This document shows, piece after piece, positions 1-63,574 of a stretch of DNA of 63,574 nucleotides. Both the position numbers and the translations under genes were made by a program. Within the stretch, counting starts at the first letter, position 1. The number at the start of each line of letters is the position of its first letter. Origin of the DNA: a virus. The DNA is taken from positions 1-63,574 of IMG/VR virus record IMGVR_UViG_3300046777_002930. One strand, written 5' to 3'. A model generated the notes under the pieces. It worked only from the letters and a program-made list of their open reading frames with translations, was not told the origin of the DNA and made no database searches.

Positions 1-2
1 AT

Positions 3-248
3 CTTGGAGTGATTAGTCATTTTCCTAGTCAAAATTATTTATATAAAATATTAAAAATAAACGACAATACTACAGAAAGTCAATTTTCAGCAATTTCTAC
101 TAATCATCAAGAATATCTAAACGAGTTATTTTCTAATTTAGTAGAAGATAATAAACCTTCTTATGAGGTACTTGAAATCTCAATAGAAGAGATTGAGACC
201 AGATTCAAAGAAATATCTGATTTTTTTTCTAGCCTTAAAAATATTTAA
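3..248 (+). CDS. hypothetical protein, 5' end outside window
   Basis: The reading frame is open to the left edge of the window, so the true start is missing; a GTG at position 9 is only the first possible start codon inside the window. The visible 81 residues are acidic and mainly helical in character, with no motif I recognise. It ends with TAA 89 bases before the next gene, which has its own promoter. Function unknown. Confidence 0.55.
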   Translation, partial: LGVISHFPSQNYLYKILKINDNTTESQFSAISTNHQEYLNELFSNLVEDNKPSYEVLEISIEEIETRFKEISDFFSSLKNI

Positions 249-301
249 ATTATTTAATTTAAATGAATATATATTCTTTTTTTGAGCCAGTCGAGTTAAG
301 C

Positions 302-330
302 TTGACAGGCGAATAAAATTTTGGCATTAT
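302..330 (+). promoter_or_regulatory. sigma70-type promoter, leaderless start
   Basis: TTGACA at 302-307, 17 bp spacer, CATTAT at 325-330. The ATG of the next gene begins 6 nt after the -10 box, so transcription probably starts at the ATG itself. Same architecture as the promoters in the 15-37 kb region. Confidence 0.65.
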
Positions 331-336
331 GGTTTT

Positions 337-582
337 ATGCCAACCAAAAGCCAATACCAAGTCAAACAACTCCGCAAAAAAGCGGACGCGCAGCTTATCG
401 CGAAAGCATCTCGCCGCCTAAGCTCTACTCCCATTAAGCAATGGAGTCTCACCTATATCAATAATACAAAGGCGCAAGTCGGCTCCTCTACAACTATCGA
501 AGCAAAGGACTATATTCAAGCCCTTGAACACGCACTGTACGCCGCTGGTTTTTTCCTTGAAAAGGAATCAAAAAAGGCATAG
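337..582 (+). CDS. small hypothetical protein, EA-x-QA-x-AL-x-LGW family
   Basis: 81 residues, basic N-terminal half. The C-terminal part (IEAKDYIQALEHALYAAGFF) resembles the proteins at 3154-3384 and 22849-23019, which have EAMSYEQALEEALDKLGWV and EAENENDAAFNALNSLGWA at the same place. I infer a small paralogous domain family. The ATG was chosen because it sits directly downstream of a strong promoter. Function unknown. Confidence 0.7.
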   Translation: MPTKSQYQVKQLRKKADAQLIAKASRRLSSTPIKQWSLTYINNTKAQVGSSTTIEAKDYIQALEHALYAAGFFLEKESKKA

Positions 583-603
583 ACTTTCTTAAACGCGATT
601 TAA

Positions 604-674
604 GTCTCAATCGTTCAACGGATAGGACAGATCTCTTCTAAAGATCTAATGCAGGTTCGATTCCTGCTTGAGAC
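604..674 (+). tRNA. tRNA-Arg(TCT)
   Basis: Complete cloverleaf: acceptor GTCTCAA (604-610) with TTGAGAC (668-674), D stem GTTC/GGAC, anticodon stem GATCT/AGATC with loop CTTCTAA (anticodon TCT), T arm GCAGG-TTCGATT-CCTGC. CCA is not encoded. It reads AGA, the dominant Arg codon in the AT-rich late genes of this window. Its 3' part overlaps the end of the HNH gene on the other strand. Confidence 0.92.
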
Positions 675-1030
675 ATTTTTTTATGTCTTAACCGATGACA
701 ATTAGAACAAAGTAGATCACACTTATCTAATTCATTAATAATTTTATTCCAAGCTTTTATTCTTAGTTTTTTCCAATTCGATTCTTTTATAGCTGGATCT
801 ACATGGTGAAAATCAAAAATACATGAATCACTATCAGGGTAAGTTAAATCACAATCTTTACATTTAGAGCCTTTATATTCTATTGCTTTTTTCTTAGTTT
901 TAGCCCATCTTTCGCAACAATACAAATTAAAACATTTTTTACATTGAGATGAACCATTTTTTCTGTCTTTTTTTTGATAAAAATCATCTATTTCTTTTTC
1001 CTTATAACAATTCGAACAAATTTTTTTCAT
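638..1030 (-). CDS. HNH endonuclease inside the tRNA cluster
   Basis: 130 residues. Two zinc-ribbon pairs near the N terminus (CSNC, CKKC) and a third CKDC, followed by the HNH core DFHHVDP and the closing CSNCHRLRH. Such small HNH proteins are homing-type nucleases common in phages. The ATG at 1030 is chosen because upstream in-frame sequence runs through tRNA-Leu. The last dozen codons (after HKK) are the antisense of tRNA-Arg, so the C terminus was probably acquired on insertion. Target site unknown. Confidence 0.85.
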   Translation of the reverse strand: MKKICSNCYKEKEIDDFYQKKDRKNGSSQCKKCFNLYCCERWAKTKKKAIEYKGSKCKDCDLTYPDSDSCIFDFHHVDPAIKESNWKKLRIKAWNKIINELDKCDLLCSNCHRLRHKKMSQAGIEPALDL

Positions 1031-1124
1031 ATAAAATCTTAAGGATAGATACACTTTTTCTATCCAATTTGGTTGACAAATTAGTAAATATTTGGTAGTA
1101 TAATTTAAGTCAGAAGTAAAATAA

Positions 1125-1210
1125 GCCCTCATGATGAAACTTGGTAAACATTTTCGACTTAAAATCGAATGCCTTCGGGCTTCCCGGTTCGAGTCCGGGT
1201 GGGGGTACCA
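1125..1210 (+). tRNA. tRNA-Leu(TAA)
   Basis: Class II tRNA. Acceptor GCCCTCA (1125-1131) pairs with TGGGGGT (1200-1206) including GU pairs; anticodon stem TTCGA/TCGAA with loop CTTAAAA (anticodon TAA); variable arm TGCCTTCGGGCT; T arm CCCGG-TTCGAGT-CCGGG; A73 and encoded CCA (1208-1210). 86 nt. Confidence 0.93.
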
Positions 1211-1218
1211 ATTTAAAA

Positions 1219-1312
1219 GCAAGGTTAGTATAACTGGAAGTACCGACAGACTTATAATCTGTGTGCCCTAGATGTGGGCCGAGCGTGGGTTCGATTCCCA
1301 CACCTTGCACCA
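1219..1312 (+). tRNA. class II tRNA with UAU anticodon (Ile codon AUA?)
   Basis: Acceptor GCAAGGT/ACCTTGC is perfect, T arm GTGGG-TTCGATT-CCCAC is perfect, and A73 plus CCA are encoded (1309-1312). The anticodon stem ACAGA/TCTGT encloses loop CTTATAA, giving anticodon TAT at 1253-1255. The variable region is 22 nt with a GCCC/GGGC stem, so this is a class II tRNA, as normally seen only for Leu, Ser and bacterial Tyr. UAU should read AUA (Ile); the amino acid is uncertain. See findings. Confidence 0.8.
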
Positions 1313-1317
1313 ATTTC

Positions 1318-1390
<73 letters not shown>

Positions 1391-1394
1391 CGTT

Positions 1395-2393
1395 TTAATC
1401 TAAACTATTTATTTTAACCATTACTTGCTTTACAGCCATCCACATGTCTAAATATTTATAACTAGCAAGTCTTCCTAAAAACAAAACATCGCTTTCCGCT
1501 TGTATTAATTTTTTATAATTTGAATAAATAGACATGCCTTCACCAAAATCTTTTGGATATATTGGATCATTGGTATTATCATGTTCTTCTGGATAATCTC
1601 TTGTTAGTATAGTATAAGGTAAATTTTCATTCAAATATACCGAGTTATCCATTGTTCTATTAAATAGCAATTCGTTGCATTCATTTATAACGGATCCTTT
1701 TTCCCAAGAAAAGTTTTCGTCTTTCTTAACTTTGTAATGCTCAAAGCGTAAAGACCTATAAGGTAACTTTCCGAACTGGAAGCTGTAAAATTCATCAGGC
1801 TTTCCGGTATAAATCATTTTGTCGCATTTTATTTTTTTATATTCTTCCTTACTAACGCCAACATTAACTTTTATGCCATCTAGCATATTTTTAAACATCT
1901 CAGTATAGCCATTGGCAGGTATCCCTTGATATTTATCAGTAAAATATCTTTCATCCCAGTTGTCTCTTTTCGTCGGCACTCTTCCAGATATAGAAGCAGG
2001 TAAATCTTCCCATTTAATGCCCCAATGTCTTTCTGAATATTTTCTAAATATTAATTCTTTAATTTCTTCTGGCGAAAGATCTCTACCTATCTGTTCTCTA
2101 GTTTTATAATTGTATGGAATAGAAATTAAACCAATGTTGGTATTAGCTCTTACTTTGTGTTCATAGTTATTAAAAGACGTATATCTATTGAGAAATTCCC
2201 AAACGTCTTCGTCATTTGTGTGGAATATATGAGACCCATATTTATGGACAGTTATGCCATCTTGTTTTTCGTCGTAACAATTTCCACCAATATGGCTTCT
2301 TGTTTCAAAAATTTCGACATCATGCCCTTTATCTTTCAATAGCACGGCAGCTGTTATTCCAGAAAGTCCGCATCCTATTATATTTACTTTCAT
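1395..2393 (-). CDS. glf: UDP-galactopyranose mutase
   Basis: FAD flavoenzyme that converts UDP-galactopyranose to UDP-galactofuranose. 332 residues against about 370 for bacterial Glf. N-terminal FAD-binding GCGLSG (residues 7-12), GGNCYD (about 36-41) and YGSHIFHT (about 52-59); then the substrate region GRVPTKRDNWDERYF and YQGIPANGYT. The C-terminal LPYTILTRDYPEEH differs from the usual TRI-x-E segment, so activity is likely but not certain. Last gene of the 12 kb minus-strand glycan operon, 10 bp after the methyltransferase. It would supply Galf donors to the neighbouring transferases. Confidence 0.9.
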   Translation of the reverse strand: MKVNIIGCGLSGITAAVLLKDKGHDVEIFETRSHIGGNCYDEKQDGITVHKYGSHIFHTNDEDVWEFLNRYTSFNNYEHKVRANTNIGLISIPYNYKTREQIGRDLSPEEIKELIFRKYSERHWGIKWEDLPASISGRVPTKRDNWDERYFTDKYQGIPANGYTEMFKNMLDGIKVNVGVSKEEYKKIKCDKMIYTGKPDEFYSFQFGKLPYRSLRFEHYKVKKDENFSWEKGSVINECNELLFNRTMDNSVYLNENLPYTILTRDYPEEHDNTNDPIYPKDFGEGMSIYSNYKKLIQAESDVLFLGRLASYKYLDMWMAVKQVMVKINSLD

Positions 2394-2403
2394 TAGTTTA
2401 ATA

Positions 2404-3108
2404 TCATTTTCTAATTAAAAGACCAATTCCTAAATACGTACCGTGTACTGAATCATATTGATCTATAAATTCAAGATAATCAAACTTAGGATTATTTTTT
2501 ATCTCTTTCCAGAAATTAACTACGCCCGGACAAATATCATTTGAAATATCATGTAGTACTATATACTTAGTAAGTAGCATATTTTCAAATATACTAAAGT
2601 CGCTCTTAACTGCTTCATATCCATGATCTCCATCTATAAAAACCATATTAGGATTGATTATTCCGAAGTATCTCTTTATTGCCAAATCCTGTGATGATCC
2701 TTGTATATATTCGAAATTATGAACATCTGAATAAATTTGAAGTAATTCTGATTTATCAATAAGGTCACATGCGTAAGATTTTAAATTAGGATTTTTTTTT
2801 CTTAATATTTCATTATTAAATATGAATGTTCCTCCCCATCTACAACCGATTTCCAAGTAACTTTCTATTGATAAATTATATATATAGGAACCAAATTTTG
2901 ATAACTGATTAGGGTACTGCCAGATCTTTAACCCTTTGCCAAAAAAATCTGCCATTTCTATCGGCTGCTCATTAAGAGCTTCATTATTAAGGCCCAATTG
3001 AGGAATTAGTTTTTCTAAACCTACAGGCGAATAATCATTATTATTTTTTATTTTATCTATAGTGTTTACTATTTCTTTACTATTTATTTCTTTGTTTGAA
3101 ATACTCAT
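2404..3108 (-). CDS. SAM-dependent methyltransferase, Methyltransf_24-like
   Basis: 234 residues. Class I methyltransferase features: YLEIGCRWGGTF (motif I, about residue 84) and VFIDGDHGYEAVKSDF (about 158), typical of Methyltransf_24 / cephalosporin-hydroxylase-like proteins that sit in surface-sugar clusters. C-terminal VLHDI is also typical. In the glycan operon a role in O-methylation of a sugar is a reasonable inference, not shown. A GTGTA box lies directly upstream of the ATG. Confidence 0.8.
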   Translation of the reverse strand: MSISNKEINSKEIVNTIDKIKNNNDYSPVGLEKLIPQLGLNNEALNEQPIEMADFFGKGLKIWQYPNQLSKFGSYIYNLSIESYLEIGCRWGGTFIFNNEILRKKNPNLKSYACDLIDKSELLQIYSDVHNFEYIQGSSQDLAIKRYFGIINPNMVFIDGDHGYEAVKSDFSIFENMLLTKYIVLHDISNDICPGVVNFWKEIKNNPKFDYLEFIDQYDSVHGTYLGIGLLIRK

Positions 3109-3126
3109 ATATATAATATATTACAC
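3109..3126 (-). promoter_or_regulatory. GTGTA/TATA late-type promoter motif
   Basis: On the minus strand GTGTA (3126-3122) is followed by AATATATTATATAT running into the ATG at 3108. Matches the motif found before many structural genes here. Could give an internal start within the glycan operon. Confidence 0.45.
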
Positions 3127-3153
3127 CATTACCATAATAGCTAAATATATATT

Positions 3154-3384
3154 TTATTTTTTATTCCAAAGGGACATCATGTGCTCATCTCGATAGATTT
3201 CAGAACACGTTGCAGGAGAAACATCTTGGAACATACTATTATAAGGCTCGTTCCATTCTGATTGCATAACCCAACCCAATTTATCCAAGGCTTCTTCTAA
3301 AGCTTGTTCGTAGCTCATAGCTTCTAAATTAATTTGTTTGTTTGGATATTCTTTAGAAGTTATTTTATGGAATTGTCTTGGCAT
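3154..3384 (-). CDS. small hypothetical protein, EA-x-QA-x-AL-x-LGW family
   Basis: 76 residues. Carries LEAMSYEQALEEALDKLGWV, matching the proteins at 337-582 and 22849-23019. It is the only gene in the glycan operon with no evident sugar link. No catalytic motif visible. Function unknown. Confidence 0.65.
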   Translation of the reverse strand: MPRQFHKITSKEYPNKQINLEAMSYEQALEEALDKLGWVMQSEWNEPYNSMFQDVSPATCSEIYRDEHMMSLWNKK

Positions 3385-3436
3385 ATTATTATTTTTTTTG
3401 TTTTAGCGCAAACTTGCTTTTTGAAATGTTTTTCAT

Positions 3437-4156
3437 TCATAAAAGTAAAGTTTGTCCACCATAGTAGTTAATATAACTACCAATATATCTTTCTAGTCCG
3501 TGAGATAGTGTTCCGTTGTTAGCATAAATAAAATTCATTTCATTATATATTTCTAATTCTTTTCTTTTTAATAATAAATCTAAATATTTTTTAGAAACGG
3601 TAAAAATAGAACCAGCAATAAAAGTTAGCAATTCGCTCTCTGGTAAATCTAAAAGTGCGTTTAATTGTTTAAAAGTTTCAGAATTTTCTTTGGCGTATGG
3701 GTGATCAGGCGATTCCAATCTATAACTTTCACTAGAACCAACTAGATATAAATTGGAATTCTCTTCAAATAATTTTATTAGTTTTTGATAAGTTTGAACA
3801 TTTTTAATAAGGGGTAATAAAAGAGACAACATCCACTCAGAAGAATTTAGTCTATATCCATTTTTTTGATGAAAGGGTGCGCCGTGTCCCTTTTTCCCAT
3901 GTAGCTTCGTAACTGTTAGGTAATCTTTATTTTTTATTTTATCCAAAACATATAAAAATGGTCCAAAGTCCATCCCTTTGTTTTCTAATACAAATACTTC
4001 AGTTGCTTTAGATTTAATATCTTCGTAAAATTCGGTTTCTATATTGTTAACGGTAACATACAAATTTGCACTTTCATTCACAATATCTTTCAAATATTCC
4101 CAGAACATTGGCCAGTAATCTTGATAATATAAATGTAAAACAATACAATTCTTCAT
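3437..4156 (-). CDS. RgpF-like glycan assembly protein, copy 1
   Basis: 239 residues. VLHLYYQDYW at the N terminus, the ENKGMDFGPFLYVLD segment (about 58-72) and VTKLHGKKG (about 81-89) match the rhamnan synthesis protein F (RgpF) family, where the corresponding segments are lHlyypdlw, NrGrDigpfl and lkiHtKks. RgpF family proteins act in polysaccharide synthesis. Strongly similar over its full length to the neighbour at 4186-4905, so the two arose by tandem duplication. Probably a cytoplasmic glycosyltransferase-type enzyme. Confidence 0.75.
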   Translation of the reverse strand: MKNCIVLHLYYQDYWPMFWEYLKDIVNESANLYVTVNNIETEFYEDIKSKATEVFVLENKGMDFGPFLYVLDKIKNKDYLTVTKLHGKKGHGAPFHQKNGYRLNSSEWMLSLLLPLIKNVQTYQKLIKLFEENSNLYLVGSSESYRLESPDHPYAKENSETFKQLNALLDLPESELLTFIAGSIFTVSKKYLDLLLKRKELEIYNEMNFIYANNGTLSHGLERYIGSYINYYGGQTLLL

Positions 4157-4185
4157 AATTTTATAAAATAAACATATTATGTTAT

Positions 4186-4905
4186 TTATACGAGTTTTAT
4201 GGTACCACCTAAAGGTTCGACGGCCGCTGTAATTATTTGTTCAAGTAAATGAAATTCATTAAGAGGCGTACCTGTTTTATGAATGCTACTTTCGCTTAAA
4301 AATTCAAAAACTTCCATTTCTTTGCCTTTAAATAATAAATCTAAGTATTTTTTAGATAATACCATCATCGATCCAGAGATATGTTTATTGAGCGGGATAT
4401 GATGGGTAGATAGTAAATTTTCTATTAGCATTTTATTATCATTATCATGATTTTTTTTTCTAATAGGAAGGCTTAAATCCTGAGTCTTATAATACTCTCT
4501 AGCTCCGCATAAAAAAAGTTTTTCATCTTTTTCAAATAAAGAGCATATTTCTTGGTATTTATTCTTTGTTCCAATCAGAGGTAAATATAAACCCCTTCTC
4601 CATTGCTCTCCATACGTATGTGGCGTGTGTCGTAAGGATTTTTTTCCATGAAGTTTAGTAACCGTTAAATAATTTTTATTTTTAATTTTATCTAAAGTAT
4701 ATAAAAGCCCACCAAAAGACACCCCCTTCTCCTCTATAATATATACTTCTGTTGAATTATTTTTAATGTCTTTATACCACTCAGTCTCCATAGTATGAAC
4801 AGTTACATAAAGATCTGTATTTTCATCTTTGATGTCCTTTAAATACGACCAAAATTCCAGCCAAAGATCTTGATAGTATAGATGTAAAAAAATACAGTTT
4901 TTCAT
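4186..4905 (-). CDS. RgpF-like glycan assembly protein, copy 2
   Basis: 239 residues, the same length as copy 1. Shares IFLHLYYQDLW, EEKGVSFGGLLYTLDKIKNK and LTVTKLHGKKS with it; the C-terminal halves diverge more, which suggests different acceptor or donor preference. Starts with an ATGA overlap with the stop of the DUF5672 gene (4902-4905), so the pair is translationally coupled. Confidence 0.75.
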   Translation of the reverse strand: MKNCIFLHLYYQDLWLEFWSYLKDIKDENTDLYVTVHTMETEWYKDIKNNSTEVYIIEEKGVSFGGLLYTLDKIKNKNYLTVTKLHGKKSLRHTPHTYGEQWRRGLYLPLIGTKNKYQEICSLFEKDEKLFLCGAREYYKTQDLSLPIRKKNHDNDNKMLIENLLSTHHIPLNKHISGSMMVLSKKYLDLLFKGKEMEVFEFLSESSIHKTGTPLNEFHLLEQIITAAVEPLGGTIKLV

Positions 4906-5663
4906 AATTTTATAAAATGTTTTAAATTTTTGTATATATCTAAATCTATTTCATTCTCTGGATTATCAAGAAGATTTAAAAACTTGTCTTTTATAGGCTT
5001 GGGGTAAGCGCCATGAAAGCCAAATGTATAGTTAATCATAGAGAGAAACCCCCAAGCTGTAGCAAAAGTACTGGCAATATCTATAGGGGCAAATCGTATT
5101 CCTTTTTGTTCCAACTCTAATTTTTTGTAAATGCAAAGGAAAAAGTCTTCAGCAAGAGTATTATGTGTATAAATTTTATTAGGAGGATATTCTAATTTAG
5201 AACATTCTAATAGAAACTTTTTGCTTCTTAACGTGAAGCCACCGCATCCATTCATATAAGGAAGATTTTTGTGGTTTTCTCCGTTTTTTAATTGGTCATA
5301 AGCAAGTAGAGCATGTTCTGTTTCCCTTGGAACTAATGGAGCGCCAATATAATCCCAATCTAAAAAAGAATCACTCCAAGCAAATGGGTTTATTACAAAT
5401 CCATCAGGTTGGATTACAAGACAAAACTCCGTATCTATATATTTATATAATTCCTTAATACAAAAATAACTATAAGTATCTCTATTTTTTATATCGTACT
5501 CAATTAACTCTATGCCTTCATGTTCTTTAATTTTATTTTTTGTTGTTACGAGTATTTTTTTTGCAAAATTTATTCTTCTTGAACTATAATTTATAGCCTT
5601 AACGCTATTATCTGGATCTTTCCCATTAATTGATATTAATGTTACGTTATTTAAAGGTATCAT
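4902..5663 (-). CDS. DUF5672 family protein, glycosyltransferase-like
   Basis: 253 residues. Motifs in order: VIQPDGFVINP (about 93-103), DYIGAPLVP (about 112-120), MNGCGGFTLRS (about 146-156), AEDFFLCIYKK (about 178-188) and FGFHGAYP (about 224-231). This pattern is the DUF5672 signature, a family seen in glycan clusters and believed to be glycosyltransferase-like. ATGA overlaps on both sides (5660-5663 and 4902-4905) show tight coupling in the operon. Confidence 0.8.
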   Translation of the reverse strand: MIPLNNVTLISINGKDPDNSVKAINYSSRRINFAKKILVTTKNKIKEHEGIELIEYDIKNRDTYSYFCIKELYKYIDTEFCLVIQPDGFVINPFAWSDSFLDWDYIGAPLVPRETEHALLAYDQLKNGENHKNLPYMNGCGGFTLRSKKFLLECSKLEYPPNKIYTHNTLAEDFFLCIYKKLELEQKGIRFAPIDIASTFATAWGFLSMINYTFGFHGAYPKPIKDKFLNLLDNPENEIDLDIYKNLKHFIKL

Positions 5664-6709
5664 TTTCTAAATTCTTGTTTTCTTATTTCATTTCCTTTTA
5701 ATCTTTTACTTATAATATTTTTAGACCAATACGCATTTGATATACCATGACGACCTGTTGGATTTCCGGTAATATTAATGTCTAATTCACAATTTCTTGC
5801 TATAAATGGGACTAAACACATATTACTATCTAGATTTCCAATCAAAGCTTTAGACTCAAATAGAGCTTTATATATTTTAAAGCCATTTAAAAAATCTTTT
5901 ATAAAGTTTTCTTTAGATAGATCTTTGCTATGATTAGCCCATTTTTGAAAGATACATTCTCTCCAGTCATTCTTAGGAAGAACTTCTTCTTCATCATAAT
6001 ATATATTGAAGCTTAAATTGTTACTTAAGTTATAATCTTGCATTTTATTCAAAGCATCAATGTTGTCACAACAGATTACAATATTGTTTATGTTCGTTTT
6101 GTCTCTTAATTCTAAAGCATATTTAAAATAAACATCTACATCATAAAAGTCTGCCTCCGTAACCCAACCATCAACCTTATCCGTCCATCTAATATGGATT
6201 CCTATATAATTTCCGTTTAATTGCGATATTTTTTTAATGAACAAATTATTGTTTAAAAAGTTTTTAACGTATTCGGATGGAGTAGATATCTTTTTTATAA
6301 TTGAAGATTGGTATTCTTTAATCGATTTAAATTCAGACGGTAAAAATTTATCCCATCCACTATGACAGATATTTGGAAAAGATCTGTCTACTGAATTAAA
6401 ATCGTAAGTTACTAAAGAACTAGAAATTAATTTATAGTCTTCTGAAAATTCTAAAAGACAAGAATTGTTGTGATTAGCGTTTGAAAATTCTTTTTCAATA
6501 TATTTTATTAATTGTTCAGAAATTCCTTCATCGCTCATTGAAGAAAAATAATGAGATATTTTTGAGTCTACATCTGAATATATAGGAAATTTATTTTTAG
6601 TATATAAAAATTTGCAATTATTCATATCACAAAAAATTTTTCTGTACATACAGTGTGTTAGATGACTCCCAAATGGCCACCATAAATCTTTACAATATAA
6701 TATTTTCAT
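5660..6709 (-). CDS. GT23-like fucosyltransferase family protein
   Basis: 349 residues. YIGIHIRWTDKV (about 167-178) followed by TEADFYDVDVYF corresponds to the HVRRTDKVGTEA stretch of alpha-1,6-fucosyltransferases (FUT8, NodZ), which binds the GDP-sugar. A later ALIGNLDSNMCLVPF fits the family's acceptor-side motif. The donor in the family is GDP-L-fucose. The adjacent epimerase makes GDP-L-galactose, a close analogue, so an L-galactosyl transfer is a specific and testable inference. Confidence 0.7.
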   Translation of the reverse strand: MKILYCKDLWWPFGSHLTHCMYRKIFCDMNNCKFLYTKNKFPIYSDVDSKISHYFSSMSDEGISEQLIKYIEKEFSNANHNNSCLLEFSEDYKLISSSLVTYDFNSVDRSFPNICHSGWDKFLPSEFKSIKEYQSSIIKKISTPSEYVKNFLNNNLFIKKISQLNGNYIGIHIRWTDKVDGWVTEADFYDVDVYFKYALELRDKTNINNIVICCDNIDALNKMQDYNLSNNLSFNIYYDEEEVLPKNDWRECIFQKWANHSKDLSKENFIKDFLNGFKIYKALFESKALIGNLDSNMCLVPFIARNCELDINITGNPTGRHGISNAYWSKNIISKRLKGNEIRKQEFRK

Positions 6710-6736
6710 CGTTTTTCTTGTTTCAAGTAATTCTAC

Positions 6737-6754
6737 CGTGTATCAAATTACACG
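6737..6754. promoter_or_regulatory. perfect dyad CGTGTA-TCAAAT-TACACG
   Basis: A GTGTA box on each strand, forming a perfect 6+6 bp inverted repeat in the 70 bp gap upstream of the GT23-like gene. On the minus strand it lies about 40 bp before the ATG at 6709. Could be a bidirectional form of the late-type box or an RNA hairpin. Confidence 0.4.
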
Positions 6755-6779
6755 TTTTCTAATGGTGACGTATCAATTT

Positions 6780-7775
6780 TTAATACCCTGATTTATTTCC
6801 TATTTTTTTTATTTGATCAAAAATCCAAGCATAAGTTTTTTCTAACCCTTCTTCTAAAGAAATTGATGGTGCCCATCCAAGAACTTGTTTTATCATTGTG
6901 TTATCACTATTTCTTCCCCTTACACCTTGCGGAGCAGAAAGATTATATTTTCTTTTTACTTTTATACCAGCAATATTTTCAACGATGTCAACTAATTGGT
7001 TAATTGAAACCATTCTATCACTTCCTAAATTTAAAGGACGGTTATCTCCTTTTTCCCACATTAAATCCATTCCAGTAAGACAATCATCTATAAACATAAA
7101 CGAACGAGTCTGCTCACCATCTCCCCAAATTTCAATTTCATGTTTTCCACTAATTTTAGCTTCAATAATCTTTCTGCAAATTGCAGCTGGCGCTTTTTCC
7201 CTACCGCCTCTCCAAGTTCCATGAGGACCATAAACATTGTGGTATCTACAAACTCTAGTGTCTATTCCAAAGTCTTTTCCATAGTAACGAGTAAGAAGTT
7301 CACTAAACAACTTTTCCCAACCGTAACCATCATCCGGATTTGCAGGGAAAACATCTGACTCTTTAAGAGACTGAGATTGTTCATCCTTAATTGAAGATTG
7401 TAAAGCTGCTGGATATACGCATGCTGTTGAACTGTATAACACTTCTTTAATTCCAAAATCTCTTGCTGCCATAAGTATGTGTGTTTGTATCAAAACATTT
7501 TCCATACATAAAGCTTGATTATTCTCAACAAACCCCATCCCTCCCATATTACAAGCTAAGTTGTACACTCTATCAACGCCTTTTGCGACTTTATAGCAAT
7601 TGTGTTTTTCTTGTAAATTACAATCTGGGTAATTCTCTGCCTTATTAAAAACTTGATACCATTGTTCTATTGGTTTTATGTCTGCAGCAACTACTTCGTA
7701 TCCTTTAGATAAAAGATCTCTTACTAGATATCCAGCTATAAAACCTCCCGCTCCTGTTACTAATATTTTTTTCAT
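6780..7775 (-). CDS. GDP-mannose 3,5-epimerase
   Basis: 331 residues, extended SDR family. NAD-binding VTGAGGFIAGYL at the N terminus; NLACNMGGMGFVENN (about 72-86); SSTACVYP (about 115-122); catalytic YGWEK (about 150); HNVYGPHGTWRGGREKAPAA (about 180-199); QTRSFMFIDDC; and GVRGRNSDN near the C terminus. These blocks match plant and bacterial GDP-mannose 3,5-epimerase almost segment by segment. Product: GDP-L-galactose (or GDP-L-gulose). Unusual in a phage genome. Sits between the WcbI-like and GT23-like genes. Confidence 0.9.
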   Translation of the reverse strand: MKKILVTGAGGFIAGYLVRDLLSKGYEVVAADIKPIEQWYQVFNKAENYPDCNLQEKHNCYKVAKGVDRVYNLACNMGGMGFVENNQALCMENVLIQTHILMAARDFGIKEVLYSSTACVYPAALQSSIKDEQSQSLKESDVFPANPDDGYGWEKLFSELLTRYYGKDFGIDTRVCRYHNVYGPHGTWRGGREKAPAAICRKIIEAKISGKHEIEIWGDGEQTRSFMFIDDCLTGMDLMWEKGDNRPLNLGSDRMVSINQLVDIVENIAGIKVKRKYNLSAPQGVRGRNSDNTMIKQVLGWAPSISLEEGLEKTYAWIFDQIKKIGNKSGY

Positions 7776-7787
7776 AAATTTTTTTTA

Positions 7788-8654
7788 TTATACAAAAGTT
7801 TCTATTTTGTCTGAAATATCTTTTTCCGTCAAATTCTGATACCAGATTACGTCTTTAGGTATTTCTATATTTTTGTAATATTCTTTGAAGTAATTCAGTT
7901 CGTTCACATTATATCCCCCCATAGGATATTCAAAATTTTCCATAGTTTCTATGTCAAATGGCTCGTTTAAAGCGAATAACAATCTTTTTATTAATTCTTC
8001 AAAATAAAAAATAGAAGGATGGTTATGAGAAATAAATAAGAGTTTATTTTTCCATTCTTTTTTTAAGAAATCGTTTATAGTTATACAGTTTTCGTATGTT
8101 TTAGAGTTCTCTAATTCTTTTCTTTCATTTTCGTTCACGTATGGATGTTTATGTGACCGAGAACTTTCTGGACATACCTCATTAATAAAATCAATAAATC
8201 TAGGATCATTAGAAATTTTTAAATATGAAATAATTTCAGTTTTGTTTTGTATGTTTCTTTCGGATTTTATATAGCTTATTAAACGTTGTATTGTAGTTGT
8301 ATCGTTTCTATAACAAAGAAGCCTAGAATTTGGAACACAAATTTTTATATTTTTTGAGACATTATCGTGTAAATATTTCGTGTTTAATTCTTTAACGTCT
8401 AGATTAGAGTGATCTTGAAATATAAAAACATCACTTTTTTCTATGTCTGAATGTATAGCGGCGCAAAGAGCGTTTTGTTTTTCTTTATTTAATGGTGACC
8501 ATACCGAATAAACTCCACTTTCTTTTTTCCAAAAAGGCACTAGCCCTATATTTTCACAATTACTTATTTCATATTTATCTGAAAAATGTTTTCTGAAATA
8601 TAATGCAATTGGACCGAGCTGACAATTTCCGTAAAATAAAATTTTCTTTTTCAT
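7788..8654 (-). CDS. WcbI-like capsular polysaccharide protein
   Basis: 288 residues. The N-terminal ILFYGNCQ (residues 5-12) followed by a SGNH-like fold pattern and the central HSDIEKSDVFIFQDH are characteristic of the WcbI family of capsule biosynthesis proteins, thought to act on an acyl or CoA-linked substrate. SHNHPS (about 204-209) is a candidate second active-site block. Four bases after the preceding gene's stop, so in the operon. Confidence 0.65.
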   Translation of the reverse strand: MKKKILFYGNCQLGPIALYFRKHFSDKYEISNCENIGLVPFWKKESGVYSVWSPLNKEKQNALCAAIHSDIEKSDVFIFQDHSNLDVKELNTKYLHDNVSKNIKICVPNSRLLCYRNDTTTIQRLISYIKSERNIQNKTEIISYLKISNDPRFIDFINEVCPESSRSHKHPYVNENERKELENSKTYENCITINDFLKKEWKNKLLFISHNHPSIFYFEELIKRLLFALNEPFDIETMENFEYPMGGYNVNELNYFKEYYKNIEIPKDVIWYQNLTEKDISDKIETFV

Positions 8655-8657
8655 GTT

Positions 8658-9503
8658 TTATACTATCATAATATTTTTTATTACTTCTTTAATTAATAAT
8701 ATTCTCAAATCATCACTTGACATCTCCTTTAATTCAGGAAAGTTGTCTTTAGATTCTTTTACAGACCTGTGAGCAAAATGAAATAAACTACAATCTTTCA
8801 TTTCAGGGTTTCCTCGTTCATATAATCTAACGTATTTTCTTGCTGGACAAATATTATAATTTAATTGTTCGTGGTTTAATACTAAAAATTCTTGATCGTG
8901 ATAATTAGTAAATTTTTCTGCTTGGTATGCGTCTTTAATAATTTCTTTGTTTGAAATGGTATATGAAATTATGTCTTTACAAAACGATAAAAAATTTTCT
9001 GACGTTCCGTATGCAAGACACGGACAATAACGATCCATAAAAGATAACTCGTTATATGGTTCATTTATTTGAACGATGCTAAAATTTCTATTTATAACGT
9101 CGTAATCAGATACGAGAAAGGGTTCGACGCCTGATTGATTTGAATAAGCAAGCCATCTTAGGTAACATGATAATCCATAGCGTTTTATATCATTACCTGT
9201 TATATCTAAATGTATTTGTTTAATTTTATTTACGAATTCATCATAATATGGATTTTTTTTAGAATCTTCTAAAGATAGCACAATTGCATCAAACCCATTT
9301 ACTTCCCAACTTTCCTTCCATAGTTTAATCAATTCATCTTGGTTTTTAAAATTTATATTTTCGTAATAAGTGTATATTTTCATTCTTGTTTTAACATACT
9401 TTGATTTTTCTCCATATACACGTTCAAACTCCTCTGGACAAAAGGTTTCCATTTCACTTTTTATACAGTCTTGTATATATTGTTCATGCTCTTCTTGTGT
9501 CAT
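8658..9503 (-). CDS. glycosyltransferase-like protein, paralogue of the 659-aa protein C-terminus
   Basis: 281 residues from the ATG at 9503; a longer reading needs a TTG and overlaps the previous gene by 41 bp. KIYTYYENINFKNQDELIKL, SCYLRWLAY, the SDYD acidic motif (LVSDYDVIN), FMDRYCPCLAYGT and YHDQEFL all recur in the C-terminal third of the protein at 10383-12362. The SDYD could be a metal/nucleotide-sugar DXD-type motif. Likely a glycosyltransferase with GT-A character; acceptor unknown. Confidence 0.6.
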   Translation of the reverse strand: MTQEEHEQYIQDCIKSEMETFCPEEFERVYGEKSKYVKTRMKIYTYYENINFKNQDELIKLWKESWEVNGFDAIVLSLEDSKKNPYYDEFVNKIKQIHLDITGNDIKRYGLSCYLRWLAYSNQSGVEPFLVSDYDVINRNFSIVQINEPYNELSFMDRYCPCLAYGTSENFLSFCKDIISYTISNKEIIKDAYQAEKFTNYHDQEFLVLNHEQLNYNICPARKYVRLYERGNPEMKDCSLFHFAHRSVKESKDNFPELKEMSSDDLRILLIKEVIKNIMIV

Positions 9504-9516
9504 AGAATTATTTGCT

Positions 9517-10386
9517 TTATATATTAAAAATATACTTTTTATAAAGTCTTCTATCAAGTTCAGTTCTTCTTAAAAAAGTCGTTTTTGTTTCTTCATTTAA
9601 TTTATTGTAATCAAATCTTTCTTTAACAGTAGAATTTTTATTAATATCAGTATCTTTACTTGGAACAATGCTCTGATCAATGCCGTAACATTCATTAAAT
9701 ATTTTGTTAAACAAATTATCTACGTTGGTGATATCGGATATTTGAAATTTATCTAACACTTGACACGCCTCATCAAATTTAAATTCATCAATACTCTCAT
9801 AGTCTGAGGTTTTTGTTAACGCTCTTATCAGCCAACTATCTTCCAATTGATAACTCTTTATATACTCCTCAAAAGTATTTGATTTAATAGAGTTGTGTGT
9901 TTGTTCGTGTTTAGAATTGTCACTGTTTATATAGTTATATAAAGATTCAGTTCTATCGTAAATATTTCTAAAAACGGTATAAAAGACAGGCGTACCACCT
10001 ATCGATTGCAACATGTCTTCCCAAAAATTTTCTTTTAATAAATATACACCACGACCTTCTACGATTAAAGAAAAAATTTGAATTTTTTTGTTTTTTAATT
10101 CAGTTAAAAACGACTTTACGTTAACATAATTACAATATTTATCTGTTTCATGTTGTCTAAAATTCTCGTTGCTGTTTGTTATTCCTTCTGGATCGTAAGC
10201 AAATACTGTGGCTATTTGTTGTTTATCCTCGTTTTGCAATAAAATTCTACGCAAGGCTAAATTCCAGTTTTTTTTATTGTTCCAACTATTACTAATTGCA
10301 TAATAACGAAACAGCTTCATCGTCCAGCTTAAAACGTAAGTCCCTGCATTTTTAGGAATATGAAGAAATACAGGAATTTTATTCAT
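9517..10386 (-). CDS. sulfotransferase family protein
   Basis: 289 residues. PVFLHIPKNAGTYVLSW at the N terminus is the 5'-phosphosulfate-binding loop (HIPK-x-G-T) of PAPS-dependent carbohydrate sulfotransferases; VFRNIYDRTESLYNY (about 140) fits the 3'-phosphate-binding FR-x-P-x-R-x3-S-x-Y region. The ATG at 10386 overlaps the upstream stop as ATGA, and is preferred over an upstream in-frame codon. Predicted to transfer sulfate to a sugar of the phage-directed glycan. Confidence 0.75.
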   Translation of the reverse strand: MNKIPVFLHIPKNAGTYVLSWTMKLFRYYAISNSWNNKKNWNLALRRILLQNEDKQQIATVFAYDPEGITNSNENFRQHETDKYCNYVNVKSFLTELKNKKIQIFSLIVEGRGVYLLKENFWEDMLQSIGGTPVFYTVFRNIYDRTESLYNYINSDNSKHEQTHNSIKSNTFEEYIKSYQLEDSWLIRALTKTSDYESIDEFKFDEACQVLDKFQISDITNVDNLFNKIFNECYGIDQSIVPSKDTDINKNSTVKERFDYNKLNEETKTTFLRRTELDRRLYKKYIFNI

Positions 10387-12362
10387 AAATCTAATTTTTC
10401 TTGGCAAATACGTTTAACTATTTCGATTTTTGACATATTGGGATTATATTTTTTACAAAAAGAATAGCTAAAATGGATTAATTCAAAAACTTTTATATTT
10501 TCATTAAATTTATCTGCAATTCTTGTTTTATCTCTCGTCATTTTAACATTATATTGCTCTATAAATCTATCCGATGCCGGAGACAGGTTTGGCATGAAAT
10601 TGTATGTTAAAAATTGTTGATCATGGTAATGTGGTTTTACATTTCCGCTTAACGCTTCTGCTCGTTGCTGAGTTACCTTAATAAAAGCATAACACAAATC
10701 TTTAAATTGCTTTGGTGTACCACTAGCAAGACGAGGACAATCAGCGTCCATAAAATGAAGCTTATCGATGGGTAGTGCTTTTTTAAATTTATTATTAATT
10801 AAATCATAATCACTAACATAAAACAGCTCTTCCTCCTGAATTGAAAAAGCAAGCCATCTCAAATAAGAATCTAAACCAGCATTAGAAATTGGTTTTTCCA
10901 TTATCTTTAAATGAAGTTTTTCTAAATTTTTTATGAATTCTTGATAATAAGGATGAGCTTCGGCGTGAGATTTATTCAACACTACAGCTTCAAAACCTTG
11001 ACGCTCCCAGCTTTTTTTCCACAAATCGATTATTTTACATTGATCTTTATCATTTATATTTTCTTGGTAAGTATAAATTTTGATTTTTGTTTTGTCTAGA
11101 ATTGCCAACTCTTCATTATCTGATTCGTTTTTATCTATTTTAACTTTGTTCAAAAGTAATCTAGCAAGCGATCCATCATTACAACCGTGAACTACTGCGG
11201 TTTCAGGTCGAATTACGTTATCAAATCTATCTCCATTTGGGCGAAAGTTTTTATCTATTCCTTTCATTCCCAGATTTGTACACCTATAATCTTCTGTTCT
11301 AAAATTATGTTGTATCAATTTTGATTCTGCGCATAAAGGCACCAATTCGGCACTGCACCACATATCAAACGCGATATCCGTTTCGATCACAGACTTCCAC
11401 GAATCGCAAATTAAATCAATATTAGGCGGGTAAATCGCTGTGCCAGCTAAATGAGTTAAGATATTGTCAGCCCTCTGTATCACTCCCAAACAGGGCTTTC
11501 CAAGGTTTTTATATTCTTCTTCTAAAGAATCAATCCAGCCTTCTTGTATTGGAGTTACGTCAAGTTCCATCCAAAACCAAGGCAAGGGATTATTGATGCT
11601 TTTCAAATAGACAATCGTCTGATACCAATAAAAATTAGGCCCATGCGGCCACCCATGCGGACCTTCATCAGCAAAAATATGAATCGAAGATTCTTTAAAG
11701 CAACTGTTTAATCTTTCAAAGACGATATCAGCATATCCTTTATCAGACGGTCTTGATACTACTAATAAATTATGTTTTTTATATGGAGAAAACAAACTTA
11801 CAATATCGCAAAAATCTTCTATTAGTTTTGAATCATGTCTTGAAACTGGAATTACTATTAACATTCCATCTTTTATTGATTTCCAGTATCCTTCTGGGCA
11901 TGACTCGTTAGCCAATCTAATTTTAGCTAACGTTGGGCATCCGCATTTTTTACATTTTCCATTTCCTTTTAAAGCTTGAGAGTCCCAATACTTGCAACCT
12001 TGGCATATTTTTTTCCTAAAATCAATTTCTTTTTCGGTAGCTATTCGTTCTCCAAATTCTACCCATTCGTCAACAATCTTTTTATGCGAAATTAGTCTTT
12101 CTAACTCTATTTCTGGCGTTAATGTTTCTCCAGGTGAAGCTTTTTTGTATTTATTATAGCGAGTTAAAACCTCATTATACATCTGAATATCTTTAGCATT
12201 ATTCTTGCTAAGTCTATTCTTCCAGTAATTTAATAGAGAATTAGGTCTTGAATTAATTTTTTCAAAACCTTTTAATAGCCACTTGTGTCTTTTTTTATGA
12301 CGATCTTGCAGCGTAAGCGCATAAATTATTTTCTCTAATTCTTTTTCACTATATACAAACAT
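10383..12362 (-). CDS. large multidomain glycosyltransferase-like protein with zinc ribbon
   Basis: 659 residues in three parts. About 1-130: basic helical region. About 130-175: a Cys cluster (CQGCKYWDS, CKKCGCP, ESCPEGYW) that should bind zinc. About 180-400: a GT-A-like domain beginning MLIVIPVSRHDSKLI, with WFWMELDVTPI as the acidic motif. About 430-659: the SDYD domain also found alone at 8658-9503, with LDSYLRWLAF, FYVSDYDLIN and YHDQQFLTYN. Two catalytic domains on one chain suggest two sequential sugar additions. Second gene of the operon, 36 bp after the Thr/Pro-repeat protein. Confidence 0.65.
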   Translation of the reverse strand: MFVYSEKELEKIIYALTLQDRHKKRHKWLLKGFEKINSRPNSLLNYWKNRLSKNNAKDIQMYNEVLTRYNKYKKASPGETLTPEIELERLISHKKIVDEWVEFGERIATEKEIDFRKKICQGCKYWDSQALKGNGKCKKCGCPTLAKIRLANESCPEGYWKSIKDGMLIVIPVSRHDSKLIEDFCDIVSLFSPYKKHNLLVVSRPSDKGYADIVFERLNSCFKESSIHIFADEGPHGWPHGPNFYWYQTIVYLKSINNPLPWFWMELDVTPIQEGWIDSLEEEYKNLGKPCLGVIQRADNILTHLAGTAIYPPNIDLICDSWKSVIETDIAFDMWCSAELVPLCAESKLIQHNFRTEDYRCTNLGMKGIDKNFRPNGDRFDNVIRPETAVVHGCNDGSLARLLLNKVKIDKNESDNEELAILDKTKIKIYTYQENINDKDQCKIIDLWKKSWERQGFEAVVLNKSHAEAHPYYQEFIKNLEKLHLKIMEKPISNAGLDSYLRWLAFSIQEEELFYVSDYDLINNKFKKALPIDKLHFMDADCPRLASGTPKQFKDLCYAFIKVTQQRAEALSGNVKPHYHDQQFLTYNFMPNLSPASDRFIEQYNVKMTRDKTRIADKFNENIKVFELIHFSYSFCKKYNPNMSKIEIVKRICQEKLDL

Positions 12363-12398
12363 GTATTTATTTTATGTAATAAATACAATATTTCTATT

Positions 12399-13649
12399 TT
12401 ACCCGATAAAAACCATTTCTTTGTTTAAACCAACTGGGGCTGCTGCCTCTGGATAATCGCAGTACCAACAAGTACTTCCGTCGCTATTTAGCGTTCCTTC
12501 GCAACCTGCTGGACAGATCTGATCACAGGAATTTACGTCAGGATAGCATTGTACATCTGGAACACATCCCCAAACACTATATCCAAGATCTTGACAGGCA
12601 GAACCCGCTGGACAAGAAGCAACTTCATTTACGAACCCAGCTAAAAGACCCCCTCCAGCTGGCGCATTACATTTTACAACACAACAGTTGTTTGCGCACG
12701 CATATCCATCAGGACAGTCATTCAAATAATTCGAGACTGTACAAGGCGTACAAGATGATCCTGGCGGCGTAGGTGTGGTAGAAGGTGTAAAAGTAGGCGT
12801 AGGCGTAGGTGTAGGCGTAGGTGTAGCCGAAGGACTTGGCGTAGAAGTAAAGCATAAAGGTGCTGCCAATTGCCCGCCCTGAGTAGATACATTATATCCA
12901 CAATTACTAATTATATCTAGAGTCCACAGAGTTCCTAGAGTTGGAGCATCAATACAAGTTGATACAGGACTATCGCATACGTTAACATCATTAAAATTAA
13001 GAACTAATGGATTTCCGTTGGTTGATATAAAACCTGTATCTAATACTTGTTGTCCACCAATGCTAACAGTTAGAGCATCTGGAACTTGATATGTTTCAAC
13101 TATTATTACTATATTGCAAGAGCTGCAAGGTGGTGTAGTTTCTGTTGGATTTTCGGTTTCCGTTGGATTTTCGGTTCCAGTTGGATTTTCGGTTTCCGTT
13201 GGATTTTCGGTTTCCGTTGGATTTTCGGTTCCAGTTGGATTTTCAGTCTCGGTTTCGGTTTCGGTTTCGGTTTCGGTTTCCGTAGGAGTTGGCGTCGCAG
13301 TTGGCGTCGCAGTTGGCGTCGCAGTTGGCGTCGCAGTTGGCGTCGCAGTTGGCGTCGCAGTTGGCGTCGCAGTTGGCGTCGCAGTTGGCGTCGGAGTAAA
13401 TGTTGGCGTCGGAGTTGGCGTTTCGTTGCCACCACAATTACTTACGATAGTAACTTCTGTGGAATTAGAACAAGTTCCGGTGGGTGTAACAGTAATTCTT
13501 GTTGCTAAATCATCAACCGTAACATTTACTCCATTTAGAAGTTGTGTTCGTGTTATAGAAGATGGAGACACGGAACCTACATTTGCTGTTAATATAAAGT
13601 TTGGACCTAAGTCTCCACCAAGCTGTAGCGATTTAATTAAAACAACCAT
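12399..13649 (-). CDS. Thr/Pro-repeat virion adhesin, Cys-rich C terminus
   Basis: 416 residues. Residues 1-70 form a domain ([38 protein letters not shown]) shared with the proteins at 41466-41990 and from 63157. Then about 75-118 TPTPT and TATP repeats, about 119-172 TE and [12 protein letters not shown] repeats, a beta-type domain (about 173-270), another TPTP linker (about 278-298) and a Cys-rich end with about 18 cysteines ([28 protein letters not shown]). Built like a stalked adhesin; Thr-rich linkers are typical O-glycosylation targets. First gene of the glycan operon. Confidence 0.75.
13133..13400 (-). repeat. in-frame tandem repeats coding Thr/Pro/Glu stalk
   Basis: Three adjoining coding arrays: 18 bp units (GGATTTTCGGTTTCCGTT type, 6-residue [12 protein letters not shown]), 6 bp units (GGTTTC, TE) and 12 bp units (GTTGGCGTCGCA, TATP). 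Near-identical units imply recent expansion and copy-number variability. Not CRISPR: no spacers, all in frame. Confidence 0.9.
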
Positions 13650-13650
13650 A

Positions 13651-13670
13651 TTATTTAACTATATACACAC
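13651..13670 (-). promoter_or_regulatory. GTGTA/TATA late-type promoter of the glycan operon
   Basis: Minus strand GTGTGTATATAGTTAAATAA just before the ATG at 13649. The stretch GTGTATATA-N3-AAATAATAT is almost the same as that before the paralogous adhesin at 63157, so two distant paralogues share their promoter. Confidence 0.5.
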
Positions 13671-14417
13671 TTACAAAGAAAAATAACCAGTCTTTTATAT
13701 ATTTCTATATATTTTTTCTTTTTCTTTTATATATATAAAGCCTCATTTCTATATATATTAAAGGATCTATTTGTATAAATAAAAAAAATCCAGCGCGGCT
13801 TTAAGTTTTTTAAAAATTTTTTACATTTTGACGCACCTTAATTGCACAATTCAAGCACCTTCTTTTTACCCTATATTCTAATGGCTTTTTAATTAATTTT
13901 TAATGACCTTTTGAATAGATAAAATATACCCCCCTGTACGTAGGGAAAACAACAAAAAATGAATAGATAATAAATAATAGGAAATAACATCTATAAACAA
14001 CACTAAAATAAAGAAGAAAATACTATAAGGGATAATAAGGAATAAAGGAAATAAAGGATATAGAATAATGTATTGGTGTGAATAATAAAAAATGATTAAT
14101 AATATTTCGATTTATATAATTTTAAATAAAGTCAAGCAAAAAATAATTTTATACAAAATAAATATTATCTAATCCTATCTATTTTCTTCTTTCTACTATA
14201 GTAAAAACGTGATAAAGTAATGTGGGCGGGCTGTCATAGCCCAATAAATACGAATAAAAATGAATTAAAATTAAAAACCTGGCGCGGAAAATGAACTTTT
14301 TCACTAGGGCCGATACGGCCTGAGCCCGCAAACTCTATAAAAACATAATAAAAATTAATTAAATTGAATTAAAATTGTATTTTTTAAATTAAAATTAATT
14401 AAATATACTTTCCACTT
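13671..14417. other. divergent AT-rich intergenic region, no gene seen
   Basis: About 750 bp between the leftward glycan operon and the rightward units. Many TTAATT/AATTAAAA tracts, a C-run with GTACGTAGGG nearby (about 13930-13945) and GGGCCGATACGGCC (about 14308). No open frame with coding character and no strong promoter found. Could hold a replication origin or regulatory sites, but nothing proves it. Confidence 0.5.
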
Positions 14418-14450
14418 GATTTGCGAATCAAAAAGCGCCAAATAATATTA
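14418..14450. repeat. TATTTGCGAA...CCAAATAATA repeat, copy 1
   Basis: GATTTGCGAA, short spacer, GCGCCAAATAATATTA: an imperfect dyad (ATTTG...CAAAT). Four more copies lie at 14532-14565 and 16252-16381. Directly precedes tRNA-Thr. Confidence 0.6.
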
Positions 14451-14453
14451 TGG

Positions 14454-14528
14454 GCCGGCATAGCTCAGTGGTAGAGCAACGGTTTTGTAAACCGTCGGTC
14501 CTCGGTTCGAACCCGAGTGTCGGCTCCA
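14454..14528 (+). tRNA. tRNA-Thr(TGT)
   Basis: Acceptor GCCGGCA (14454-14460) with TGTCGGC (14518-14524), D stem GCTC/GAGC, anticodon stem ACGGT/ACCGT with loop TTTGTAA (anticodon TGT), T arm CTCGG-TTCGAAC-CCGAG, T73 and encoded CCA. Canonical in every position checked. Confidence 0.95.
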
Positions 14529-14531
14529 TCT

Positions 14532-14565
14532 CGTATTTGCGAAAGCAAAACTGCCAAATAATGTG
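14532..14565. repeat. TATTTGCGAA...CCAAATAATA repeat, copy 2
   Basis: CGTATTTGCGAAAGC, short spacer, TGCCAAATAATG directly after tRNA-Thr, so the tRNA is bracketed by two copies. Confidence 0.6.
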
Positions 14566-14594
14566 TAATAAAAAATAATTAAATTAAAATTAAT

Positions 14595-14774
14595 ATGTCA
14601 TCTATTCTTCTTGTCTATATGTATAGGGTGTTGGCTTATTTTTTCTATTACATTGGGGACATAGCATCCAGGATTCCAACTGAATGGTCGTACTATATCT
14701 ACCAGATCGCAATGAGGGAGTCAATCAAGTATGATGACATGAGTGGGCAGAATATCTGGAAAGAAGTAGAATAA
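14595..14774 (+). CDS. small hypothetical membrane-associated protein
   Basis: 59 residues, ATG to TAA. The first half is hydrophobic and aromatic (ILLVYMYRVLAYFFYYIG), the second half polar (REsIKYDDMSGQNIWKEVE). Mixed codon use and higher GC than the surrounding spacer argue that it is real. No strong SD. Function unknown. Confidence 0.6.
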   Translation: MSSILLVYMYRVLAYFFYYIGDIASRIPTEWSYYIYQIAMRESIKYDDMSGQNIWKEVE

Positions 14775-14790
14775 AAAATCAAAAAATACC

Positions 14791-14819
14791 TTGCAATATA
14801 ATAAAAGATTTTGCATAAT
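14791..14819 (+). promoter_or_regulatory. sigma70-type promoter of the C39-like peptidase gene
   Basis: TTGCAA (14791-14796), 17 bp, CATAAT (14814-14819). Predicted start near 14826, giving a leader of about 50 nt, unlike the leaderless units. Confidence 0.6.
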
Positions 14820-14820
14820 C

Positions 14821-14838
14821 TTATCTGAAGTCAGATAA
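14821..14838 (+). promoter_or_regulatory. perfect 8+8 bp dyad at the transcription start
   Basis: TTATCTGA-AG-TCAGATAA lies immediately after the -10 box and covers the expected start site. The position suggests an operator for a dimeric repressor, or a 5' mRNA hairpin. Confidence 0.5.
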
Positions 14839-14877
14839 ACAAAAACAATAATAACCAACAATAACCAATATACCAAA

Positions 14878-15561
14878 ATGAAATACCATAATAAAATTGC
14901 AAAAAATATTGTAGTTACAGCGATTGCAGCAGTATCGCTTTTCGGATCTAGCCTGAGCGCTCAGTTTGCAGGCAGCGTAATGCCGACTGTAATCGTGCCG
15001 GGCGGAGCGTCGCAAGTCAAGCCTCCGATCCTGTTGCCCAACCCGAACGATCGGGTAATTATTAATATTAATCATCAGAGGCAAGAATCAATGCTGTGCT
15101 TGCCTACCTGCGCATCAATGATGCTGAATAAATTCGGATGGAATTATCCGCCGCGTCAAATCAAATTGGCAACAATGAAGTTGCCATACTATGGTCCAAA
15201 TACTCCATTTAAATACTGGACAAGTACCTCGTCTCAAGATATCATGTCTGCACTAAATTATCTTGGAATTAAATCTTGGCGAAGCTCTCATTATCTTAAC
15301 AATGATTCAGATTTCAATCGCGGCTTTGACCATATCAAAGCCTCCCTGAAAATGGGTTATCCAGTAATGGTTATTATTAGACCATCCGGAGGTTATTTGC
15401 ATGCCGTAGTAGTTAATGGTTTTGATGAATCTAAAAAAATTATTCACATAACAGATCCAGGCACCACTTTTAACAAAGGAGCAGCAACATATTCATATAG
15501 TCTTTTTAAAGCCATCTGGAGAAATACCTCTAACAATAGAACAGCAATCTTCATGTACTAA
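14878..15561 (+). CDS. secreted C39-like cysteine peptidase
   Basis: 227 residues. N-terminal signal peptide: basic start, hydrophobic core IVVTAIAAVSLFGSSLSA with an A-Q cleavage site near residue 28. The mature part has HQRQESMLCLPTCASMML (catalytic Cys about 76, oxyanion Gln before it), GGYLHAVVVNGFDE (catalytic His about 178) and HITDPG (Asp about 195), the order of papain-like Peptidase_C39_2 domains. Such a phage protein would act in the periplasm or outside the cell; its substrate is unknown. Own promoter; a small secreted protein follows. Confidence 0.8.
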   Translation: MKYHNKIAKNIVVTAIAAVSLFGSSLSAQFAGSVMPTVIVPGGASQVKPPILLPNPNDRVIININHQRQESMLCLPTCASMMLNKFGWNYPPRQIKLATMKLPYYGPNTPFKYWTSTSSQDIMSALNYLGIKSWRSSHYLNNDSDFNRGFDHIKASLKMGYPVMVIIRPSGGYLHAVVVNGFDESKKIIHITDPGTTFNKGAATYSYSLFKAIWRNTSNNRTAIFMY

Positions 15562-15572
15562 AGAATACATTA

Positions 15573-15601
15573 TTGACAATAATAAAAAAATAACCTAATA
15601 T
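15573..15601 (+). promoter_or_regulatory. sigma70-type promoter, leaderless start
   Basis: TTGACA (15573-15578), 17 bp, TAATAT (15596-15601). The ATG at 15608 begins 6 nt later. Confidence 0.65.
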
Positions 15602-15607
15602 AATAAT

Positions 15608-15877
15608 ATGAAAAAGATTATCACTACTACAATTCTTACTACTGTATTGTTTTATTGTGGGTCTGCTTTCTCTAGGGATTATAGTTATACTACTACCAAA
15701 CTAGGTAATGGGTATAATAAAGGAGACGCGCTTGCTACAGCTCTTCTTCAAATGCCATATGGTGCACAGGTAAAAAAGGTTGACTTTAATGGATACTCAG
15801 TGCGCCAATGTGTCCCTGGCGCAGGGTATGTACAAGTATACGGAAGTTACAAGTGTAAGGTAACTTATACTAAATAA
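15608..15877 (+). CDS. small secreted protein
   Basis: 89 residues. Signal peptide KKIITTTILTTVLFYCGSAF with likely cleavage near residue 22. The mature part is about 65 residues with two Cys (RQCVPG, YKCKVTYTK) that could form a disulfide in the periplasm. Neighbour of the secreted peptidase, but with its own promoter; a partner, substrate or inhibitor of it is only a guess. Confidence 0.7.
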   Translation: MKKIITTTILTTVLFYCGSAFSRDYSYTTTKLGNGYNKGDALATALLQMPYGAQVKKVDFNGYSVRQCVPGAGYVQVYGSYKCKVTYTK

Positions 15878-15882
15878 TTTTG

Positions 15883-15999
15883 ATGATCAGCGCCTTTATC
15901 TGCGGCGGTGGCGAGTTTGGTTGGTACAGCAGTGTGGTAGCTGTTGTATATGGTTACTCGCTACGTGGGGCGGGGTGGTAGCCGACCCCACCTGATCAT
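15883..15999 (+). ncRNA. cloverleaf-like structured RNA candidate
   Basis: The 117 nt fold as a closed four-way junction with no linkers. P1 ATGATCAG (15883-15890) with CTGATCAT (15992-15999). Arm A CGCC/GGCG (15891-15907). Arm B GTGGCGAGT/ACTCGCTAC (15908-15964) with an inner ACAGC/GCTGT stem. Arm C GTGGGG/CCCCAC (15965-15991). Much more GC-rich than its flanks. It lies between two short genes and may be a stable RNA, a 3' end structure or a cis-regulator of the gene at 16012. It matches no family I can name. Confidence 0.55.
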
Positions 16000-16011
16000 T
16001 CTTTTCTCTTT

Positions 16012-16254
16012 ATGAACAACAATGGCTCAGAAACCTCTAACTGGACAAACATTCATCCAGAGCTTACAAATAAAGAAGACAAATACAATCTTAAAAAAGA
16101 GTTAACTGAATTCTATAATAGCTTTAAAGATAGAGAAGGTATTTGTGATTTTGTAGATGATAAGAGTCCAGAAGAAGTAAAGTATTATTGGGATATAGTA
16201 GAACTCTGTAGGGATATTAAAAAGAGGATGGAGTCTATTTATGAAAAGCCTTAA
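16012..16254 (+). CDS. hypothetical acidic protein
   Basis: 80 residues, highly charged, predicted helical (KKELTEFYNSF, YYWDIVELCRDIKKRMES). Starts 12 nt after the structured RNA candidate, so its expression may depend on it. No motif recognised. Confidence 0.65.
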   Translation: MNNNGSETSNWTNIHPELTNKEDKYNLKKELTEFYNSFKDREGICDFVDDKSPEEVKYYWDIVELCRDIKKRMESIYEKP

Positions 16255-16381
16255 TTTGTGAACGATTGAGTTCCAAATAATGCGAATTTAGGCCCTCGAT
16301 TTTTGCAAATAAGCGTATTTGCGAATGAACTGGCCCCAAATAATATGCGTATTTGCGAACGCGAAGTCGCCAAATAATATA
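16252..16381. repeat. three copies of the TATTTGCGAA...CCAAATAATA repeat
   Basis: Copies at about 16252-16283 (diverged), 16314-16346 and 16347-16381, the last two in direct tandem. Each has TATTTGCGAA, 8-11 nt, then CCAAATAAT. In the best copy CGAAGTCG closes a small loop, so the element can fold as a hairpin with ATTTG/CAAAT. Confidence 0.6.
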
Positions 16382-16650
16382 CGTATAAAAGAATACTATA
16401 CCGATGTTATCCGCCTCTCGTCCCCATGCCATGCCGATACTATGCGTATACCCTGCCTAGACTATACGTATATTATACATCACTCACTTACACAAATTCA
16501 ATTAGTTTAATTGCGGTGCGCGTCACAAGCACAACCCCCTGATCCCCACCCCAATAGAATAAGAATAAGAGTAGGTAGAAAAAGAAATGGTATGGTGTAA
16601 ATTAAATGAATTAAAAAAAATGATGTAATGCATTGATGTATTAAATTTAA
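16382..16650. other. intergenic spacer, no gene seen
   Basis: A pyrimidine-rich stretch followed by AT-rich DNA before the hairpin repeat and the rIIA promoter. Short open frames here overlap the repeats and lack coding character. Confidence 0.5.
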
Positions 16651-16715
16651 GTTGTTGATTTTCAATGACTTAGGGGGCCCTCCGGCCCGCAAGCGCCTGG
16701 AACGCAATGACTTAC
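16651..16715 (+). repeat. operon-punctuating hairpin repeat, copy 1
   Basis: Core CTTAGGGGGCCCTCCGGCCC then GCAAG (16669-16693), flanked by GTTGTTGATTTTCAATGA. Lies upstream of the rIIA promoter. Confidence 0.75.
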
Positions 16716-16742
16716 ATCACGAAACATTTTGAATAAAATTCC

Positions 16743-16771
16743 TTGACGCGAAGATAAAAAACCACGATATT
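16743..16771 (+). promoter_or_regulatory. sigma70-type promoter of rIIA-like gene
   Basis: TTGACG (16743-16748), 17 bp, GATATT (16766-16771). The leader contains (ACCA)n-type CAACCAACCAACC, a leader motif also seen before the genes at 25428, 27011 and 29074. Confidence 0.6.
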
Positions 16772-16805
16772 AAAGACTCAACCAACCAACCAAACAACCA
16801 CTAAA

Positions 16806-18935
16806 ATGATTATTGCAGATAAAACCAACAAAGTTCACTTCGACGGAAATTTCGAGACTATCTCGGTAGGCATTGACGAAAAGAATATCGCGCATTTCTT
16901 TCGCATGATTGCCAATCTTTATCAAGACCCCACGATGGCAGTTCTTCGTGAGGTCGGCGCGAATTGCGTTGATTCATTGATTGAAGCAGGAACGCAGAAG
17001 GTCGGATGGGAATTGCATCTTCCCTCGCGTATGGATGCAAATGTTCGCTTCGTGGATCACGGAGTCGGCATCTCTCACGATCAAATGATTCGGATTTATT
17101 CAATCATTGGCGCGTCCAGCAAGCGCGGCAACAACGATCTTATCGGAGGGTTCGGAGTCGGCAAGTGGTCGCTTTGCTCTCTGGTCAATAACTTTCAAGC
17201 TATCTCTCGCTTCAACGGAACCAAGTCGCAATACTTTATTTCGTTGCAATCAAATGGCTTGCCGGACATTCGACTAATCAAGAGTGAGCAAACATCTGAA
17301 CGCAATGGTTTCGAGGTAAAGTTCCTTTGCCCTGATCGTTATGTAAATGAGTTCAATAATAAAGTCGCTAGGGCTTATCGCTTCTTTTCTATCAAGCCAA
17401 ATGTTTTTCTTGATGGTGTAAAGAAGGATATTGTTTTTAATTCTGATAGCGTTCTATTTGACGGAGGCACAGAGGGTTTCTCCATTTTCAATGGGCATGG
17501 TTCTCCCATCGTTGTCATGGGTGGAGTAGGGTATCGCCTTCCTTCTGAAACTCTTTTGGAGAATAAGAAGTTCACCAAGTTCAAGTCTTTGCTTGACTGC
17601 AACATGGCTATTCATGTTCCGATTGGTGAATTTAGTATCACTCCTTCCCGCGAAGCTATTCAGTTAGATGACCTTACATTGAATCGCTTATTCAATAAGC
17701 TGGAACAAATTGTCAACTCCTTTGTTCCCAAGATGCAAGCCGACATGGATAATTTCAAAGGCAATACTTGGCAAGCTAAACTCAAGCTCAAAGAATTGCG
17801 CGAGACATTTAGTTTTCTGCCGGATACTCTCAAGCTCAACTGGCAGGGTAAATCACTTACTGCTTCCGCTTTAAGCGTTAAAGATGCAAAAGTTTCCCTG
17901 TATTCGACACAATCTTGGAATAAGAAAATCTCTGTTGATGAGAAGGTAAAGAATATCGAAGTCAACAAAAGAGCATTTCTGTTCTTGAATGATTTGAAGA
18001 TCGGCGGCATTGGTCGCGCAAAACAATTCCTTCTTGAGCAGAAAAAGAAGGACAACTACTCTGGATATGCTTTTTATATCTTCAATGAAGCTGAAAAGGC
18101 TACATTTATTAAAGAAACTGAATGGGTTGGAGATTTTGTTCTGACAAGTTCTCTGCCTAAAGTTCCTACAAAGGGTAAAACCTCGACTGCTTCTGGTTCT
18201 GTTGTATATGGTTCTTTCCGTATGCGTTCTGGTCGCTCTTGGGGAGTTCACGATTCGGTTTGTCACTATGACAGCAACGAGGCTAAAACTGCTGACGAGT
18301 TTATTCTATTCCCAACTCTTTCCAACAAAGTATATGGTGAAGCTATTGCAACAAATGTTGATCCTATTATCAAATTGCTTTCTGCTGAATACAAAAAGAA
18401 TCTGTTCGCTTTGTTCCTTCCAAAGTCGGAATATGACGCGAATAATGCTTCAACCTTCGATGGCAAGCCAATGGTTAAGTTTTGCAATCTGGTTAAGACC
18501 AATGATTTCAAAAAGATTATCAGCAAAGGCACGAACGCTATCTCTTGGAATGTATTCAAAAATAAATTCCGCGAAGTGAGCAACTGGAATTTCCGTGGAA
18601 TGCCAGATCAAATGATGGAACTTGCGAAAGTGCTTAACAAGTCGCACATTATCTCTGTGGCTTGCCAAAATCTCAAGTCGATTATTCAAGATGATTCAAA
18701 GTGCTTCGATAATAAAACACTTTCGATCCTTCGACTTGCTGGAAGTGCTGACCTCTCTGATGGAGATAAAGTTATTACAAAAGAAATAGAATCTTTTGCT
18801 AATGCCGTGAAAGAAGTTATTGCAAAATATCCATTGATTTTACCCGTTTCTGATGAATACAATTTCAAACAACACGCAACGCCTCTGGCAGAATACATTG
18901 GCTTTATCGACTCGAAAGATGCCAATAAAAAATAA
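16806..18935 (+). CDS. rIIA: rIIA-like protein with GHKL ATPase domain
   Basis: 709 residues, close to T4 rIIA (725). N-terminal GHKL/HATPase signature: REVGANCVDSLIEAG (N box, about 44-58), VDHGVGIS (about 80-87) and GGFGVGKWSLCSL (about 116-128). A second domain includes the FSITPSREAI segment (about 278). In T4 rIIA with rIIB affects lysis inhibition and exclusion by lambda rex. Gene order rIIA-rIIB is kept, but each has its own promoter and a hairpin repeat lies between them. Codon use is richer in CGC and GCG than in the late genes. Confidence 0.85.
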   Translation: MIIADKTNKVHFDGNFETISVGIDEKNIAHFFRMIANLYQDPTMAVLREVGANCVDSLIEAGTQKVGWELHLPSRMDANVRFVDHGVGISHDQMIRIYSIIGASSKRGNNDLIGGFGVGKWSLCSLVNNFQAISRFNGTKSQYFISLQSNGLPDIRLIKSEQTSERNGFEVKFLCPDRYVNEFNNKVARAYRFFSIKPNVFLDGVKKDIVFNSDSVLFDGGTEGFSIFNGHGSPIVVMGGVGYRLPSETLLENKKFTKFKSLLDCNMAIHVPIGEFSITPSREAIQLDDLTLNRLFNKLEQIVNSFVPKMQADMDNFKGNTWQAKLKLKELRETFSFLPDTLKLNWQGKSLTASALSVKDAKVSLYSTQSWNKKISVDEKVKNIEVNKRAFLFLNDLKIGGIGRAKQFLLEQKKKDNYSGYAFYIFNEAEKATFIKETEWVGDFVLTSSLPKVPTKGKTSTASGSVVYGSFRMRSGRSWGVHDSVCHYDSNEAKTADEFILFPTLSNKVYGEAIATNVDPIIKLLSAEYKKNLFALFLPKSEYDANNASTFDGKPMVKFCNLVKTNDFKKIISKGTNAISWNVFKNKFREVSNWNFRGMPDQMMELAKVLNKSHIISVACQNLKSIIQDDSKCFDNKTLSILRLAGSADLSDGDKVITKEIESFANAVKEVIAKYPLILPVSDEYNFKQHATPLAEYIGFIDSKDANKK

Positions 18936-19025
18936 ATAAAATTGTGGTGGTTGAACGAGGGGCGCGGAGTGGTTGCCGCGCCTCTCACCTTTTCCGTGTA
19001 TATTTCTGTATATAAAGCATTGAAA

Positions 19026-19080
19026 CTCAACGACTTACGGGGCCCTCCGGCCCGCAAGTCACTGGGTATCAGCAACTTAC
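19026..19080 (+). repeat. operon-punctuating hairpin repeat, copy 2
   Basis: CTCAACGACTTACGGGGCCC, TCCGGCCCGCAAGTC, then AGCAACTTACAA. Lies after rIIA and before the rIIB promoter, in the sense orientation. Confidence 0.8.
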
Positions 19081-19105
19081 AATTGAAAAAAACTTGAAAA
19101 AAAAT

Positions 19106-19134
19106 TTGACACCGCTATAAAAAAAGTCCATAGT
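19106..19134 (+). promoter_or_regulatory. sigma70-type promoter of rIIB-like gene
   Basis: TTGACA (19106-19111), 17 bp, CATAGT (19129-19134). ATG at 19145, so a leader of a few nt at most. Confidence 0.6.
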
Positions 19135-19144
19135 GGTATCTGTT

Positions 19145-20032
19145 ATGAATCCAACTAACAACCAAACCAACCAATACGCTAACCAAACTCTCATCGGACG
19201 CTTCGTGTCCAAAGAGCAAATCACGCTTATCTTCTCCGAGGATACTGCGGTAATCGACAACTCCAATCCCAAGTTCGCCGAAATCCTCCAACTCTGCAAA
19301 GACGGCAAGTATGCAGAAGCGGCGGCACTCGCAACGATCAAGGATCAAATCAATCAAACCTTCGACGGAGATATTCGCGTTGTAGGTGGCGAGGTTATTT
19401 ATGACGGCAAGCCTCTCCACAATGTTATGTGCGAACGCATCCTCGATATTATGCGCGAGGGTCTTGACGCAACTGGACTCGTAAAGTTCCTTGAGAACCT
19501 TATGCAAAACCCTTCCTATACTGCTGTTCAAGAACTCTATTTGTTTCTTGAGGCAAATCAAATTCCAATCACAGAGGATGGTCACTTCCTCGCATGGAAA
19601 AAGATTCGCAACAACTGGAAGGATATTCATTCCAACTCTGTCGATTATTCTGTTGGAGCTACACCTTCCATGAAGCGGAATCAAGTCGATCCAGATAGGG
19701 AAAAGACTTGCTCTTATGGATTGCATTGCGCGGGATGGGATTATCTTCCTCACTTTGGTTCCAATGGTGATTCTGACCGAATCGTTATTGTCAAGGTGAA
19801 TCCTGCTGATGTCATTGCGGTTCCAAATGATTACGGCAATGCAAAGATGCGTGTCTGCAAAATGGAGGTCTTGCGCGAATATACTGACCGCAAGGTAGAA
19901 GCAGAGGAATTTTCTCACTCTGTTGTTTCCTCTAATGGCGAGGCACTTTACACGGAAGATGATCTGGATGAGGCATACAAGAATGGGTATGACGATGCCT
20001 ACGATGAACTTCGGTGGGACGAAGAAGAATAA
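19145..20032 (+). CDS. rIIB: rIIB-like protein
   Basis: 295 residues (T4 rIIB 312). The central block EDGHFLAWKKIRNNWKDIHS (about 141-160) followed by RNQVDPDREKTCSYGLHC and AGWDYLPHFG is the recognisable rIIB core; the family also carries a ferredoxin-like N-terminal half. The ATG at 19145 is chosen over an upstream GTG because the promoter -10 box overlaps that GTG. Acidic C terminus (WDEEE). Expected partner of the rIIA-like protein at the inner membrane. Confidence 0.85.
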   Translation: MNPTNNQTNQYANQTLIGRFVSKEQITLIFSEDTAVIDNSNPKFAEILQLCKDGKYAEAAALATIKDQINQTFDGDIRVVGGEVIYDGKPLHNVMCERILDIMREGLDATGLVKFLENLMQNPSYTAVQELYLFLEANQIPITEDGHFLAWKKIRNNWKDIHSNSVDYSVGATPSMKRNQVDPDREKTCSYGLHCAGWDYLPHFGSNGDSDRIVIVKVNPADVIAVPNDYGNAKMRVCKMEVLREYTDRKVEAEEFSHSVVSSNGEALYTEDDLDEAYKNGYDDAYDELRWDEEE

Positions 20033-20058
20033 TAAATCTTCATAGCAAAACAAGAGAG

Positions 20059-20088
20059 AGGGAGGCGAAAGCCTCCTTCTTTTTTTTG
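20059..20088 (+). terminator. intrinsic terminator after rIIB
   Basis: GGAGGC-GAAA-GCCTCC stem loop (20061-20076) followed by TTCTTTTTTTT. A classic rho-independent terminator, in contrast to the hairpin repeats, which lack a U-tract. Confidence 0.9.
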
Positions 20089-20099
20089 TATTTTTATTT

Positions 20100-20120
20100 G
20101 GTATCGCAAAACGCGATACC
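20100..20120. promoter_or_regulatory. perfect hairpin GGTATCGC-AAAAC-GCGATACC
   Basis: 8 bp perfect inverted repeat with a 5 nt loop, between the terminator and the next hairpin repeat. Back-up terminator or protein-binding site. Confidence 0.5.
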
Positions 20121-20135
20121 TTGTAAGTTACTCAT

Positions 20136-20195
20136 CATCAACGACTTACGGGGCCCCCGGGCCCGCAAGTGCCTGGTACTCAACGATTTATAAAA
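20136..20195 (+). repeat. operon-punctuating hairpin repeat, copy 3
   Basis: CATCAACGACTTACGGGGCC, CCCGGGCCCGCAAGT, then CTCAACGATTTAT, upstream of the next promoter. Confidence 0.8.
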
Positions 20196-20209
20196 ACAAT
20201 TTTTTATAC

Positions 20210-20238
20210 TTGCTTCGGAATTAAAATTCAATTATATT
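20210..20238 (+). promoter_or_regulatory. sigma70-type promoter, leaderless start
   Basis: TTGCTT (20210-20215), 17 bp, TATATT (20233-20238); ATG at 20246 follows after 7 nt. Confidence 0.6.
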
Positions 20239-20245
20239 CGGACAT

Positions 20246-20581
20246 ATGAATAAAAAGCAAAGAGGCAGGAAGAAAGGGTCGGTCAGCTTCATGCAAGTTG
20301 AACTGGCAGAACTGAATAGAGTATTGAAACCAGATGCGAAGGTAATTCTGTCAATCAGATATGCCCAGCTTGTGGGCTTGAACGGAAAGCCAGTTAGTTC
20401 GAATCTCGATGTCTTGGGGCATTGCGTAGCAAGCGGCAAGGCAGAAATGGAACTAGTTGACTTTGGCGACGAAGAAGATATCCCTTCTCCGGCTGCTAAT
20501 AAAAAGAAAGAAGAGCCGAAAGACGACGATCACATTTCAACACAAGCAGAACTTGAGACCTTTGACGAAAACCCTTTTTAA
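20246..20581 (+). CDS. hypothetical basic protein with acidic SSB-like tail
   Basis: 111 residues. Strongly basic start (NKKQRGRKKGS), a compact middle (ILSIRYAQLVGLNGKPVSSN) and an acidic tail ending in DENPF, reminiscent of the acidic D-x-I-P-F tip of single-strand binding proteins that recruits partners. Nucleic-acid binding is plausible but unproven. First gene of a unit with the next small gene, 11 nt apart. Confidence 0.65.
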   Translation: MNKKQRGRKKGSVSFMQVELAELNRVLKPDAKVILSIRYAQLVGLNGKPVSSNLDVLGHCVASGKAEMELVDFGDEEDIPSPAANKKKEEPKDDDHISTQAELETFDENPF

Positions 20582-20592
20582 ATTAAAAAAAA

Positions 20593-20892
20593 ATGCAAAC
20601 ACAAAACATCCCAACCAAAGTATCAATCAAGAATCTCCGTCAAAGCGGATGGAAGGTTCGAGTTCTTCATGAGCGCAATTATTTTTTGAGGAATAGGCTT
20701 GATGGAAATTCAACAGAGGTTTCAGCAAGGGGAGGACGAACCGAGATTCAAATTACAAGTCCAGATAAAAAGATTAACGCTTCCGGTCAAGCGATCTGCT
20801 CCGAAGAAGATAACTTCAATAGGAAAACTGGAAATGCTATTGCTCTAGGCAGGGCGTGGAGTGTAGTGCTTAAATCTTTAGGTATTGTATAA
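20593..20892 (+). CDS. conserved small phage protein
   Basis: 99 residues. The block GRTEIQITSPD followed by DNFNRKTGNAIALGRAW is a pattern I associate with small conserved phage and plasmid proteins of unknown function. Basic, beta-rich N-terminal half. Transcribed with the gene at 20246. Confidence 0.65.
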   Translation: MQTQNIPTKVSIKNLRQSGWKVRVLHERNYFLRNRLDGNSTEVSARGGRTEIQITSPDKKINASGQAICSEEDNFNRKTGNAIALGRAWSVVLKSLGIV

Positions 20893-20898
20893 AAAAAT

Positions 20899-20927
20899 TT
20901 GACTATTGTATAAAAACCTACCATAAT
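20899..20927 (+). promoter_or_regulatory. sigma70-type promoter of the RuvB-like gene
   Basis: TTGACT (20899-20904), 17 bp, CATAAT (20922-20927). ATG at 20945, so a leader of about 10 nt. Confidence 0.65.
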
Positions 20928-20944
20928 ACAATACTAATACTAAT

Positions 20945-21943
20945 ATGAATCAAGACACAACCAACGACCACTTCTCACACTTGATTGGGCAAGAAAAGCT
21001 GAAAGCTCAACTGCGCTTTTATCTTAACTCTTTCCGCGAAACTCAAATTCTGCCTACTATTCTTTTGGTTGGCGGAAGGGGTTCGGGCAAAACAGAGTTT
21101 GCCGTATCATTGGCACGAAACTTGCGAATGGAAGCTATGGGCGGTCGCCCAAAGCCTTTATTGACAGTCAATTCCAGCACCGTGAAAAATGTTAGGCAGT
21201 TCGTGGAGGATATTGTTTTGAAGTATGTCAACGATCAGACACTTACTTTGTTCTTTGATGAATGTCATGCGCTTCCAGAAAGCGTTCAGACTGCGCTACT
21301 TACAATCCTTAACCCAAACAAAAAGAACTCAAACCTTTTCCGCTATGAGGATAGCGAGATTATGTTTGACTTCAAGAAGGTTAGTTTCGTATTTGCAACA
21401 ACCGATCCTCAAAAATTAGTAGGGCCTTTCAAGGATAGGTGTCGCGTGTTGCACATGGACGAATACGAATACAAAGACCTTGGTAAAATCGTTAGAGAGA
21501 ATCTTGATGAAGGGCTTGAGATTCCAGATGATGTCATGGATCATGTAGCGTCTGTGTGTCGTGGTAATGCTCGTAATGCTGTGCTTATGGCTAAAGACAA
21601 TATCGTTCAGTATATGAAGGGCAGTAAGGTTTCCAAGATGTGCCACAAGCATTGGGAGACTCTTTGCGATGTATTGGGCATCATGCCTATGGGATTGGAA
21701 AGCTCCGAGGTTCAAGTTCTTAAAGCACTAAATGATTTTCCTATGGGTTGCTCTCTGAATAACCTATCTGCAAAAACTGGATTCACAAGGCAAGCTATTA
21801 TGCTAGAGTTTGAGTCTTATCTAGTTAAGAAGGGTCTTATGCAGATTAAATCTGGCGGCAGAGAGATTACTAGCAAGGGCAAGGAATATCTTAACAAGTA
21901 TGTATTTAAGACAACTGGAGGATTTACAAATGCACTCTCGTAA
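20945..21943 (+). CDS. RuvB-like AAA+ ATPase
   Basis: 332 residues, the size of RuvB. LIGQEKLKAQLRFYL at the start, Walker A GGRGSGKT (about 41-48), Walker B LTLFFDECHAL (about 99-109), sensor 1 FATTDP (about 153), arginine-finger region FKDRCR (about 164) and a C-terminal winged helix (TGFTRQAI, YLVKKGLMQI, GREITSKGKEYL) as in RuvB. Phage versions could load a replicative helicase, act as clamp loader or migrate Holliday junctions; RuvB-like is the safest name. Confidence 0.85.
   Translation: MNQDTTNDHFSHLIGQEKLKAQLRFYLNSFRETQILPTILLVGGRGSGKTEFAVSLARNLRMEAMGGRPKPLLTVNSSTVKNVRQFVEDIVLKYVNDQTLTLFFDECHALPESVQTALLTILNPNKKNSNLFRYEDSEIMFDFKKVSFVFATTDPQKLVGPFKDRCRVLHMDEYEYKDLGKIVRENLDEGLEIPDDVMDHVASVCRGNARNAVLMAKDNIVQYMKGSKVSKMCHKHWETLCDVLGIMPMGLESSEVQVLKALNDFPMGCSLNNLSAKTGFTRQAIMLEFESYLVKKGLMQIKSGGREITSKGKEYLNKYVFKTTGGFTNALS
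21917..21921 (+). promoter_or_regulatory. Shine-Dalgarno site that fixes the next start
   Basis: GGAGG 8 nt before the ATG at 21930, inside the end of the RuvB-like gene. One of the few clear SD sites; first genes of units here are mostly leaderless. Confidence 0.7.
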
Positions 21944-22511
21944 GAGCGTTAGACTTGACAATCTTGTAGATGGTAGTCCTTTTACCATACCATTTCTTGG
22001 AGACCAATACAAGCTATTGTATCTTGTTAGGGGAGGCGATTCAACTTGCAAAGTTCAAGGATATAAAAAGACAGAAGCCGGTGGGTATTCACCATTCTCT
22101 GATTTCTTTTCCCCTGGGACAGAAGTTGTTAGCGATAAAACAAGAAACATTCTATCAATCTCAAAAGATGGAGAGCTTTCTATTCCAAAGGAATATGTGT
22201 CTGAAATTTTAAGTGAAAAACAAGAAGAAAAAAAAGTAAAAAAAAGTAAAGGAGTAAAGAAAATGAGCGTAGAAACACAATCGCCAGTTGGCGTTAAAAA
22301 TGCAGTAGGTCGCCCTAAAAAGCATAGGATCGAGCTTCCTCATGGAGAGGAATTTACAGTCAGTAAGATTGCTGAAAAGCTCGGTGTAAAGAAGTTTGTA
22401 GTTAATAATGAAATCGCTAGGCTTCAACGAGAGACTCCAGAAAGTCTCCAAGTTGTTGGCTCTGTGCCACAAGGCAAAGGCAAGCCAGCTAGAGTTTTCA
22501 AACTAATTTGA
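21930..22511 (+). CDS. DNA-binding protein with C-terminal HTH
   Basis: 193 residues, overlapping the RuvB-like gene by 14 nt. A basic linker of KKVKKSKGVKK type near the middle, an AT-hook-like VGRPKKHR and a HTH segment FTVSKIAEKLGVKKFVVNNEI (about 143-163) followed by winged-helix-like strands. The N-terminal half (FTIPFLGDQYKLLYLVRGGD) is a separate beta domain. Probably binds DNA and may work with the RuvB-like ATPase, its translational partner. Confidence 0.7.
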   Translation: MHSRKSVRLDNLVDGSPFTIPFLGDQYKLLYLVRGGDSTCKVQGYKKTEAGGYSPFSDFFSPGTEVVSDKTRNILSISKDGELSIPKEYVSEILSEKQEEKKVKKSKGVKKMSVETQSPVGVKNAVGRPKKHRIELPHGEEFTVSKIAEKLGVKKFVVNNEIARLQRETPESLQVVGSVPQGKGKPARVFKLI

Positions 22512-22559
22512 AGAATGTGGGTTGGGGGTTATCCTGTAAAGCAAAACCCCAGATTTATT

Positions 22560-22775
22560 ATGTCTAATCCAAATAAAACATTGCAACAACATTTAATCAA
22601 TTCAAAAGTAAAGACTGCCATTCTCTTTCTGACATCAGATAGAATACCAGCAGAGGAAAACTTTGACTTTGTTCTGTCTGCTTTGGAAAATTGTTCTCTT
22701 AAAGAGGCTAGGACTCTTTTGTATGAGAATTATTATGATGAGATTTTGGATTGGTCGAACATGAACGAGTGGTAA
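22560..22775 (+). CDS. hypothetical small protein
   Basis: 71 residues from the ATG at 22560; an upstream ATG at 22515 would add 15 residues that look less protein-like. Helical and acidic (AEENFDFVLSALENC, EARTLLYENYYDEI). Last gene of the unit before a hairpin repeat. Function unknown. Confidence 0.6.
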   Translation: MSNPNKTLQQHLINSKVKTAILFLTSDRIPAEENFDFVLSALENCSLKEARTLLYENYYDEILDWSNMNEW

Positions 22776-22785
22776 CATAACACCC

Positions 22786-22845
22786 TGTAAGTCAGCGACT
22801 TACGGGGCCCTCGGGCCCGTAACCTATTGATTACGAGCGCTTTAT
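22786..22845. repeat. operon-punctuating hairpin repeat, copy 4 (convergent)
   Basis: CTTACGGGGCCCTCGGGCCC, then GTAACCTATTGATTACGAG. Placed between a + operon end (22775) and a - operon end (22849), so it serves both. Confidence 0.8.
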
Positions 22846-22848
22846 GTT

Positions 22849-23019
22849 TTAGAAGTTAAACTGGTATTGGTCTGGATCGTCTTGATGTTCTTGTTTGGGA
22901 AGCAATACAGCCCATCCAAGTGAGTTCAAAGCATTAAAGGCGGCATCATTTTCATTTTCAGCTTCTACCTCGAAAGAAAGATTGCCGTCACTATGGTTTG
23001 ATATAATATATTTTTTCAT
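22849..23019 (-). CDS. small hypothetical protein, EA-x-QA-x-AL-x-LGW family
   Basis: 56 residues, start at 23019. The block VEAENENDAAFNALNSLGWA matches the motif of the proteins at 337-582 and 3154-3384. Acidic C terminus. Function unknown; last gene of its unit before the convergent hairpin repeat. Confidence 0.65.
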   Translation of the reverse strand: MKKYIISNHSDGNLSFEVEAENENDAAFNALNSLGWAVLLPKQEHQDDPDQYQFNF

Positions 23020-23036
23020 TTTATTTAATTTTTAAT

Positions 23037-23111
23037 TGGAGCATCCTGTCAGAATCGAACTGACGAATACAGCTTTTGCAGAGCCGTGCCTTACCACTTG
23101 GCTAAGGATGC
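23037..23111 (-). tRNA. tRNA-Cys(GCA)
   Basis: Minus strand: acceptor GCATCCT/AGGATGC, D stem GCC/GGC, anticodon stem CGGCT/AGCTG with loop CTGCAAA (anticodon GCA), T arm GTCAG-TTCGATT-CTGAC, T73 and encoded CCA. T73 is the expected Cys discriminator. Confidence 0.93.
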
Positions 23112-23124
23112 TTTAACTCATTCA

Positions 23125-23199
23125 TCACCATTTAATAAACATAGATAGAAAAACCCCCATTAGAATTAGAACTGCTACTGGCATATTGTTTGTTTCCAT
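23125..23199 (-). CDS. single-span membrane micropeptide
   Basis: 24 residues: a short polar start, then PVAVLILMGVFLSMF as one membrane span and a KW end. Lies between the glycosylase-like gene and tRNA-Cys in one unit. One of several such micropeptides in the 23-37 kb region. Real but of unknown role. Confidence 0.5.
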   Translation of the reverse strand: METNNMPVAVLILMGVFLSMFIKW

Positions 23200-23221
23200 A
23201 TTATTTATTTTTTGTTTGTTT

Positions 23222-23938
23222 CTAGTATTGCGGAATACTATCCGCAAAGTCTCCTTCCTCAAGAACATAAGACCAGTATCGGGAATCCGTATATCCTTGC
23301 TTCCTATCCCAATAGATGCAACGCGCAACATAGCAGGGAACATTATATTCAAAGCACATTCTAACCCAATGAGCTTCTATGTCTTGATATAGTTTGGCGT
23401 TTTTAGTTTGATCCAATCCGTATAGCTGAAACAAATGAGTATCAAGGCAAGTAATCTCTGCTTCCGTTGGATAAAGCATTTCGATAAAGAAGCTACTCTT
23501 TGCCATACCAAGACCAAGAATAGATTTCTCAATCCTATTGCGGTATTGCGTCCAGCTTTCCTGTTCTGCTTTGTGATAAGAGCATGGATCAGACCAATAC
23601 TTTTTTGTAAAGTCTTTGATGAAGCGAACCCTGTTGTTGTAAAGTCCTGCTCCGCTCTGTCTCAATTTAGTGTCGAGAATGTCCCATTGGTTGATCCAAG
23701 TCCACCAATCCTTAATCAAGGAATAGGCGGCAATGTTCGACTTCCAGCTTGTGTGGACAGATGTATAAGCAAAAAGAGCGCGTTGAAACCTTTCTGTATC
23801 ATTCAGAGGTTTAAGTGCGCCCCAATAAGCAGTCTGGAATTTAATCTCTTTATTTGTCAAAGAAGCAAAGAATGCCTCTGCTTCTGAAGTTTGGATTTGT
23901 GCGGTTTGGTTTTTGGTTTTTGTGGTAGTGGTTGGCAT
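23222..23938 (-). CDS. HhH-GPD-like DNA glycosylase
   Basis: 238 residues. SILGLGMAKSSFFIEMLYP (about 139-157) resembles the helix-hairpin-helix of base-excision glycosylases, followed by ITCLDTHLFQLYG (about 162-174), where the Asp fits the catalytic Asp of the GPD region. N-terminal helices precede it. Expected role is repair or counter-defence by base excision, but without alignment the call is tentative. Starts the unit downstream of promoter 23947-23975. Confidence 0.55.
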   Translation of the reverse strand: MPTTTTKTKNQTAQIQTSEAEAFFASLTNKEIKFQTAYWGALKPLNDTERFQRALFAYTSVHTSWKSNIAAYSLIKDWWTWINQWDILDTKLRQSGAGLYNNRVRFIKDFTKKYWSDPCSYHKAEQESWTQYRNRIEKSILGLGMAKSSFFIEMLYPTEAEITCLDTHLFQLYGLDQTKNAKLYQDIEAHWVRMCFEYNVPCYVARCIYWDRKQGYTDSRYWSYVLEEGDFADSIPQY

Positions 23939-23946
23939 ACATAATC

Positions 23947-23975
23947 AAGGTAGGTGTTTTTGTTGTGCTTGTCAA
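23947..23975 (-). promoter_or_regulatory. sigma70-type promoter
   Basis: Minus strand TTGACA (23975-23970), 17 bp, TACCTT (23952-23947); ATG at 23938 after 8 nt. Confidence 0.6.
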
Positions 23976-24005
23976 GGCATAATCTTCAGTTGTAAATTGT
24001 TGGCA

Positions 24006-24054
24006 CGCAATCACTTACGGGCCGGAGGGCCCCGTAACCTGTTGGTTACGAGGA
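24006..24054 (-). repeat. operon-punctuating hairpin repeat, copy 5
   Basis: CACTTACGGGCCGGAGGGCC then CCGTAACCTGTTGGTTACG, 8 bp after the stop at 24063. Confidence 0.8.
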
Positions 24055-24062
24055 GTTTGCAT

Positions 24063-24221
24063 CTACTTTGAGTATCGCGCCTTGTATGAGTATTCGTATA
24101 GTCTGCCTTGGCGGAAAATTTGCTCAAGGTGAGTTTCGTTGGTGAATGCCTCGATAGAGAGCGCGAGCAGTGAAGTTTTCCGCTCCTTAAAGTTAAACAA
24201 TAGTTCAAGTATTTTTTTCAT
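24063..24221 (-). CDS. small hypothetical basic protein
   Basis: 52 residues, start ATG at 24221. Basic and aromatic (KKILELLFNFKERKTS; RQGRLYEYSYKARYSK). Five bp after the stop of the preceding gene, so operonic. No known motif. Confidence 0.55.
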   Translation of the reverse strand: MKKILELLFNFKERKTSLLALSIEAFTNETHLEQIFRQGRLYEYSYKARYSK

Positions 24222-24226
24222 TTTTA

Positions 24227-24547
24227 TTAGGCTTCAATTTGAAGGTTAGAATAACTATTATCTCCCTCATAGATAGAGGTATGCCACTCGCTAGTTGAGA
24301 CTTTTCCTTTTACGAGATCGTATTCGATATTGTCTCCATAGTCAGAGCCATCACCAGCCCCAGAATATGAATAAACATCCCATGCCCAATCCTCTATATC
24401 ACTTGCAAGGTCTTGGTTCCAATCTGGCATCATATCCACATCGAGATTGCCTTCATCACTTCCGCCACTAAAGCGGAGGATGATTTTTTTAATACCAAGT
24501 TCTTTAGCTTTGTTATATATTTCTTTTTTAAGTGGTTCTGCTCTCAT
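24227..24547 (-). CDS. hypothetical protein, possibly DUF6878-like
   Basis: 106 residues. The block IILRFSGGSDEGNLDVDMMP recalls small phage proteins with a G-x-GDEG motif (I think of DUF6878, low certainty). Very acidic second half (DIEDWAWDVY, GDGSDYGDN). Start ATG overlaps the previous stop as TAATG, so translation is coupled. Confidence 0.6.
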   Translation of the reverse strand: MRAEPLKKEIYNKAKELGIKKIILRFSGGSDEGNLDVDMMPDWNQDLASDIEDWAWDVYSYSGAGDGSDYGDNIEYDLVKGKVSTSEWHTSIYEGDNSYSNLQIEA

Positions 24548-24906
24548 TATTTTATTTCTAGGTTTAGTGTTTTGGTTGTTTTTCCTACCATTAGCATCCA
24601 TCTGTCTGGATTCTTAACTAATGGAGAAAGGTATTGTTGAGGAGTAGGAATAAATCCACAATCTTCAACTAAATGTTGTTCAGCTAATACTTTAGTAGGA
24701 ATCTTTTGCCCCTTATTGTTTGTAATAGTATGTCCGAACTTTTCGATAGCCCATTGGACTCCTGCGCTATGATGACGCAACGCCCTGTGCGTCCAGTCGC
24801 CAGTATATTGCTTGGTTTCGTCGAACCAATCATGGAGAGCGACATAATCCTCTGGAATGCCACCCCATTTTTGGGCAGAGCTTTGAGCGTGTTTGTAAGG
24901 TGTCAT
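24547..24906 (-). CDS. DUF6915-like protein
   Basis: 119 residues. YKHAQSSAQKWGGIPEDYVA, LHDWFDETK, HRALRHHSAGVQWAIEKFG and LAEQHLVEDCGFIPT follow, block by block, a conserved phage and plasmid family I recall as DUF6915. The His-rich segment RALRHHS could bind metal. ATG at 24906 lies one base from the previous stop. Function unknown. Confidence 0.7.
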   Translation of the reverse strand: MTPYKHAQSSAQKWGGIPEDYVALHDWFDETKQYTGDWTHRALRHHSAGVQWAIEKFGHTITNNKGQKIPTKVLAEQHLVEDCGFIPTPQQYLSPLVKNPDRWMLMVGKTTKTLNLEIK

Positions 24907-24907
24907 A

Positions 24908-25171
24908 TTATTCCTTTTCAAAGCACATAAAGGCAGGAGTGCTTTCGCCTACCCATGCTCCCTCTACATTAAACTGAAAGTATTCTTCTGCCTCGTCATA
25001 AGACATATCTTTTGCGAGGATTTCGATACACTTGGCGCGATCATATACGGCAAACCTGCGATTAAACTGACTTGCAATGCCAAGAAAGGCATCTTCAAAT
25101 CCGTCAGCAAGCAGGATTTCTTCATCTTCGCACCCGCAATAGTCAAGAGTATTTTCGATTTTGGTTGTCAT
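24908..25171 (-). CDS. conserved hypothetical phage protein
   Basis: 87 residues, acidic. The C-terminal EEYFQFNVEGAWVGESTPAF is a conserved pattern in small phage proteins of unknown function. Contains CGCEDEE near the N terminus. Cotranscribed with its neighbours from promoter 25449-25477. Confidence 0.7.
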   Translation of the reverse strand: MTTKIENTLDYCGCEDEEILLADGFEDAFLGIASQFNRRFAVYDRAKCIEILAKDMSYDEAEEYFQFNVEGAWVGESTPAFMCFEKE

Positions 25172-25188
25172 GGTTGTTGAATTTTGAA

Positions 25189-25428
25189 TTAAATAATAAC
25201 TGCCGTTTCGTTTTCGACTTTAATACTGACTGCTTTCCCCGCCATAACGCAACGCGGTTGAACTTTTCTATTTCGCGTCTTGATAGGCACTCTACAATCC
25301 AATCCTTCAACAAAGTGGCAAGCTCCATCGAAGTGGATGGTTAATATGTTTTTCTTTCTCTGAAGAGATAGAGGCTTATTGTAGTGAAACCAGAAGGCTT
25401 TCTGTTTAACTTTTGAAGAGGTTGTCAT
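25189..25428 (-). CDS. conserved hypothetical phage protein
   Basis: 79 residues. IHFDGACHFVEGLDCRVPIK followed by QPRCVMAGKA is a recognisable conserved segment of small phage proteins without known function; its two Cys and two His could bind a metal. First gene of a five-gene unit. Confidence 0.7.
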   Translation of the reverse strand: MTTSSKVKQKAFWFHYNKPLSLQRKKNILTIHFDGACHFVEGLDCRVPIKTRNRKVQPRCVMAGKAVSIKVENETAVII

Positions 25429-25448
25429 GGTTGGTTGGTTGAGTATTA

Positions 25449-25477
25449 AATTTAGAATAATTTTATTCTATTGTCAA
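25449..25477 (-). promoter_or_regulatory. sigma70-type promoter
   Basis: Minus strand TTGACA, 17 bp, TAAATT. Leader of about 14 nt with ACCAACCAACC before the ATG at 25428. Confidence 0.65.
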
Positions 25478-25498
25478 GGGTATTTTATAAATAACTAC

Positions 25499-25550
25499 AA
25501 CGCAACGACTTACGGGCCGGAGGGCCCTCTAACCTATTGGTTATGAGGGA
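25499..25550 (-). repeat. operon-punctuating hairpin repeat, copy 6
   Basis: ACGACTTACGGGCCGGAGGG then CCCTCTAACCTATTGGTTATG, 6 bp after the stop of the operon at 25557. Confidence 0.8.
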
Positions 25551-25556
25551 TTTGGA

Positions 25557-25700
25557 TTAGAAGTAAGCGTTCTTATAGACGGCTTCTCTATTTAAATTTA
25601 AATCTATTGTTTTACGGAAGTTGCTAAAGTCCGTTTGCGCCTGTTTCATTGTAGAGCAACCAGATAGTCCGATTGCCAATGTAATTAGAATATATTTCAT
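25557..25700 (-). CDS. small lipoprotein
   Basis: 47 residues. Signal peptide MKYILITLAIGLSGC with a clear lipobox (L-S-G-C, Cys at 15), leaving a 33-residue lipidated peptide, hydrophilic and charged. Encoded at the end of a seven-gene ATGA-coupled operon. An envelope function (for example superinfection exclusion) is possible but not shown. Confidence 0.7.
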   Translation of the reverse strand: MKYILITLAIGLSGCSTMKQAQTDFSNFRKTIDLNLNREAVYKNAYF

Positions 25701-25879
25701 TTTGCCTCCTTCCATTGCCAGTATTGCTCTTTCTCATTAAACTCCTTGATAGAATTATAGTTTGTCCCCATTTCTGTATTCCATTCTTGGATTATTTCAA
25801 ATGCTTCCTGTTTAGTGGTTGGTTCACTCCACTCGTTAGAGGATTCATCTTCAACATCTATTAGAACATATTTTTTCAT
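25697..25879 (-). CDS. small hypothetical protein
   Basis: 60 residues, acidic and Trp-rich (NEWSEPTTKQEAFEIIQEWN, EKEQYWQWKEAK). ATGA overlaps on both sides. Function unknown. Confidence 0.65.
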   Translation of the reverse strand: MKKYVLIDVEDESSNEWSEPTTKQEAFEIIQEWNTEMGTNYNSIKEFNEKEQYWQWKEAK

Positions 25880-26007
25880 TTTTTATCAATTAGTTTTTCT
25901 AGTTCAGTTTCAAGCCATTTGACATCATCCTCTGCTCCATAGCTTCGGAGTGTGTCGATTGCTTCCGATAGAAGCATTACATATTCTGTTTCTTTTTCTT
26001 TATTCAT
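25876..26007 (-). CDS. small helical hypothetical protein
   Basis: 43 residues, predicted as one or two helices (YVMLLSEAIDTLRSYGAEDD, WLETELEKLI). Start and stop overlap its neighbours as ATGA, which supports that it is a real gene despite its size. Confidence 0.65.
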   Translation of the reverse strand: MNKEKETEYVMLLSEAIDTLRSYGAEDDVKWLETELEKLIDKK

Positions 26008-26192
26008 TGGACTTCAATATACTCCCTTCCGTCTTCTACCGCATCAAATCCTTTGTTGGTGAATGTAGATACAAACATTTCAACAAGTCTTTTCAATTCG
26101 GTTTTGTTTTTTGGTTTTCTTCCAAAGTATTTTGAGACGCAAGTCTCTACCCATTTCATTTCACCTTCTCTAAAGTTAAGTGTGATTTTCAT
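26004..26192 (-). CDS. small hypothetical protein
   Basis: 62 residues, basic in the middle (GRKPKNKTELKRLVEMF) and acidic at the end (VEDGREYIEVQ). ATGA-coupled in the 27011-25557 operon. No motif recognised. Confidence 0.65.
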   Translation of the reverse strand: MKITLNFREGEMKWVETCVSKYFGRKPKNKTELKRLVEMFVSTFTNKGFDAVEDGREYIEVQ

Positions 26193-26326
26193 TGGTTGTC
26201 CTCAATCCATTTTGTTAGAATAGATTCAATAGTTTGTTGTATTTCTTTTGGGCTTTCTGGTATGTCATATCCATGACAAGCCGTTTTAATATCTGATATG
26301 AGTTTATCTGGTATTTCGATTTTCAT
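26189..26326 (-). CDS. small hypothetical protein
   Basis: 45 residues, helical (PDKLISDIKTACHGYDIPES, IQQTIESILTKWIED). ATGA overlaps with both neighbours support it. Confidence 0.65.
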   Translation of the reverse strand: MKIEIPDKLISDIKTACHGYDIPESPKEIQQTIESILTKWIEDNQ

Positions 26327-26538
26327 TTTGGAAATCCTTTTGGATATGCTGCGATTACTTTATCTGAAATATCGTCTTCCTGTTCCCAATCAAGTCGTTC
26401 CCCATCAAGAGAAACATTGTGCGAAATCATTCTTTTGTCTGCATCGTTAAATATAAAGGTTACAATATATTCTTTACCATCTTCCTTTACTGCAAATGTG
26501 TATGTGGTTTGTGTGGTTTTTCTAATTAGTTCGATCAT
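26323..26538 (-). CDS. small hypothetical protein
   Basis: 71 residues, beta-rich: YTFAVKEDGKEYIVTFIFND, then VSLDGERLDWEQEDD. ATGA-coupled on both sides. Function unknown. Confidence 0.65.
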   Translation of the reverse strand: MIELIRKTTQTTYTFAVKEDGKEYIVTFIFNDADKRMISHNVSLDGERLDWEQEDDISDKVIAAYPKGFPK

Positions 26539-27011
26539 ATTACTTCCTCCATTTCTTCTTCGTATGGTTCATATCCAAGACTATCAAGGAGTTCTGTGGG
26601 AGCATTCTCAATGTTGTCGTAATACTCGGAATCATATTCTTCTGGACTCGCTGTATATTTTCCACAAAAGAACATACCATACTCAATATATTCTAATATG
26701 AATGTTTGTCCAGTCAATTCGGCGAGCTTCTTAATAATAGGAAGCGGCGGCGCCCATGCTGTCTCAAAGGAGAATGAGGAAAAGTCATCGGAGTTGAAAC
26801 GACCATCGTAGCCCTCCCATTTTGTCCCCCAATTTACCACCCTCCACTCATACCAATCCTCTCCTTCCAATAGTTTCTCGTCCATGGGAATTACTTTTTG
26901 GAAATCGAAATCGAAATCTCCTTCGCCTTTGTCGATTAGATATGGTGATAATATCCCGAAAAGGCTTTCGCCGCTTGCGAGCGTGAGTTGGTTGTTGCAA
27001 TGGTTTGGCAT
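26535..27011 (-). CDS. DUF1281/api92-like protein
   Basis: 158 residues. The start MPNHCNNQLTL, the central VIPMDEKLLEG, WYEWRVVNWGTKWEGYDG and the later FETAWAPPLPIIKKLAELTG follow the api_92 / DUF1281 (YubB, ferredoxin-like) family found in phages and plasmids. Acidic tail (YEPYEEEMEEVI). First gene of the ATGA-coupled operon that runs to 25557; function not known for the family. Confidence 0.8.
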   Translation of the reverse strand: MPNHCNNQLTLASGESLFGILSPYLIDKGEGDFDFDFQKVIPMDEKLLEGEDWYEWRVVNWGTKWEGYDGRFNSDDFSSFSFETAWAPPLPIIKKLAELTGQTFILEYIEYGMFFCGKYTASPEEYDSEYYDNIENAPTELLDSLGYEPYEEEMEEVI

Positions 27012-27044
27012 GGTAGTTTTGGTTTGTTGGTTGGTTGATTTTAT

Positions 27045-27073
27045 ATTTAATCACATTTGGATAAAAATGTCAA
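27045..27073 (-). promoter_or_regulatory. sigma70-type promoter overlapping the SprT-like gene end
   Basis: Minus strand TTGACA, 17 bp, TTAAAT. Overlaps the last codons of the gene at 27047. Leader with ACCAACCAAC before the ATG at 27011. Confidence 0.6.
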
Positions 27074-27580
27074 GGTTTTTAGACATGAGGCGCAACGATA
27101 GGAAGATTTACCGCTTTTCATTTTATTATGTCTTACTGATCCGACAATATGCTTTTTGCAATTACAAATATATTTGAATTTTTTTGTTTTCCTGCCTATG
27201 CCTTGGGTGTCGAGTGAGTGACAACGGATTGGTTCAAGACCATAAACATTCCTCATTACAAATTTCCAAGTTCTTCCATGATGTCCCTCATCTATTGTTT
27301 GAATTTTTCTGGCAAACAGGTGGGCTACCTCATGTGGGATTGTGTCTTTCTCAAAATGGTCTGGATTCTTTTGAAGAAGATCAAGATTGAGATAAACAAG
27401 ATTATTCTCTGATGGAATGACATATCCAGCGGTTTTGCTTTTCTTGAAAAATCTTATTCCCTCAAACGCCAGCCGGACTTTGAGTTTTGTTGAAGCTGTG
27501 TCAAATGCTTTTTTTACATTTTTTTCTGCAAACTCTCTGATATGGGTTGGGACAGATTGTGGTGAAATAATGTTGCTCAT
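27047..27580 (-). CDS. SprT-like zinc metalloprotease
   Basis: 177 residues. HEVAHLFA (about 84-91) is the HExxH zinc motif and GHHGRTWKFVMRN (about 100-112) holds the third ligand region of SprT-like domains. The C terminus has a zinc ribbon, CNCKKH and CASCLK. SprT/Spartan proteins act near DNA, for example on DNA-protein crosslinks; the phage role is unknown. Own promoter, single gene unit. Confidence 0.85.
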   Translation of the reverse strand: MSNIISPQSVPTHIREFAEKNVKKAFDTASTKLKVRLAFEGIRFFKKSKTAGYVIPSENNLVYLNLDLLQKNPDHFEKDTIPHEVAHLFARKIQTIDEGHHGRTWKFVMRNVYGLEPIRCHSLDTQGIGRKTKKFKYICNCKKHIVGSVRHNKMKSGKSSYRCASCLKTLTFLSKCD

Positions 27581-27590
27581 AACAAAAATA

Positions 27591-27619
27591 AAGGTAGTGT
27601 AATTTTATACAATAGACAA
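27591..27619 (-). promoter_or_regulatory. sigma70-type promoter
   Basis: Minus strand TTGTCT, 17 bp, TACCTT; ATG at 27580 after 10 nt. Confidence 0.6.
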
Positions 27620-27637
27620 GGACTATTTAAATAAAAA

Positions 27638-27711
<74 letters not shown>

Positions 27712-27717
27712 TAAATA

Positions 27718-27789
27718 TAGCGGGTGAGGGAATCGAACCCTCCTAAAAGTGCTTATGAGACACTTGAGTTCCCAGAACTCTAACCCGCA
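27718..27789 (-). tRNA. tRNA(CAT), Met or Ile2
   Basis: Minus strand TGCGGGT/ACCCGCT (mismatch at 1-72), D stem GAGT/ACTC with GG loop, anticodon stem AGTGT/GCACT with loop CTCATAA (anticodon CAT), T arm GAGGG-TTCGATT-CCCTC, A73, no CCA. The unpaired 1-72 position is an initiator trait, but the GGG/CCC anticodon stem is missing. Second CAT tRNA of the window. Confidence 0.85.
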
Positions 27790-28363
27790 GAAATCTGTTG
27801 GCTGATCGCCGCGATAACAACCGAAACGCCGCACGATCCCGCTTTCGATGCACCGGAATAGGTATTGCTACTCTATTAGCCAAATAGTTTAGAATATGTA
27901 TTGTAGATCAACTCACACTTGAACTATTCTGCATTTTCTAATCAAATACTAGCCACGCTAGGGTAAGCCTTTAATGCGGTTTACAATTAAAGGACGGAGG
28001 CATGGAGCCTCCTATTCCCCTAGCAGGCTAAATCGGATGACGCTACAGACCCTGCCTCTGTCCCCGCCCCCATACGAGAGCGATGCTTTCTATTCTACAC
28101 CAAGCGTCACTTTTCTGCAATGGAGGGACTTTAACCCTCAACCTCCCGCCTACAAAGCAGGACTCTAGTCATTTGAGCTACATTGCATACTAAAATAGAA
28201 GTGGCCTTGTCATTACGATCCGACGCTTGCGTCACCTACTTTTTTCCGGCGATCAACCCTTCTCGAAGGTGAACCACTTCAAAATTAAAATGTAAAAGAT
28301 CAACCGATTTTGATTTCGTAGATGACTCATCTACCCATTGGCTCATCGGGAACCAACTCCCAC
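27790..28363 (-). ncRNA. large structured RNA candidate with embedded tRNA-like domain
   Basis: About 570 nt with no gene, downstream of a strong promoter (28370-28398) and leading into the Met and Pro tRNAs. Hairpins on the minus strand, in order: TTGGTTC/GAGCCAA, GTAGAT/ATCTAC, an 83 nt domain (28280-28198) closed by GAAGTGG/CCACTTC with TCACCT/AGGTGA inside, the tRNA-Thr-like domain, then a three-way junction closed by GCTAGGG/CCCTAGC with GGAGG/CCTCC and CCTTTAAT/ATTAAAGG, plus a long-range GGAATAGG/CCTATTCC and AATAGTT/AACTATT. Size, tRNA context and an internal tRNA recall the GOLLD/ROOL class of large phage RNAs, but I cannot assign a family. Confidence 0.55.
28115..28187 (-). tRNA. 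tRNA-Thr(TGT)-like domain, atypical
   Basis: Minus strand acceptor TGCAATG/CATTGCA is perfect, D stem GCTC/GAGT, anticodon stem CCTGC/GCGGG with loop TTTGTAG (anticodon TGT), T stem GAGGG/CCCTC. But the T loop is TTAAAGT, lacking C56, and the D loop lacks the GG pair, so the usual elbow contact is lost. A decayed tRNA or a tRNA-like part of the larger RNA. A canonical tRNA-Thr(TGT) exists at 14454. Confidence 0.6.
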
Positions 28364-28369
28364 TATCTA

Positions 28370-28398
28370 TTTATACAATCATTTTAAATAAAAATCAA
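28370..28398 (-). promoter_or_regulatory. sigma70-type promoter of the RNA/tRNA unit
   Basis: Minus strand TTGATT (28398-28393), 17 bp, TATAAA (28375-28370). Expected start near 28363, with no ORF following: the transcript is RNA only. Confidence 0.65.
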
Positions 28399-28496
28399 AT
28401 AAAAAATTCAATATTACGGCCCGTGATACTCTAAATAATGCAAATAATCAAAAATCTATTAAGGTTCCCATATGGCGCCTTAAACATAAACGATTG

Positions 28497-28556
28497 AATA
28501 TCAATGACTTACGGGCCGGAGGGCCCCGCAACTCAATGCGGGACAACAACTTACGA
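28497..28556 (-). repeat. operon-punctuating hairpin repeat, copy 7
   Basis: ATGACTTACGGGCCGGAGGG then CCCCGCAACTC, ending in AACAACTTACG. Its TTA gives the stop codon of the gene at 28551. Confidence 0.8.
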
Positions 28557-28850
28557 ACACCAATATGTTTCAGAGGCGACCGAAGAAGTAAATGGGGTGC
28601 TTTTATCTTCCGCCATCCAAGTGCCATCAAATGCGGACGAAACAACTTTCATGTTCTCCATTTTCTTTTTGCAGGCTTGAGAAAGCGTTTCTTGATTAAC
28701 ATTTATCCCACAAAAGGTAGGAATAGATACAATTTCCTCTGTTGGAAAGTTATAGTCATAAACTTTTTCTCCATCAAAGAGAACACGATGAAAAGCTCCA
28801 GCAACATTAAGACCCATTAGCCATTTATCTTTTGAGGTTGGATTTTTCAT
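28551..28850 (-). CDS. hypothetical protein
   Basis: 99 residues. The stop codon lies within the flank of the hairpin repeat. Contains YDYNFPTEEIVSIPTFCGIN and a Cys-containing end (ASETYWCS). No family recognised. ATGA-coupled to the upstream gene. Confidence 0.65.
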   Translation of the reverse strand: MKNPTSKDKWLMGLNVAGAFHRVLFDGEKVYDYNFPTEEIVSIPTFCGINVNQETLSQACKKKMENMKVVSSAFDGTWMAEDKSTPFTSSVASETYWCS

Positions 28851-29074
28851 ACTTCTTCCTCCTCTACTTCAACTTCCTCTGCGCCGCCAAAGAGTTGATC
28901 CCATTCTTCTCCCGTGATGCCCGTCTTTACGAACTCCCTGTCGTCCGCTGACAATTGCGGCATTGCGTTCTGGATTAGTTCTCCCTCCTCCCAAGCAAGG
29001 ATTTGGGCGATTGTGACATCAATCTCTTTCGTGCGAGTGATGCCTGTGAGTGGTGACTTGCGTGTTATTTTCAT
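28847..29074 (-). CDS. conserved hypothetical phage protein
   Basis: 75 residues. The SPLTGITRTKEIDVT start, QILAWEEGELIQNAMPQLSA and DDREFVKTGITGEEWDQLFG form a pattern I recognise from small proteins of many phages, without known function. Very acidic tail. First gene of its unit. Confidence 0.75.
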   Translation of the reverse strand: MKITRKSPLTGITRTKEIDVTIAQILAWEEGELIQNAMPQLSADDREFVKTGITGEEWDQLFGGAEEVEVEEEEV

Positions 29075-29112
29075 GTGGTTGGTTTTGTTGGTTTGGTTGA
29101 CTGACTCTATTA

Positions 29113-29141
29113 CTTATATTGGAATTTTATACAATGGTCAA
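29113..29141 (-). promoter_or_regulatory. sigma70-type promoter
   Basis: Minus strand TTGACC, 17 bp, TATAAG. Leader of about 35 nt with repeated ACCAA units before the ATG at 29074. Confidence 0.6.
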
Positions 29142-29144
29142 GGA

Positions 29145-29636
29145 TTAAATCCACCAAGAAGGGATATTGCCCATCTTCCATTTAGCAAATTCTCTTTTGT
29201 CATTGAGATAGTATGTTCTATATGCGGTGACGGCATCGGCATTCTTATACTCATCTGGCATAGCTTGTGCAAATGGTGTCAATCTATCTGATGGAATAAG
29301 ATTATCCATATTGCACAAATGCTCTATACCTTTTTGGCAAGAGTGAATTTTAGAATATCTTTTTGTATATTCATTGCAAAGCTCAAGAGCATGAACAGCC
29401 GCCCACATAAAGTTTTCTCTTGAATCTCCGCACCATCTTGTGCATGGGTGATTGTGATAGCCGCCTTTAAGTGGAGTGCCTTTAGATGTCAAGGGCATTT
29501 TTTCTGGTTTAGCACCATGACGAATGACTGCGCTTCCGAGTTGTTGGAATAGCTCAAGAACCATCTTGACAATATGCTTGTCGCAGTTGTATTGAGCCGC
29601 AATGCTTGGGTCTTGATCGAGGACGAAGATATTCAT
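29145..29636 (-). CDS. conserved phage protein, MNIFVLD-DP family
   Basis: 163 residues. MNIFVLDQDPSIAAQYNCDK followed by HIVKMVLELFQQLGSA, YHNHPCTRWCGDSRENFMWA and LCNEYTKRYSKIHSC is a well conserved phage family with invariant His/Cys residues. I do not know a proven function; it has sometimes been linked to DNA repair glycosylases. ATGA-coupled to the gene upstream. Confidence 0.75.
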   Translation of the reverse strand: MNIFVLDQDPSIAAQYNCDKHIVKMVLELFQQLGSAVIRHGAKPEKMPLTSKGTPLKGGYHNHPCTRWCGDSRENFMWAAVHALELCNEYTKRYSKIHSCQKGIEHLCNMDNLIPSDRLTPFAQAMPDEYKNADAVTAYRTYYLNDKREFAKWKMGNIPSWWI

Positions 29637-29839
29637 TTGATAGAAACTCTAAAATAGTCTTTGCCTCGACGCAAGGAAATAATTTCACTAGGCTTTACTT
29701 TTCTAGTATAGCCCTCGCCATCGAACATATCTGTGACAATGCCAGCAATAGTTTTTAATGATACCCTTCCTTCTTTTTCATCAGAAAGAGTGATGTGATC
29801 TCCTATTTGGATTTGAGGGGTTCGAGTTATTTCTTTCAT
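29633..29839 (-). CDS. small hypothetical protein
   Basis: 68 residues, beta-rich: IQIGDHITLSDEKEGRVSLK, IVTDMFDGEGYTRKV, DYFRVSIK. SH3-like composition. First gene of a two-gene unit with an almost leaderless start. Confidence 0.65.
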   Translation of the reverse strand: MKEITRTPQIQIGDHITLSDEKEGRVSLKTIAGIVTDMFDGEGYTRKVKPSEIISLRRGKDYFRVSIK

Positions 29840-29848
29840 AGCAGAGTC

Positions 29849-29877
29849 AGAATAATTTTATTTTGTATAAAAGTCAA
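29849..29877 (-). promoter_or_regulatory. sigma70-type promoter
   Basis: Minus strand TTGACT, 17 bp, TATTCT; ATG at 29839 after 9 nt. Confidence 0.6.
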
Positions 29878-29969
29878 GGAGGTTTTTGTAGATTACGGCC
29901 CGCGATGTATTAAATAAGGCAAATAAGCTAAACTACACAAAAGGTTGCAAAATGTGCAATGTCATGCGC

Positions 29970-30045
29970 ACCCTCTAACTCATTGATATTCAAGCACTTG
30001 CGGGCCCGAGGGCCCCGTAAGTCGTTGATGTTGAACAACTTATGC
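29970..30045 (-). repeat. operon-punctuating hairpin repeat, copy 8
   Basis: CACTTGCGGGCCCGAGGGCC then CCGTAAGTCGTTGATG and AACAACTTATG, downstream of the unit ending at 30109. Confidence 0.8.
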
Positions 30046-30108
30046 TTTCATCTGGGCAAAAAGAGAGCGCGTCCCACCACAAGACGCGCTCTCGACCCAT
30101 ACGAAAAA

Positions 30109-30414
30109 CTATCCAATCACAAAGTCTTGAACATCAGAGAGTTTGAACCGCTTAATTGACGCGCTCGTTTCATCGTTGTTCGGAATGCCTTGCAGGTAAA
30201 GGTTTTGCTTGTGCTCAACAAGCGAGCCGTTTGCATAACTATTTCCCCAGCTTGTGCCTCCGTGGGTTCGGTTGGCAAGGTTCGCGCCAATAGTAAGGTT
30301 TCGCCGCTTTCCGTTGTAAGTGAATCCAGCAAAGCAAGTTCCTTTGCTTGTCACGATTTGATTGATGAGTTCTGCAAGCCGTTGGGCTTTTTGATTTTGT
30401 GTTTGTGTGTTCAT
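30109..30414 (-). CDS. hypothetical protein, paralogue of 37128-37454
   Basis: 101 residues. CFAGFTYNGKRRNLTIGANL, GGTSWGN, LVEHKQNLYLQGI and SIKRFKLSDVQDFVI align with FTYAKPLKGG, GGRSWGKS, REYLQGV and QIKRFDFAYVSDLQVV of the protein at 37128-37454. The strand pattern resembles a WYL-type beta domain. Function unknown. Confidence 0.65.
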   Translation of the reverse strand: MNTQTQNQKAQRLAELINQIVTSKGTCFAGFTYNGKRRNLTIGANLANRTHGGTSWGNSYANGSLVEHKQNLYLQGIPNNDETSASIKRFKLSDVQDFVIG

Positions 30415-30431
30415 TTTTTTTGTTTTTTTAT

Positions 30432-30506
30432 TTATTTTTTTTCCGAAAGTATCATATAAAGTCCGACTATAAAGCCTAGAATGATAAGTAGTTCCATATC
30501 AGACAT
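30432..30506 (-). CDS. single-span membrane micropeptide
   Basis: 24 residues, MELLIILGFIVGLYMIL as one membrane span, charged ends (SEKK). Between two genes of the same unit. Small membrane peptide of unknown role. Confidence 0.5.
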   Translation of the reverse strand: MSDMELLIILGFIVGLYMILSEKK

Positions 30507-30515
30507 TTTTGTTGC

Positions 30516-31187
30516 TTAATTTTTCACAACAAAGCCCGATGTGTCTTTTTTACCCTTGCCCTTGGCTTTCAAGCCGACGATCACTCCGCGAGGGTCAAGA
30601 AAGCGGAGATCAGTCGCGTCACCATCCACAACTTGCTTGCCGAGATAGGTTTGCGGGAGTTTATCAAAAACAACCGCCACATTGCCACCCATAGCCGCGA
30701 CAAGCTCAACTTTGCTTTGATTGTTTTCTTTACGGCTGAATGTAAGATGATAGTTTGCAGGCAGTTCCCCATTAAGGAATTGAATCATTCGCGCAAGGTT
30801 CGGCGTATAGTCATAGAAACGAAGGTTTTGGAAAGATTCCATGTCGATCATATTGTGCCAAGGCAGATCCGAAAGCACATTGAGACGCACGGCAATCTGT
30901 TTGCCCTTGCCAGCTTGCTTGTTGAGGTTGGCAAGTTCCTTGTTTAAGGCGGCGAGAAAATCGGCGCGGCGTTCGATCAAAAACTTTGCTTTGTTGATTC
31001 GCGCCTCTTGGACATTAGAGAAAACGCCCATGCCCGAAGTATTGAGGCAAGCCGCCTCACATCCTGGCGAACGATGTGGGCAAAGCTGCTTGCCGGATAG
31101 GTTAGCAGGAGCAAGGGAAAGCCCTTTTGTAGTCCAGTCGAGTTTGGTTCCCTTTTCAAGTTTGGTATTTGTGGCGAGTAGTGTCAT
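30516..31187 (-). CDS. conserved hypothetical phage protein with Cys motif
   Basis: 223 residues from the ATG at 31187, the start that fits the promoter. GLSLAPANLSGKQLCPHRSP, GCEAACLNTSGMGVF and VQEARINKAKFLIERR form a conserved block with three cysteines (C-P-x4-GC-x3-C). This family occurs in phages and some bacteria; the Cys cluster suggests metal or Fe-S binding. The second half contains VRLNVLSDLPWHNM and YHLTFSRKEN. Function not established. Confidence 0.7.
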   Translation of the reverse strand: MTLLATNTKLEKGTKLDWTTKGLSLAPANLSGKQLCPHRSPGCEAACLNTSGMGVFSNVQEARINKAKFLIERRADFLAALNKELANLNKQAGKGKQIAVRLNVLSDLPWHNMIDMESFQNLRFYDYTPNLARMIQFLNGELPANYHLTFSRKENNQSKVELVAAMGGNVAVVFDKLPQTYLGKQVVDGDATDLRFLDPRGVIVGLKAKGKGKKDTSGFVVKN

Positions 31188-31215
31188 GGTGTTGGTGGTG
31201 TTGATTACGGAAAAC

Positions 31216-31244
31216 AGAATAAGGCTATTGTATAAAATTGGCAA
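31216..31244 (-). promoter_or_regulatory. sigma70-type promoter
   Basis: Minus strand TTGCCA (31244-31239), 17 bp, TATTCT (31221-31216), serving 31187 to 30109. Confidence 0.6.
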
Positions 31245-31278
31245 GGGATTTTTTCCAATTTTTTTCTTTTTATTTTTT

Positions 31279-31422
31279 TAATGCAAGCAATCCTCGTGCC
31301 AGGCCAGGTTGGCATGGTTTATGCTGGGGGGGCAGGAATCGTGCCAGTTGTAAGTCGTTGCGTATCAAGGACTTGCGGGCCCGAGGGCCCCGTAAGTCGT
31401 TGGTATTCAACAACTTACGGGT
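31279..31422 (-). repeat. operon-punctuating repeat, copy 9, long form
   Basis: Hairpin core GACTTGCGGGCCCGAGGGCC then CCGTAAGTCG (31369-31400) and AACAACTTACGG, plus the extended flank with two CGTGCCAG-type boxes (31290-31350). Six bp after the stop at 31428. Confidence 0.8.
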
Positions 31423-31427
31423 TTGAT

Positions 31428-31931
31428 TTACAGATAAGCGTGAGAGGAAAAGAAGTTGAGCGAGGACATATCTAATGAGGGTGCGCCGCCGTCAAGTTTC
31501 TTAAATGCAGCTTGTTCCGAAGTTTTGTAAAGCATGAAACCTTCTCTTTTAATTTCACTATATTCCTTTTCTGCAAGTGCTTGAAATTCAGCAAGAATGC
31601 CGCCTTTCTTACCTTTATGTTGTGGATTGCTTTGAGAATTAGCTTGCATCAATTTTTCAGTCACAAGACCTTTAATCATATCTTCTTCCGTAGATAGGAA
31701 GTAGGCAAAGGTATCGCAAGTGAAATGTAAGTATCCTTCGCCCGTGTTAGCGTCATCAGAGCAGAAGGCGGAAGTGCAGTTAGGAGCCGCCGCGCCCACA
31801 TTAAAGAAGCGGTTGAATTGCTGGTTGATTTGCTCTTTGGTTCCTTCTATGCCAACGGCAATTTCAGACCCATAGGATGAGATTAGGATGTTGGCGTTTT
31901 TGTTTTCGTTGTTGGTTTGTGTTGTTGTCAT
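31428..31931 (-). CDS. hypothetical protein
   Basis: 167 residues from the ATG at 31931. ILISSYGSEIAVGIEGTKEQ, then a Cys-containing NCTSAFCSDDANTGEGYLHF and a basic, helical second half (KGKKGGILAEFQALAEKEYS). No family recognised. Monocistronic unit with a near-leaderless start. Confidence 0.65.
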   Translation of the reverse strand: MTTTQTNNENKNANILISSYGSEIAVGIEGTKEQINQQFNRFFNVGAAAPNCTSAFCSDDANTGEGYLHFTCDTFAYFLSTEEDMIKGLVTEKLMQANSQSNPQHKGKKGGILAEFQALAEKEYSEIKREGFMLYKTSEQAAFKKLDGGAPSLDMSSLNFFSSHAYL

Positions 31932-31938
31932 GGCTTTT

Positions 31939-31967
31939 AATTTATTTGGTTGAGTTAATAGTGTCAA
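31939..31967 (-). promoter_or_regulatory. sigma70-type promoter, leaderless start
   Basis: Minus strand TTGACA, 17 bp, TAAATT; ATG at 31931 after 7 nt. The promoter sits just outside the end of the gene at 31972. Confidence 0.65.
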
Positions 31968-31971
31968 GGAA

Positions 31972-32064
31972 TTATTTTCCATTATGTTGGCAAGCATAAG
32001 CTGTTAAAGCAAGGATAGTTATGATCCAAACTATTACTATCCCATATACAAGGTCGTCGGTCAT
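31972..32064 (-). CDS. single-span membrane micropeptide
   Basis: 30 residues: TDD start, YGIVIVWIITILALTAYAC membrane span, HNGK end. One base after the stop of the acidic protein, so in the same unit. Role unknown. Confidence 0.5.
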   Translation of the reverse strand: MTDDLVYGIVIVWIITILALTAYACQHNGK

Positions 32065-32065
32065 A

Positions 32066-32404
32066 TTACCAGTCTCCTCCGTCGAAGTAGTCGCCGCCGT
32101 AGTCCTCGTCAGTTCCCCATCCAGCAGACGCAAGCGCGTTCGCGTCAGCGTCCACATCGTCGCGGAAATTGTCCTCGCGTGGTTCGCGGTTGAATCCATG
32201 CTCGTCATCGTCGTCGTCCTGCTGGTCGTCGTCATATTCGGTCATGTCGTCGCCATCATCATGCTGGCGTTGCGCGTCATAATCTGCCAAGTCTTTGGCG
32301 TGCTGCTCGTCCAGCCAATCGGCATAGGAGGAGTCAAGTTCCTCGCAAGTCACGCGAGCGAGTTCGTTCATTTCGTTGTCGGGTTGGGTGGTGTTGTTGT
32401 TCAT
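32066..32404 (-). CDS. highly acidic hypothetical protein
   Basis: 112 residues, about one third Asp/Glu, with runs such as EYDDDQQDDDDDEHG and DDVDADANALASAG. Such Asp-rich small phage proteins can mimic DNA, but sequence alone cannot show this. Leaderless-type start; followed directly by a membrane micropeptide. Confidence 0.65.
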   Translation of the reverse strand: MNNNTTQPDNEMNELARVTCEELDSSYADWLDEQHAKDLADYDAQRQHDDGDDMTEYDDDQQDDDDDEHGFNREPREDNFRDDVDADANALASAGWGTDEDYGGDYFDGGDW

Positions 32405-32410
32405 GGTTCT

Positions 32411-32438
32411 AATGTATAAAACGCCCGAAAAAACGCAA
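32411..32438 (-). promoter_or_regulatory. sigma70-type promoter, leaderless start
   Basis: Minus strand TTGCGT, 16 bp, TACATT; ATG at 32404 after 6 nt. Confidence 0.6.
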
Positions 32439-32486
32439 GGAATTTTTTTTATTTTTTTTAATTTTTATTTTCACCTATTCAACTAC

Positions 32487-32608
32487 CATGCCAGGCCCGG
32501 TATTCTGCCATTCAAGAAGCGTGCCAAGTTTCTCGTGTTGTAAGTCGTTCATTGCCAATGACTTACGGGCCCGAGGGCCCTGTAACTCGTTGAGTCGCAG
32601 GGGTTTAT
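32487..32608 (-). repeat. operon-punctuating repeat, copy 10, long form
   Basis: CGTGCCAAG-type boxes in the flank (32487-32535) and hairpin core ATGACTTACGGGCCCGAGGG then CCCTGTAACTCG; starts 2 bp after the stop at 32610. Confidence 0.8.
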
Positions 32609-32609
32609 G

Positions 32610-32822
32610 TTACCAGCAGTTTACGGCGTCAGCTTGCCTCTCTGCATGAACCTCGGCAAGGCTCTTGAAGCTCTCAAGTGCTTCTTCTTTAGTTTCATCA
32701 TCTTCCAGAGAATCCATGATAGCTTGGATTGTCCAGCACTCTACAATTACATCCCATCCTCCATCATCATAATGTTCTTGGGCGTAGTTATATATATATT
32801 TAGCGATTTCTTCTTTATTCAT
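32610..32822 (-). CDS. small hypothetical protein
   Basis: 70 residues from the ATG at 32822. Acidic, helical (KEEIAKYIYNYAQEHYDDGG, LEDDETKEEALESFKSLAEV). Last gene of a four-gene unit. Function unknown. Confidence 0.65.
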   Translation of the reverse strand: MNKEEIAKYIYNYAQEHYDDGGWDVIVECWTIQAIMDSLEDDETKEEALESFKSLAEVHAERQADAVNCW

Positions 32823-32835
32823 ATTATTGGTTAGT

Positions 32836-33111
32836 TTAGTGTTTGATGTAGGGTTTGATGATGTCCAGTTCCTCAAGGATTGTGCTGATGTGATCGACCC
32901 AGTTGAGTCCATAAACATCGCTCATATGGAGGTCGTAGTAGGCTTGAAGGATTGTCTCTTTGGACGCGCCTTCGTATAGACCATCTCCGTTCATTGTGGA
33001 CTCAATCTCGGCGTAAACCTTGTGCTTGTCCTCTGGGGTCAAGCCGATGAGGGTGTAAGCGGCAATGTTGAACAGGACGCTGTGATGTGGTGCTTGTTGT
33101 GTTGTTGTCAT
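32836..33111 (-). CDS. hypothetical protein
   Basis: 91 residues. FNIAAYTLIGLTPEDKHKVY, GLYEGASKETILQAYYDLHM and YGLNWVDHISTILEELDIIK suggest a helical protein. No family recognised. Confidence 0.65.
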   Translation of the reverse strand: MTTTQQAPHHSVLFNIAAYTLIGLTPEDKHKVYAEIESTMNGDGLYEGASKETILQAYYDLHMSDVYGLNWVDHISTILEELDIIKPYIKH

Positions 33112-33128
33112 GTGTGTTGGTGTTTAGG

Positions 33129-33395
33129 TTAAATTGCTCCAGCGCGTTTGGCGTAAGCTTTAAGCTTCTTGAATACAAGGTCTTGAGATACCTTGTCCGT
33201 AGGGAAGTTGGTCAATCCCCTCTGGCACATATCGAACTCGTGAGTCTCGGAGCCGTAACCCCCTGGGGCTTCATCATTAGCCAAGATTGTGCCTTTAGCT
33301 TCGTTGACTTGCGTGACTCGGAATGGAATGTCAGTTCGTGTTCCGTGGTATCTGTAGAGGACAAGATCCCCTACCTTCGGTGTTTGTATTAGCAT
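33129..33395 (-). CDS. hypothetical protein with SH3-like start
   Basis: 88 residues from the ATG at 33395. VGDLVLYRYHGTRTDIPFRV and QVNEAKGTILAND resemble a small beta-barrel; the end is basic (KKLKAYAKRAGA). Third gene from the promoter at 33614. Confidence 0.65.
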   Translation of the reverse strand: MLIQTPKVGDLVLYRYHGTRTDIPFRVTQVNEAKGTILANDEAPGGYGSETHEFDMCQRGLTNFPTDKVSQDLVFKKLKAYAKRAGAI

Positions 33396-33414
33396 GGTGG
33401 CGTTGGTGTTTAGG

Positions 33415-33606
33415 TTAAAATGAGCGGTGGTTGGTCTGGTATGGAAGCTCCTGCGCGAGCAAGTCCATGACAGCTTTATTGTCTGGCTCGTCCATGATCT
33501 GCCCAAGAATCCAAAGGCAAACATCCTCCCATTGCTGGGTTGTCCGCTCGCCCCTCTGGAGGCTGGCGAGGTTATTCATGTAGCATTCAATCAATTCAAC
33601 TTTCAT
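33415..33606 (-). CDS. small hypothetical protein
   Basis: 63 residues from the ATG at 33606, which the promoter fixes. MKVELIECYMNNLASLQRGE and WEDVCLWILGQIMDEPDNK, helical. First gene of the unit down to 32610. Confidence 0.65.
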   Translation of the reverse strand: MKVELIECYMNNLASLQRGERTTQQWEDVCLWILGQIMDEPDNKAVMDLLAQELPYQTNHRSF

Positions 33607-33613
33607 GGTGTTT

Positions 33614-33642
33614 AAGGTAGCATGGATGTCTAAAAAGCACAA
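33614..33642 (-). promoter_or_regulatory. sigma70-type promoter, leaderless start
   Basis: Minus strand TTGTGC, 17 bp, TACCTT; ATG at 33606 after 7 nt. Confidence 0.6.
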
Positions 33643-33679
33643 GGGATATTTTTATTTTTTTTGAATTTTTTTTACATGA

Positions 33680-33852
33680 CTGCAAGCAGTAGCTATGCCA
33701 AGTATAGATTTCGCCTATTCAAGAATCGTGCCAAGTTCTAATTTTGTAAGAAAAAGACCCCATTATTTCTTTCAATTCTCTTCTTAAGTCGTTGAATAGC
33801 AGGCACTTGCGGGCCCGAGGGCCCTGTAACTCGTTGAGTCACAGGGGTTTAG
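33680..33852 (-). repeat. operon-punctuating repeat, copy 11, long form
   Basis: Flank with CGTGCCAAG boxes, an insertion of about 50 bp relative to other copies, and hairpin core GCACTTGCGGGCCCGAGGGC then CCTGTAACTCG. Two bp after the stop at 33855. Confidence 0.75.
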
Positions 33853-33854
33853 GT

Positions 33855-33914
33855 TTATTCTGAACTTTTAGCCAACAAGAAGAATCCGAGAAGGGTTCCA
33901 ATTAGAAAAGTCAT
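33855..33914 (-). CDS. very short membrane peptide
   Basis: 19 residues, TFLIGTLLGFFLLAKSSE: one short hydrophobic segment. Placed between a real gene and a hairpin repeat, where other units also end in membrane micropeptides, which is the main reason to list it. Confidence 0.35.
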   Translation of the reverse strand: MTFLIGTLLGFFLLAKSSE

Positions 33915-33922
33915 ATAAGTAA

Positions 33923-34426
33923 TTAGTCAGCAATGATTTCGAGAGTATATTTTTTGATAACATTGTCGGCTTCTTGCTTCCAACGGCGCAACTGCCTATC
34001 GTGGAACTCTTTGAGAAGGGTTTCCTCAAGGACGATTTCGCCGGTATCAACTTCGATCTCTTGAGCTTGCTCGTTAAGTGCATCATATTGAAGTCTTTCA
34101 GCAGACTTTTCTGATATTCTCCAAAGCTGGGAAAGGTTTTTCGCGTTTCCATCCTCCCATTTAGTAAAGCCAGCCCAATACTTTCCATTTTCAAAAGAGT
34201 GCATCGGCTTTCCATCCATGTCTGAAAGGTGCATTGCGGCGGCATCTTCAAGCTGTGGGAATGCCTCAAGAATTTCTTTGTGAATTGCTCCGAAGACAGA
34301 TTCGCGTCCATTCTCGACAACGCGACCAGTTAAGGAAAAGTGGGGTTTTTGATCGCCAATTTTGTGAAGGACAAAGTCCGCTTCGATGTAGTTTTTTGGG
34401 TCTTGGTTTTTTGTGGTTAGTTTCAT
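33923..34426 (-). CDS. hypothetical protein
   Basis: 167 residues. IEADFVLHKIGDQKPHFSLT at the start (beta), then HLSDMDGKPMHSFENGKYWA and a helical, charged C-terminal half (LKEFHDRQLRRWKQEADNVI). No family recognised. Own promoter. Confidence 0.7.
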   Translation of the reverse strand: MKLTTKNQDPKNYIEADFVLHKIGDQKPHFSLTGRVVENGRESVFGAIHKEILEAFPQLEDAAAMHLSDMDGKPMHSFENGKYWAGFTKWEDGNAKNLSQLWRISEKSAERLQYDALNEQAQEIEVDTGEIVLEETLLKEFHDRQLRRWKQEADNVIKKYTLEIIAD

Positions 34427-34449
34427 TTTGTGGTTGGTTTGGTTTTTTT

Positions 34450-34477
34450 ATATTATAGGTTAATCGGAAAAGGTCAA
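34450..34477 (-). promoter_or_regulatory. sigma70-type promoter
   Basis: Minus strand TTGACC, 16 bp, TAATAT. It overlaps the stop of the gene at 34474. Leader with ACCAAACCAACC before the ATG at 34426. Confidence 0.55.
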
Positions 34478-34662
34478 TTTTTATTTTTGAAAAAACTTGG
34501 AAGATTTATTTTGATTTGTGGCTTCCAATCATTAACGGTCTGATAGGCTTCAAGCTCTGCGTTGATGTTGCCAAAAACTGAAATTTCTGGATACTTGGCA
34601 AGTAATTTTTCAAAATCTTTTTTGAAATTTTGAAGGTTCTTTTCGGGAGTGATGATTTTCAT
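34474..34662 (-). CDS. small hypothetical protein
   Basis: 62 residues, basic (ITPEKNLQNFKKDFEKLLAK; QIKINLPSFFKNKN). Monocistronic with its own promoter. Function unknown. Confidence 0.65.
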   Translation of the reverse strand: MKIITPEKNLQNFKKDFEKLLAKYPEISVFGNINAELEAYQTVNDWKPQIKINLPSFFKNKN

Positions 34663-34672
34663 AACAGTATTT

Positions 34673-34700
34673 AGATTATAGGGTGAATTTAAAAGGTCAA
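34673..34700 (-). promoter_or_regulatory. sigma70-type promoter
   Basis: Minus strand TTGACC, 16 bp, TAATCT; ATG at 34662 after 10 nt. Confidence 0.55.
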
Positions 34701-34708
34701 GGATTATT

Positions 34709-34864
34709 TCAGCGATTTTTCAAACGAACAAAAACATCTTTGTTTTCTTCCATCAGTTCGCCAAGAATTTCAAAACAGATTTTGAACCATTCTTCTTGAG
34801 TGATCCAGCCCATTTCAAACCTTGCTTTTGCCCATTCATAGCGGGAAACCATGTCTTGTTTCAT
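34709..34864 (-). CDS. small hypothetical protein
   Basis: 51 residues, MVSRYEWAKARFEMGWITQE then WFKICFEILGELMEENKDVF. Aromatic and helical. Directly downstream of its promoter with a leaderless-type start, which supports it as a gene. Confidence 0.65.
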   Translation of the reverse strand: MKQDMVSRYEWAKARFEMGWITQEEWFKICFEILGELMEENKDVFVRLKNR

Positions 34865-34870
34865 GTTTTT

Positions 34871-34899
34871 AATGTATAAAATTATTCCGATTCTGTCCA
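34871..34899 (-). promoter_or_regulatory. sigma70-type promoter, leaderless start
   Basis: Minus strand TGGACA, 17 bp, TACATT; ATG at 34864 after 6 nt. Confidence 0.6.
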
Positions 34900-34921
34900 G
34901 ATATTTTTTTTAATTTTTTAT

Positions 34922-35022
34922 TTGGCATAAGCAAAAATCGTGCCAAGATTCGCGTTGTAAATCGTTGGGCGCCAACAAGTTACAGGCCCGAGGGGCCCGT
35001 AAGTCGTTGACCTACAAGGCTT
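34922..35022 (-). repeat. operon-punctuating repeat, copy 12, long form
   Basis: CGTGCCAAG box at about 34939, hairpin core AAGTTACAGGCCCGAGGGGC then CCGTAAGTCGTTGACC. Five bp after the stop at 35028. Confidence 0.75.
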
Positions 35023-35027
35023 TGCGC

Positions 35028-35222
35028 TTATTTCTCCATCAGCTTGACAATCACAAGCAGAGCAATCCCTAAGAAGAAACTAAACAAGGCAAGAAGAAAG
35101 CCAATCCAGAAAGGAGATAAGACCCATAACCAGCTCCATTGGATATGGTTAGTCAACTTAAGACCGATAAAGAGAACGCCGAGTAGTAACCAAAGTGATG
35201 GAATTTTCATTTGTATTTTCAT
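35028..35222 (-). CDS. two-span membrane protein, Fragile-X-F-like
   Basis: 64 residues: spans SLWLLLGVLFIGLKL and FWIGFLLALFSFFLGIALLV, separated by THIQWSWLWVLSP. The GVLFIGLKL-x-HIQWSWLWVLSPFW pattern is that of small phage proteins annotated as transmembrane Fragile-X-F protein. Function unknown; an inner-membrane location is expected. Confidence 0.7.
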   Translation of the reverse strand: MKIQMKIPSLWLLLGVLFIGLKLTNHIQWSWLWVLSPFWIGFLLALFSFFLGIALLVIVKLMEK

Positions 35223-35230
35223 TATATTTT

Positions 35231-35413
35231 TTATTTAGTTATGCCGCAAGCCTTTTTGAATCGAGCAGAATCAAACAAGCTGTTGAGACTTTTGAAGGTA
35301 GAGCAAAGATCGTCAACAATGTTTTCGATCAGTTTAAGTTCTTTGGTTGTAGATGCTTGCCCGTAGTTGAATTTAATTGTATCAGCTACTTGTTGGAAGT
35401 GTTTTTTTGTCAT
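35231..35413 (-). CDS. small conserved hypothetical protein
   Basis: 60 residues. MTKKHFQQVADTIKFNYGQA followed later by SLFDSARFKKACG is a recognisable small phage protein (start MTKxHF, end FDxxRFxxACG). No function known. Confidence 0.7.
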   Translation of the reverse strand: MTKKHFQQVADTIKFNYGQASTTKELKLIENIVDDLCSTFKSLNSLFDSARFKKACGITK

Positions 35414-35455
35414 GGTTTTTGTTTGGTTGTTTGTGGTTGTTGTTTTGTTTGAAAA

Positions 35456-35575
35456 TTAAAGCCCGTTGCGTCCTACATATTCGGCAAAGCTCATAAACAG
35501 GCTGAACATTGCATAAGAGAAAATGCAGACGATGATTGTTGGAACGATTTGCTCTAGTGTTTCGATTGCTTTCAT
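35456..35575 (-). CDS. small membrane protein
   Basis: 39 residues: polar start KAIETLEQ, span IVPTIIVCIFSYAMFSLFMS, end FAEYVGRNGL. First gene of a three-gene unit with two membrane proteins. Leaderless-type start at 35575. Confidence 0.6.
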   Translation of the reverse strand: MKAIETLEQIVPTIIVCIFSYAMFSLFMSFAEYVGRNGL

Positions 35576-35581
35576 GTTTTT

Positions 35582-35610
35582 GAATATATTCGATGAATCT
35601 AAAATGTCCA
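35582..35610 (-). promoter_or_regulatory. sigma70-type promoter, leaderless start
   Basis: Minus strand TGGACA, 17 bp, ATATTC; ATG at 35575 after 6 nt. Confidence 0.55.
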
Positions 35611-35637
35611 GATATTTTTTTATTTTTTTCATTTTTA

Positions 35638-35765
35638 TTCAAGCATTATCTGTGCCAACTTTCCGATTTCGCCATACAGGAATCGTGCCAACTTGTAAGT
35701 CCTTGATTGCCAATGAGTTACGGGCCCGAGGGCCCCGTAAGTCGTTGATATTCAGCAACTTACGG
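35638..35765 (-). repeat. operon-punctuating repeat, copy 13, long form
   Basis: Two GTGCCAA boxes with CGCCATACAGGAATC between them, hairpin core GAGTTACGGGCCCGAGGGCC then CCGTAAGTCGTTGATATTC and GCAACTTACGG. Six bp after the stop at 35772. Confidence 0.8.
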
Positions 35766-35771
35766 ATTAGA

Positions 35772-35891
35772 TTAAATGCTAGGCTTGCCCATTGCCACCC
35801 ATCTATTGTAGAGCATCAGGAAACCCCTCTGCGCCTGCAACTTCTGCGCTTCTGTTAAGGGTTTTTTCTTTTTATTTGTTTTGTTTTTCAT
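35772..35891 (-). CDS. small basic hypothetical protein
   Basis: 39 residues, Lys-rich start (KNKTNKKKKPLTEAQKLQAQ), then RGFLMLYNRWVAMGKPSI. Possible nucleic-acid or membrane binder. Last gene of its unit. Confidence 0.55.
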   Translation of the reverse strand: MKNKTNKKKKPLTEAQKLQAQRGFLMLYNRWVAMGKPSI

Positions 35892-35923
35892 TGCGTTATT
35901 TTGATGAATTGTATGGTGTTATG

Positions 35924-36271
35924 TTAGTCGCTCCAGCAGTCATAGCTGCCGTTGTATATCCAAGACCCATCTTCCAGCTTGATGCCATCGTCACAAGTAA
36001 GCGATTGACCGCCAATGCCATACATAGAGCAGACAAAAGAAACCTTGTCGGATTTTTGCTTGGCGAGGCGAAGGCGAGTTTCCTCGTCGCCGTAGTAGTT
36101 GCCAATTACAGAGCCGTCGGGTTGCTTAACGGCGAACACATCAAACAGGCGTTTCGAGGAATGAATCTGGAATGTTCCCCAGTCGCGTGTTCCCGTGCTG
36201 TTGCTTTCATGCGTTGCGCTAAACTTGATGAAGTTTTGCGGATGGTTGATTGTGTCTAGTGGTGTTGTCAT
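35924..36271 (-). CDS. hypothetical protein
   Basis: 115 residues. FSATHESNSTGTRDWGTFQI, KQPDGSVIGNYYGDEETRLR and a Cys-containing end (FVCSMYGIGGQSLTCDDG). Beta-rich. No family recognised. Confidence 0.65.
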   Translation of the reverse strand: MTTPLDTINHPQNFIKFSATHESNSTGTRDWGTFQIHSSKRLFDVFAVKQPDGSVIGNYYGDEETRLRLAKQKSDKVSFVCSMYGIGGQSLTCDDGIKLEDGSWIYNGSYDCWSD

Positions 36272-36279
36272 AGTCTCTA

Positions 36280-36483
36280 TCAGTTGAAGCGTTCCGTTTC
36301 GCGTTGTTCCCTAGCTTGCTCACGGGCGATCCTCTTTAGAATCGCATCCTCTTGTGCGAGGCTTTGAGCGAGCCAGTCATTGCCGCAAGCATCTTCCATG
36401 AAGCGGTATTTATTGTAAAGGTTCTCGCCAGCGTAGTCAGAGAGGCGGTCAATCAGTTCGTCTTGGTTCAAGTATTTCTTCAT
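36280..36483 (-). CDS. small hypothetical protein
   Basis: 67 residues, helical and charged; the end (ILKRIAREQAREQRETERFN) could be a coiled coil or bind nucleic acid. First gene of the unit, leaderless-type start. Confidence 0.65.
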   Translation of the reverse strand: MKKYLNQDELIDRLSDYAGENLYNKYRFMEDACGNDWLAQSLAQEDAILKRIAREQAREQRETERFN

Positions 36484-36489
36484 GGTGTG

Positions 36490-36518
36490 AATCTATTCTA
36501 AAAGCGTTAGTGTGTCAA
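36490..36518 (-). promoter_or_regulatory. sigma70-type promoter, leaderless start
   Basis: Minus strand TTGACA, 17 bp, TAGATT; ATG at 36483 after 6 nt. Confidence 0.65.
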
Positions 36519-36528
36519 AGGATTTTTT

Positions 36529-36693
36529 TCAATTTTCGTATTGTCCGAAAAGCTCGTATCGTCCATCAAAGGATTGTTCTTCTTCGTAGTCGAGAACGAA
36601 GGGGATGTTGCCCGCGCTTACACACATGGCAAAGAAGCTGTCTGTGTCTTGGATGTCTGCGGTGTTTGTGGTAGTGTTGTTTTCGTTGTTCAT
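36529..36693 (-). CDS. small acidic hypothetical protein
   Basis: 54 residues from the ATG at 36693 fixed by the promoter. Acidic throughout (DIQDTDSFFAMCVSAGN, VLDYEEEQSFDGRYELFG). Monocistronic. Confidence 0.65.
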   Translation of the reverse strand: MNNENNTTTNTADIQDTDSFFAMCVSAGNIPFVLDYEEEQSFDGRYELFGQYEN

Positions 36694-36699
36694 GTTTTT

Positions 36700-36728
36700 A
36701 AGGTATTCGATAATGCCTAAAAGGTCAA
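36700..36728 (-). promoter_or_regulatory. sigma70-type promoter, leaderless start
   Basis: Minus strand TTGACC, 17 bp, TACCTT; ATG at 36693 after 6 nt. Confidence 0.65.
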
Positions 36729-36767
36729 GGGGAGATTTTATTTTTTTTGAATTTTTTATTTTTGATG

Positions 36768-36900
36768 CAAGCAGGGAGCGTGCCAAGTCTCGATATTCGC
36801 CATTCAGGAATCGTGCCAAGTTCCATGTCGTAAATCGTTGATTATCAAGGACTTGCGGGCCCGAGGGCCCCGTAAGTCGTTGATATTCAGCAACTTACGC
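36768..36900 (-). repeat. operon-punctuating repeat, copy 14, long form
   Basis: GCAAGCAGGGAGCGTGCCAA, CGCCATTCAGGAATCGTGCC, hairpin core GGACTTGCGGGCCCGAGGGC then CCCGTAAGTCGTTGATATTC and CAACTTACG. Six bp after the stop at 36907. The most complete copy. Confidence 0.85.
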
Positions 36901-36906
36901 GATTGA

Positions 36907-37107
36907 CTATCCGAATAGCGGTTGGATTACATACTTTGTGCCGCGAGGCATCTTCTTAAGTGGTTGCAACCCTTCGCGTTCCCTTGCTTTGTTATAGTCC
37001 CACAGGATGTTTTGCTTTGCAGTATAGAAGAAACCTTCTGTTGCCGCAAGCGTATAAGAACCAATGTGTTCTGTTGGTGGTATTAGGGCTTTTAGTATTT
37101 TTTTCAT
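36907..37107 (-). CDS. small hypothetical protein
   Basis: 66 residues, basic (NKAREREGLQPLKKMPRGTK) with a hydrophobic middle (IGSYTLAATEGFFYTAKQNI). Second gene of its unit. Function unknown. Confidence 0.65.
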   Translation of the reverse strand: MKKILKALIPPTEHIGSYTLAATEGFFYTAKQNILWDYNKAREREGLQPLKKMPRGTKYVIQPLFG

Positions 37108-37127
37108 AGGTCGTTATTAGGTTGAGA

Positions 37128-37454
37128 TTATCCAACTACTTGGAGATCAGACACATAGGCGAAGTCAAAACGCTTAATCTGAAGGCGTCCATCCTCTTGC
37201 TCCTCAACGCCTTGGAGGTATTCGCGGCGTTGCTCTGTGTCCTTTTTATAGAGGGCAACAAAGCGGTTGCCGTTGTTGCTCTTGCCCCATGAGCGACCAC
37301 CAGCAAGGAGAGGCAGGATGACCTCGCGCCCCATGCGGATGATGCGTTGAGTGACCGAAACGCCGCCACCCTTGAGGGGCTTGGCATAGGTGAACTTCAC
37401 GAGGGTCGTGGAAGCAGGGATTTCGTTCGGGTTTGTGGTGTTTGTGTTGTTCAT
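37128..37454 (-). CDS. hypothetical protein, paralogue of 30109-30414
   Basis: 108 residues from the ATG at 37454. LVKFTYAKPLKGGGVSVTQR, GGRSWGKSNNGNRFVALYKK, REYLQGVEE and LQIKRFDFAYVSDLQVVG match the paralogue at 30109-30414, which points to a small WYL-like beta domain. Leaderless-type start. Confidence 0.65.
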   Translation of the reverse strand: MNNTNTTNPNEIPASTTLVKFTYAKPLKGGGVSVTQRIIRMGREVILPLLAGGRSWGKSNNGNRFVALYKKDTEQRREYLQGVEEQEDGRLQIKRFDFAYVSDLQVVG

Positions 37455-37460
37455 ATTGTT

Positions 37461-37489
37461 AATGTATAAAAATCTTTTTAATGCGTCAA
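37461..37489 (-). promoter_or_regulatory. sigma70-type promoter, leaderless start
   Basis: Minus strand TTGACG, 17 bp, TACATT; ATG at 37454 after 6 nt. Overlaps the neighbourhood of the next gene's stop (37498). Confidence 0.65.
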
Positions 37490-37497
37490 GGGTTTTT

Positions 37498-37587
37498 TTA
37501 TTGTTGTTCAAGGTGAATCTTCAAGAGGACTGCGATGGTCGAGAACCAGATGAAAACCACTACTGCGGCGATGTCGTTTGCTTCCAT
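37498..37587 (-). CDS. single-span membrane micropeptide
   Basis: 29 residues: EAND start, IAAVVVFIWFSTIAVLL span, KIHLEQQ end. It has its own promoter and leaderless-type start, good evidence that such micropeptides are expressed genes. Confidence 0.6.
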   Translation of the reverse strand: MEANDIAAVVVFIWFSTIAVLLKIHLEQQ

Positions 37588-37594
37588 GTCTAAA

Positions 37595-37622
37595 AAGGTA
37601 TCACAGACCGACAGGAACGCAA
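37595..37622 (-). promoter_or_regulatory. sigma70-type promoter, leaderless start
   Basis: Minus strand TTGCGT, 16 bp, TACCTT; ATG at 37587 after 7 nt. Confidence 0.55.
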
Positions 37623-37962
37623 GATATTTTTTGAATTAAAATTCAGAGAGAAAAAAGATTTTCCTTGACACCCCCCCAGTTTTTCGAATTTTGGGTAGCC
37701 ACGGGCCCAGAAAGCGTGTGGGGGTCTTAAAATTCAGTCTCCCCCAATAAAAATCCAATTATTTAATAATATATATACGTATACCTCTATTATTTATCTT
37801 TCTTATATTATCTTCTTATCTTGTCTTATTATGTATTATTGTTGTTATAGTCAATGCGTAGGGCAACCCCCCCCTATTTTTCGAATAAAAAAGAATTAAA
37901 TATCAAAAAATATTTCAAGGGTTTTCGGCCGGGCCGTATTAAATCTGGTAATACCAATTTTA
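37623..37962. other. divergent intergenic region with C-run direct repeats
   Basis: No gene. Two direct repeats, CCCCCCCAGTTTTTCGAAT (37671-37689) and CCCCCCCTATTTTTCGAAT (about 37867-37886), flank an AT-rich stretch with TTAATAATATATATACGTAT. A GGGGG...CCCCC hairpin lies at 37720-37745. GGGCCC at 37704 may be a relic of the hairpin repeat. Candidate origin or boundary element; unproven. Confidence 0.45.
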
Positions 37963-37980
37963 GTGTATAAAAATATATAA
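37963..37980 (+). promoter_or_regulatory. GTGTA/TATA late-type promoter motif
   Basis: GTGTATAAAAATATATAA, 31 nt before the ATG at 37994 counted from the G. Confidence 0.5.
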
Positions 37981-37993
37981 AAAAATAAATTTT

Positions 37994-39337
37994 ATGTTTA
38001 GGTGGATTTATCTTAAGGCTTTGAGGGCTAAAAAAAGAATATTAAAAAAAGAAAAAAATAAAAATATGCCAATTATTACAAACGAAAATGAAAATACCAG
38101 CGGCGACGATCTTGAAGAAAAAGAACACCGCACTTTGTTTGGATTTTCAACAAAAAATGTCTTTGCGTCCAAGTCGCTTAACTTTATTTATATAATAGTG
38201 ATGGTAGTGGCGACGGCTTTTGCCTTTCACGCTCTTTCTTTAATATTAACAGGGTGGAGCATGGGCTTAATATTTTTAGCTGCGCTTTCTGTGGTTGGAT
38301 TGCCTTACTGCATTAAGATAATAATGTACGGGCGCGAGACGTTTGAATATAAACACGCCGCCCTTTGCTTAATTATAAGCCTGCTTCCGACTATATTTGA
38401 CTTTGTTGGATTTTATTCAGAAACAAGTGTTAAGTCAGCACTTCAGACAACTAAGTTCGAAGTGTTAGAGAAAGTTAATTACTTTGATAAAGAAGTAAGA
38501 AAGTCAATTAGTAAACAACTTTTATTATTAGAAAACGAGACTAACTCTATAAAGACAAAAATAGAACAAGAACATACCACCAAGCTTAAGGAACTTAATA
38601 ATAAAACTAATGACGCCGCAAAAGACCTAGAGCAACAATTTAATTCTAAATATAAGCAGCTTAGCGATAAAGTTAATGACGCGGAGCAAGCATTTATAGA
38701 TGAAACAGAGGGGGTTAGAGGAAAAGTTACATCTGGCGTCGCTGGAGTCGGTCCAAGAGCTAAAGAATTAGAAGCCGATATTAGAAAAGCTAAAGCCGAG
38801 GTTGATTTAGCAAAAAAGGAATTAGAAAATAATAAAGAAAAAGAAATAGAGGCTTATAAGGCTAATATTTTACTTGAAGAAAGAGGGCTTGAATCTAATA
38901 AGAATAAAGAACTTGAAAAAATACAGAAAGAATATGAAACAAAAAAAGCTTCATTAGAACAAGGAGTATTAGCAATAGACGGATTGGTTTCTGTTAAGGA
39001 CGGAGAAGAGGGTTTGATTTTTAGTGTAAATAAAGCTAAAACTTTTGAAGAATTAGCCGATACTTCTATTAAGTTAAATAGCGCAATTAACGTGGTTAGC
39101 GCCAAATTAAATACCGAACCTCAGTTTATAAAATTTAAAACTGATAATGTAATTAATTTATCTTTTAGCGCCCTGCTTAGAGGAGATATTACGGCTTTAA
39201 TTTGTTTTTTGCTTGCTATACTATTAGAAATAGTTGACACTGTTATAGTTTATATGGTAAGAGGCGTTAAAACTCAGAAAAAAGCTAGTTATTCTAAAAT
39301 TAGAAATATAAGAGAAAGCGTAAAATATAATTTTTAA
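37994..39337 (+). CDS. membrane protein with long coiled coil
   Basis: 447 residues. Three or four N-terminal spans (about 60-85 FIYIIVMVVATAFAFHALSL, about 90-108, about 122-140), then about 240 residues of heptad-like coiled coil (about 150-380, Lys/Glu-rich), then a C-terminal span ITALICFLLAILLEIVDTVI (about 398-417). The layout resembles DUF4407-type membrane proteins. Expected in the inner membrane with the coil in the cytoplasm or periplasm. Function unknown; start codon uncertain because an ATG at 38066 is also possible. Confidence 0.7.
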   Translation: MFRWIYLKALRAKKRILKKEKNKNMPIITNENENTSGDDLEEKEHRTLFGFSTKNVFASKSLNFIYIIVMVVATAFAFHALSLILTGWSMGLIFLAALSVVGLPYCIKIIMYGRETFEYKHAALCLIISLLPTIFDFVGFYSETSVKSALQTTKFEVLEKVNYFDKEVRKSISKQLLLLENETNSIKTKIEQEHTTKLKELNNKTNDAAKDLEQQFNSKYKQLSDKVNDAEQAFIDETEGVRGKVTSGVAGVGPRAKELEADIRKAKAEVDLAKKELENNKEKEIEAYKANILLEERGLESNKNKELEKIQKEYETKKASLEQGVLAIDGLVSVKDGEEGLIFSVNKAKTFEELADTSIKLNSAINVVSAKLNTEPQFIKFKTDNVINLSFSALLRGDITALICFLLAILLEIVDTVIVYMVRGVKTQKKASYSKIRNIRESVKYNF

Positions 39338-39397
39338 TTTTTTTGAAAAATCAAGCTCTATGTAAATAATATATTTAAATATAGCCTATAAATTATT

Positions 39398-39814
39398 ATG
39401 AAAATAGAAAAAGATTATCCTCATCTTGGTAGAGTATTTTTAAACTTATTGTCTTCTAATAAAGACTTCAAGGTTAGATTTGAAGCATTCGCGCCTGAAG
39501 TTTATTCAGAAGTTCAATCATACGTAACTAATCCAAATTGTACTTGTAAGGCTAAAATTTCGGAATACGTGAAAAACAATAAAGAAAAATGCGCGGATTT
39601 CGTTAATTTATTTTTATTGGAATTTGATGTCGATGTAGATCTTGATAAAATTAATTCAGAGGTAAACGCGGAAATTGGTATGGGCAGAATTATAAGAATA
39701 AAAAAATCAGAATGGGTTAATTTTAACAAAAATATGATTGATCAAGGGATTAGATATAGAGGTTTTTCTGTTGTTCCAGTTGATGACGAGCATATTGATG
39801 TATACATATTGTAA
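39398..39814 (+). CDS. hypothetical protein
   Basis: 138 residues. A Cys pair NCTCK (about 48) and alternating charged helices; KINSEVNAEIGMGRIIRIKK and YRGFSVVPVDDEHIDVYIL at the end. No family recognised. Two bases before the membrane protein gene that follows. Confidence 0.65.
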   Translation: MKIEKDYPHLGRVFLNLLSSNKDFKVRFEAFAPEVYSEVQSYVTNPNCTCKAKISEYVKNNKEKCADFVNLFLLEFDVDVDLDKINSEVNAEIGMGRIIRIKKSEWVNFNKNMIDQGIRYRGFSVVPVDDEHIDVYIL

Positions 39815-39816
39815 TT

Positions 39817-40125
39817 ATGTTATTTTTTGATATTTTAGCTTATGTAGTATTATCTATAAGCGTAAGCTTCATGTGGAGCTTCTCTGAAATATTTTCACCT
39901 GTCAGAAACCTTGTGGCGCGAATTCCATATATTAGGCGCCCATTAATATGCCCAGAATGTAGTAGTTTTTGGATGGGTTTTTTAGTTAGTTTTTTATATA
40001 ATCCTTTATTTTTAGACCTTGGAATATTGTCTTATCCTTTTTGTGGATTAGTTACGCACTTATTTGCGTGTTTTTTATATAAAAAATATTTCTCCCTTAA
40101 AAAGGGGTTAGAGTCTTTCATTTAA
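39817..40125 (+). CDS. membrane protein, DUF1360-like
   Basis: 102 residues. Two or three spans (about 5-20, about 48-62, about 66-88) and the motif RPLICPECSSFWMGFLVSFL, which is the C-P-x-C-x2-FW-x-G signature of DUF1360-like inner membrane proteins. Function unknown. Last of a three-gene + unit. Confidence 0.7.
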   Translation: MLFFDILAYVVLSISVSFMWSFSEIFSPVRNLVARIPYIRRPLICPECSSFWMGFLVSFLYNPLFLDLGILSYPFCGLVTHLFACFLYKKYFSLKKGLESFI

Positions 40126-40144
40126 TAATTATATACATATTTTA

Positions 40145-40158
40145 GTGTATATATATAC
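40145..40158 (+). promoter_or_regulatory. GTGTA/TATA motif without a clear gene
   Basis: GTGTATATATATAC just before an ATG that opens a frame of only 12 codons. Transcription from here would run antisense into the virion-like genes at 40310-41990. The 40160-40309 stretch also holds GGAGG before a 14-codon frame; I see no convincing gene. Confidence 0.35.
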
Positions 40159-40309
40159 TATGAATAAACTTGATGGAGTGGCGGCGCTTGGGATTTAGGT
40201 TGCGTTCGACCAGTTTAATTGACGTTATTTATTTGTATTTATCTTATTATTGTAACAATAATTTATTGGAGGAAGTTAGTTAAATGAATTATTTAATTTT
40301 TATAATTAG

Positions 40310-40744
40310 TTATTCAATTTCTAAATAGGTCATATATCCTTTCACCGAGGCAGCAACAATATTACCAGCCGGGACAACTTCTATAATTAGAGCCTCCCCC
40401 TCTTGTAAGTAAAATCCGGAGCTTTTTGAAAAAATTTCATAATCTCCGTATATAGCGGTTCGAGTTGTTAGATCTATAGACCTGGCGGTACTATTAATAA
40501 TGAATAAATCTGTTGAATTTGGAAGTCTTTTGTATATTCTAACGCTAGCGCTGGAGTCGATGATGGTATAATTATCATTGGTAAACTGCCAAGATAAACC
40601 CGTAATAAATTGAGTTTTTCCAGCCGGAACAGCAGTTGCTATGTAACTTTTCACAGGGGCGGCTGTAACGGTTCCACTTAAAGTTTGAAAATGAACTGTT
40701 CTACCGTATATACTTGTTGGTGTTAATAAATTTATATTTGCCAT
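40310..40744 (-). CDS. hypothetical virion-like protein
   Basis: 144 residues, beta-rich and low in charge: VHFQTLSGTVTAAPVKSYIA, GKTQFITGLSWQFTND, GFYLQEGEALIIEVVPAGN. Composition typical of phage structural (fibre or decoration) proteins. Last gene of the three-gene minus unit led by the Thr/Pro adhesin at 41466. Confidence 0.6.
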   Translation of the reverse strand: MANINLLTPTSIYGRTVHFQTLSGTVTAAPVKSYIATAVPAGKTQFITGLSWQFTNDNYTIIDSSASVRIYKRLPNSTDLFIINSTARSIDLTTRTAIYGDYEIFSKSSGFYLQEGEALIIEVVPAGNIVAASVKGYMTYLEIE

Positions 40745-40755
40745 AATTTTAATAA

Positions 40756-41469
40756 TTAGTTTATAATAATATCTTTATATGTCTGCATGTTTACCTTGAG
40801 AGAGCAAACTGCCTGACTTGGATAAGGAAATGGGTTACCTGAGCTACCAGCGCTAGCATATGGTCTAAGGTAACCATATATAGCATCTCCAGGATTAAGA
40901 TAGTAGGGTACGCTTTTTAATGAAAAACTAGTGGCAAGAACTATACTTTCTGACATATTAGCAGGAACTGTACTTGAAGGAGTTGATTGTATAGCTCCCA
41001 AGTATACTAGAGATCCGTCTATAATATAACTTTCAAGTTGTAACAGCATTTCCTGACTCGTTCTCGTTGGAGTGAAAGTTAAAGCTGAACCCTTTCTAAT
41101 GAATAAGTCAACAGACATTGCATATGCGTTCAGACCTGAGATACCAGCAATACCGCTCCGCCAATATGACTCCAATCCCATGTTAGAATTGTTATCAGCA
41201 TTCGTTACTACATCTACAACGTCCATCCATTTGTATGTTTTCGCTGTTATTTCGTTAATTTTTATTATTTCTCCTTCCGAAGATGTGTTTCTAATTATTT
41301 CAGTCGGCAAGGTCAATTTTCTTTCCCCGTTAGGGTCATAGGGGTCATATGGTACTTGTATCGTTGTCGATGTTGCATTACAATAGTTGCATGACCATGT
41401 TCCGGTTTTTGGTTCTCTGATTTGATGTAAATCAACAAATTTAGTTTCAATTTTTATTGGCGTTATCAT
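40756..41469 (-). CDS. hypothetical virion-like protein with CxxC
   Basis: 237 residues. [10 protein letters not shown] (about 24-33) may bind zinc; the rest is beta-rich ([40 protein letters not shown]) and shares the style of 40310-40744. ATGA overlap with the upstream adhesin (41466-41469) means coupled translation and a likely partner role. Confidence 0.6.
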
Positions 41470-41990
41470 AAATAATAATTCTTAATCTCTGAATATTCAG
41501 AGTCTAATGTATCAAGGTTAAGTAAAGCTTTTACCCAAGCGTTTAAATTATTTGGAGTTATCGTAGGAGTTACGGTGGGCGTAGGAGTTACGGTGGGCGT
41601 AGGAGTTACGGTGGGCGTAGGAGTTACGGTGGGCGTAGGAGTTACGGTGGGCGTAGGAGTTACGGTGGGCGTAGGAGTTACGGTGGGCGTAGGAGTTGAT
41701 GGAGTAACTATTTTTCCCTGATAATCGGAAAGCTTTAGGGCTTGTACGCCAAGGTTTAAATCTATACAGTTTTCGGCTGTCTTATCTATAGATTTTGTTT
41801 CAAAAATATTATTTAGGAGCTGAGACGTGATAGTAATAGTAGAAGCTGATTCGTCTACCTCTGCTTGAATGCCATTAAGTAATTCGGCTCTTGTTGCGGA
41901 TGATGGAGAAATTATTCCAACATTAGAAGATAAATTAAAATTATCTCCTAGGTTATCTGCAATTGACGACAAGCTAATAAAAATCTTCAT
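41466..41990 (-). CDS. Thr/Pro-repeat virion adhesin, short form
   Basis: 174 residues. The N-terminal domain ([40 protein letters not shown]) is shared with 12399-13649 and with the gene from 63157. A stalk of PTPTVT repeats (about 98-145) follows and a short acidic C terminus replaces the Cys-rich head of the first paralogue. Leads a minus unit with two virion-like genes. Thr-rich stalk is a candidate O-glycosylation substrate. Confidence 0.75.
41572..41697 (-). repeat. 18 bp in-frame tandem repeats coding PTPTVT
   Basis: Seven nearly perfect copies of GTAGGAGTTACGGTGGGC. Coding, in frame, no spacers. Confidence 0.92.
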
Positions 41991-41994
41991 ATAA

Positions 41995-42017
41995 ATAATA
42001 TATATGTCTTAATACAC
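41995..42017 (-). promoter_or_regulatory. GTGTA/TATA late-type promoter motif
   Basis: Minus strand GTGTA (42017-42013), then TTAAGACATATATATTAT, before the ATG at 41990. Back-to-back with the + motif at 42073. Confidence 0.5.
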
Positions 42018-42072
42018 TTTTTATTTAACTAGTCTAGTAAGTTTTTTTATTCTATAAATTAAATCGATAACA

Positions 42073-42095
42073 GTGTATTTTTATATATAATATAT
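42073..42095 (+). promoter_or_regulatory. GTGTA/TATA late-type promoter of phoH
   Basis: GTGTATTTTTATATATAATA, 34 nt before the ATG at 42107. Confidence 0.5.
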
Positions 42096-42106
42096 AAGCA
42101 ATAAAT

Positions 42107-42919
42107 ATGTCAAAAAATAAAAACAAAACAGCGCTAAATAAAAACCAAATTACAAAAAGTGAAAAAGACAAGTCTGAGCAAATTGAAAAAAAAGATTTAT
42201 CTATTCATGTAAGCCAGCGTCCAAAGATTAATTTTAATTTAAATATTAAAGAAAGATCAGATCTAACAGAAAAACAAAAGAAAATTTTTGAAATTGCCGC
42301 TGCGAAAAATACAAAATGCGTATTTATAGATGGATTATATGGCTCTTCTAAGTCGTATTTAGCCGTGATGTCTTCATTAAAGCTTTTGAATGCTAAAAAG
42401 GTAGATGAAATTATCTTCATAAGAAATCCAGTAGAATCGTCTACTACTGGAAAGATAGGTTTTATTCCTGGAACTAGCGAAGAGAAAATGGCTCCTTATA
42501 ATGCGATACTATTTGATAAGTTAGAAGAGATGCTTTCGGAGTCTGACATCGCAAGGTTAAAAAAAGACAATAGAATAAATTGTCATCCAGTTGGATTTGT
42601 AAGGGGTCGCTCTTGGAATTGCAAAGCCGTCATAGTAGATGAGGCTTCTTCCATGACTTGGGATGATCTTTTCCTTATATTGACTAGATGCGGAGAGTTT
42701 ACAAGGATATTTTTTATAGGAGATTCTGTTAATCAAAACGACATTGGAGCTAAGTCAGGATTTAGAAAAATGTTCGACCTTTTTAATGACGAAGAGAGTA
42801 GAAATTTTGGAATTCATTGTTTCGAACTTAGGGAATACGCAGACATTGTTAGGTCTGGATTATTAAGATTTGTTATGGAAAAAACTGGTTTAATAAAAAA
42901 TCCGAATAGCGATGTATAG
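42107..42919 (+). CDS. phoH: PhoH-like ATPase
   Basis: 270 residues. LTEKQKKIFEIAAAKNTKCV, then a Walker A variant DGLYGSSKSYLA (about 80-91; Ser in place of the usual Gly before Lys), FIRNPVES (about 107), IGFIPGTSEEKMAPY (about 118-132) and Walker B AVIVDEASSM (about 176-185), IFFIGDSVNQND (about 203-214). All match PhoH, an RNA/DNA-binding ATPase domain widespread in phages. The Lys-rich N-terminal 45 residues are extra. Confidence 0.9.
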   Translation: MSKNKNKTALNKNQITKSEKDKSEQIEKKDLSIHVSQRPKINFNLNIKERSDLTEKQKKIFEIAAAKNTKCVFIDGLYGSSKSYLAVMSSLKLLNAKKVDEIIFIRNPVESSTTGKIGFIPGTSEEKMAPYNAILFDKLEEMLSESDIARLKKDNRINCHPVGFVRGRSWNCKAVIVDEASSMTWDDLFLILTRCGEFTRIFFIGDSVNQNDIGAKSGFRKMFDLFNDEESRNFGIHCFELREYADIVRSGLLRFVMEKTGLIKNPNSDV

Positions 42920-42935
42920 TTATTTTTTAAAAAAA

Positions 42936-43598
42936 TCAACTTATATTAAATTTATTAGCATCGAATAAATAAATAATTCTATCTGGTATATCTTTTGTTG
43001 ATTTATATTTTTCTTCGTGCATTAATTTAGACACTTTCAATTTGCTATAATCTATTTCTTTTCCGGTTTTTCTATCTAGCAAGCTAGGCCAGATCCCGTA
43101 CTTCCCCCAGTAAAGATATTTGTATAATACTATATTAGCTTTTGACGAGTATTCTTTTTTATCAACAGGTAGTTTATATTTATTTATTAATTTTATAGCC
43201 GCCTTATCACAGTCTAGCTCCATTTTTATTATGGAGGAAGAAAGATTTAATCTTTTTTTATTATTTAATAACTCGGCGTTTTTTCCTCTTTTAAAGATAT
43301 TATCAAAATTATTTATATCTGCAACTTTTTTTTGAAAATCTGTCCAGTATTTATTTTCGCTAATACATTGAAGAAAATGAGCGTATTCATGAGCAAGTAC
43401 TCCTATCCAATAGGTTGAAGAGGTATTCAAAATACATTTTATTGTCATATCGTATTCTGAAAATTCGCCGTCAGATGAATTTGAATTTAACGTAGGGTTT
43501 TTAAATATTATCCTTCCCTTATATTCTCTTAGGTGCGAGGTTACGCGTTCTATAAATTTTTCTATTTTATATTTTTTTGAAATATATTCTATTTTCAT
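42936..43598 (-). CDS. zinc metallopeptidase-like protein
   Basis: 220 residues from the ATG at 43598. GVLAHEYAHFLQ (about 83-94) holds HExxH; KMELDCDKAAIKL (about 138-150) supplies a downstream Glu/Asp as third ligand, as in M48- or ImmA-like gluzincins. Single minus-strand gene inside the rightward late block, so probably regulated separately. An ATGTAATATATTACAT palindrome lies just upstream of its start. Substrate unknown. Confidence 0.7.
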   Translation of the reverse strand: MKIEYISKKYKIEKFIERVTSHLREYKGRIIFKNPTLNSNSSDGEFSEYDMTIKCILNTSSTYWIGVLAHEYAHFLQCISENKYWTDFQKKVADINNFDNIFKRGKNAELLNNKKRLNLSSSIIKMELDCDKAAIKLINKYKLPVDKKEYSSKANIVLYKYLYWGKYGIWPSLLDRKTGKEIDYSKLKVSKLMHEEKYKSTKDIPDRIIYLFDANKFNIS

Positions 43599-43697
43599 TT
43601 TATGTAATATATTACATACATTATAGAGTTTTTGGAGTAAAAAATAGATTATTTGCAATCATTTTGATATAATATTATTATATCAAATAATAAAACT

Positions 43698-44222
43698 ATG
43701 AATCTATACTGTAAAGAATGTTTTGCCAAAATAGAATACAAATTTTCTAAGCCTAAATTTTGTCCAGAATGCGGATTGGCAATAGGAAGCGTGATTTTAA
43801 ATAAACCAGTCATAAAAAAAACCGAAACCGACGTTTCAGATTCCGATAATCTAAAAAGAATAAAAGATTTAGAAAACCAGATTCAGGCTTTAAAAAAAAT
43901 AAATAAGGTCGTTGATGAAGAAGACGAGGAGATAGATGGCGCTGAAGAAATAGCTGAAGATGATTATATTGAAATACAAAGGCATATAAATAGCTTTAAA
44001 AAATTAAAAAATAAACCGGGGGTTATCATTGAGAAAGATAATTCTCAGCAAGGGATTACATTTGGTCAATTAATCGAATCTTCGTCTAATTCGACAGCTA
44101 ATGATTTAAATGATTTTAAATTTTCCGAAGACGACAGAAAGCCTAACAAAAGTAAAGAACAAATTCTTGAAGAGCTTAGGTTAGAGGCATCCAGTTCGCC
44201 TCGCCTAATTGAAATAGATTAA
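43698..44222 (+). CDS. zinc-ribbon protein with acidic tail
   Basis: 174 residues. N-terminal ribbon YCKECFAKIEYKFSKPKFCP then ECG (four Cys), a coiled-coil stretch (about 55-75) and a long acidic part (VDEEDEEIDGAEEIAEDDYI). Eight bases before the sigma-like gene; a co-factor for transcription is a possible inference, comparable in position to phage late co-activators. No family recognised. Confidence 0.65.
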   Translation: MNLYCKECFAKIEYKFSKPKFCPECGLAIGSVILNKPVIKKTETDVSDSDNLKRIKDLENQIQALKKINKVVDEEDEEIDGAEEIAEDDYIEIQRHINSFKKLKNKPGVIIEKDNSQQGITFGQLIESSSNSTANDLNDFKFSEDDRKPNKSKEQILEELRLEASSSPRLIEID

Positions 44223-44229
44223 TTGTCCT

Positions 44230-44949
44230 ATGACTTTAGAGGAAGATTTTCCAAATAAAAAACCCTCATTTGAGGAATGTTTATATATAATCGATGAAGA
44301 AATATTAAAAAGAAGAGGTAAGTGGAGATTAACCGCAATAGCGTGGATGGATTTTGATGACGTGTCGCAAAAAATTAGGCTACATATTTTTAATAAATGG
44401 GATCAGTGGGATAATACTAGACCAATTAGACCTTGGCTTAATACGATTATTACGAATCAAATAACAAATTTAATTAGAAATAATTATTCTTCTTTTTCAA
44501 AGCCATGTTCTCAATGTAAACATAACTTAGGTGGAAATTTATGTGAGCTATATGTTAATCAAAATAGCTCCTGTAATATTTACGCAAAGTGGGAATCTAG
44601 CAAAAAAAGCGCTTATGATATAAAGATGCCAGTAAGCATTCATGAATATGCCAGCGAATCTAAGGACGGCTCTGTTTCTCAGTTAGAAATTAATATTCCA
44701 GACACAAATAAATATATAGATTATAGTTTTAAAATAGATATTTTTCACAAAAAAATAAAAGAAAAACTATCAGTAGTTGAGTGGAAGGTATATTCTTATC
44801 TTTACATAGATAATAAAAATGAAATAGAAACAGCCCAAGCTATGGGGTATAAAACTAGCGAAAAAAATAGATCGCCGGGCTATAAGCAGATTAAAAAAAT
44901 TAAAAATAAAATATTTAAAATTGCAAAAACTTTAGTTTTTGAAATATAA
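44230..44949 (+). CDS. sigma70-family RNA polymerase sigma factor, candidate late sigma
   Basis: 239 residues. FDDVSQKIRLHIFNKWDQWD followed by TRPIRPWLNTIITNQITNLI (about 40-80) is sigma region 2: the helix that binds RNA polymerase and the start of the -10 reader. An inserted four-Cys cluster (CSQCKHNLGGNLC, CNIYAKW) is unusual. The C terminus (VEWKVYSYLYIDNKNEIETA, then a HTH-like MGYKTSEKNRSPGYKQIKKI) fits a reduced region 4. Lies upstream of the terminase and is the obvious candidate to read the GTGTA promoters of the late genes. Confidence 0.75.
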   Translation: MTLEEDFPNKKPSFEECLYIIDEEILKRRGKWRLTAIAWMDFDDVSQKIRLHIFNKWDQWDNTRPIRPWLNTIITNQITNLIRNNYSSFSKPCSQCKHNLGGNLCELYVNQNSSCNIYAKWESSKKSAYDIKMPVSIHEYASESKDGSVSQLEINIPDTNKYIDYSFKIDIFHKKIKEKLSVVEWKVYSYLYIDNKNEIETAQAMGYKTSEKNRSPGYKQIKKIKNKIFKIAKTLVFEI

Positions 44950-44951
44950 CA

Positions 44952-46115
44952 ATGCTTGAGGATAGTAATAATTTAAAATTGACTCCAGAGCAAGAGTTGA
45001 TTATACGTGAGGCTTTTCAGGGCGGGGCTGCTCCTAATCTTTCTGAATTAACTAGGAAAGTTTTTTTAAATGATTCTCTTGATGGTAGAAGCAAAGAGGG
45101 TCGAGCTATAAAAGAATATATTTCTGAATTTCAGATTGGATCTGTAAAAGTAAATGTTATAAAAAAAATGGAACCATTTATTCTTTCTGAAGATCAAAAG
45201 AATAAAATAAAAACAGAATATAAAAAGGATGGATTTTCAGTTCTTGCTTTTACTAGAGACTTACTAGATAATCAAAATATTTCGGCATTACATTTAGAAT
45301 GTAGGACAGTTAATGATTACATAAAATTTTTAGAAAACGAAGAAGATAGGAAAAGTCTTAGATTGAGTAACTCGGGAGAATTTGAGTCAATAAATTACGA
45401 GCCTTCGTCAAATTTTAGAAGAGGCGAAACTCCAACTGAGCAGTATAGACCTCCAGCCACAATAACGCAAGCTATAGCTAGAATAAATAAATATTTAAAT
45501 TATGGATGGAAAGAAGATACTCTAAAAAGAGCGCAACTAAAATGCGTAGAATCATTATTTTCTTACCTCAAAATATTTAGATTTCTTTATCAAATAAACA
45601 ATTATTCTAGACAGGAAGATAGGGAGCTTTTTGAAGATGCGTTTATTAGATATACCCATGATAAAGATGATTTAACTCAAGAAGAGCTGGATCAATTTAT
45701 TACCTTATCTAATGAAGTGGTTATTGCCGCTGATATTCAAAGAAGAATAGAATATTTGAGGATGTCTTTAGACGATATGGCTTCCGAATCTGACGGTAAA
45801 AAAATAAGCATGAGTCTAAACGAGGCTATTAATAATGCTCAAACAGAATATAATCAATGCATTTCTAGGCAAGATAAATTATATAAAAGCTTAACAGTTA
45901 ATCGTTCGAAAAGAATAGAAGAAAAAAGAAATGAGAATGCTTCTATTCTAAATTTAGTATACGCATGGAAGCAAGAGGAAAATAGAGAAAGAATGATCGC
46001 TTTAGCAGAAAGACAGAGAGAGGCTCTAAAAGAAGAAGTGCAAAAGCTTTCTTCTGTCGATGAATTTAAGGCTATTATTCGAGGAATTGACCCAAAAGAA
46101 ATATTTAATACTTAA
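44952..46115 (+). CDS. hypothetical protein, possible small terminase
   Basis: 387 residues. Two similar N-terminal helical modules (TPEQELIIREAFQGGAAPNL, SEDQKNKIKTEYKKDGFSVL) look like repeated HTH units, followed by a long helical and coiled-coil region (about 260-360). Position two genes before the large terminase and DNA-binding-like repeats make a small terminase or other DNA-packaging factor plausible. Not proven. Confidence 0.6.
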   Translation: MLEDSNNLKLTPEQELIIREAFQGGAAPNLSELTRKVFLNDSLDGRSKEGRAIKEYISEFQIGSVKVNVIKKMEPFILSEDQKNKIKTEYKKDGFSVLAFTRDLLDNQNISALHLECRTVNDYIKFLENEEDRKSLRLSNSGEFESINYEPSSNFRRGETPTEQYRPPATITQAIARINKYLNYGWKEDTLKRAQLKCVESLFSYLKIFRFLYQINNYSRQEDRELFEDAFIRYTHDKDDLTQEELDQFITLSNEVVIAADIQRRIEYLRMSLDDMASESDGKKISMSLNEAINNAQTEYNQCISRQDKLYKSLTVNRSKRIEEKRNENASILNLVYAWKQEENRERMIALAERQREALKEEVQKLSSVDEFKAIIRGIDPKEIFNT

Positions 46116-46120
46116 TTATT

Positions 46121-47053
46121 ATGAATTTCTCATGTAAAGAATCTGCGTGTGGGTATTCGTGCGACAATAAAGATGATTTTATTAGTCACGTAAAAAATGC
46201 GCATGGAATTAAAATAGATCAATACTTAAAATGGAATCTAAATAAGAGAGATTTATTTACTAAAGAAATAATTGGATTCAAAAGTTTCGAGCAGTATTTA
46301 TTAACTGATTTCGTTAATAAAAAAAATATGCTATCTTGGCTTAAGTTAGAAAAAGACGGATTATCTAAAAAATTCTTATTGAATAAAATTATTGAACATT
46401 CAAAATTAAAAAGTGTATGCTATTTTCCCTCTTGTTCAGAACTTAGAACCATCTCTTATTTGCCATCAATAAAAACTTATGAATTCTTTTTTCCTGATTT
46501 AAATAGTTTTATCGAATCTACTGGACTTATAAGAAGGTTTAACTACAATAAAAATGAATTAAATTTTAATTTTATTCATAAGAAAAATATAACCATCGAT
46601 ACTAGAGAACAAAAGCCTATTAACCTTATTGATTGTGAGGTGAGTATAGAAAAACTTGAATTTGGAGATTATTCTTCAGATAGACTTTTATCAGTCGAGA
46701 GAAAGTCGTTGAGCGACCTAGTATCGACTTTGTCTTCTGGATTTGATAGATTTAATAGAGAGATTTTAAGAGCAAAAGAAGCTGGTGGATATTTAGTTGT
46801 CGTGACGGAGTGCGATATTAATAAATTTTTATCTTTTTCTTATTCTAGAACTGGAAAATTTGCAAAAGCTTCGTCAGACTTTATTTTTCATAGATTTAGA
46901 GAAGTATGTAAAAATTATCCAGATAATGTACAATTCTGTTTTTCTGGAGGTAGAAAAGAATCATCAAATTTAATTCCGAAAATACTTTCACTTGATGTTA
47001 ATGCTGCTAAATCTTTAGATTTTCAATACTTAATTGAGCAAAATCTTATTTGA
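46121..47053 (+). CDS. ERCC4-type nuclease with zinc finger
   Basis: 310 residues. N-terminal C2H2-like finger (CKESACGYSC ... FISHVKNAHG, about 5-28), a middle domain, then an ERCC4 nuclease: ITIDTREQKPIN (about 158-169), LEFGDYSSDRLLSVERKSLS (about 184-203; GD and ERK are the catalytic residues). The family cuts branched DNA (Mus81/XPF, Hef). Adjacent to the large terminase, so it may resolve branched replication DNA before packaging. Confidence 0.85.
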   Translation: MNFSCKESACGYSCDNKDDFISHVKNAHGIKIDQYLKWNLNKRDLFTKEIIGFKSFEQYLLTDFVNKKNMLSWLKLEKDGLSKKFLLNKIIEHSKLKSVCYFPSCSELRTISYLPSIKTYEFFFPDLNSFIESTGLIRRFNYNKNELNFNFIHKKNITIDTREQKPINLIDCEVSIEKLEFGDYSSDRLLSVERKSLSDLVSTLSSGFDRFNREILRAKEAGGYLVVVTECDINKFLSFSYSRTGKFAKASSDFIFHRFREVCKNYPDNVQFCFSGGRKESSNLIPKILSLDVNAAKSLDFQYLIEQNLI

Positions 47054-47055
47054 AT

Positions 47056-48987
47056 ATGTGGGAAGTTGGAAATCAAGACATAATAATTCCTGAAAGGCAC
47101 TTTAATGAAGAGCTAATAGAAATAAAAGGAGAAATGGATGATGCCACCGCAAGAATAACATTAGCAAAATTTTTAAAATCAAATATTGGACTTACTACGG
47201 AGTTGTTTTTAGGGATTAAGCTAGAAAAGTATCAAGAATTAAATATTAAGGCGATGTTTAATAGAAATTTTTCTATGCTTACATGGGGTAGAGGTGCTTC
47301 TAAGAGTTTTTGCGCAGCTGTTTTTTGTATTTTGCAATGCATATTCGAGCCAGGAACTAAGATACTGATTGCGTCTGCTAATTTTAGAACATCTAGAAGA
47401 CTATTCATGGAAATAGATAAGATGCTGAACGCAAAAGATGCAGGTTTAGCGAAGCAATGTTTTAAAGATCCAGTAAAAAGAAACGATGAGTATGTTTATC
47501 CGGTAGAGTTGCCCCACGGAGGTTCTATTACGGCGATACCACTTGGCGGAGAAAATACTAGAGGCTATCGCGCTTCTGTTCTTATTATTGACGAGTTTTT
47601 ATTAATGCCGAAAGATATCGTTGAGAGAGTTTTAATGCCGTTTATGAGTTCTCCATTAGATGTTGCTGAAAGAATTAGAGTTAGAGAAGTAGAGGATCAG
47701 ATGATTAAAGCTGGAAGAATGCAAGAAAAAGATAGGACTGTTTTTAAAAACGTCAATAAAATGATAACGTTAAGTTCTGCTAGTTATACTTTTGAATATC
47801 TTTTTGAACTTTATTCTATATGGTCTGATATTATCAGGGATCCTAATCTTCTTAATGATTCTGAAAAAGTTGGAGAAGATAGAATGGAAGCTATGAAAAA
47901 TTCTACCTACTTCGTTTCTCAAATGAGTTACGAATCTCTTCCGGAACACATGATTGACCAAGGTGTTATTCAATTAGCTAAAAGCGGTGGCATTAGCCAC
48001 TCTGCCTTCCTTAGAGAGTATTGTGCTAGATTTGTGGATGGTGGAGATGGTTATTTTTCTCCTAAAAAAATGACGCTTTGCACTGTTCCTAATGGTCAGT
48101 ATCCAACTACTAAAATAGTTGGAGATAAGGATAAAAAATATGTTTTAGCTATTGATCCAAGCTTTAGTGCGTCCAAAAGTTCTGACTATTTTGCAATGGC
48201 GGTTATGGAATTAAATGAGGAAGATGGAACTTCTATTTATGTTCACGGATATCAGAAAGCAGGAGCAAGCGTACAGGATCATATTAAGTATTTTTATTAC
48301 TTGCTAACTCATTTTAATATAAAAATGGTTATTATTGATAACGCAGGAGGCGATCAGTTCATAGAGGCAGCTAATGGGTCGGCTATTTTTAAATCAAAAA
48401 ATATGAAGGTCGGCTTTTTTGAATTTAATTCCGATAAAGAGGGGGATGAGTATATAGAGATGCTTAAGGAGGCAAAAACGCAATACAATTCGGATACCGG
48501 AACAATATGTGTCAAGCAGTATTTTACGTCTTCTTTTATTGGAAGAGCTAACAGCTATCTTCAAAGTTGTATAGATCATAAAAGGGTTTGGTTTGCAAGC
48601 GCTTCTTGCGCGCATCCAGATATTGTTAATCAAATGTTTAGCTTAAACATTCCAATAGACTATATTTATCCAAAAGGTATAGACGACGCTCCTGAAGACG
48701 CTATTGAAAGAGCAAAGCTTGGCGTTAGGGATTTTATGGAGCAACAGGATTTTATAATAAAAGATACAAAAGATCAATGCGCTTTGATTCAAGTTTCTTC
48801 AACGGCTCGTGGAACACAGAGCTTTGACCTGCCTGCTCATTTAAGAAGATTAACGACTGCTAATAAGCCAAGAAAAGATAACTATTCAGCATTAATGCTT
48901 GGAAACTGGGCGGTTAAAGTTTTTTTCGACTTAAACTCCGATAAGGCTGAAAAGCCTAAGTATAATTTTACACCCTTTTTTCTATAA
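47056..48987 (+). CDS. terL: terminase large subunit
   Basis: 643 residues, the first ATG; a TTG two codons earlier overlaps the previous stop. ATPase domain: MLTWGRGASKS (Walker A, about 76-86), VLIIDEFLLM (Walker B, about 173-182) and ITLSSASYTFEY (motif III, about 237). Nuclease domain: VLAIDPSFSASKSSDYFAM (about 362) and VIIDNAGGDQF (about 426). It docks at the portal, pumps DNA into the head and cuts it. Follows the ERCC4 nuclease and precedes the portal. Confidence 0.93.
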   Translation: MWEVGNQDIIIPERHFNEELIEIKGEMDDATARITLAKFLKSNIGLTTELFLGIKLEKYQELNIKAMFNRNFSMLTWGRGASKSFCAAVFCILQCIFEPGTKILIASANFRTSRRLFMEIDKMLNAKDAGLAKQCFKDPVKRNDEYVYPVELPHGGSITAIPLGGENTRGYRASVLIIDEFLLMPKDIVERVLMPFMSSPLDVAERIRVREVEDQMIKAGRMQEKDRTVFKNVNKMITLSSASYTFEYLFELYSIWSDIIRDPNLLNDSEKVGEDRMEAMKNSTYFVSQMSYESLPEHMIDQGVIQLAKSGGISHSAFLREYCARFVDGGDGYFSPKKMTLCTVPNGQYPTTKIVGDKDKKYVLAIDPSFSASKSSDYFAMAVMELNEEDGTSIYVHGYQKAGASVQDHIKYFYYLLTHFNIKMVIIDNAGGDQFIEAANGSAIFKSKNMKVGFFEFNSDKEGDEYIEMLKEAKTQYNSDTGTICVKQYFTSSFIGRANSYLQSCIDHKRVWFASASCAHPDIVNQMFSLNIPIDYIYPKGIDDAPEDAIERAKLGVRDFMEQQDFIIKDTKDQCALIQVSSTARGTQSFDLPAHLRRLTTANKPRKDNYSALMLGNWAVKVFFDLNSDKAEKPKYNFTPFFL

Positions 48988-48990
48988 AAC

Positions 48991-49012
48991 GTGTAGAATT
49001 ATACAATAATAT
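48991..49012 (+). promoter_or_regulatory. GTGTA/TATA late-type promoter motif
   Basis: GTGTAGAATTATACAATAAT directly after the terminase stop and about 107 nt before the portal ATG. Confidence 0.45.
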
Positions 49013-49097
49013 AATTAAAAAAATATCTTATATTGTCCATAAAAATAATGTTTAATATTTAAACTTAAAAATAAAGACAAGCTGATCCTTTAATATC

Positions 49098-51056
49098 ATG
49101 ACTCAAAAAAATAAAAAAAATGAAATTCCTGAGGCTGTCATGGCTTCATTAGATGATAATTTGAGCATAGCGGTTGCGTCAACTTGTGAAAGAACAGGTG
49201 AAACATCAATGAGAAGAAATGTGGCTTCTTCTATTACAAAAACTGATAGGTTTTCTAATTTAGAAAAAGGGGTTGTCCCATTTGTTTACGGAACTGGAAA
49301 AGGTAATTATAATTCTAATATTTCAGCCAAAGATGCGATAGTGCTTTGTCAAAAAGCTTATTGGAATGTTCCAATTTTTAGAAATACAATAGATCTAATG
49401 ACGGAGTTTAGTCTCTCTGACATTTATTTAACGGGTGGAAACGAACAAAGTAGAAAATTTTTTAACCTTTGGCTTCAAAAGATAAATAGCTGGGATTTGC
49501 AAGATCAGTTTTACAGAGAGTTTTATAGAAGTGGAAATATTTTTATCTATAAATTCAGGGCAGACTTCAGTAGAGAAAACATGATGAAGATACAAGAAGC
49601 GTTTGGCGCTTCATCCTCTGATGATCAGCAAATTCCAGTTAAATATATAATTTTAAACCCATCTGATATAAATATTGTAACGTCATCTTCTTTTTTAGAC
49701 AATGTTTATGTTAAAATGCTGAATGATTATGAGCTTCAGTCTCTTATAAATCCAAGAACTGAATCAGATAAACAAATAGCTGAAAAGATACCAGAAATAA
49801 AAAATTTATTGGACAAAGCGTCAAATTCTCAAAAAAAGAATATTCCCTCTGGTCTTAATAATGTTGCTCTAGAATTAGATAAAGATAGATTGGTAGCTAT
49901 TTTTTATAAAAAGCAAAATTATGAACCATTATCTGTACCTATGGGATTTGCTGTTCTAGAAGATATAAATTCAAAACTTGAATTAAAAAAAATAGATCAA
50001 GCGATTGCTAGATCTGTTCAGCAAGCCGTGTTAATGATAACGATGGGCGACGAAAAAGTTGGAATGCCAAGCGCTCAAAATTTAGCCTCTATGAGAAAGC
50101 TTTTTGAGAATCAAAGCGTTGGAAAAGTTTTAGTTGCAGATTACACAACAAATGCAAAGTTTGTTATTCCAGATATCGGCAATCTTCTTGATCCTAAGAA
50201 ATATGAAATCTTAGATAACGATATAAGAATGGGCTTAAATAGCATTTTATTTGGAGAAGAAAAGTTTTCAAATACTTCTATAAAAGTAAAAGTATTTTTT
50301 GCTAGATTAAAATATGGTCGTGAAAAATTCTTAAGAGATTTTTTAATTCCAGAAATGAAGGAGGTTGGAAGAGCGCTGGGTTTCAAACAAATTCCTACTC
50401 CAAAATTAGAAGATATTGACTTTGAAGACAATGTATTGATGAGTAGAGTTTATTCTAGGCTTATAGAACTTGGAGTTTTAACTCCAGAGGAGGGATTTGA
50501 CGTATTTCAAAGCGGTAGACTTCCAACGTCTGAAGAAAGTATTGAGTCTCAAAAAAAATATAAAGTATTAAAAGAAAAAGGTTATTACCAGCCATTGATA
50601 GGTGGAGCTAAGGATCCTAACTCACCAGCTGGAACAGTAGGAAATAAAAATCCAGCCGGAAATTCTGGTAGACCGACAGGAAGCGGAGGAAAGCAGCTCG
50701 TAACACGCAAGCAAGCATCGGCGTCAGTTGAGTCAGATAATATAGAAACATTTAGTTGCGAAAAAATGAAGACAGTTTTGGCGTCTATAACATCTCTTGA
50801 AAAAAATATAGAAACAGTTCTTAAGGCTAAATTTAAAATAAAAAAATTAAATAAACAACAAACTGAGATCGTTTCTGATATTGCGATTTTAATTGCTCAG
50901 AATGAAAAATTAGAAAACTGGAATAAAACTTTTGATTTATATATACAGGATATGTCAAGATCAAATCCAGAAATCTATAGCCAAATAGATGAACTTGCTT
51001 CAAATCATGGTATAGATATAAGATCCGCAAGTATTTTATACCATAGTAAAAAATAA
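49098..51056 (+). CDS. portal protein
   Basis: 652 residues. VPFVYGTGKGNYNSNIS, AYWNVPIFRNTIDLMTEF and REFYRSGNIFIYKFRAD are typical of large portal proteins, as is the stem/crown region with RSVQQAVLMITMGD. The C-terminal part includes a Gly/Pro-rich linker (about 515-545) and a helical tail. Position after terL supports the call. Forms the dodecameric head entrance. Confidence 0.85.
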   Translation: MTQKNKKNEIPEAVMASLDDNLSIAVASTCERTGETSMRRNVASSITKTDRFSNLEKGVVPFVYGTGKGNYNSNISAKDAIVLCQKAYWNVPIFRNTIDLMTEFSLSDIYLTGGNEQSRKFFNLWLQKINSWDLQDQFYREFYRSGNIFIYKFRADFSRENMMKIQEAFGASSSDDQQIPVKYIILNPSDINIVTSSSFLDNVYVKMLNDYELQSLINPRTESDKQIAEKIPEIKNLLDKASNSQKKNIPSGLNNVALELDKDRLVAIFYKKQNYEPLSVPMGFAVLEDINSKLELKKIDQAIARSVQQAVLMITMGDEKVGMPSAQNLASMRKLFENQSVGKVLVADYTTNAKFVIPDIGNLLDPKKYEILDNDIRMGLNSILFGEEKFSNTSIKVKVFFARLKYGREKFLRDFLIPEMKEVGRALGFKQIPTPKLEDIDFEDNVLMSRVYSRLIELGVLTPEEGFDVFQSGRLPTSEESIESQKKYKVLKEKGYYQPLIGGAKDPNSPAGTVGNKNPAGNSGRPTGSGGKQLVTRKQASASVESDNIETFSCEKMKTVLASITSLEKNIETVLKAKFKIKKLNKQQTEIVSDIAILIAQNEKLENWNKTFDLYIQDMSRSNPEIYSQIDELASNHGIDIRSASILYHSKK

Positions 51057-51060
51057 TTTT

Positions 51061-52551
51061 ATGGGTATTAATAAAGTAAAATTAAAACAAATAGATGCAG
51101 ATTTTTCTGGTCTTGTTGGTCAATATGGTTCGGGATACTTTGCTTCAACTGGACAACTTAATTCTTTATCTGGATCATCTTTTAAATATAGCGATTTGGT
51201 AACAAATCAATTTGTTTATCAAACTGGTAATCAAAATATATCAGGAGTAAAAAATTTTTTTTCTAGACCAGAGTTAAGTGGAAAAGGCTTGGCGAAATTG
51301 GAGGAAGTTGTAACTTTATCTACAAATCAATCTATACCTTCGCAAAAAACTTTCGCTGGAGATACGTTTTTTGATACAAATTATAATACATATCAATTTT
51401 GCGACGTTGAGTTTATAGAGACTAATTTTTCTCTTGATAGTAATTCTGCAAATAGTCTCGTAAGCAATTTAGGGGCTTTGCTTGTAAATACAAATGCAAA
51501 CCAAGCAATTGGTGGGGTCAAAAATTTTACATCTGGATTAAATGTTAAGGGAACTGGGGTTTTAGTAAGTGGGGCTGTGAATCCAATATATGTCAATTTA
51601 GGAAATAGTAGTATTGAAAGATATATTACTTTTGTAGAGCAAACTGGGTCGGGCTCAAAATTTCTTCAGCAGAATTCGGGTTTAAGTTATAATCCTATTA
51701 ATAAAACTTTAAAATGTGATAATTTTAATGGATTAGCAAGCTTTGCTAATAGGCTTTCTGGTAAAAATCCTATTGCAAAAATTAACGGATTAACGTTCGA
51801 TGGCTCTGCTGATATAGTAGTGTCTGGATATGGAACGCAAGATACTGCTAATGCTAATCGTTACTTATTATTTACTTCTAATAATACTGCCGGATATAAA
51901 GATTTGATGACTAATGGAATAACTGTTAATCCATCAAATAATTCAATTTCTGCTTCTAGTTTTGTAGGAGGATTTTCTGGAAATTTATTAAACGCAACTT
52001 CTTCTGCAAATTTATCGATTGGAGCATTTGCTGCTACTGATAATATTAATCTTCAGTTTCCTGCTGGAACAACAGCTTATCAATTTACCAATACATTTTT
52101 TGCTCCGAACTCTGATAATACGAGAGCGCTTGGTCAAACTACTAAAAGATGGACTCAGTTATTTGCTGGAACAAATATCATTAGCACTTCCGATGAAAAT
52201 ATAAAAACAGAAATCTCTGAAATACCAGATTCCTGGTTAGATGCATGGGAAGAAGTAAATTATGTAAGATATAAATTCAAAGATGCCGTTGCTCAAAAAG
52301 GTTTATCTGGAGCCAGATGGCACATTGGACACATAGCTCAAGATATTCATCAGAAGTTTCAAGTCCGTGGATTAGATGCGTTTGAAATAGGTATGCTTTG
52401 TTATGATAAGTGGGAAGAACATCTCGATGTAGACGGAAAAATAGTCCCCTCTGGAGAAATTTGGTCTATTAGACCTGATGAGTGCCAATTCATGGAAATG
52501 GCTCTAACTAGAAGAACTTTAAATAGATTAAAAAGCGGAATTTTATCTTAA
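51061..52551 (+). CDS. tail fibre with S74 intramolecular chaperone
   Basis: 496 residues. N-terminal repeats with YQTGNQNISGVKNFFSRPEL (also in the 844-aa fibre), a beta-rich body, and a C-terminal chaperone/peptidase S74 domain: STSDENIKTEISEI (about 378-391), WEEVNYVRYKFKDA and WHIGHIAQDIHQKF. In the family this domain trimerises the fibre and then cleaves itself off before the SDEN Ser. Receptor-binding role expected. Confidence 0.85.
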   Translation: MGINKVKLKQIDADFSGLVGQYGSGYFASTGQLNSLSGSSFKYSDLVTNQFVYQTGNQNISGVKNFFSRPELSGKGLAKLEEVVTLSTNQSIPSQKTFAGDTFFDTNYNTYQFCDVEFIETNFSLDSNSANSLVSNLGALLVNTNANQAIGGVKNFTSGLNVKGTGVLVSGAVNPIYVNLGNSSIERYITFVEQTGSGSKFLQQNSGLSYNPINKTLKCDNFNGLASFANRLSGKNPIAKINGLTFDGSADIVVSGYGTQDTANANRYLLFTSNNTAGYKDLMTNGITVNPSNNSISASSFVGGFSGNLLNATSSANLSIGAFAATDNINLQFPAGTTAYQFTNTFFAPNSDNTRALGQTTKRWTQLFAGTNIISTSDENIKTEISEIPDSWLDAWEEVNYVRYKFKDAVAQKGLSGARWHIGHIAQDIHQKFQVRGLDAFEIGMLCYDKWEEHLDVDGKIVPSGEIWSIRPDECQFMEMALTRRTLNRLKSGILS

Positions 52552-52555
52552 TAAA

Positions 52556-52574
52556 GTGTAACCCATATAAATAT
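52556..52574 (+). promoter_or_regulatory. GTGTA/TATA late-type promoter motif
   Basis: GTGTAACCCATATAAATAT just before the ATG at 52575. Confidence 0.45.
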
Positions 52575-52880
52575 ATGAATCATTTTTTTATACAAACAAA
52601 ACTATTGCTAACCGGTCAACAAGCGCCATTTACGGGTGAAGCAGTTAATATGGCTAGATCCAGAGACGCGGCATTTACCGCTTACGCAAGCGGAAGTGGA
52701 AGCGTTTTCCTTCAATATAAAAGTCCATTTTTTGAAAATGGATGGGTTGATTTTTATTCTTTTTCCGGATTAAATACGGGATACGCTCTTCCTGCTTATC
52801 TAACAACTCCAGTAACTGAAGTTAGAGCAATTTCAAGCGGAAATGGAAAGTTTTGGTGCGGATTTACCGCACAAAATTAA
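52575..52880 (+). CDS. small virion-like protein
   Basis: 101 residues, low charge, aromatic and Gly/Ser-rich (AYASGSGSVFLQYKSPFFEN, GWVDFYSFSG). Between two fibre genes. Probably a fibre accessory or tip protein; no motif recognised. Confidence 0.6.
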   Translation: MNHFFIQTKLLLTGQQAPFTGEAVNMARSRDAAFTAYASGSGSVFLQYKSPFFENGWVDFYSFSGLNTGYALPAYLTTPVTEVRAISSGNGKFWCGFTAQN

Positions 52881-52883
52881 AAT

Positions 52884-55418
52884 ATGATTAATGATGCTTC
52901 AATAGTTAAAATTGAGCGTCAGCCTACTGAGATACTTCCTACAGGTGGATTGGGCGTTCCAGCTGGTGGGTCGCAGGGTCAAGTCTTAGCTAAATCTACT
53001 AATAGTAATTATGATACTGCTTGGGTGGATCCAAGTATTGGAGTGCCAGCTGGTGGATCAATAGGTCAATTTTTAGTAAAAAAAACTAATACTAATTATG
53101 ATACTATTTGGCAAGATTTGCCATCAATTCAAAGTACAGAATACTTGCTTCAAACAGTTTATAATGGATCTGGTTCTACTATAAATAGAGGTAGTATAGT
53201 ATCTTTTGTTGGCGGAGACGGGTCTTATCCAATTGTAGAAAAAGCTGTTTCAAGTTCGATTCATGATTCAGATGTTATTGGCGTAGCATTAGATAATATC
53301 TTAAATGGGGAATACGGCTCAATAGTAGTAAATGGAATTTTGGACGGATTTAATACTAATGATTTTAACGTTGGTGACAAATTATATCTTTCTTCTGTTA
53401 TTGATGGAGCTATAACGAATATAGTTCCAACAGCTCCAAACCATGCTATTTTTATAGGTTTTTGTATTAAAAAAGACGCTGTAGATGGAGCAATATATAT
53501 AAATTTAAATACTGGAACGCATTTAGATTTACTTCATGATGTAAGTATCAACTTGCCGTCAAGTGGTGATGTTTTATTTTTTAATGAAAATAATACTTGG
53601 GTTAATAAAAAAATAGATGTTTACAACGTATCCGGAGCTGTGGGTTCTGGCGATTTTAAAAATATAGTTTTTCAAACGGGTAATCAAAATATATCAGGAG
53701 TAAAAACATTTTTCCATAGACCTATTTTATCTGGTTCGCAAATACAAAGTAACCAATCTGGGCTAGCAATGTTAGGTGAGGTTGTGACCATAAACGGATC
53801 TCAAACTATTACTGGACCAAAAACTTTTAGCGCAAATGTGGCATTTTCTAATTCTGCCATTGACTATAGTTCTTCAGAAATAAATTTTTATACTACCGAT
53901 TTCAATTTAGATACTTATTCTTCATCTGGATTAGCTTCAAATCTAAGGGGGTTTTTTGTTGATATTGATACAAATCAAATAGTAAATGGAAGAAAAACTT
54001 TTAAGTCTGGAATAAAATTAATATCTCAAAATTCATATGCGTTAGACGTTTCTGGTTCCGCCTTGTTTAGCGAAAGACCAACTGTTAACGGAACTGGCGT
54101 ATTATTAACCGGAGATATTGATACGTCAAATTTTTATCCTAATAATAATCCAAGCGGCTTTATTACAGGAGTTGATCTTTCGAATTACGCAGAAAATTCA
54201 GATATATTTAATTCAGCTGTAGAGTGGACAATAAATCATACTTTAGCTGATGGAACGCGTTATTTGGCTGGAGATTTAGTTTATTTTAACGGAAAAGTTT
54301 ATAAAGCTAATTATGACAATGAAAGTCTTCCTGTAACAAATACATTATATTGGACAGATTTGGGTCCTGGATATCGCTTAAATATTGACGGACGAGATAT
54401 TCCTAATATCCCGCAGGTTGATATTTCTAATTTATATCCAAACAATAATCCAAGCGGTTTCATTACCGGTATTGAAAACGTTGTTTATACGACTGGCGAT
54501 CAAGCCATATCTGGTAAAAAAACGTTTTTAGAAGGACTTGAAGCTGGAACCGGTAATATCTCGACTCTTTACGTTAAATCTGGCGCTGTAGGTATAAATA
54601 ACGAAAGTCCTCAAGGCGCGTTAGACGTTTCTGGTTCCGCCTTGTTTAGCGAAAGACCAACTGTTAACGGAACTGGCGTTCTGCTTCAAGGTGAAGTACA
54701 AAATAATACGATTATTAGCGGCGTTGTATACTCGGCTCAAGTAAATGTTAAAAATTATAACGGATCAACTATTTACAAAGGTCAACCCGTATATATTGCT
54801 GGAGCTGAAGGCGGAAATATTTTAGTTAAATTAGCATCTAATGTTTCTGAGCAATCATCTTCAAAAACATTAGGTTTAGTTGTTCAAGATAGTTTAGATA
54901 ATAATGCTTTTGGAACTGTAATTACAGATGGCTTATTAGAAAATTTCGATGTAAGCGTTGCTAGTGCTGGTGACCCTATTTGGCTTGGACCAACTGGTAG
55001 TTTATTGTATGGTTTAGCTAATAAGCCTCATGCTCCAAATCATATGGTTTATTTAGGCGTCGTAACTAGGGCTCAAAATAATGGAGAAGTTTTTGTAAAG
55101 GTGCAAAATGGATACGAATTAGATGAATTGCACGATCTCAATACTACAACATCTCAATCTGGTCAATTTTTATTTAAAAATAATAATTTGTGGTCCGGTA
55201 AATTTTTGGAAATTTCTGATATTAGTGGATTACAAACCTCTCTTAATGATAAGCAGTCATCAGGTAATTATTATCTATCTAGTAATCCTAGTGGATTTAT
55301 TACAAGTAATTCAACTTCAATAGCCGGAGCAGCTTCTATTTCAAATATTATTCAGATTGCTCAAACTGGTTATGATGCGATAGTTCCACAGGCGAATACT
55401 CTTTATATCATTATTTAA
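52884..55418 (+). CDS. large tail fibre protein
   Basis: 844 residues. N-terminal GGSQGQVLAKSTNSNYDTAW and GGSIGQFLVKKTNTNYDTIW repeats are classic fibre repeats. It also holds the GNQNISGVKTFF block shared with the upstream fibre, two identical copies of LDVSGSALFSERPTVNGTGV (about 390 and 580) and a duplicated beta domain (VYNGSGSTINRGSIVSF versus VKNYNGSTIYKGQPVYI). Modular receptor-binding fibre with signs of internal duplication. Confidence 0.8.
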   Translation: MINDASIVKIERQPTEILPTGGLGVPAGGSQGQVLAKSTNSNYDTAWVDPSIGVPAGGSIGQFLVKKTNTNYDTIWQDLPSIQSTEYLLQTVYNGSGSTINRGSIVSFVGGDGSYPIVEKAVSSSIHDSDVIGVALDNILNGEYGSIVVNGILDGFNTNDFNVGDKLYLSSVIDGAITNIVPTAPNHAIFIGFCIKKDAVDGAIYINLNTGTHLDLLHDVSINLPSSGDVLFFNENNTWVNKKIDVYNVSGAVGSGDFKNIVFQTGNQNISGVKTFFHRPILSGSQIQSNQSGLAMLGEVVTINGSQTITGPKTFSANVAFSNSAIDYSSSEINFYTTDFNLDTYSSSGLASNLRGFFVDIDTNQIVNGRKTFKSGIKLISQNSYALDVSGSALFSERPTVNGTGVLLTGDIDTSNFYPNNNPSGFITGVDLSNYAENSDIFNSAVEWTINHTLADGTRYLAGDLVYFNGKVYKANYDNESLPVTNTLYWTDLGPGYRLNIDGRDIPNIPQVDISNLYPNNNPSGFITGIENVVYTTGDQAISGKKTFLEGLEAGTGNISTLYVKSGAVGINNESPQGALDVSGSALFSERPTVNGTGVLLQGEVQNNTIISGVVYSAQVNVKNYNGSTIYKGQPVYIAGAEGGNILVKLASNVSEQSSSKTLGLVVQDSLDNNAFGTVITDGLLENFDVSVASAGDPIWLGPTGSLLYGLANKPHAPNHMVYLGVVTRAQNNGEVFVKVQNGYELDELHDLNTTTSQSGQFLFKNNNLWSGKFLEISDISGLQTSLNDKQSSGNYYLSSNPSGFITSNSTSIAGAASISNIIQIAQTGYDAIVPQANTLYIII
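54039..54100 (+). repeat. 62 bp exact direct repeat in fibre gene, copy A
   Basis: From GCGTTAGACGTTTCTGG to GAACTGGCGT, identical to 54618-54679. Codes the LDVSGSALFSERP block. Confidence 0.9.
54618..54679 (+). repeat. 62 bp exact direct repeat in fibre gene, copy B
   Basis: Identical to 54039-54100. Recombination between the copies would delete or duplicate 193 residues in frame. Confidence 0.9.
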
Positions 55419-56284
55419 TGAAATTAATAGACTCGACGTCGGCAAAAGTTCAGAATACGCAGGTTAGAGCGATTGCATCTTCTAATTCTTCATTTCGTCA
55501 ATTTATGTGTTACGCTGCCACGACAGTTGCTTCTGCAATTTCCGGAACAATTGGATTAGTAAAAAACGGAATTGGAGGACTCACTCTTTCTGGAAACTGC
55601 GATTACAGCGGCCCAACTCAAATAAATGCTGGATCACTTACACTAACAGGAGCATCAACTCTTAACGGAGTAATTAGCGGATCGGGATCATTAGCAAAAA
55701 GCGGATCATTAGCAGTAACGCTTGGCGGCAATAATACTTATTCTGGCGGAACAAGTTATAGTTCAAGCGTGGCGGGGGCAACGATAACATTTGCGTCAGG
55801 TAATGTGTTCGGAACCGGCTTGGTTACTTGCTCTGGAACAGCATGTCAAATTATCACTGGTAATAGCGTAACGATTCCAAATAATTTTCAATTAAATAGT
55901 GGAGTTGTATTGCAATATCGGGTGAATGCAGCAACAACAATACTGACTCTTTCTGGAAATATTGATGGAAGTGGAAGTTTAAACAAAACATCAACTGGAC
56001 AACTTCGCCTAAACGGAACTCTAAACTACACGGGATCAACAACGATTACTGCTGGGACACTTCGCGCTATAAAAACAGCCGGAGCATCAACGGCAACTGC
56101 AACATTTACGACTGGGCTTTCTGTTTCTTTTAATGTTTCTCCTCCGTCTGGAACCACAACCTTTAGATTCTTCCAGGGTTCAACAACAAATTCATATCCG
56201 ACTGTAACTTTGGTTGGTGTTCCTACTGGAACAACGGCAACTTATACTTCATCAACCTCAACTCTTTCAGTAACAGTACCATGA
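55418..56284 (+). CDS. fibre-like protein with autotransporter-type beta repeats
   Basis: 288 residues. GGLTLSGNCDYSGPTQINAG then SLTLTGAS; GSGSLAKSGSLAVTLGGNNT; and GSGSLNKTSTGQLRLNGTLN YTGSTTITAGTL-type units match the autotransporter-associated beta-strand repeat, normally found in bacterial surface proteins with a beta-helix passenger. Start overlaps the previous stop as TAATG. Likely acquired from a bacterium and used as a virion surface blade. Confidence 0.7.
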   Translation: MKLIDSTSAKVQNTQVRAIASSNSSFRQFMCYAATTVASAISGTIGLVKNGIGGLTLSGNCDYSGPTQINAGSLTLTGASTLNGVISGSGSLAKSGSLAVTLGGNNTYSGGTSYSSSVAGATITFASGNVFGTGLVTCSGTACQIITGNSVTIPNNFQLNSGVVLQYRVNAATTILTLSGNIDGSGSLNKTSTGQLRLNGTLNYTGSTTITAGTLRAIKTAGASTATATFTTGLSVSFNVSPPSGTTTFRFFQGSTTNSYPTVTLVGVPTGTTATYTSSTSTLSVTVP

Positions 56285-56493
56285 TAATTCAACATAATGA
56301 AAATAGCTGGTCATACGATAATTCTGTAGGAAATTGGAAATTGGTTTATAAAGATAAAACGATTATATTTTATGAGCAAACAGACCAATCAATTGCAACT
56401 CAAGATACTATTTTTGTTGGAACGAAAGAAGAATGCGAAATAGAAATCAAGAGACTAAACCTAATTTGCGTATCTGGTTCTATAATAGAATAA
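56281..56493 (+). CDS. small hypothetical protein
   Basis: 70 residues. ENSWSYDNSVGNWKLVYKDK, then ETDQ-like and GTKEECEIEIKRLNL. ATGA overlap with the fibre-like gene suggests a partner or chaperone of that fibre. No family recognised. Confidence 0.6.
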   Translation: MIIQHNENSWSYDNSVGNWKLVYKDKTIIFYEQTDQSIATQDTIFVGTKEECEIEIKRLNLICVSGSIIE

Positions 56494-56568
56494 ACTTTAT
56501 TATTTTAAATAAATTAATATATTAATAAAAGTTAGATATTTATGGTAAGTGGGATGTTGTTATTTTGA

Positions 56569-56585
56569 GTGTATAAATATATATA
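56569..56585 (+). promoter_or_regulatory. GTGTA/TATA late-type promoter of the lysis genes
   Basis: GTGTATAAATATATATA, 20 nt before the ATG at 56589 from the G. Confidence 0.5.
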
Positions 56586-56588
56586 AAT

Positions 56589-57185
56589 ATGAAGTTTTTT
56601 TTATTAATTGTTTGCTGCTTGGTTGCTTCTTCTTGTACTGTATATACAGAAAAACAGTCAGAGGCTCTTTCTCGTACTGTTTATGCTACTAAGGATTCTT
56701 TAGAGCAGGCTAGAATAGATTTAGCCGATAAGTACTCTACAGAAACTACGAGGCTTGTTAAACCTCCTAAAAAGAGAATCGATATTCCTCCGGTTTATAA
56801 AAAAACTATAGATGTAATCACTTCGCAGAGTAAGCATTCTCCTACTTATATTGATAAGCAGCGAGTATTAATTATTCCTGAAAAATATAAAGCAGATACT
56901 GTTGTTGTAGTTAGCTCAAAAGAATATGAAGACCTGCTGAAAGACAAAGAAACTTATGAGCAGATAAGAAAAGATTTTGAGAATTTAAATGCGGCTAGGT
57001 CTCAGGTTGACGAAGAGCTTATTAGGCAAATGGAGTATAATGAAAAAATGATCAAAGATCTAAATGTAATGCAAAAAAAGTTAGTCGAAAAAGATTTAGC
57101 AATTTTGCAGAGAAATATTATTATAATTATACTTTTATTAATAATTGGCGGAGCCACTTATCTAAGAATAAAGGGGATACTTTAA
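56589..57185 (+). CDS. candidate unimolecular spanin (lipoprotein plus C-terminal anchor)
   Basis: 198 residues. Signal MKFFLLIVCCLVASSC with lipidation Cys at 16 (lipobox AS-S-C), a long charged and coiled-coil ectodomain (about 90-165), then a C-terminal span NIIIIILLLIIGGATYL (about 176-192). An outer-membrane lipid at one end and an inner-membrane helix at the other is the definition of a u-spanin, which fuses the two membranes at the end of lysis. Next to holin and endolysin candidates, which supports the call. Confidence 0.65.
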   Translation: MKFFLLIVCCLVASSCTVYTEKQSEALSRTVYATKDSLEQARIDLADKYSTETTRLVKPPKKRIDIPPVYKKTIDVITSQSKHSPTYIDKQRVLIIPEKYKADTVVVVSSKEYEDLLKDKETYEQIRKDFENLNAARSQVDEELIRQMEYNEKMIKDLNVMQKKLVEKDLAILQRNIIIIILLLIIGGATYLRIKGIL

Positions 57186-57188
57186 GTT

Positions 57189-57305
57189 ATGAAAACATTA
57201 GAAAAATTAATACAAAAATTTAATAACTGGCAAATGGAGAATCCGGCTAAATTTATTTTTATTCTTGGTTTTATTTCTGGACTAATTATAGGGTCTCTTT
57301 TTTAA
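57189..57305 (+). CDS. small membrane protein of the lysis region
   Basis: 38 residues: amphipathic start (TLEKLIQKFNNWQMENPAKF), span IFILGFISGLIIGSLF. Three bases after the spanin candidate. Could be a holin-type or antiholin-type peptide. Confidence 0.55.
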   Translation: MKTLEKLIQKFNNWQMENPAKFIFILGFISGLIIGSLF

Positions 57306-57355
57306 TTAAGAGATGTATTTAATATAAAATAAAAATATATTAATAATGGGTTTAT

Positions 57356-58006
57356 ATGGTCGGTTCTTCTCTTTTTTTTCATTCTGAATTTTTAACTGTA
57401 ATAGCTGCTTTTTTAACTGGAATAGTTGGACCAATTGCTCTGCTTTACGCTAAGCATCTTTTGGCTTTAAGAAAAGAAAAGGATAGAAATAAAAGGCGCA
57501 ATGATTTTAATATAACAATTGAAATGCAGCAAAAAATTAATTCTACTCTAAATATTTTGCAGAGCAAGTATGACTTAGATAGAGTTTGGATAGCTCAGTT
57601 TCATAATGGTGGTAATTTTTATCCAGGTAACAAAAGCATGAAAAAGCTTTCCGCGACATTTGAGGCTACTAAGCCTGGTGTTTCTACTGATTTAATGAAG
57701 CTACAAAATTTACCAATATCTTTTTTTAGCAAGGTGCTAACAGAAATGAATGAAAGCCAGTCTGGTGTGATTATAGAAACGGACGAAACTCATGAGAATG
57801 CTTTTAAAGATTTTTGGTTACATAGGGGCATTCATAGATCTTATATGTTTCCAATTATTTGCCTTGAGGGGGATTTTATTGCTATTCTTGGGGTTGATTT
57901 TAATGATACAGACGGAAGGCTGTCTGATGAGCTTTATAAGGAATTAGAAAGTGAAGCTAAATTGTTGTCTGGATACGTCGCGATAGTTTCTATTGAAAAG
58001 AAATAG
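57356..58006 (+). CDS. membrane-anchored GAF-like protein
   Basis: 216 residues. N-terminal span FLTVIAAFLTGIVGPIALLY (about 11-30), a basic helix, then a GAF-like sensor fold: LDRVWIAQFHNGGNFYPGN (about 74-92) and FPIICLEGDFIAILGVDF (about 165-182). Lies between the spanin and the holin candidate. A role in lysis timing is an attractive inference, but no ligand or partner can be named. Confidence 0.6.
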   Translation: MVGSSLFFHSEFLTVIAAFLTGIVGPIALLYAKHLLALRKEKDRNKRRNDFNITIEMQQKINSTLNILQSKYDLDRVWIAQFHNGGNFYPGNKSMKKLSATFEATKPGVSTDLMKLQNLPISFFSKVLTEMNESQSGVIIETDETHENAFKDFWLHRGIHRSYMFPIICLEGDFIAILGVDFNDTDGRLSDELYKELESEAKLLSGYVAIVSIEKK

Positions 58007-58014
58007 ATTTACAT

Positions 58015-58437
58015 ATGATCGAGGCAATTAAAAATACGGCAATTTCTCTAGTTTCGTATTTGAGTGGAAACTTAGTTCCACCAAATACTCCAATTCAAGA
58101 TGTAGAAAGAATGAAAGCCATAAATCATATGGCTTCTAGTAAATTTTATATTGTTTTTACTTCGGTTCTTATACTTGCTTTTTTTTATTTTGCAAGTCTT
58201 GGAATAATGTTTTTTATTCCAAAAAATCCAGAATTCGTTGCTGGATTTGTTACTATTTTTTCTAAAACAATTGAGATATTAGCTATCATAATAGCTTCTT
58301 ATGTTGGCGCTCAAGCCGTTGTAGATTTAAAATATGGAAGTAGTTCAGCGTCAACGATAGAAAGTGTTAACGAAAATATAAATAACGTAACAGTTATTGA
58401 AACAAATATAAAAGAAGATGATTATGAACTCAGATAA
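58015..58437 (+). CDS. candidate holin
   Basis: 140 residues with two spans, KFYIVFTSVLILAFFYFASL GIMFF (about 43-67) and FSKTIEILAIIIASYVGAQAV (about 82-102), and a charged C terminus. Its stop lies inside the start of the endolysin gene, the usual holin position. No family signature seen. Confidence 0.6.
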   Translation: MIEAIKNTAISLVSYLSGNLVPPNTPIQDVERMKAINHMASSKFYIVFTSVLILAFFYFASLGIMFFIPKNPEFVAGFVTIFSKTIEILAIIIASYVGAQAVVDLKYGSSSASTIESVNENINNVTVIETNIKEDDYELR

Positions 58438-59047
58438 GCCATCTAAAAAAGCGCTTGATTTATTATTAAAGTATGAAGTGGGCGGTGGTAGAGATTATTA
58501 TGAAAAATATTTATCTAAGTTCACATGGCCTGGAGGAGCTTCTGGTCCGACAATTGGAATAGGAATAGATTGCGCTTATTACTCTGAGGACGAATTATCT
58601 AATATATTTAGCTTTCTTAAAAAAGAAGAAATAGAATTAATCAAAAGTGCTTCTGGAAAAAGTTCCGAAAGAGGCAGAGAGTATACTAAGAAGCTTAGAG
58701 CTGCCGGAATAACTATTCAATGGGAAAAAGCTAAAGAGATTTTTGAGAATTTAACTTGGACAAAATTTACAAAATTAGCAGAAAAAACGTTTCCTGGGTT
58801 GTCTGATTTATGTCCAGATGCATATGGGGCTATTGTATCCCTAGTTTTTAATAGAGGGACAAGCTTGGTTGGAGAAAAAAGATTAGAAATGAGAAACATA
58901 AGAGTCTTGATTCCAAAGAAAGACTATAAAAAAATAGCTCATGAAATAAGGCAAATGAAAAGGATCTGGAGAGGTAAAAATCTTGATGGATTAATAGAAA
59001 GAAGAGAGTCGGAAGCTTTATTAGTTGAATCTTGTAGTAATATATAA
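58418..59047 (+). CDS. endolysin, pesticin/T4-lysozyme-like
   Basis: 209 residues. LLLKYEVGGGRDYYEKYLSK (Glu about 20 as catalytic acid), then TWPGGASGPTIGIGIDCAYY (about 36-55) resembles the GGxSGxTIGxGyD region of the pesticin-type lysozyme fold; AYGAIVSLVFNRGTSL (about 130-145) is the N-RG segment of muramidases. No signal peptide, so it needs a holin. Overlaps the holin gene by 20 nt; an alternative ATG at 58424 exists. Confidence 0.75.
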   Translation: MIMNSDKPSKKALDLLLKYEVGGGRDYYEKYLSKFTWPGGASGPTIGIGIDCAYYSEDELSNIFSFLKKEEIELIKSASGKSSERGREYTKKLRAAGITIQWEKAKEIFENLTWTKFTKLAEKTFPGLSDLCPDAYGAIVSLVFNRGTSLVGEKRLEMRNIRVLIPKKDYKKIAHEIRQMKRIWRGKNLDGLIERRESEALLVESCSNI

Positions 59048-59074
59048 AATTATTGTGACATTTTTTATATAATT

Positions 59075-59100
59075 GTGTAAATTTAAAATACAATAAAAAT
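59075..59100 (+). promoter_or_regulatory. GTGTA late-type promoter of the capsid genes
   Basis: GTGTAAATTTAAAATACAAT followed by AAAAAT, 43 nt before the ATG at 59118. Confidence 0.45.
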
Positions 59101-59117
59101 AAATTATTATTTATATC

Positions 59118-60800
59118 ATGCCAAAATTTGAAAATTCTTATATCTGGGTAAAAGATTTGGTAGCAGAAGAGTATAGACCTTCAGAAAAAATAAATTTTCC
59201 ATTTCAAACTATTTTTGCATCTGACCCTATAAGAGTTTTCTTGCCGCAAGAAACTGATATAAATATTGCTAAAGCTGGAATTGATTCTTTAAAACCTTTT
59301 CTGGATTCTTCAATTGATTTAGAAAAAAATTATGATTTAATTGGGGTTGCATTTAATGCTTTTGTTGTTAACAGAGCAAATAAAAATGGGCAAGTAATTT
59401 CTACAGATGTAGCTTTATCTTCCGTTGAGAATTTTAAATTCAAGCCGATGAATATAGAGCATAAGAGAAAAAATGTTGCCGGCTTGATAACTGGCTTTGG
59501 CTTTAGCGAATATGGAACGGATAAGCCTTTAACTTTGGATGAGGTTAAGGATAAAAAAGATCCATTCAATGTTGTCTTGAGCGGTTTTGTTTGGAGAATT
59601 GTAAATGAAGAATTTGCCGATAAGCTTGAAGCTTCCTCGGATCCGTCTTCCGAATCTTATCTTAGTATTTCTACTAGCTGGGAAATGGGATTTAGAAATT
59701 TCAATATAGCTAAGGGGTCATTAAATCTTTCTGAAGCCTCGATTCTTTCTGATGAGGCTGAAGTAGCAGAAATGAAAGATAAGTTAATGCATTTTGGCGG
59801 CAAGGGTTTTGATGATGATGGCGAGCCTTTATTTATTAATTTAATAGGTGAGGTTTTGCCTCTTGGAATAGGTTTTACAAATAATCCAGCAGCCGACGTT
59901 AAAGGCGTTAAGGTTTTTGGATCTAATGATTTAGAATCAAAAGAAGAAAATGAAGTTGAGGAAAAAGAGGAGTCTGACGTGAGTGACTTATCTATAAAAA
60001 GTTCCCAATTAGATGAAAAACTTGTAGAAACAAATATAATTTCAAATAAATTAGACGCGGATGATTTAGCTGCTGCTAATGTTGAAAAAGAAAAAACAAA
60101 AAAGGAAAATAAAAAAATGCTTATAAAATCTATTCAAGATTTAAATGACGATTCTTTAAAACAGATATGCGCTACTGATATTCGCGCTTTATTTGAAGAG
60201 GAAATTAAAAAGGCTAGCGAAAAATTTACCGAGGAGCAAGCTGCTAAAGACAGCGTTATTGCCGAAGCGGAAAAAACAAAGGCTGAACTTGAAGCTCAAT
60301 TAGAAGAGTTGAAACAAACCGGTGAACAATTAAAAGCCGAGCTTGAAAAAATTAAGCTAGAGGCAGAAGCTCGTGAAGCCGAAGAAGTTTTCCAAAATAG
60401 AATGTCTGGATTAGACGAGGATTTTTCTTTAGATGACGAAGAGCGTCAGATAATTGGTGAACAAATTAAAAATTTAGATCAGGAAGCTTTTGACAAATGG
60501 TATAAGGCTTTCAATGTTTTTGCTAAAGCTAAAAACAAAAAAATGATGATGGAGAAAAAAGAGGCTGAAGAAAAGATGAAAGAAAAAGAAGAAAGTAAAG
60601 CCTCCTCTATTGAAACAAAAGAATCTGCTGAAGTGATTGCTTCAGAGCAGGAAGAAAAAGAGCAAGAAGCTGCGGTCGTGCTTGAAAAGGCGCAGGCTGA
60701 AGAGGTTGCTCTTCCAAATGGAGCGATTGCTGAAGATAGCCTTAGGCAAAAATTTGCCAAAGCTTTCAATAGCAACACTATCAAAGTAGAAAATAAATAA
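59118..60800 (+). CDS. prohead protease fused to scaffold
   Basis: 560 residues. About 1-275: a capsid maturation protease-like domain with FKFKPMNIEHKRKNVAGLIT (about 109-128; His as candidate catalytic residue), SYLSISTSWEMGF (about 180-192; Ser) and VLPLGIGFTNNPAAD (about 248-262). About 330-560: Lys/Glu-rich coiled coil (AELEAQLEELKQTGEQLKAE) typical of scaffolds. Such fusions make both full protein and a shorter scaffold. Followed by decoration-like and major capsid genes, as in other phages. Confidence 0.75.
   Translation: MPKFENSYIWVKDLVAEEYRPSEKINFPFQTIFASDPIRVFLPQETDINIAKAGIDSLKPFLDSSIDLEKNYDLIGVAFNAFVVNRANKNGQVISTDVALSSVENFKFKPMNIEHKRKNVAGLITGFGFSEYGTDKPLTLDEVKDKKDPFNVVLSGFVWRIVNEEFADKLEASSDPSSESYLSISTSWEMGFRNFNIAKGSLNLSEASILSDEAEVAEMKDKLMHFGGKGFDDDGEPLFINLIGEVLPLGIGFTNNPAADVKGVKVFGSNDLESKEENEVEEKEESDVSDLSIKSSQLDEKLVETNIISNKLDADDLAAANVEKEKTKKENKKMLIKSIQDLNDDSLKQICATDIRALFEEEIKKASEKFTEEQAAKDSVIAEAEKTKAELEAQLEELKQTGEQLKAELEKIKLEAEAREAEEVFQNRMSGLDEDFSLDDEERQIIGEQIKNLDQEAFDKWYKAFNVFAKAKNKKMMMEKKEAEEKMKEKEESKASSIETKESAEVIASEQEEKEQEAAVVLEKAQAEEVALPNGAIAEDSLRQKFAKAFNSNTIKVENK
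60117..60800 (+). CDS. nested scaffold protein from internal start (candidate)
   Basis: In-frame ATG at 60117 with AAAGGA 10 nt upstream, exactly where the scaffold part begins (MLIKSIQDLNDDSLKQI). It would give a 227-residue scaffold without the protease, like the nested scaffolds of lambda (Nu3). Confidence 0.45.
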   Translation: MLIKSIQDLNDDSLKQICATDIRALFEEEIKKASEKFTEEQAAKDSVIAEAEKTKAELEAQLEELKQTGEQLKAELEKIKLEAEAREAEEVFQNRMSGLDEDFSLDDEERQIIGEQIKNLDQEAFDKWYKAFNVFAKAKNKKMMMEKKEAEEKMKEKEESKASSIETKESAEVIASEQEEKEQEAAVVLEKAQAEEVALPNGAIAEDSLRQKFAKAFNSNTIKVENK

Positions 60801-60840
60801 TAAACAAATAAATAAACAAATTAACAAATAAATAAAAAAT

Positions 60841-61371
60841 ATGGCTACAATTAGACCTTTTAGAGATTATGATGAGCATGAGGTTGTTAACCTTTTTGCT
60901 TTTGACGGTGGCTTAGCAAATAAAGGAACTTTCGTTACCGCTGCTGGTAGTGGATTTGATCTTTCTGCTGAAGCTGCTTTTGGAAATGACAGTTTTATTG
61001 ATGGGACTGTCTCCGCTAGATTTAACGTCTTAAATAAAGTTACCGCCGCTCCTTCTGGAACTGTTCCAGCTAAGGTTCTTGGAATGATGCTTAAGGATGT
61101 TAGATCGGTTGATGAAAATGGATACCCATTAAAGTTTGAACCACGTAAGGCTGCTGAGCGCGATGTTATCATTAGCGGTGAAGCTGTCCCCGTTGTTAAG
61201 CGCGGATTATTCCTTTATAGCGGAGTTGCTGGAACACCAGCGTTTGGAAGCGGACTTGGTATTAATACCAATGGCGAGCTTATTACTACAAATGATCCAA
61301 CTTTAATGGTTGCTAAAGCGCTTGGTCCAAAAGACGCAAACAACTTTGTTTTAATTGACATTAAGCTTTAA
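60841..61371 (+). CDS. head decoration-like protein
   Basis: 176 residues. Low charge, Gly/Ala-rich, beta-type: VNLFAFDGGLANKGTFVTAA, VPAKVLGMMLKDVRSVDENG, AVPVVKRGLFLYSG. Between protease-scaffold and major capsid protein, the place of decoration or stabilisation proteins (lambda gpD). No direct motif, so the call rests on position and composition. Confidence 0.6.
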   Translation: MATIRPFRDYDEHEVVNLFAFDGGLANKGTFVTAAGSGFDLSAEAAFGNDSFIDGTVSARFNVLNKVTAAPSGTVPAKVLGMMLKDVRSVDENGYPLKFEPRKAAERDVIISGEAVPVVKRGLFLYSGVAGTPAFGSGLGINTNGELITTNDPTLMVAKALGPKDANNFVLIDIKL

Positions 61372-61417
61372 TACAACGCTAAATAAAAAAATAAAATTTA
61401 GAAAATAAAATAAAAAT

Positions 61418-62542
61418 ATGAAAATTAAATTTGAAAAAACACCAGAGCAAGTTGAACTTGTGAAAGCTATGGGTTCAAGTAATAAGGTTCAGGCTCTTGA
61501 GGCTCAGGACGCTTTTGCTGCTTTTATTGCTCCAGTTATTCAGGAGGTTCTTTTACAGGCAGGTACCGCTGCCGCTATTTATGAAGACATGAGCTATGAT
61601 GAGGATGATTCTCCATCTATTCCCGTTGATCTTTATTATGGCGAGCCTGAGGGTACTTTTGCTGTTTGGCAGCAAACGGTTGCCGGTGGTCTTCCTACTC
61701 AACAGATTGGTAGCTTCCAAGAGATCAAGGTTTCTACCTATCCTCTTGATTCTGCTATTAGCTTTGATAAGCGTTATGTTCGCAAATGTCGTTTAGACGT
61801 TGTGGCTAGAGGTCTTGAAAGACTTTCTAATGATGTGCTTATCAAGCAAGAAAGAAACGCTTGGTATGTTGTTCTTAAAATGCTTGCTGATGCTCAAACA
61901 AAAAACGTTAATCATGTTTTTAGGGCTCAAGCTGCAAACGTTTTCCAGGTTGAAGATATCAACAAGGCAATTACTCTTCTCAAGAGATTGAATGCCGCTT
62001 ATAATGGCACTACTCCAGTTGGTAACGAAGGAAGAGGTTTAACAGATCTCTATGTTTCTCCTGAGATTATGGAGCAAATTCGTGGATTTGCTTATAATCC
62101 AGTTAATACAAAATTAGGTCCAGTTGGTGCAACTACTGGCGTTCCTCTTACCGATTCTGTCCGCGAGCGCATTTTCAATGCCGCTGGTATGACTGATATT
62201 TGGGGAGTTACGCTTCATGAGCTTCTTGAGCTTGGCGTTGGCGGCAAATACAATGTTCTTTTCGATCAAATCGCTGGAACAAAGAAATTTGCTAAACCAG
62301 GTGAGGATGTGAATACTCTAGGCTCTGCGTTTGCTGCTGATGATGAAATCCTCATTGGTATCGATCGTTCACGTAGATCATTTATTCGCACATTAGCTGT
62401 TAATGCTGAAACAGGTGGAAGCTTTAATCTTCGTCCAGATGACCAATTTTTGGCTCGCTCTGGCAAGGTTGGTTTTTATGGCGGCTTGGAAGAGGGTCGC
62501 GTCGCCCTTGATGCTAAAGCTGTTGCTGGCATTATTGTTTAA
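61418..62542 (+). CDS. major capsid protein
   Basis: 374 residues, HK97-like in size. AFAAFIAPVIQEVLLQAGTA, VDLYYGEPEGTFAVWQQTVA, LTDLYVSPEIMEQIRGFAYN and a C-terminal RSRRSFIRTLAVNAETGGSF then LRPDDQFLARSGKVGFYGGL are typical capsid features. Codon use (many CGT/CGC, GCT, GTT) is more biased than in the flanking late genes, as expected for the most expressed protein. Followed by a strong terminator. Confidence 0.88.
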   Translation: MKIKFEKTPEQVELVKAMGSSNKVQALEAQDAFAAFIAPVIQEVLLQAGTAAAIYEDMSYDEDDSPSIPVDLYYGEPEGTFAVWQQTVAGGLPTQQIGSFQEIKVSTYPLDSAISFDKRYVRKCRLDVVARGLERLSNDVLIKQERNAWYVVLKMLADAQTKNVNHVFRAQAANVFQVEDINKAITLLKRLNAAYNGTTPVGNEGRGLTDLYVSPEIMEQIRGFAYNPVNTKLGPVGATTGVPLTDSVRERIFNAAGMTDIWGVTLHELLELGVGGKYNVLFDQIAGTKKFAKPGEDVNTLGSAFAADDEILIGIDRSRRSFIRTLAVNAETGGSFNLRPDDQFLARSGKVGFYGGLEEGRVALDAKAVAGIIV

Positions 62543-62563
62543 TAAAAATAAACAAGTAAAATT

Positions 62564-62599
62564 AAAGAAAGCCCCGACTCGTTCGGGGCTTTCTTTTTT
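62564..62599 (+). terminator. intrinsic terminator after the capsid gene
   Basis: GAAAGCCCCGA-CTCGT-TCGGGGCTTTC, 11 bp perfect stem extended by AAA/TTT, followed by TTTTTTA. Confidence 0.95.
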
Positions 62600-62642
62600 A
62601 TTAAATAATCTTTTTTTTTAGTGATATTTATTATCACTAAAC

Positions 62643-62665
62643 GTGTAAACTAATTTATATAGTTA
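62643..62665 (+). promoter_or_regulatory. GTGTA/TATA late-type promoter motif
   Basis: GTGTAAACTAATTTATATAG, 40 nt before the ATG at 62683, just after the capsid terminator. Confidence 0.45.
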
Positions 62666-62682
62666 TATTTTTTTGATTAATT

Positions 62683-63126
62683 ATGATTCCAGCTATTTAT
62701 AATTTACCAGATGCTTATAGAGGCGATGCTTACGGTCCAATTTCTTTAAAAATAAAAGACTCTTCTGGAGGTTATTTAAGTGTTGCCGGAACTGAAATAA
62801 ATCTACATGTAAAAAATAAAAAAAATTGCGCAATAGTTTTAAGCTGGTCCACTCTTGATAATTCTGTGCAGACTCCGGATGATTATACTATAATTTTAAA
62901 AGAAAAAATTGGGTGTAAAATGGGGATGCCTCCTGGGGTTTATGATTATGATTTACAAATATTAAATCAAAAAAAAATGACAACCTATTTAAGGGGCACT
63001 CTTTCTGTGGCTGGTGATGTAACAAGAATAGATTTTTGTGATTGCGAGTTTAATGGCGGGTCTGCTACAGGTGTTGGAAATTCTTTTTGCTCTATTGAAT
63101 CTATTTTTTCTTTATCTCGAATCTAA
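62683..63126 (+). CDS. virion protein, BppU-like N-terminal type
   Basis: 147 residues. IYNLPDAYRGDAYGPISLKI (about 4-23) and PPGVYDYDLQILNQKKMTTY (about 84-103) match the R-GD ... G-x-Y-x-DLQ pattern of small phage baseplate or neck proteins (BppU N-terminal-like). Cys-rich tail (DFCDCEF). Probably a connector or baseplate component. Confidence 0.6.
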   Translation: MIPAIYNLPDAYRGDAYGPISLKIKDSSGGYLSVAGTEINLHVKNKKNCAIVLSWSTLDNSVQTPDDYTIILKEKIGCKMGMPPGVYDYDLQILNQKKMTTYLRGTLSVAGDVTRIDFCDCEFNGGSATGVGNSFCSIESIFSLSRI

Positions 63127-63134
63127 GAAAAACT

Positions 63135-63156
63135 GTGTATATACTCAAATAATATA
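63135..63156 (+). promoter_or_regulatory. GTGTA/TATA late-type promoter motif
   Basis: GTGTATATACTCAAATAATA directly before the ATG at 63157; close to the motif in front of the paralogue at 13649. Confidence 0.5.
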
Positions 63157-63574
63157 ATGGATATTTTATTAACATTGAATGCTGGAATGGGTGAAGGGCT
63201 TGGTCCAGATTTTTCTATTACTGCTGATGTGGGATTGGCTAATCCGGCAATACTTTCGAAAGCTGAATTACTAAATGGAAAAGTTGTTTCGGTAAGCGAT
63301 TGCGCTACAAGCATTACTATAACTTCTCTTGGTAAGTGCAATAATTCTATTAGCTTTTTTATAGCGCAAGCTACTCCTACGCCTACATCAACCATTACCC
63401 CTACGCCAACTGAAACCGCGACGCCTACGCCAACTGAAACCGCGACGCCTACGCCAACTGAAACCGCGACGCCTACGCCAACTGAAACCGCGACGCCTAC
63501 GCCAACTGAAACCGCGACGCCTACGCCAACTGAAACCGCGACGCCTACGCCAACTGAAACCGCGACGCCTACGC
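63157..63574 (+). CDS. Thr/Pro-repeat virion adhesin, 3' end outside window
   Basis: 139 codons visible, still open at the window edge. N-terminal domain (LGPDFSITADVGLANPAILS, KAELLNGKVVSVSDCATSIT) shared with 12399-13649 and 41466-41990. From about residue 80 a stalk of TPTETATP repeats begins and runs off the edge. The head domain is not visible. Third member of the family. Confidence 0.8.
   Translation, partial: MDILLTLNAGMGEGLGPDFSITADVGLANPAILSKAELLNGKVVSVSDCATSITITSLGKCNNSISFFIAQATPTPTSTITPTPTETATPTPTETATPTPTETATPTPTETATPTPTETATPTPTETATPTPTETATPT
63410..63574 (+). repeat. 24 bp in-frame tandem repeats coding TPTETATP
   Basis: Nearly seven perfect copies of ACGCCAACTGAAACCGCGAC plus GCCT, continuing past the edge. 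Coding array, no spacers. Confidence 0.92.

Follow-up and report, generated by a model that had tools for sequence, protein, structure and literature searches.

Phage-encoded sigma factors that read late promoters have been described in several systems. The middle and late promoters of phiEco32, which are used by the phage sigma factor gp36, carry a single element, tAATGTAtA, and transcription starts 6-8 bp downstream of it (PMC8948821). The late promoters read by gp47 of Salmonella phage 7-11 have the form GTAAtg-(16)-aCTA (PMC8948821). Leaderless messages are known from the Thermus phage phiYS40, whose middle and late mRNAs lack leaders, a feature linked to altered IF2/IF3 expression (PMC3594737), and from Deinococcus-Thermus, where a -10 motif, TANNNT, abuts the open reading frames, the mRNAs are leaderless and a -35 element is not needed (PMC12340547).

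Here we analyse one IMG/VR record of 63,574 bases (the window), together with its relatives, in which the short element GTGTA precedes late genes. The nearest known design is that of phiEco32 gp36. Both have a single -10-type element with a TGTA core and no -35 element in front of late genes, and a phage ECF-type sigma factor that directs the host RNA polymerase is the phiEco32 arrangement. When the two elements are aligned on TGTA, the phiEco32 start would fall 12-14 nt from the G, which matches the geometry of GTGTA. The core of the clade is, however, GTGTA[A/T] rather than tAATGTAtA, and the phages are unrelated. The phiEco32 elements lie 41-67 nt before the ATG, leaving room for a leader, whereas GTGTA in the clade often lies at 14 nt. 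Between gp36 and the sigma-like protein of the window (gene start 44230, hereafter 44230) hhalign detected no homology (probability 0.2%), with gp36 entered as a single sequence, a setting in which remote homology may escape.

Late promoters of T4, which depend on gp55, gp33 and gp45, have a TATAAATA element that stands some 13 nt ahead of the start. Compared by promoter element, T4 and the clade share a single -10-type element for late genes and a phage protein of the sigma family. Unlike in T4, no TATAAATA-type element was found, and the spacing between GTGTA and the TATA-like DNA behind it varies; in the T4 stretch examined the late elements lie at least 22 nt from element start to ATG and their messages are leadered. 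Phage 7-11 is alike in that a phage sigma factor reads the late promoters, but its promoter is bipartite and of another sequence. Leaderless late messages, as predicted for the clade, are a feature of phiYS40, for which PMC3594737 describes no GTGTA element or phage sigma factor. The Deinococcus-Thermus -10 motif also stands directly before the open reading frame, but it serves cellular genes and follows the host -10 consensus, and is not a phage-specific late class. The separate parts of the arrangement thus have precedents. We found no report of GTGTA as a phage promoter in the literature searched, from which subscription papers were mostly absent, nor did the element, the clade or the combination of parts appear there.

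We propose that GTGTA(A/T) is the -10-type core of late promoters across a clade of uncultivated large tailed phages, that RNA polymerase would initiate about 14 nt downstream of the first G, and that the AT-rich, almost G-free stretch behind the core would be suited to melting. The polymerase would most likely be the host core enzyme, redirected by the phage sigma factor 44230 encoded beside terL. Early genes would be transcribed from host TTGACA/TATAAT-type promoters, probably along with the sigma-gene operon in the closest relatives of the window, which would give an early-to-late cascade. Many late mRNAs of the clade would be leaderless or carry a leader of just a few nucleotides, and would be translated without Shine-Dalgarno pairing. 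For the full model, namely GTGTA as the late promoter core, a start at about 14 nt and 44230 as the predicted reader, we estimate from the sequence data a probability of roughly two in three. GTGTA would then serve as a transcription map of the clade readable from sequence, marking late genes, RNA starts and a factor to test.

The window, its relatives and its GTGTA sites

The window encodes a terminase, tail-fibre and other structural genes, tRNAs and the distant sigma-like gene. In many IMG/VR relatives terL follows the sigma gene at a distance of about 2.1 kb. Their contigs reach 204,906 bases, so that the window is probably one piece of a phage genome of some 200 kb. Among 50,697 phage records, the best match of TerL to a cultured phage has at most about 29% identity, and 44230 gave zero tblastn matches, so that no cultured phage with 44230 was found there. 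GTDB genomes yielded five loci, every one labelled as a MAG or an uncultured-bacterium contig; these are probably misbinned phage. Clade contigs have been binned with genomes of Flavobacteriales, Halobacteriovorax and Verrucomicrobiales, binning being weak evidence of a host. The clade consists of large, uncultivated and widely sampled tailed phages, and has no cultured member in the collections searched.

A sequence-only reading of this DNA had listed GTGTA 15-45 nt before the ATG of ten genes said to lack TTGACA promoters. All ten sites are present, at 18-43 nt when counted from the first letter of GTGTA to that of the ATG, and TTGAC occurs in none of the ten upstream regions. Two further sites, at 48991(+) and 6749(-), were absent from that list (Table 1).

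Table 1 GTGTA sites and associated features of the window
Feature	Position	Strand	Remarks
GTGTA core	3122..3126	-	18 nt before ATG of 2404-3108(-)
GTGTA	6749..6753	-	44 nt before ATG of 5660-6709(-); inside an inverted repeat; function uncertain
GTGTA core	13664..13668	-	19 nt before ATG of 12399-13649(-), which encodes a PT-repeat protein
GTGTA core	37963..37967	+	31 nt before ATG of 37994-39337
GTGTA core	42013..42017	-	27 nt before ATG of 41466-41990(-), which encodes a PT-repeat protein; oriented away from the 42073 promoter
GTGTA core	42073..42077	+	34 nt before ATG of 42107-42919; within 110 nt of ATG in 74/98 orthologues
AT-rich stretch ahead of the sigma/terL operon, which starts at 43698	43652..43691	+	without GTGTA
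Sigma-70-family protein, 239 aa	44230..44949	+	region 2, Cys4 linker, region-4-like C-terminus; candidate GTGTA-specific sigma
Terminase large subunit (terL)	47050..48987	+	clade marker; 2.1 kb downstream of the sigma gene
GTGTA core	48991..48995	+	follows the terL stop directly; 107 nt before the gene at 49098, from its position the portal gene
GTGTA core	52556..52560	+	19 nt before ATG of 52575-52880
GTGTA core	56569..56573	+	20 nt before ATG of 56589-57185
GTGTA core	59075..59079	+	43 nt before ATG of 59118-60800
GTGTA core	62643..62647	+	40 nt before ATG of 62683-63126; kept in 12/12 orthologues
GTGTA core	63135..63139	+	22 nt before ATG of 63157, which encodes a PT-repeat protein

Several sites are conserved among orthologues. 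At 48991, AAACGTGTAGAATTAT is kept in most close relatives, and GTGTA is found within 110 nt of 95 of the 98 portal orthologues. The orthologues of 52575 retain GTGTA in 16 of 19 upstream regions while the flanks have diverged. The promoter at 59075 probably also serves 60841 and 61418, genes without a GTGTA of their own, and the site at 62643 lies directly behind a terminator at 62564-62596. Judged by eye, the product of 42107-42919 reads as a PhoH-like ATPase.

The sigma-like protein 44230 and other candidate readers

By its profile matches, 44230 is a member of the sigma-70 family. Its region 2 matches Pfam PF04542 with 26.1 bits against a cut-off of 24, as do all 33 homologues tested (33/33), while region 4 (PF08281) is matched weakly, in 7 of 33 homologues with a best E-value of 0.0028. 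The alignment of the family shows four invariant cysteines in the linker. An AlphaFold model of moderate confidence (pLDDT 77.8, pTM 0.41) has a helical C-terminal domain, and its Foldseek hits in the PDB are mostly sigma factors, with probabilities of up to 0.99, a best E-value of 7e-3 and poor domain placement. The weak fold matches count against the model, as does a region-4-like domain in a protein for whose sites no -35 consensus is seen.

Homologues of 44230 share 39-50% identity and are syntenic with terL. The RNA polymerase beta subunit (PF00562) is absent from 14 clade contigs, one of them of 205 kb, although these are fragments and a distant viral beta subunit may escape such a search. 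Thus, the clade contigs give no sign of a multi-subunit polymerase of the phiKZ type, and the host core enzyme becomes the most likely polymerase. We infer that 44230 directs it to GTGTA. The sequence-only reading had regarded this pairing as natural, and it is made plausible by membership of the sigma-70 family, synteny with terL and the failure to find a multi-subunit phage polymerase; it is weakened by the presence of a second sigma-like protein in large relatives. A compact sigma/promoter pair without a -35 element would be a useful orthogonal expression part.

This second protein, of about 200 aa and encoded elsewhere as an early gene, could itself read the late core, leaving 44230 with another role. 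Its upstream region on two contigs (G009 and G010) resembles a host-type early promoter, as expected of a late-gene activator, and GTGTA sites are also found on the contigs that carry it. However, it diverges to 25-34% identity between relatives that share the same motif, against 39-50% and terL synteny for 44230, and no third motif was found that would give 44230 a promoter class of its own. Since the second sigma is the more divergent while the motif stays constant, we favour 44230 and consider its replacement by the second protein unlikely. Every contig tested that has the second sigma without 44230 also lacks terL, and such contigs are therefore taken to be fragments.

Recognition of GTGTA by the host polymerase with a host sigma factor, aided by a phage activator or anti-sigma factor in the style of T4 AsiA/MotA or Thermus phage gp39, appears improbable. 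GTGTAAT can be read as TGTAAT, one base from TATAAT, and the lack of a -35 element recalls -10-only promoters served by a redirected host holoenzyme. Against this, the motif is constant across contigs binned with Flavobacteriales, Halobacteriovorax and Verrucomicrobiales, weak as binning is as evidence of host, and a phage sigma factor is present throughout the clade.

The control of 44230 itself seems to differ between groups. Of 21 close relatives of the window, 13 have a sequence resembling a host-type promoter before the first gene of the sigma/terL operon, a loose pattern in AT-rich DNA and so a weak indication, and 2 have GTGTA there. In the group with 59% TerL identity, GTGTA precedes this gene in 15 of 16 cases. 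The sigma factor may thus control its own gene in some members. A third sigma-like protein, resembling RpoD, is encoded by some large relatives.

Predicted position of the start site and length of the leaders

Across 266 sites, GTGTA is followed by A (0.70) or T (0.21) and then by an AT-rich stretch in which G makes up 2-7%. No conserved -35 or other upstream element was found in these sites. The element had been described as bipartite, GTGTA plus TATA, but there is one core only: a fixed TATA box behind GTGTA was rejected because the spacing varies, and what was taken for TATA is the G-poor AT stretch, which would correspond to the melted region. The 266 sites also show small positional signals at -18 and at -13/-14.

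The spacing between GTGTA and the ATG, measured from first letter to first letter with the start codon taken as the first ATG of simple open reading frames, has a sharp lower edge. Among 2,148 genes, 86 have a spacing of 14 nt and 4 have one of 13 nt, a fall of about 20-fold; in an enlarged set with one vote per protein family, the weights are 43.8 and 0.7. Where the ATG lies 25-80 nt away, a pyrimidine-purine step is most frequent at positions 13/14 behind the G, with a family-weighted frequency of 0.41 compared with about 0.24 elsewhere; the single-position binomial p-values, uncorrected for the number of positions, are about 1e-4 for this range and about 1e-7 for 17-80 nt. In the group that uses Shine-Dalgarno (SD) sequences, none of the 83 genes whose GTGTA lies at most 24 nt from the ATG has one, compared with 12 of the 33 genes whose GTGTA is more distant (p=5e-8). 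The edge between 14 and 13 nt, the pyrimidine-purine signature at 14 nt and the restriction of SD sequences to greater distances together indicate that GTGTA acts as a -10-type core with a putative start site about 14 nt downstream of the G, a position that rests on base composition.

A start at 14 nt would make the mRNAs of the 14-nt class leaderless, and because the start codon often falls exactly 14-17 nt after the G, the late mRNAs of many relatives probably begin at or beside the start codon. This geometry, which points to leaderless or ultra-short-leader mRNAs, did not figure in the sequence-only reading. The window has no GTGTA exactly 14 nt from an ATG, and hence no strictly leaderless gene; for five of its genes a leader of about 4-8 nt is predicted, for the portal gene one of about 93 nt and for others one of about 13-30 nt. 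A further step would be that the clade sets the RNA starts of many late genes at their start codons by design, with one GTGTA-specific phage sigma factor and translation that bypasses SD pairing, including in members where SD sites serve the other genes. We advance this tentatively, at somewhat less than even odds. If true, it would couple the choice of promoter with the mode of translation initiation. The clade allows a direct test of a phage shifting late translation to leaderless mRNAs through promoter placement.

The peak of the GTGTA-ATG distance at 14-16 nt might also be read as a signal in the RNA, for instance an alternative sequence for ribosome binding some 9 nt ahead of the ATG. This is very improbable. 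Genes less than 10 nt behind their neighbour, which inside operons would need such a signal most, have GTGTA in 18 of 540 cases (3%) compared with 261 of 713 other genes (37%; p~1e-52, with orthologues counted separately). In addition, the distances extend to 60 nt and beyond, the initiator signature is fixed relative to GTGTA and not to the ATG, and GTGTA excludes TTGAC promoters.

Enrichment of GTGTA and division of the gene classes

Upstream regions (up to 60 nt of intergenic DNA) of the late genes in the window contain GTGTA in 10 of 23 cases. Dinucleotide shuffles give a mean of 1.26, and none of 3000 reached 10 regions. TACAC, the same motif on the other strand, occurs in 1 of the 23. 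GTGTA ranks first of 1024 5-mers before these genes and is the commonest 5-mer containing G or C; the set is AT-rich, and in its shuffles whichever 5-mer with G or C happens to be the most frequent averages 7 with a maximum of 11. In the early module (13.7-37.9 kb), GTGTA is found in 1 of 34 upstream regions, which is the chance level. From the window alone, the enrichment is suggestive, and the relatives settle the question. GTGTA is again first of 1024 5-mers in relatives with TerL identity of at least 89% (78 of 252 upstream regions vs 10.2 expected), in those with TerL identity of 59% (96 of 175 vs 14.8) and in those related through the sigma factor at 39-48% (120 of 403 vs 19.8). Four unrelated phage stretches (MaeS, phiEco32, T4 and FADO) have GTGTA at or near chance, at ranks 215 to 525.

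GTGTA before late genes is therefore commoner than in random AT-rich DNA, the comparison on which the sequence-only reading had staked its claim, and enrichment over shuffled controls was found as that reading anticipated. A chance product of AT-rich intergenic DNA would fit the count over the whole window, where GTGTA is not enriched (54 observed vs 61.7 expected), but this explanation is refuted here by the shuffles, by first rank in three independent sets of relatives and by the retention of GTGTA while its flanks diverge.

GTGTA and TTGAC are nearly exclusive of each other. In five large contigs and the window together, TTGAC occurs in 1 of 114 upstream regions with GTGTA and in 89 of 390 without it (p=4e-10). 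The two classes also divide by function in a 205-kb relative. Recognisable genes behind TTGAC encode a DnaB helicase, a DNA ligase, an endonuclease, the small subunit of RNR, a kinase and a transposase. The genes behind GTGTA, the majority of which have no family match, include very large proteins (one a tail fibre by PHROGs), a protease and a glycosyltransferase. We infer the labels early and late from these gene functions, and the timing that they imply would follow the same division.

At the level of sequence statistics, the element, its position, its gene class and its start-site signature are established. The three sets of relatives, the four near-chance controls, the near-exclusion of TTGAC, the scarcity before operon-internal genes and the functional split all support the proposal of a second, phage-specific promoter class on late genes, and make it very probable that GTGTA marks a late promoter class throughout the clade. 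For the early class, a strict search of the window for TTGACA-N-TATAAT returned zero exact matches, so the TTGACA promoter of the early module rests on the enrichment of TTGAC. A generic sigma-70 scan of the late region found 79 matches vs 79.9 expected and is uninformative at such AT content. Within the window, 11 upstream regions contain GTGTA only, 12 contain TTGAC only and 0 contain both.

Predicted GTGTA promoters and nearby repeats

The three paralogous TPTPT-repeat proteins have similar N-termini and long repeats, and a predicted promoter with GTGTA, the proposed -10-type core of late promoters in this phage clade, is found at each of their genes. Since the upstream sequences of two of the three are alike, these GTGTA sites are not fully independent. 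The predicted GTGTA promoter at 62643 is directly preceded by a terminator-like hairpin. Elsewhere, two GTGTA copies make up an inverted repeat, CGTGTATCAAATTACACG, which may act as an operator, a terminator or a divergent promoter pair.

Features in the window and in relatives
Feature	Position	Remark
Terminator-like hairpin	62564-62596	strong, bidirectional, 14 pairs
TPTPT-repeat paralogues (n=3)	12399-13649(-), 41466-41990(-), 63157-63573	
Inverted repeat CGTGTATCAAATTACACG	6736-6753	between genes 5660(-) and 6780(-)
CAACC-leader early genes	14878, 16806, 25189(-), 26535(-), 28847(-), 30516(-), 33923(-)	
Additional sigma-like genes (relatives)	L251:14426-15283; L230, L240, L248, L259, L265	second and/or RpoD-like

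Early module

The early module (13700-38000) contains numerous short genes and several tRNAs, and its G+C content (35-46%) exceeds that of most flanking late regions (27-37%). CAACC occurs nine times in the module against 2.9 expected. CAACC-rich leaders resembling ACCAACCAACC are common to early genes, immediately 5' of the ATG, in place of Shine-Dalgarno sites.

Sigma-like genes and gene models in relatives

A second sigma-like gene (~200 aa), distinct from that of the 44230 sigma-like factor, is present in large relatives, some of which also encode an RpoD-like sigma of ~285 aa. At 23 genes among contigs L001-L219, GTGTA overlaps the start codon as GTGTATG (distance 4, from G to the A of ATG); these probably represent a single orthologue family or misassigned starts. 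In one relative (G004:C1:25504-27290), the terL match is split over two adjacent open frames of 452 and 196 aa, which may reflect a frameshift, a split gene or an assembly error.
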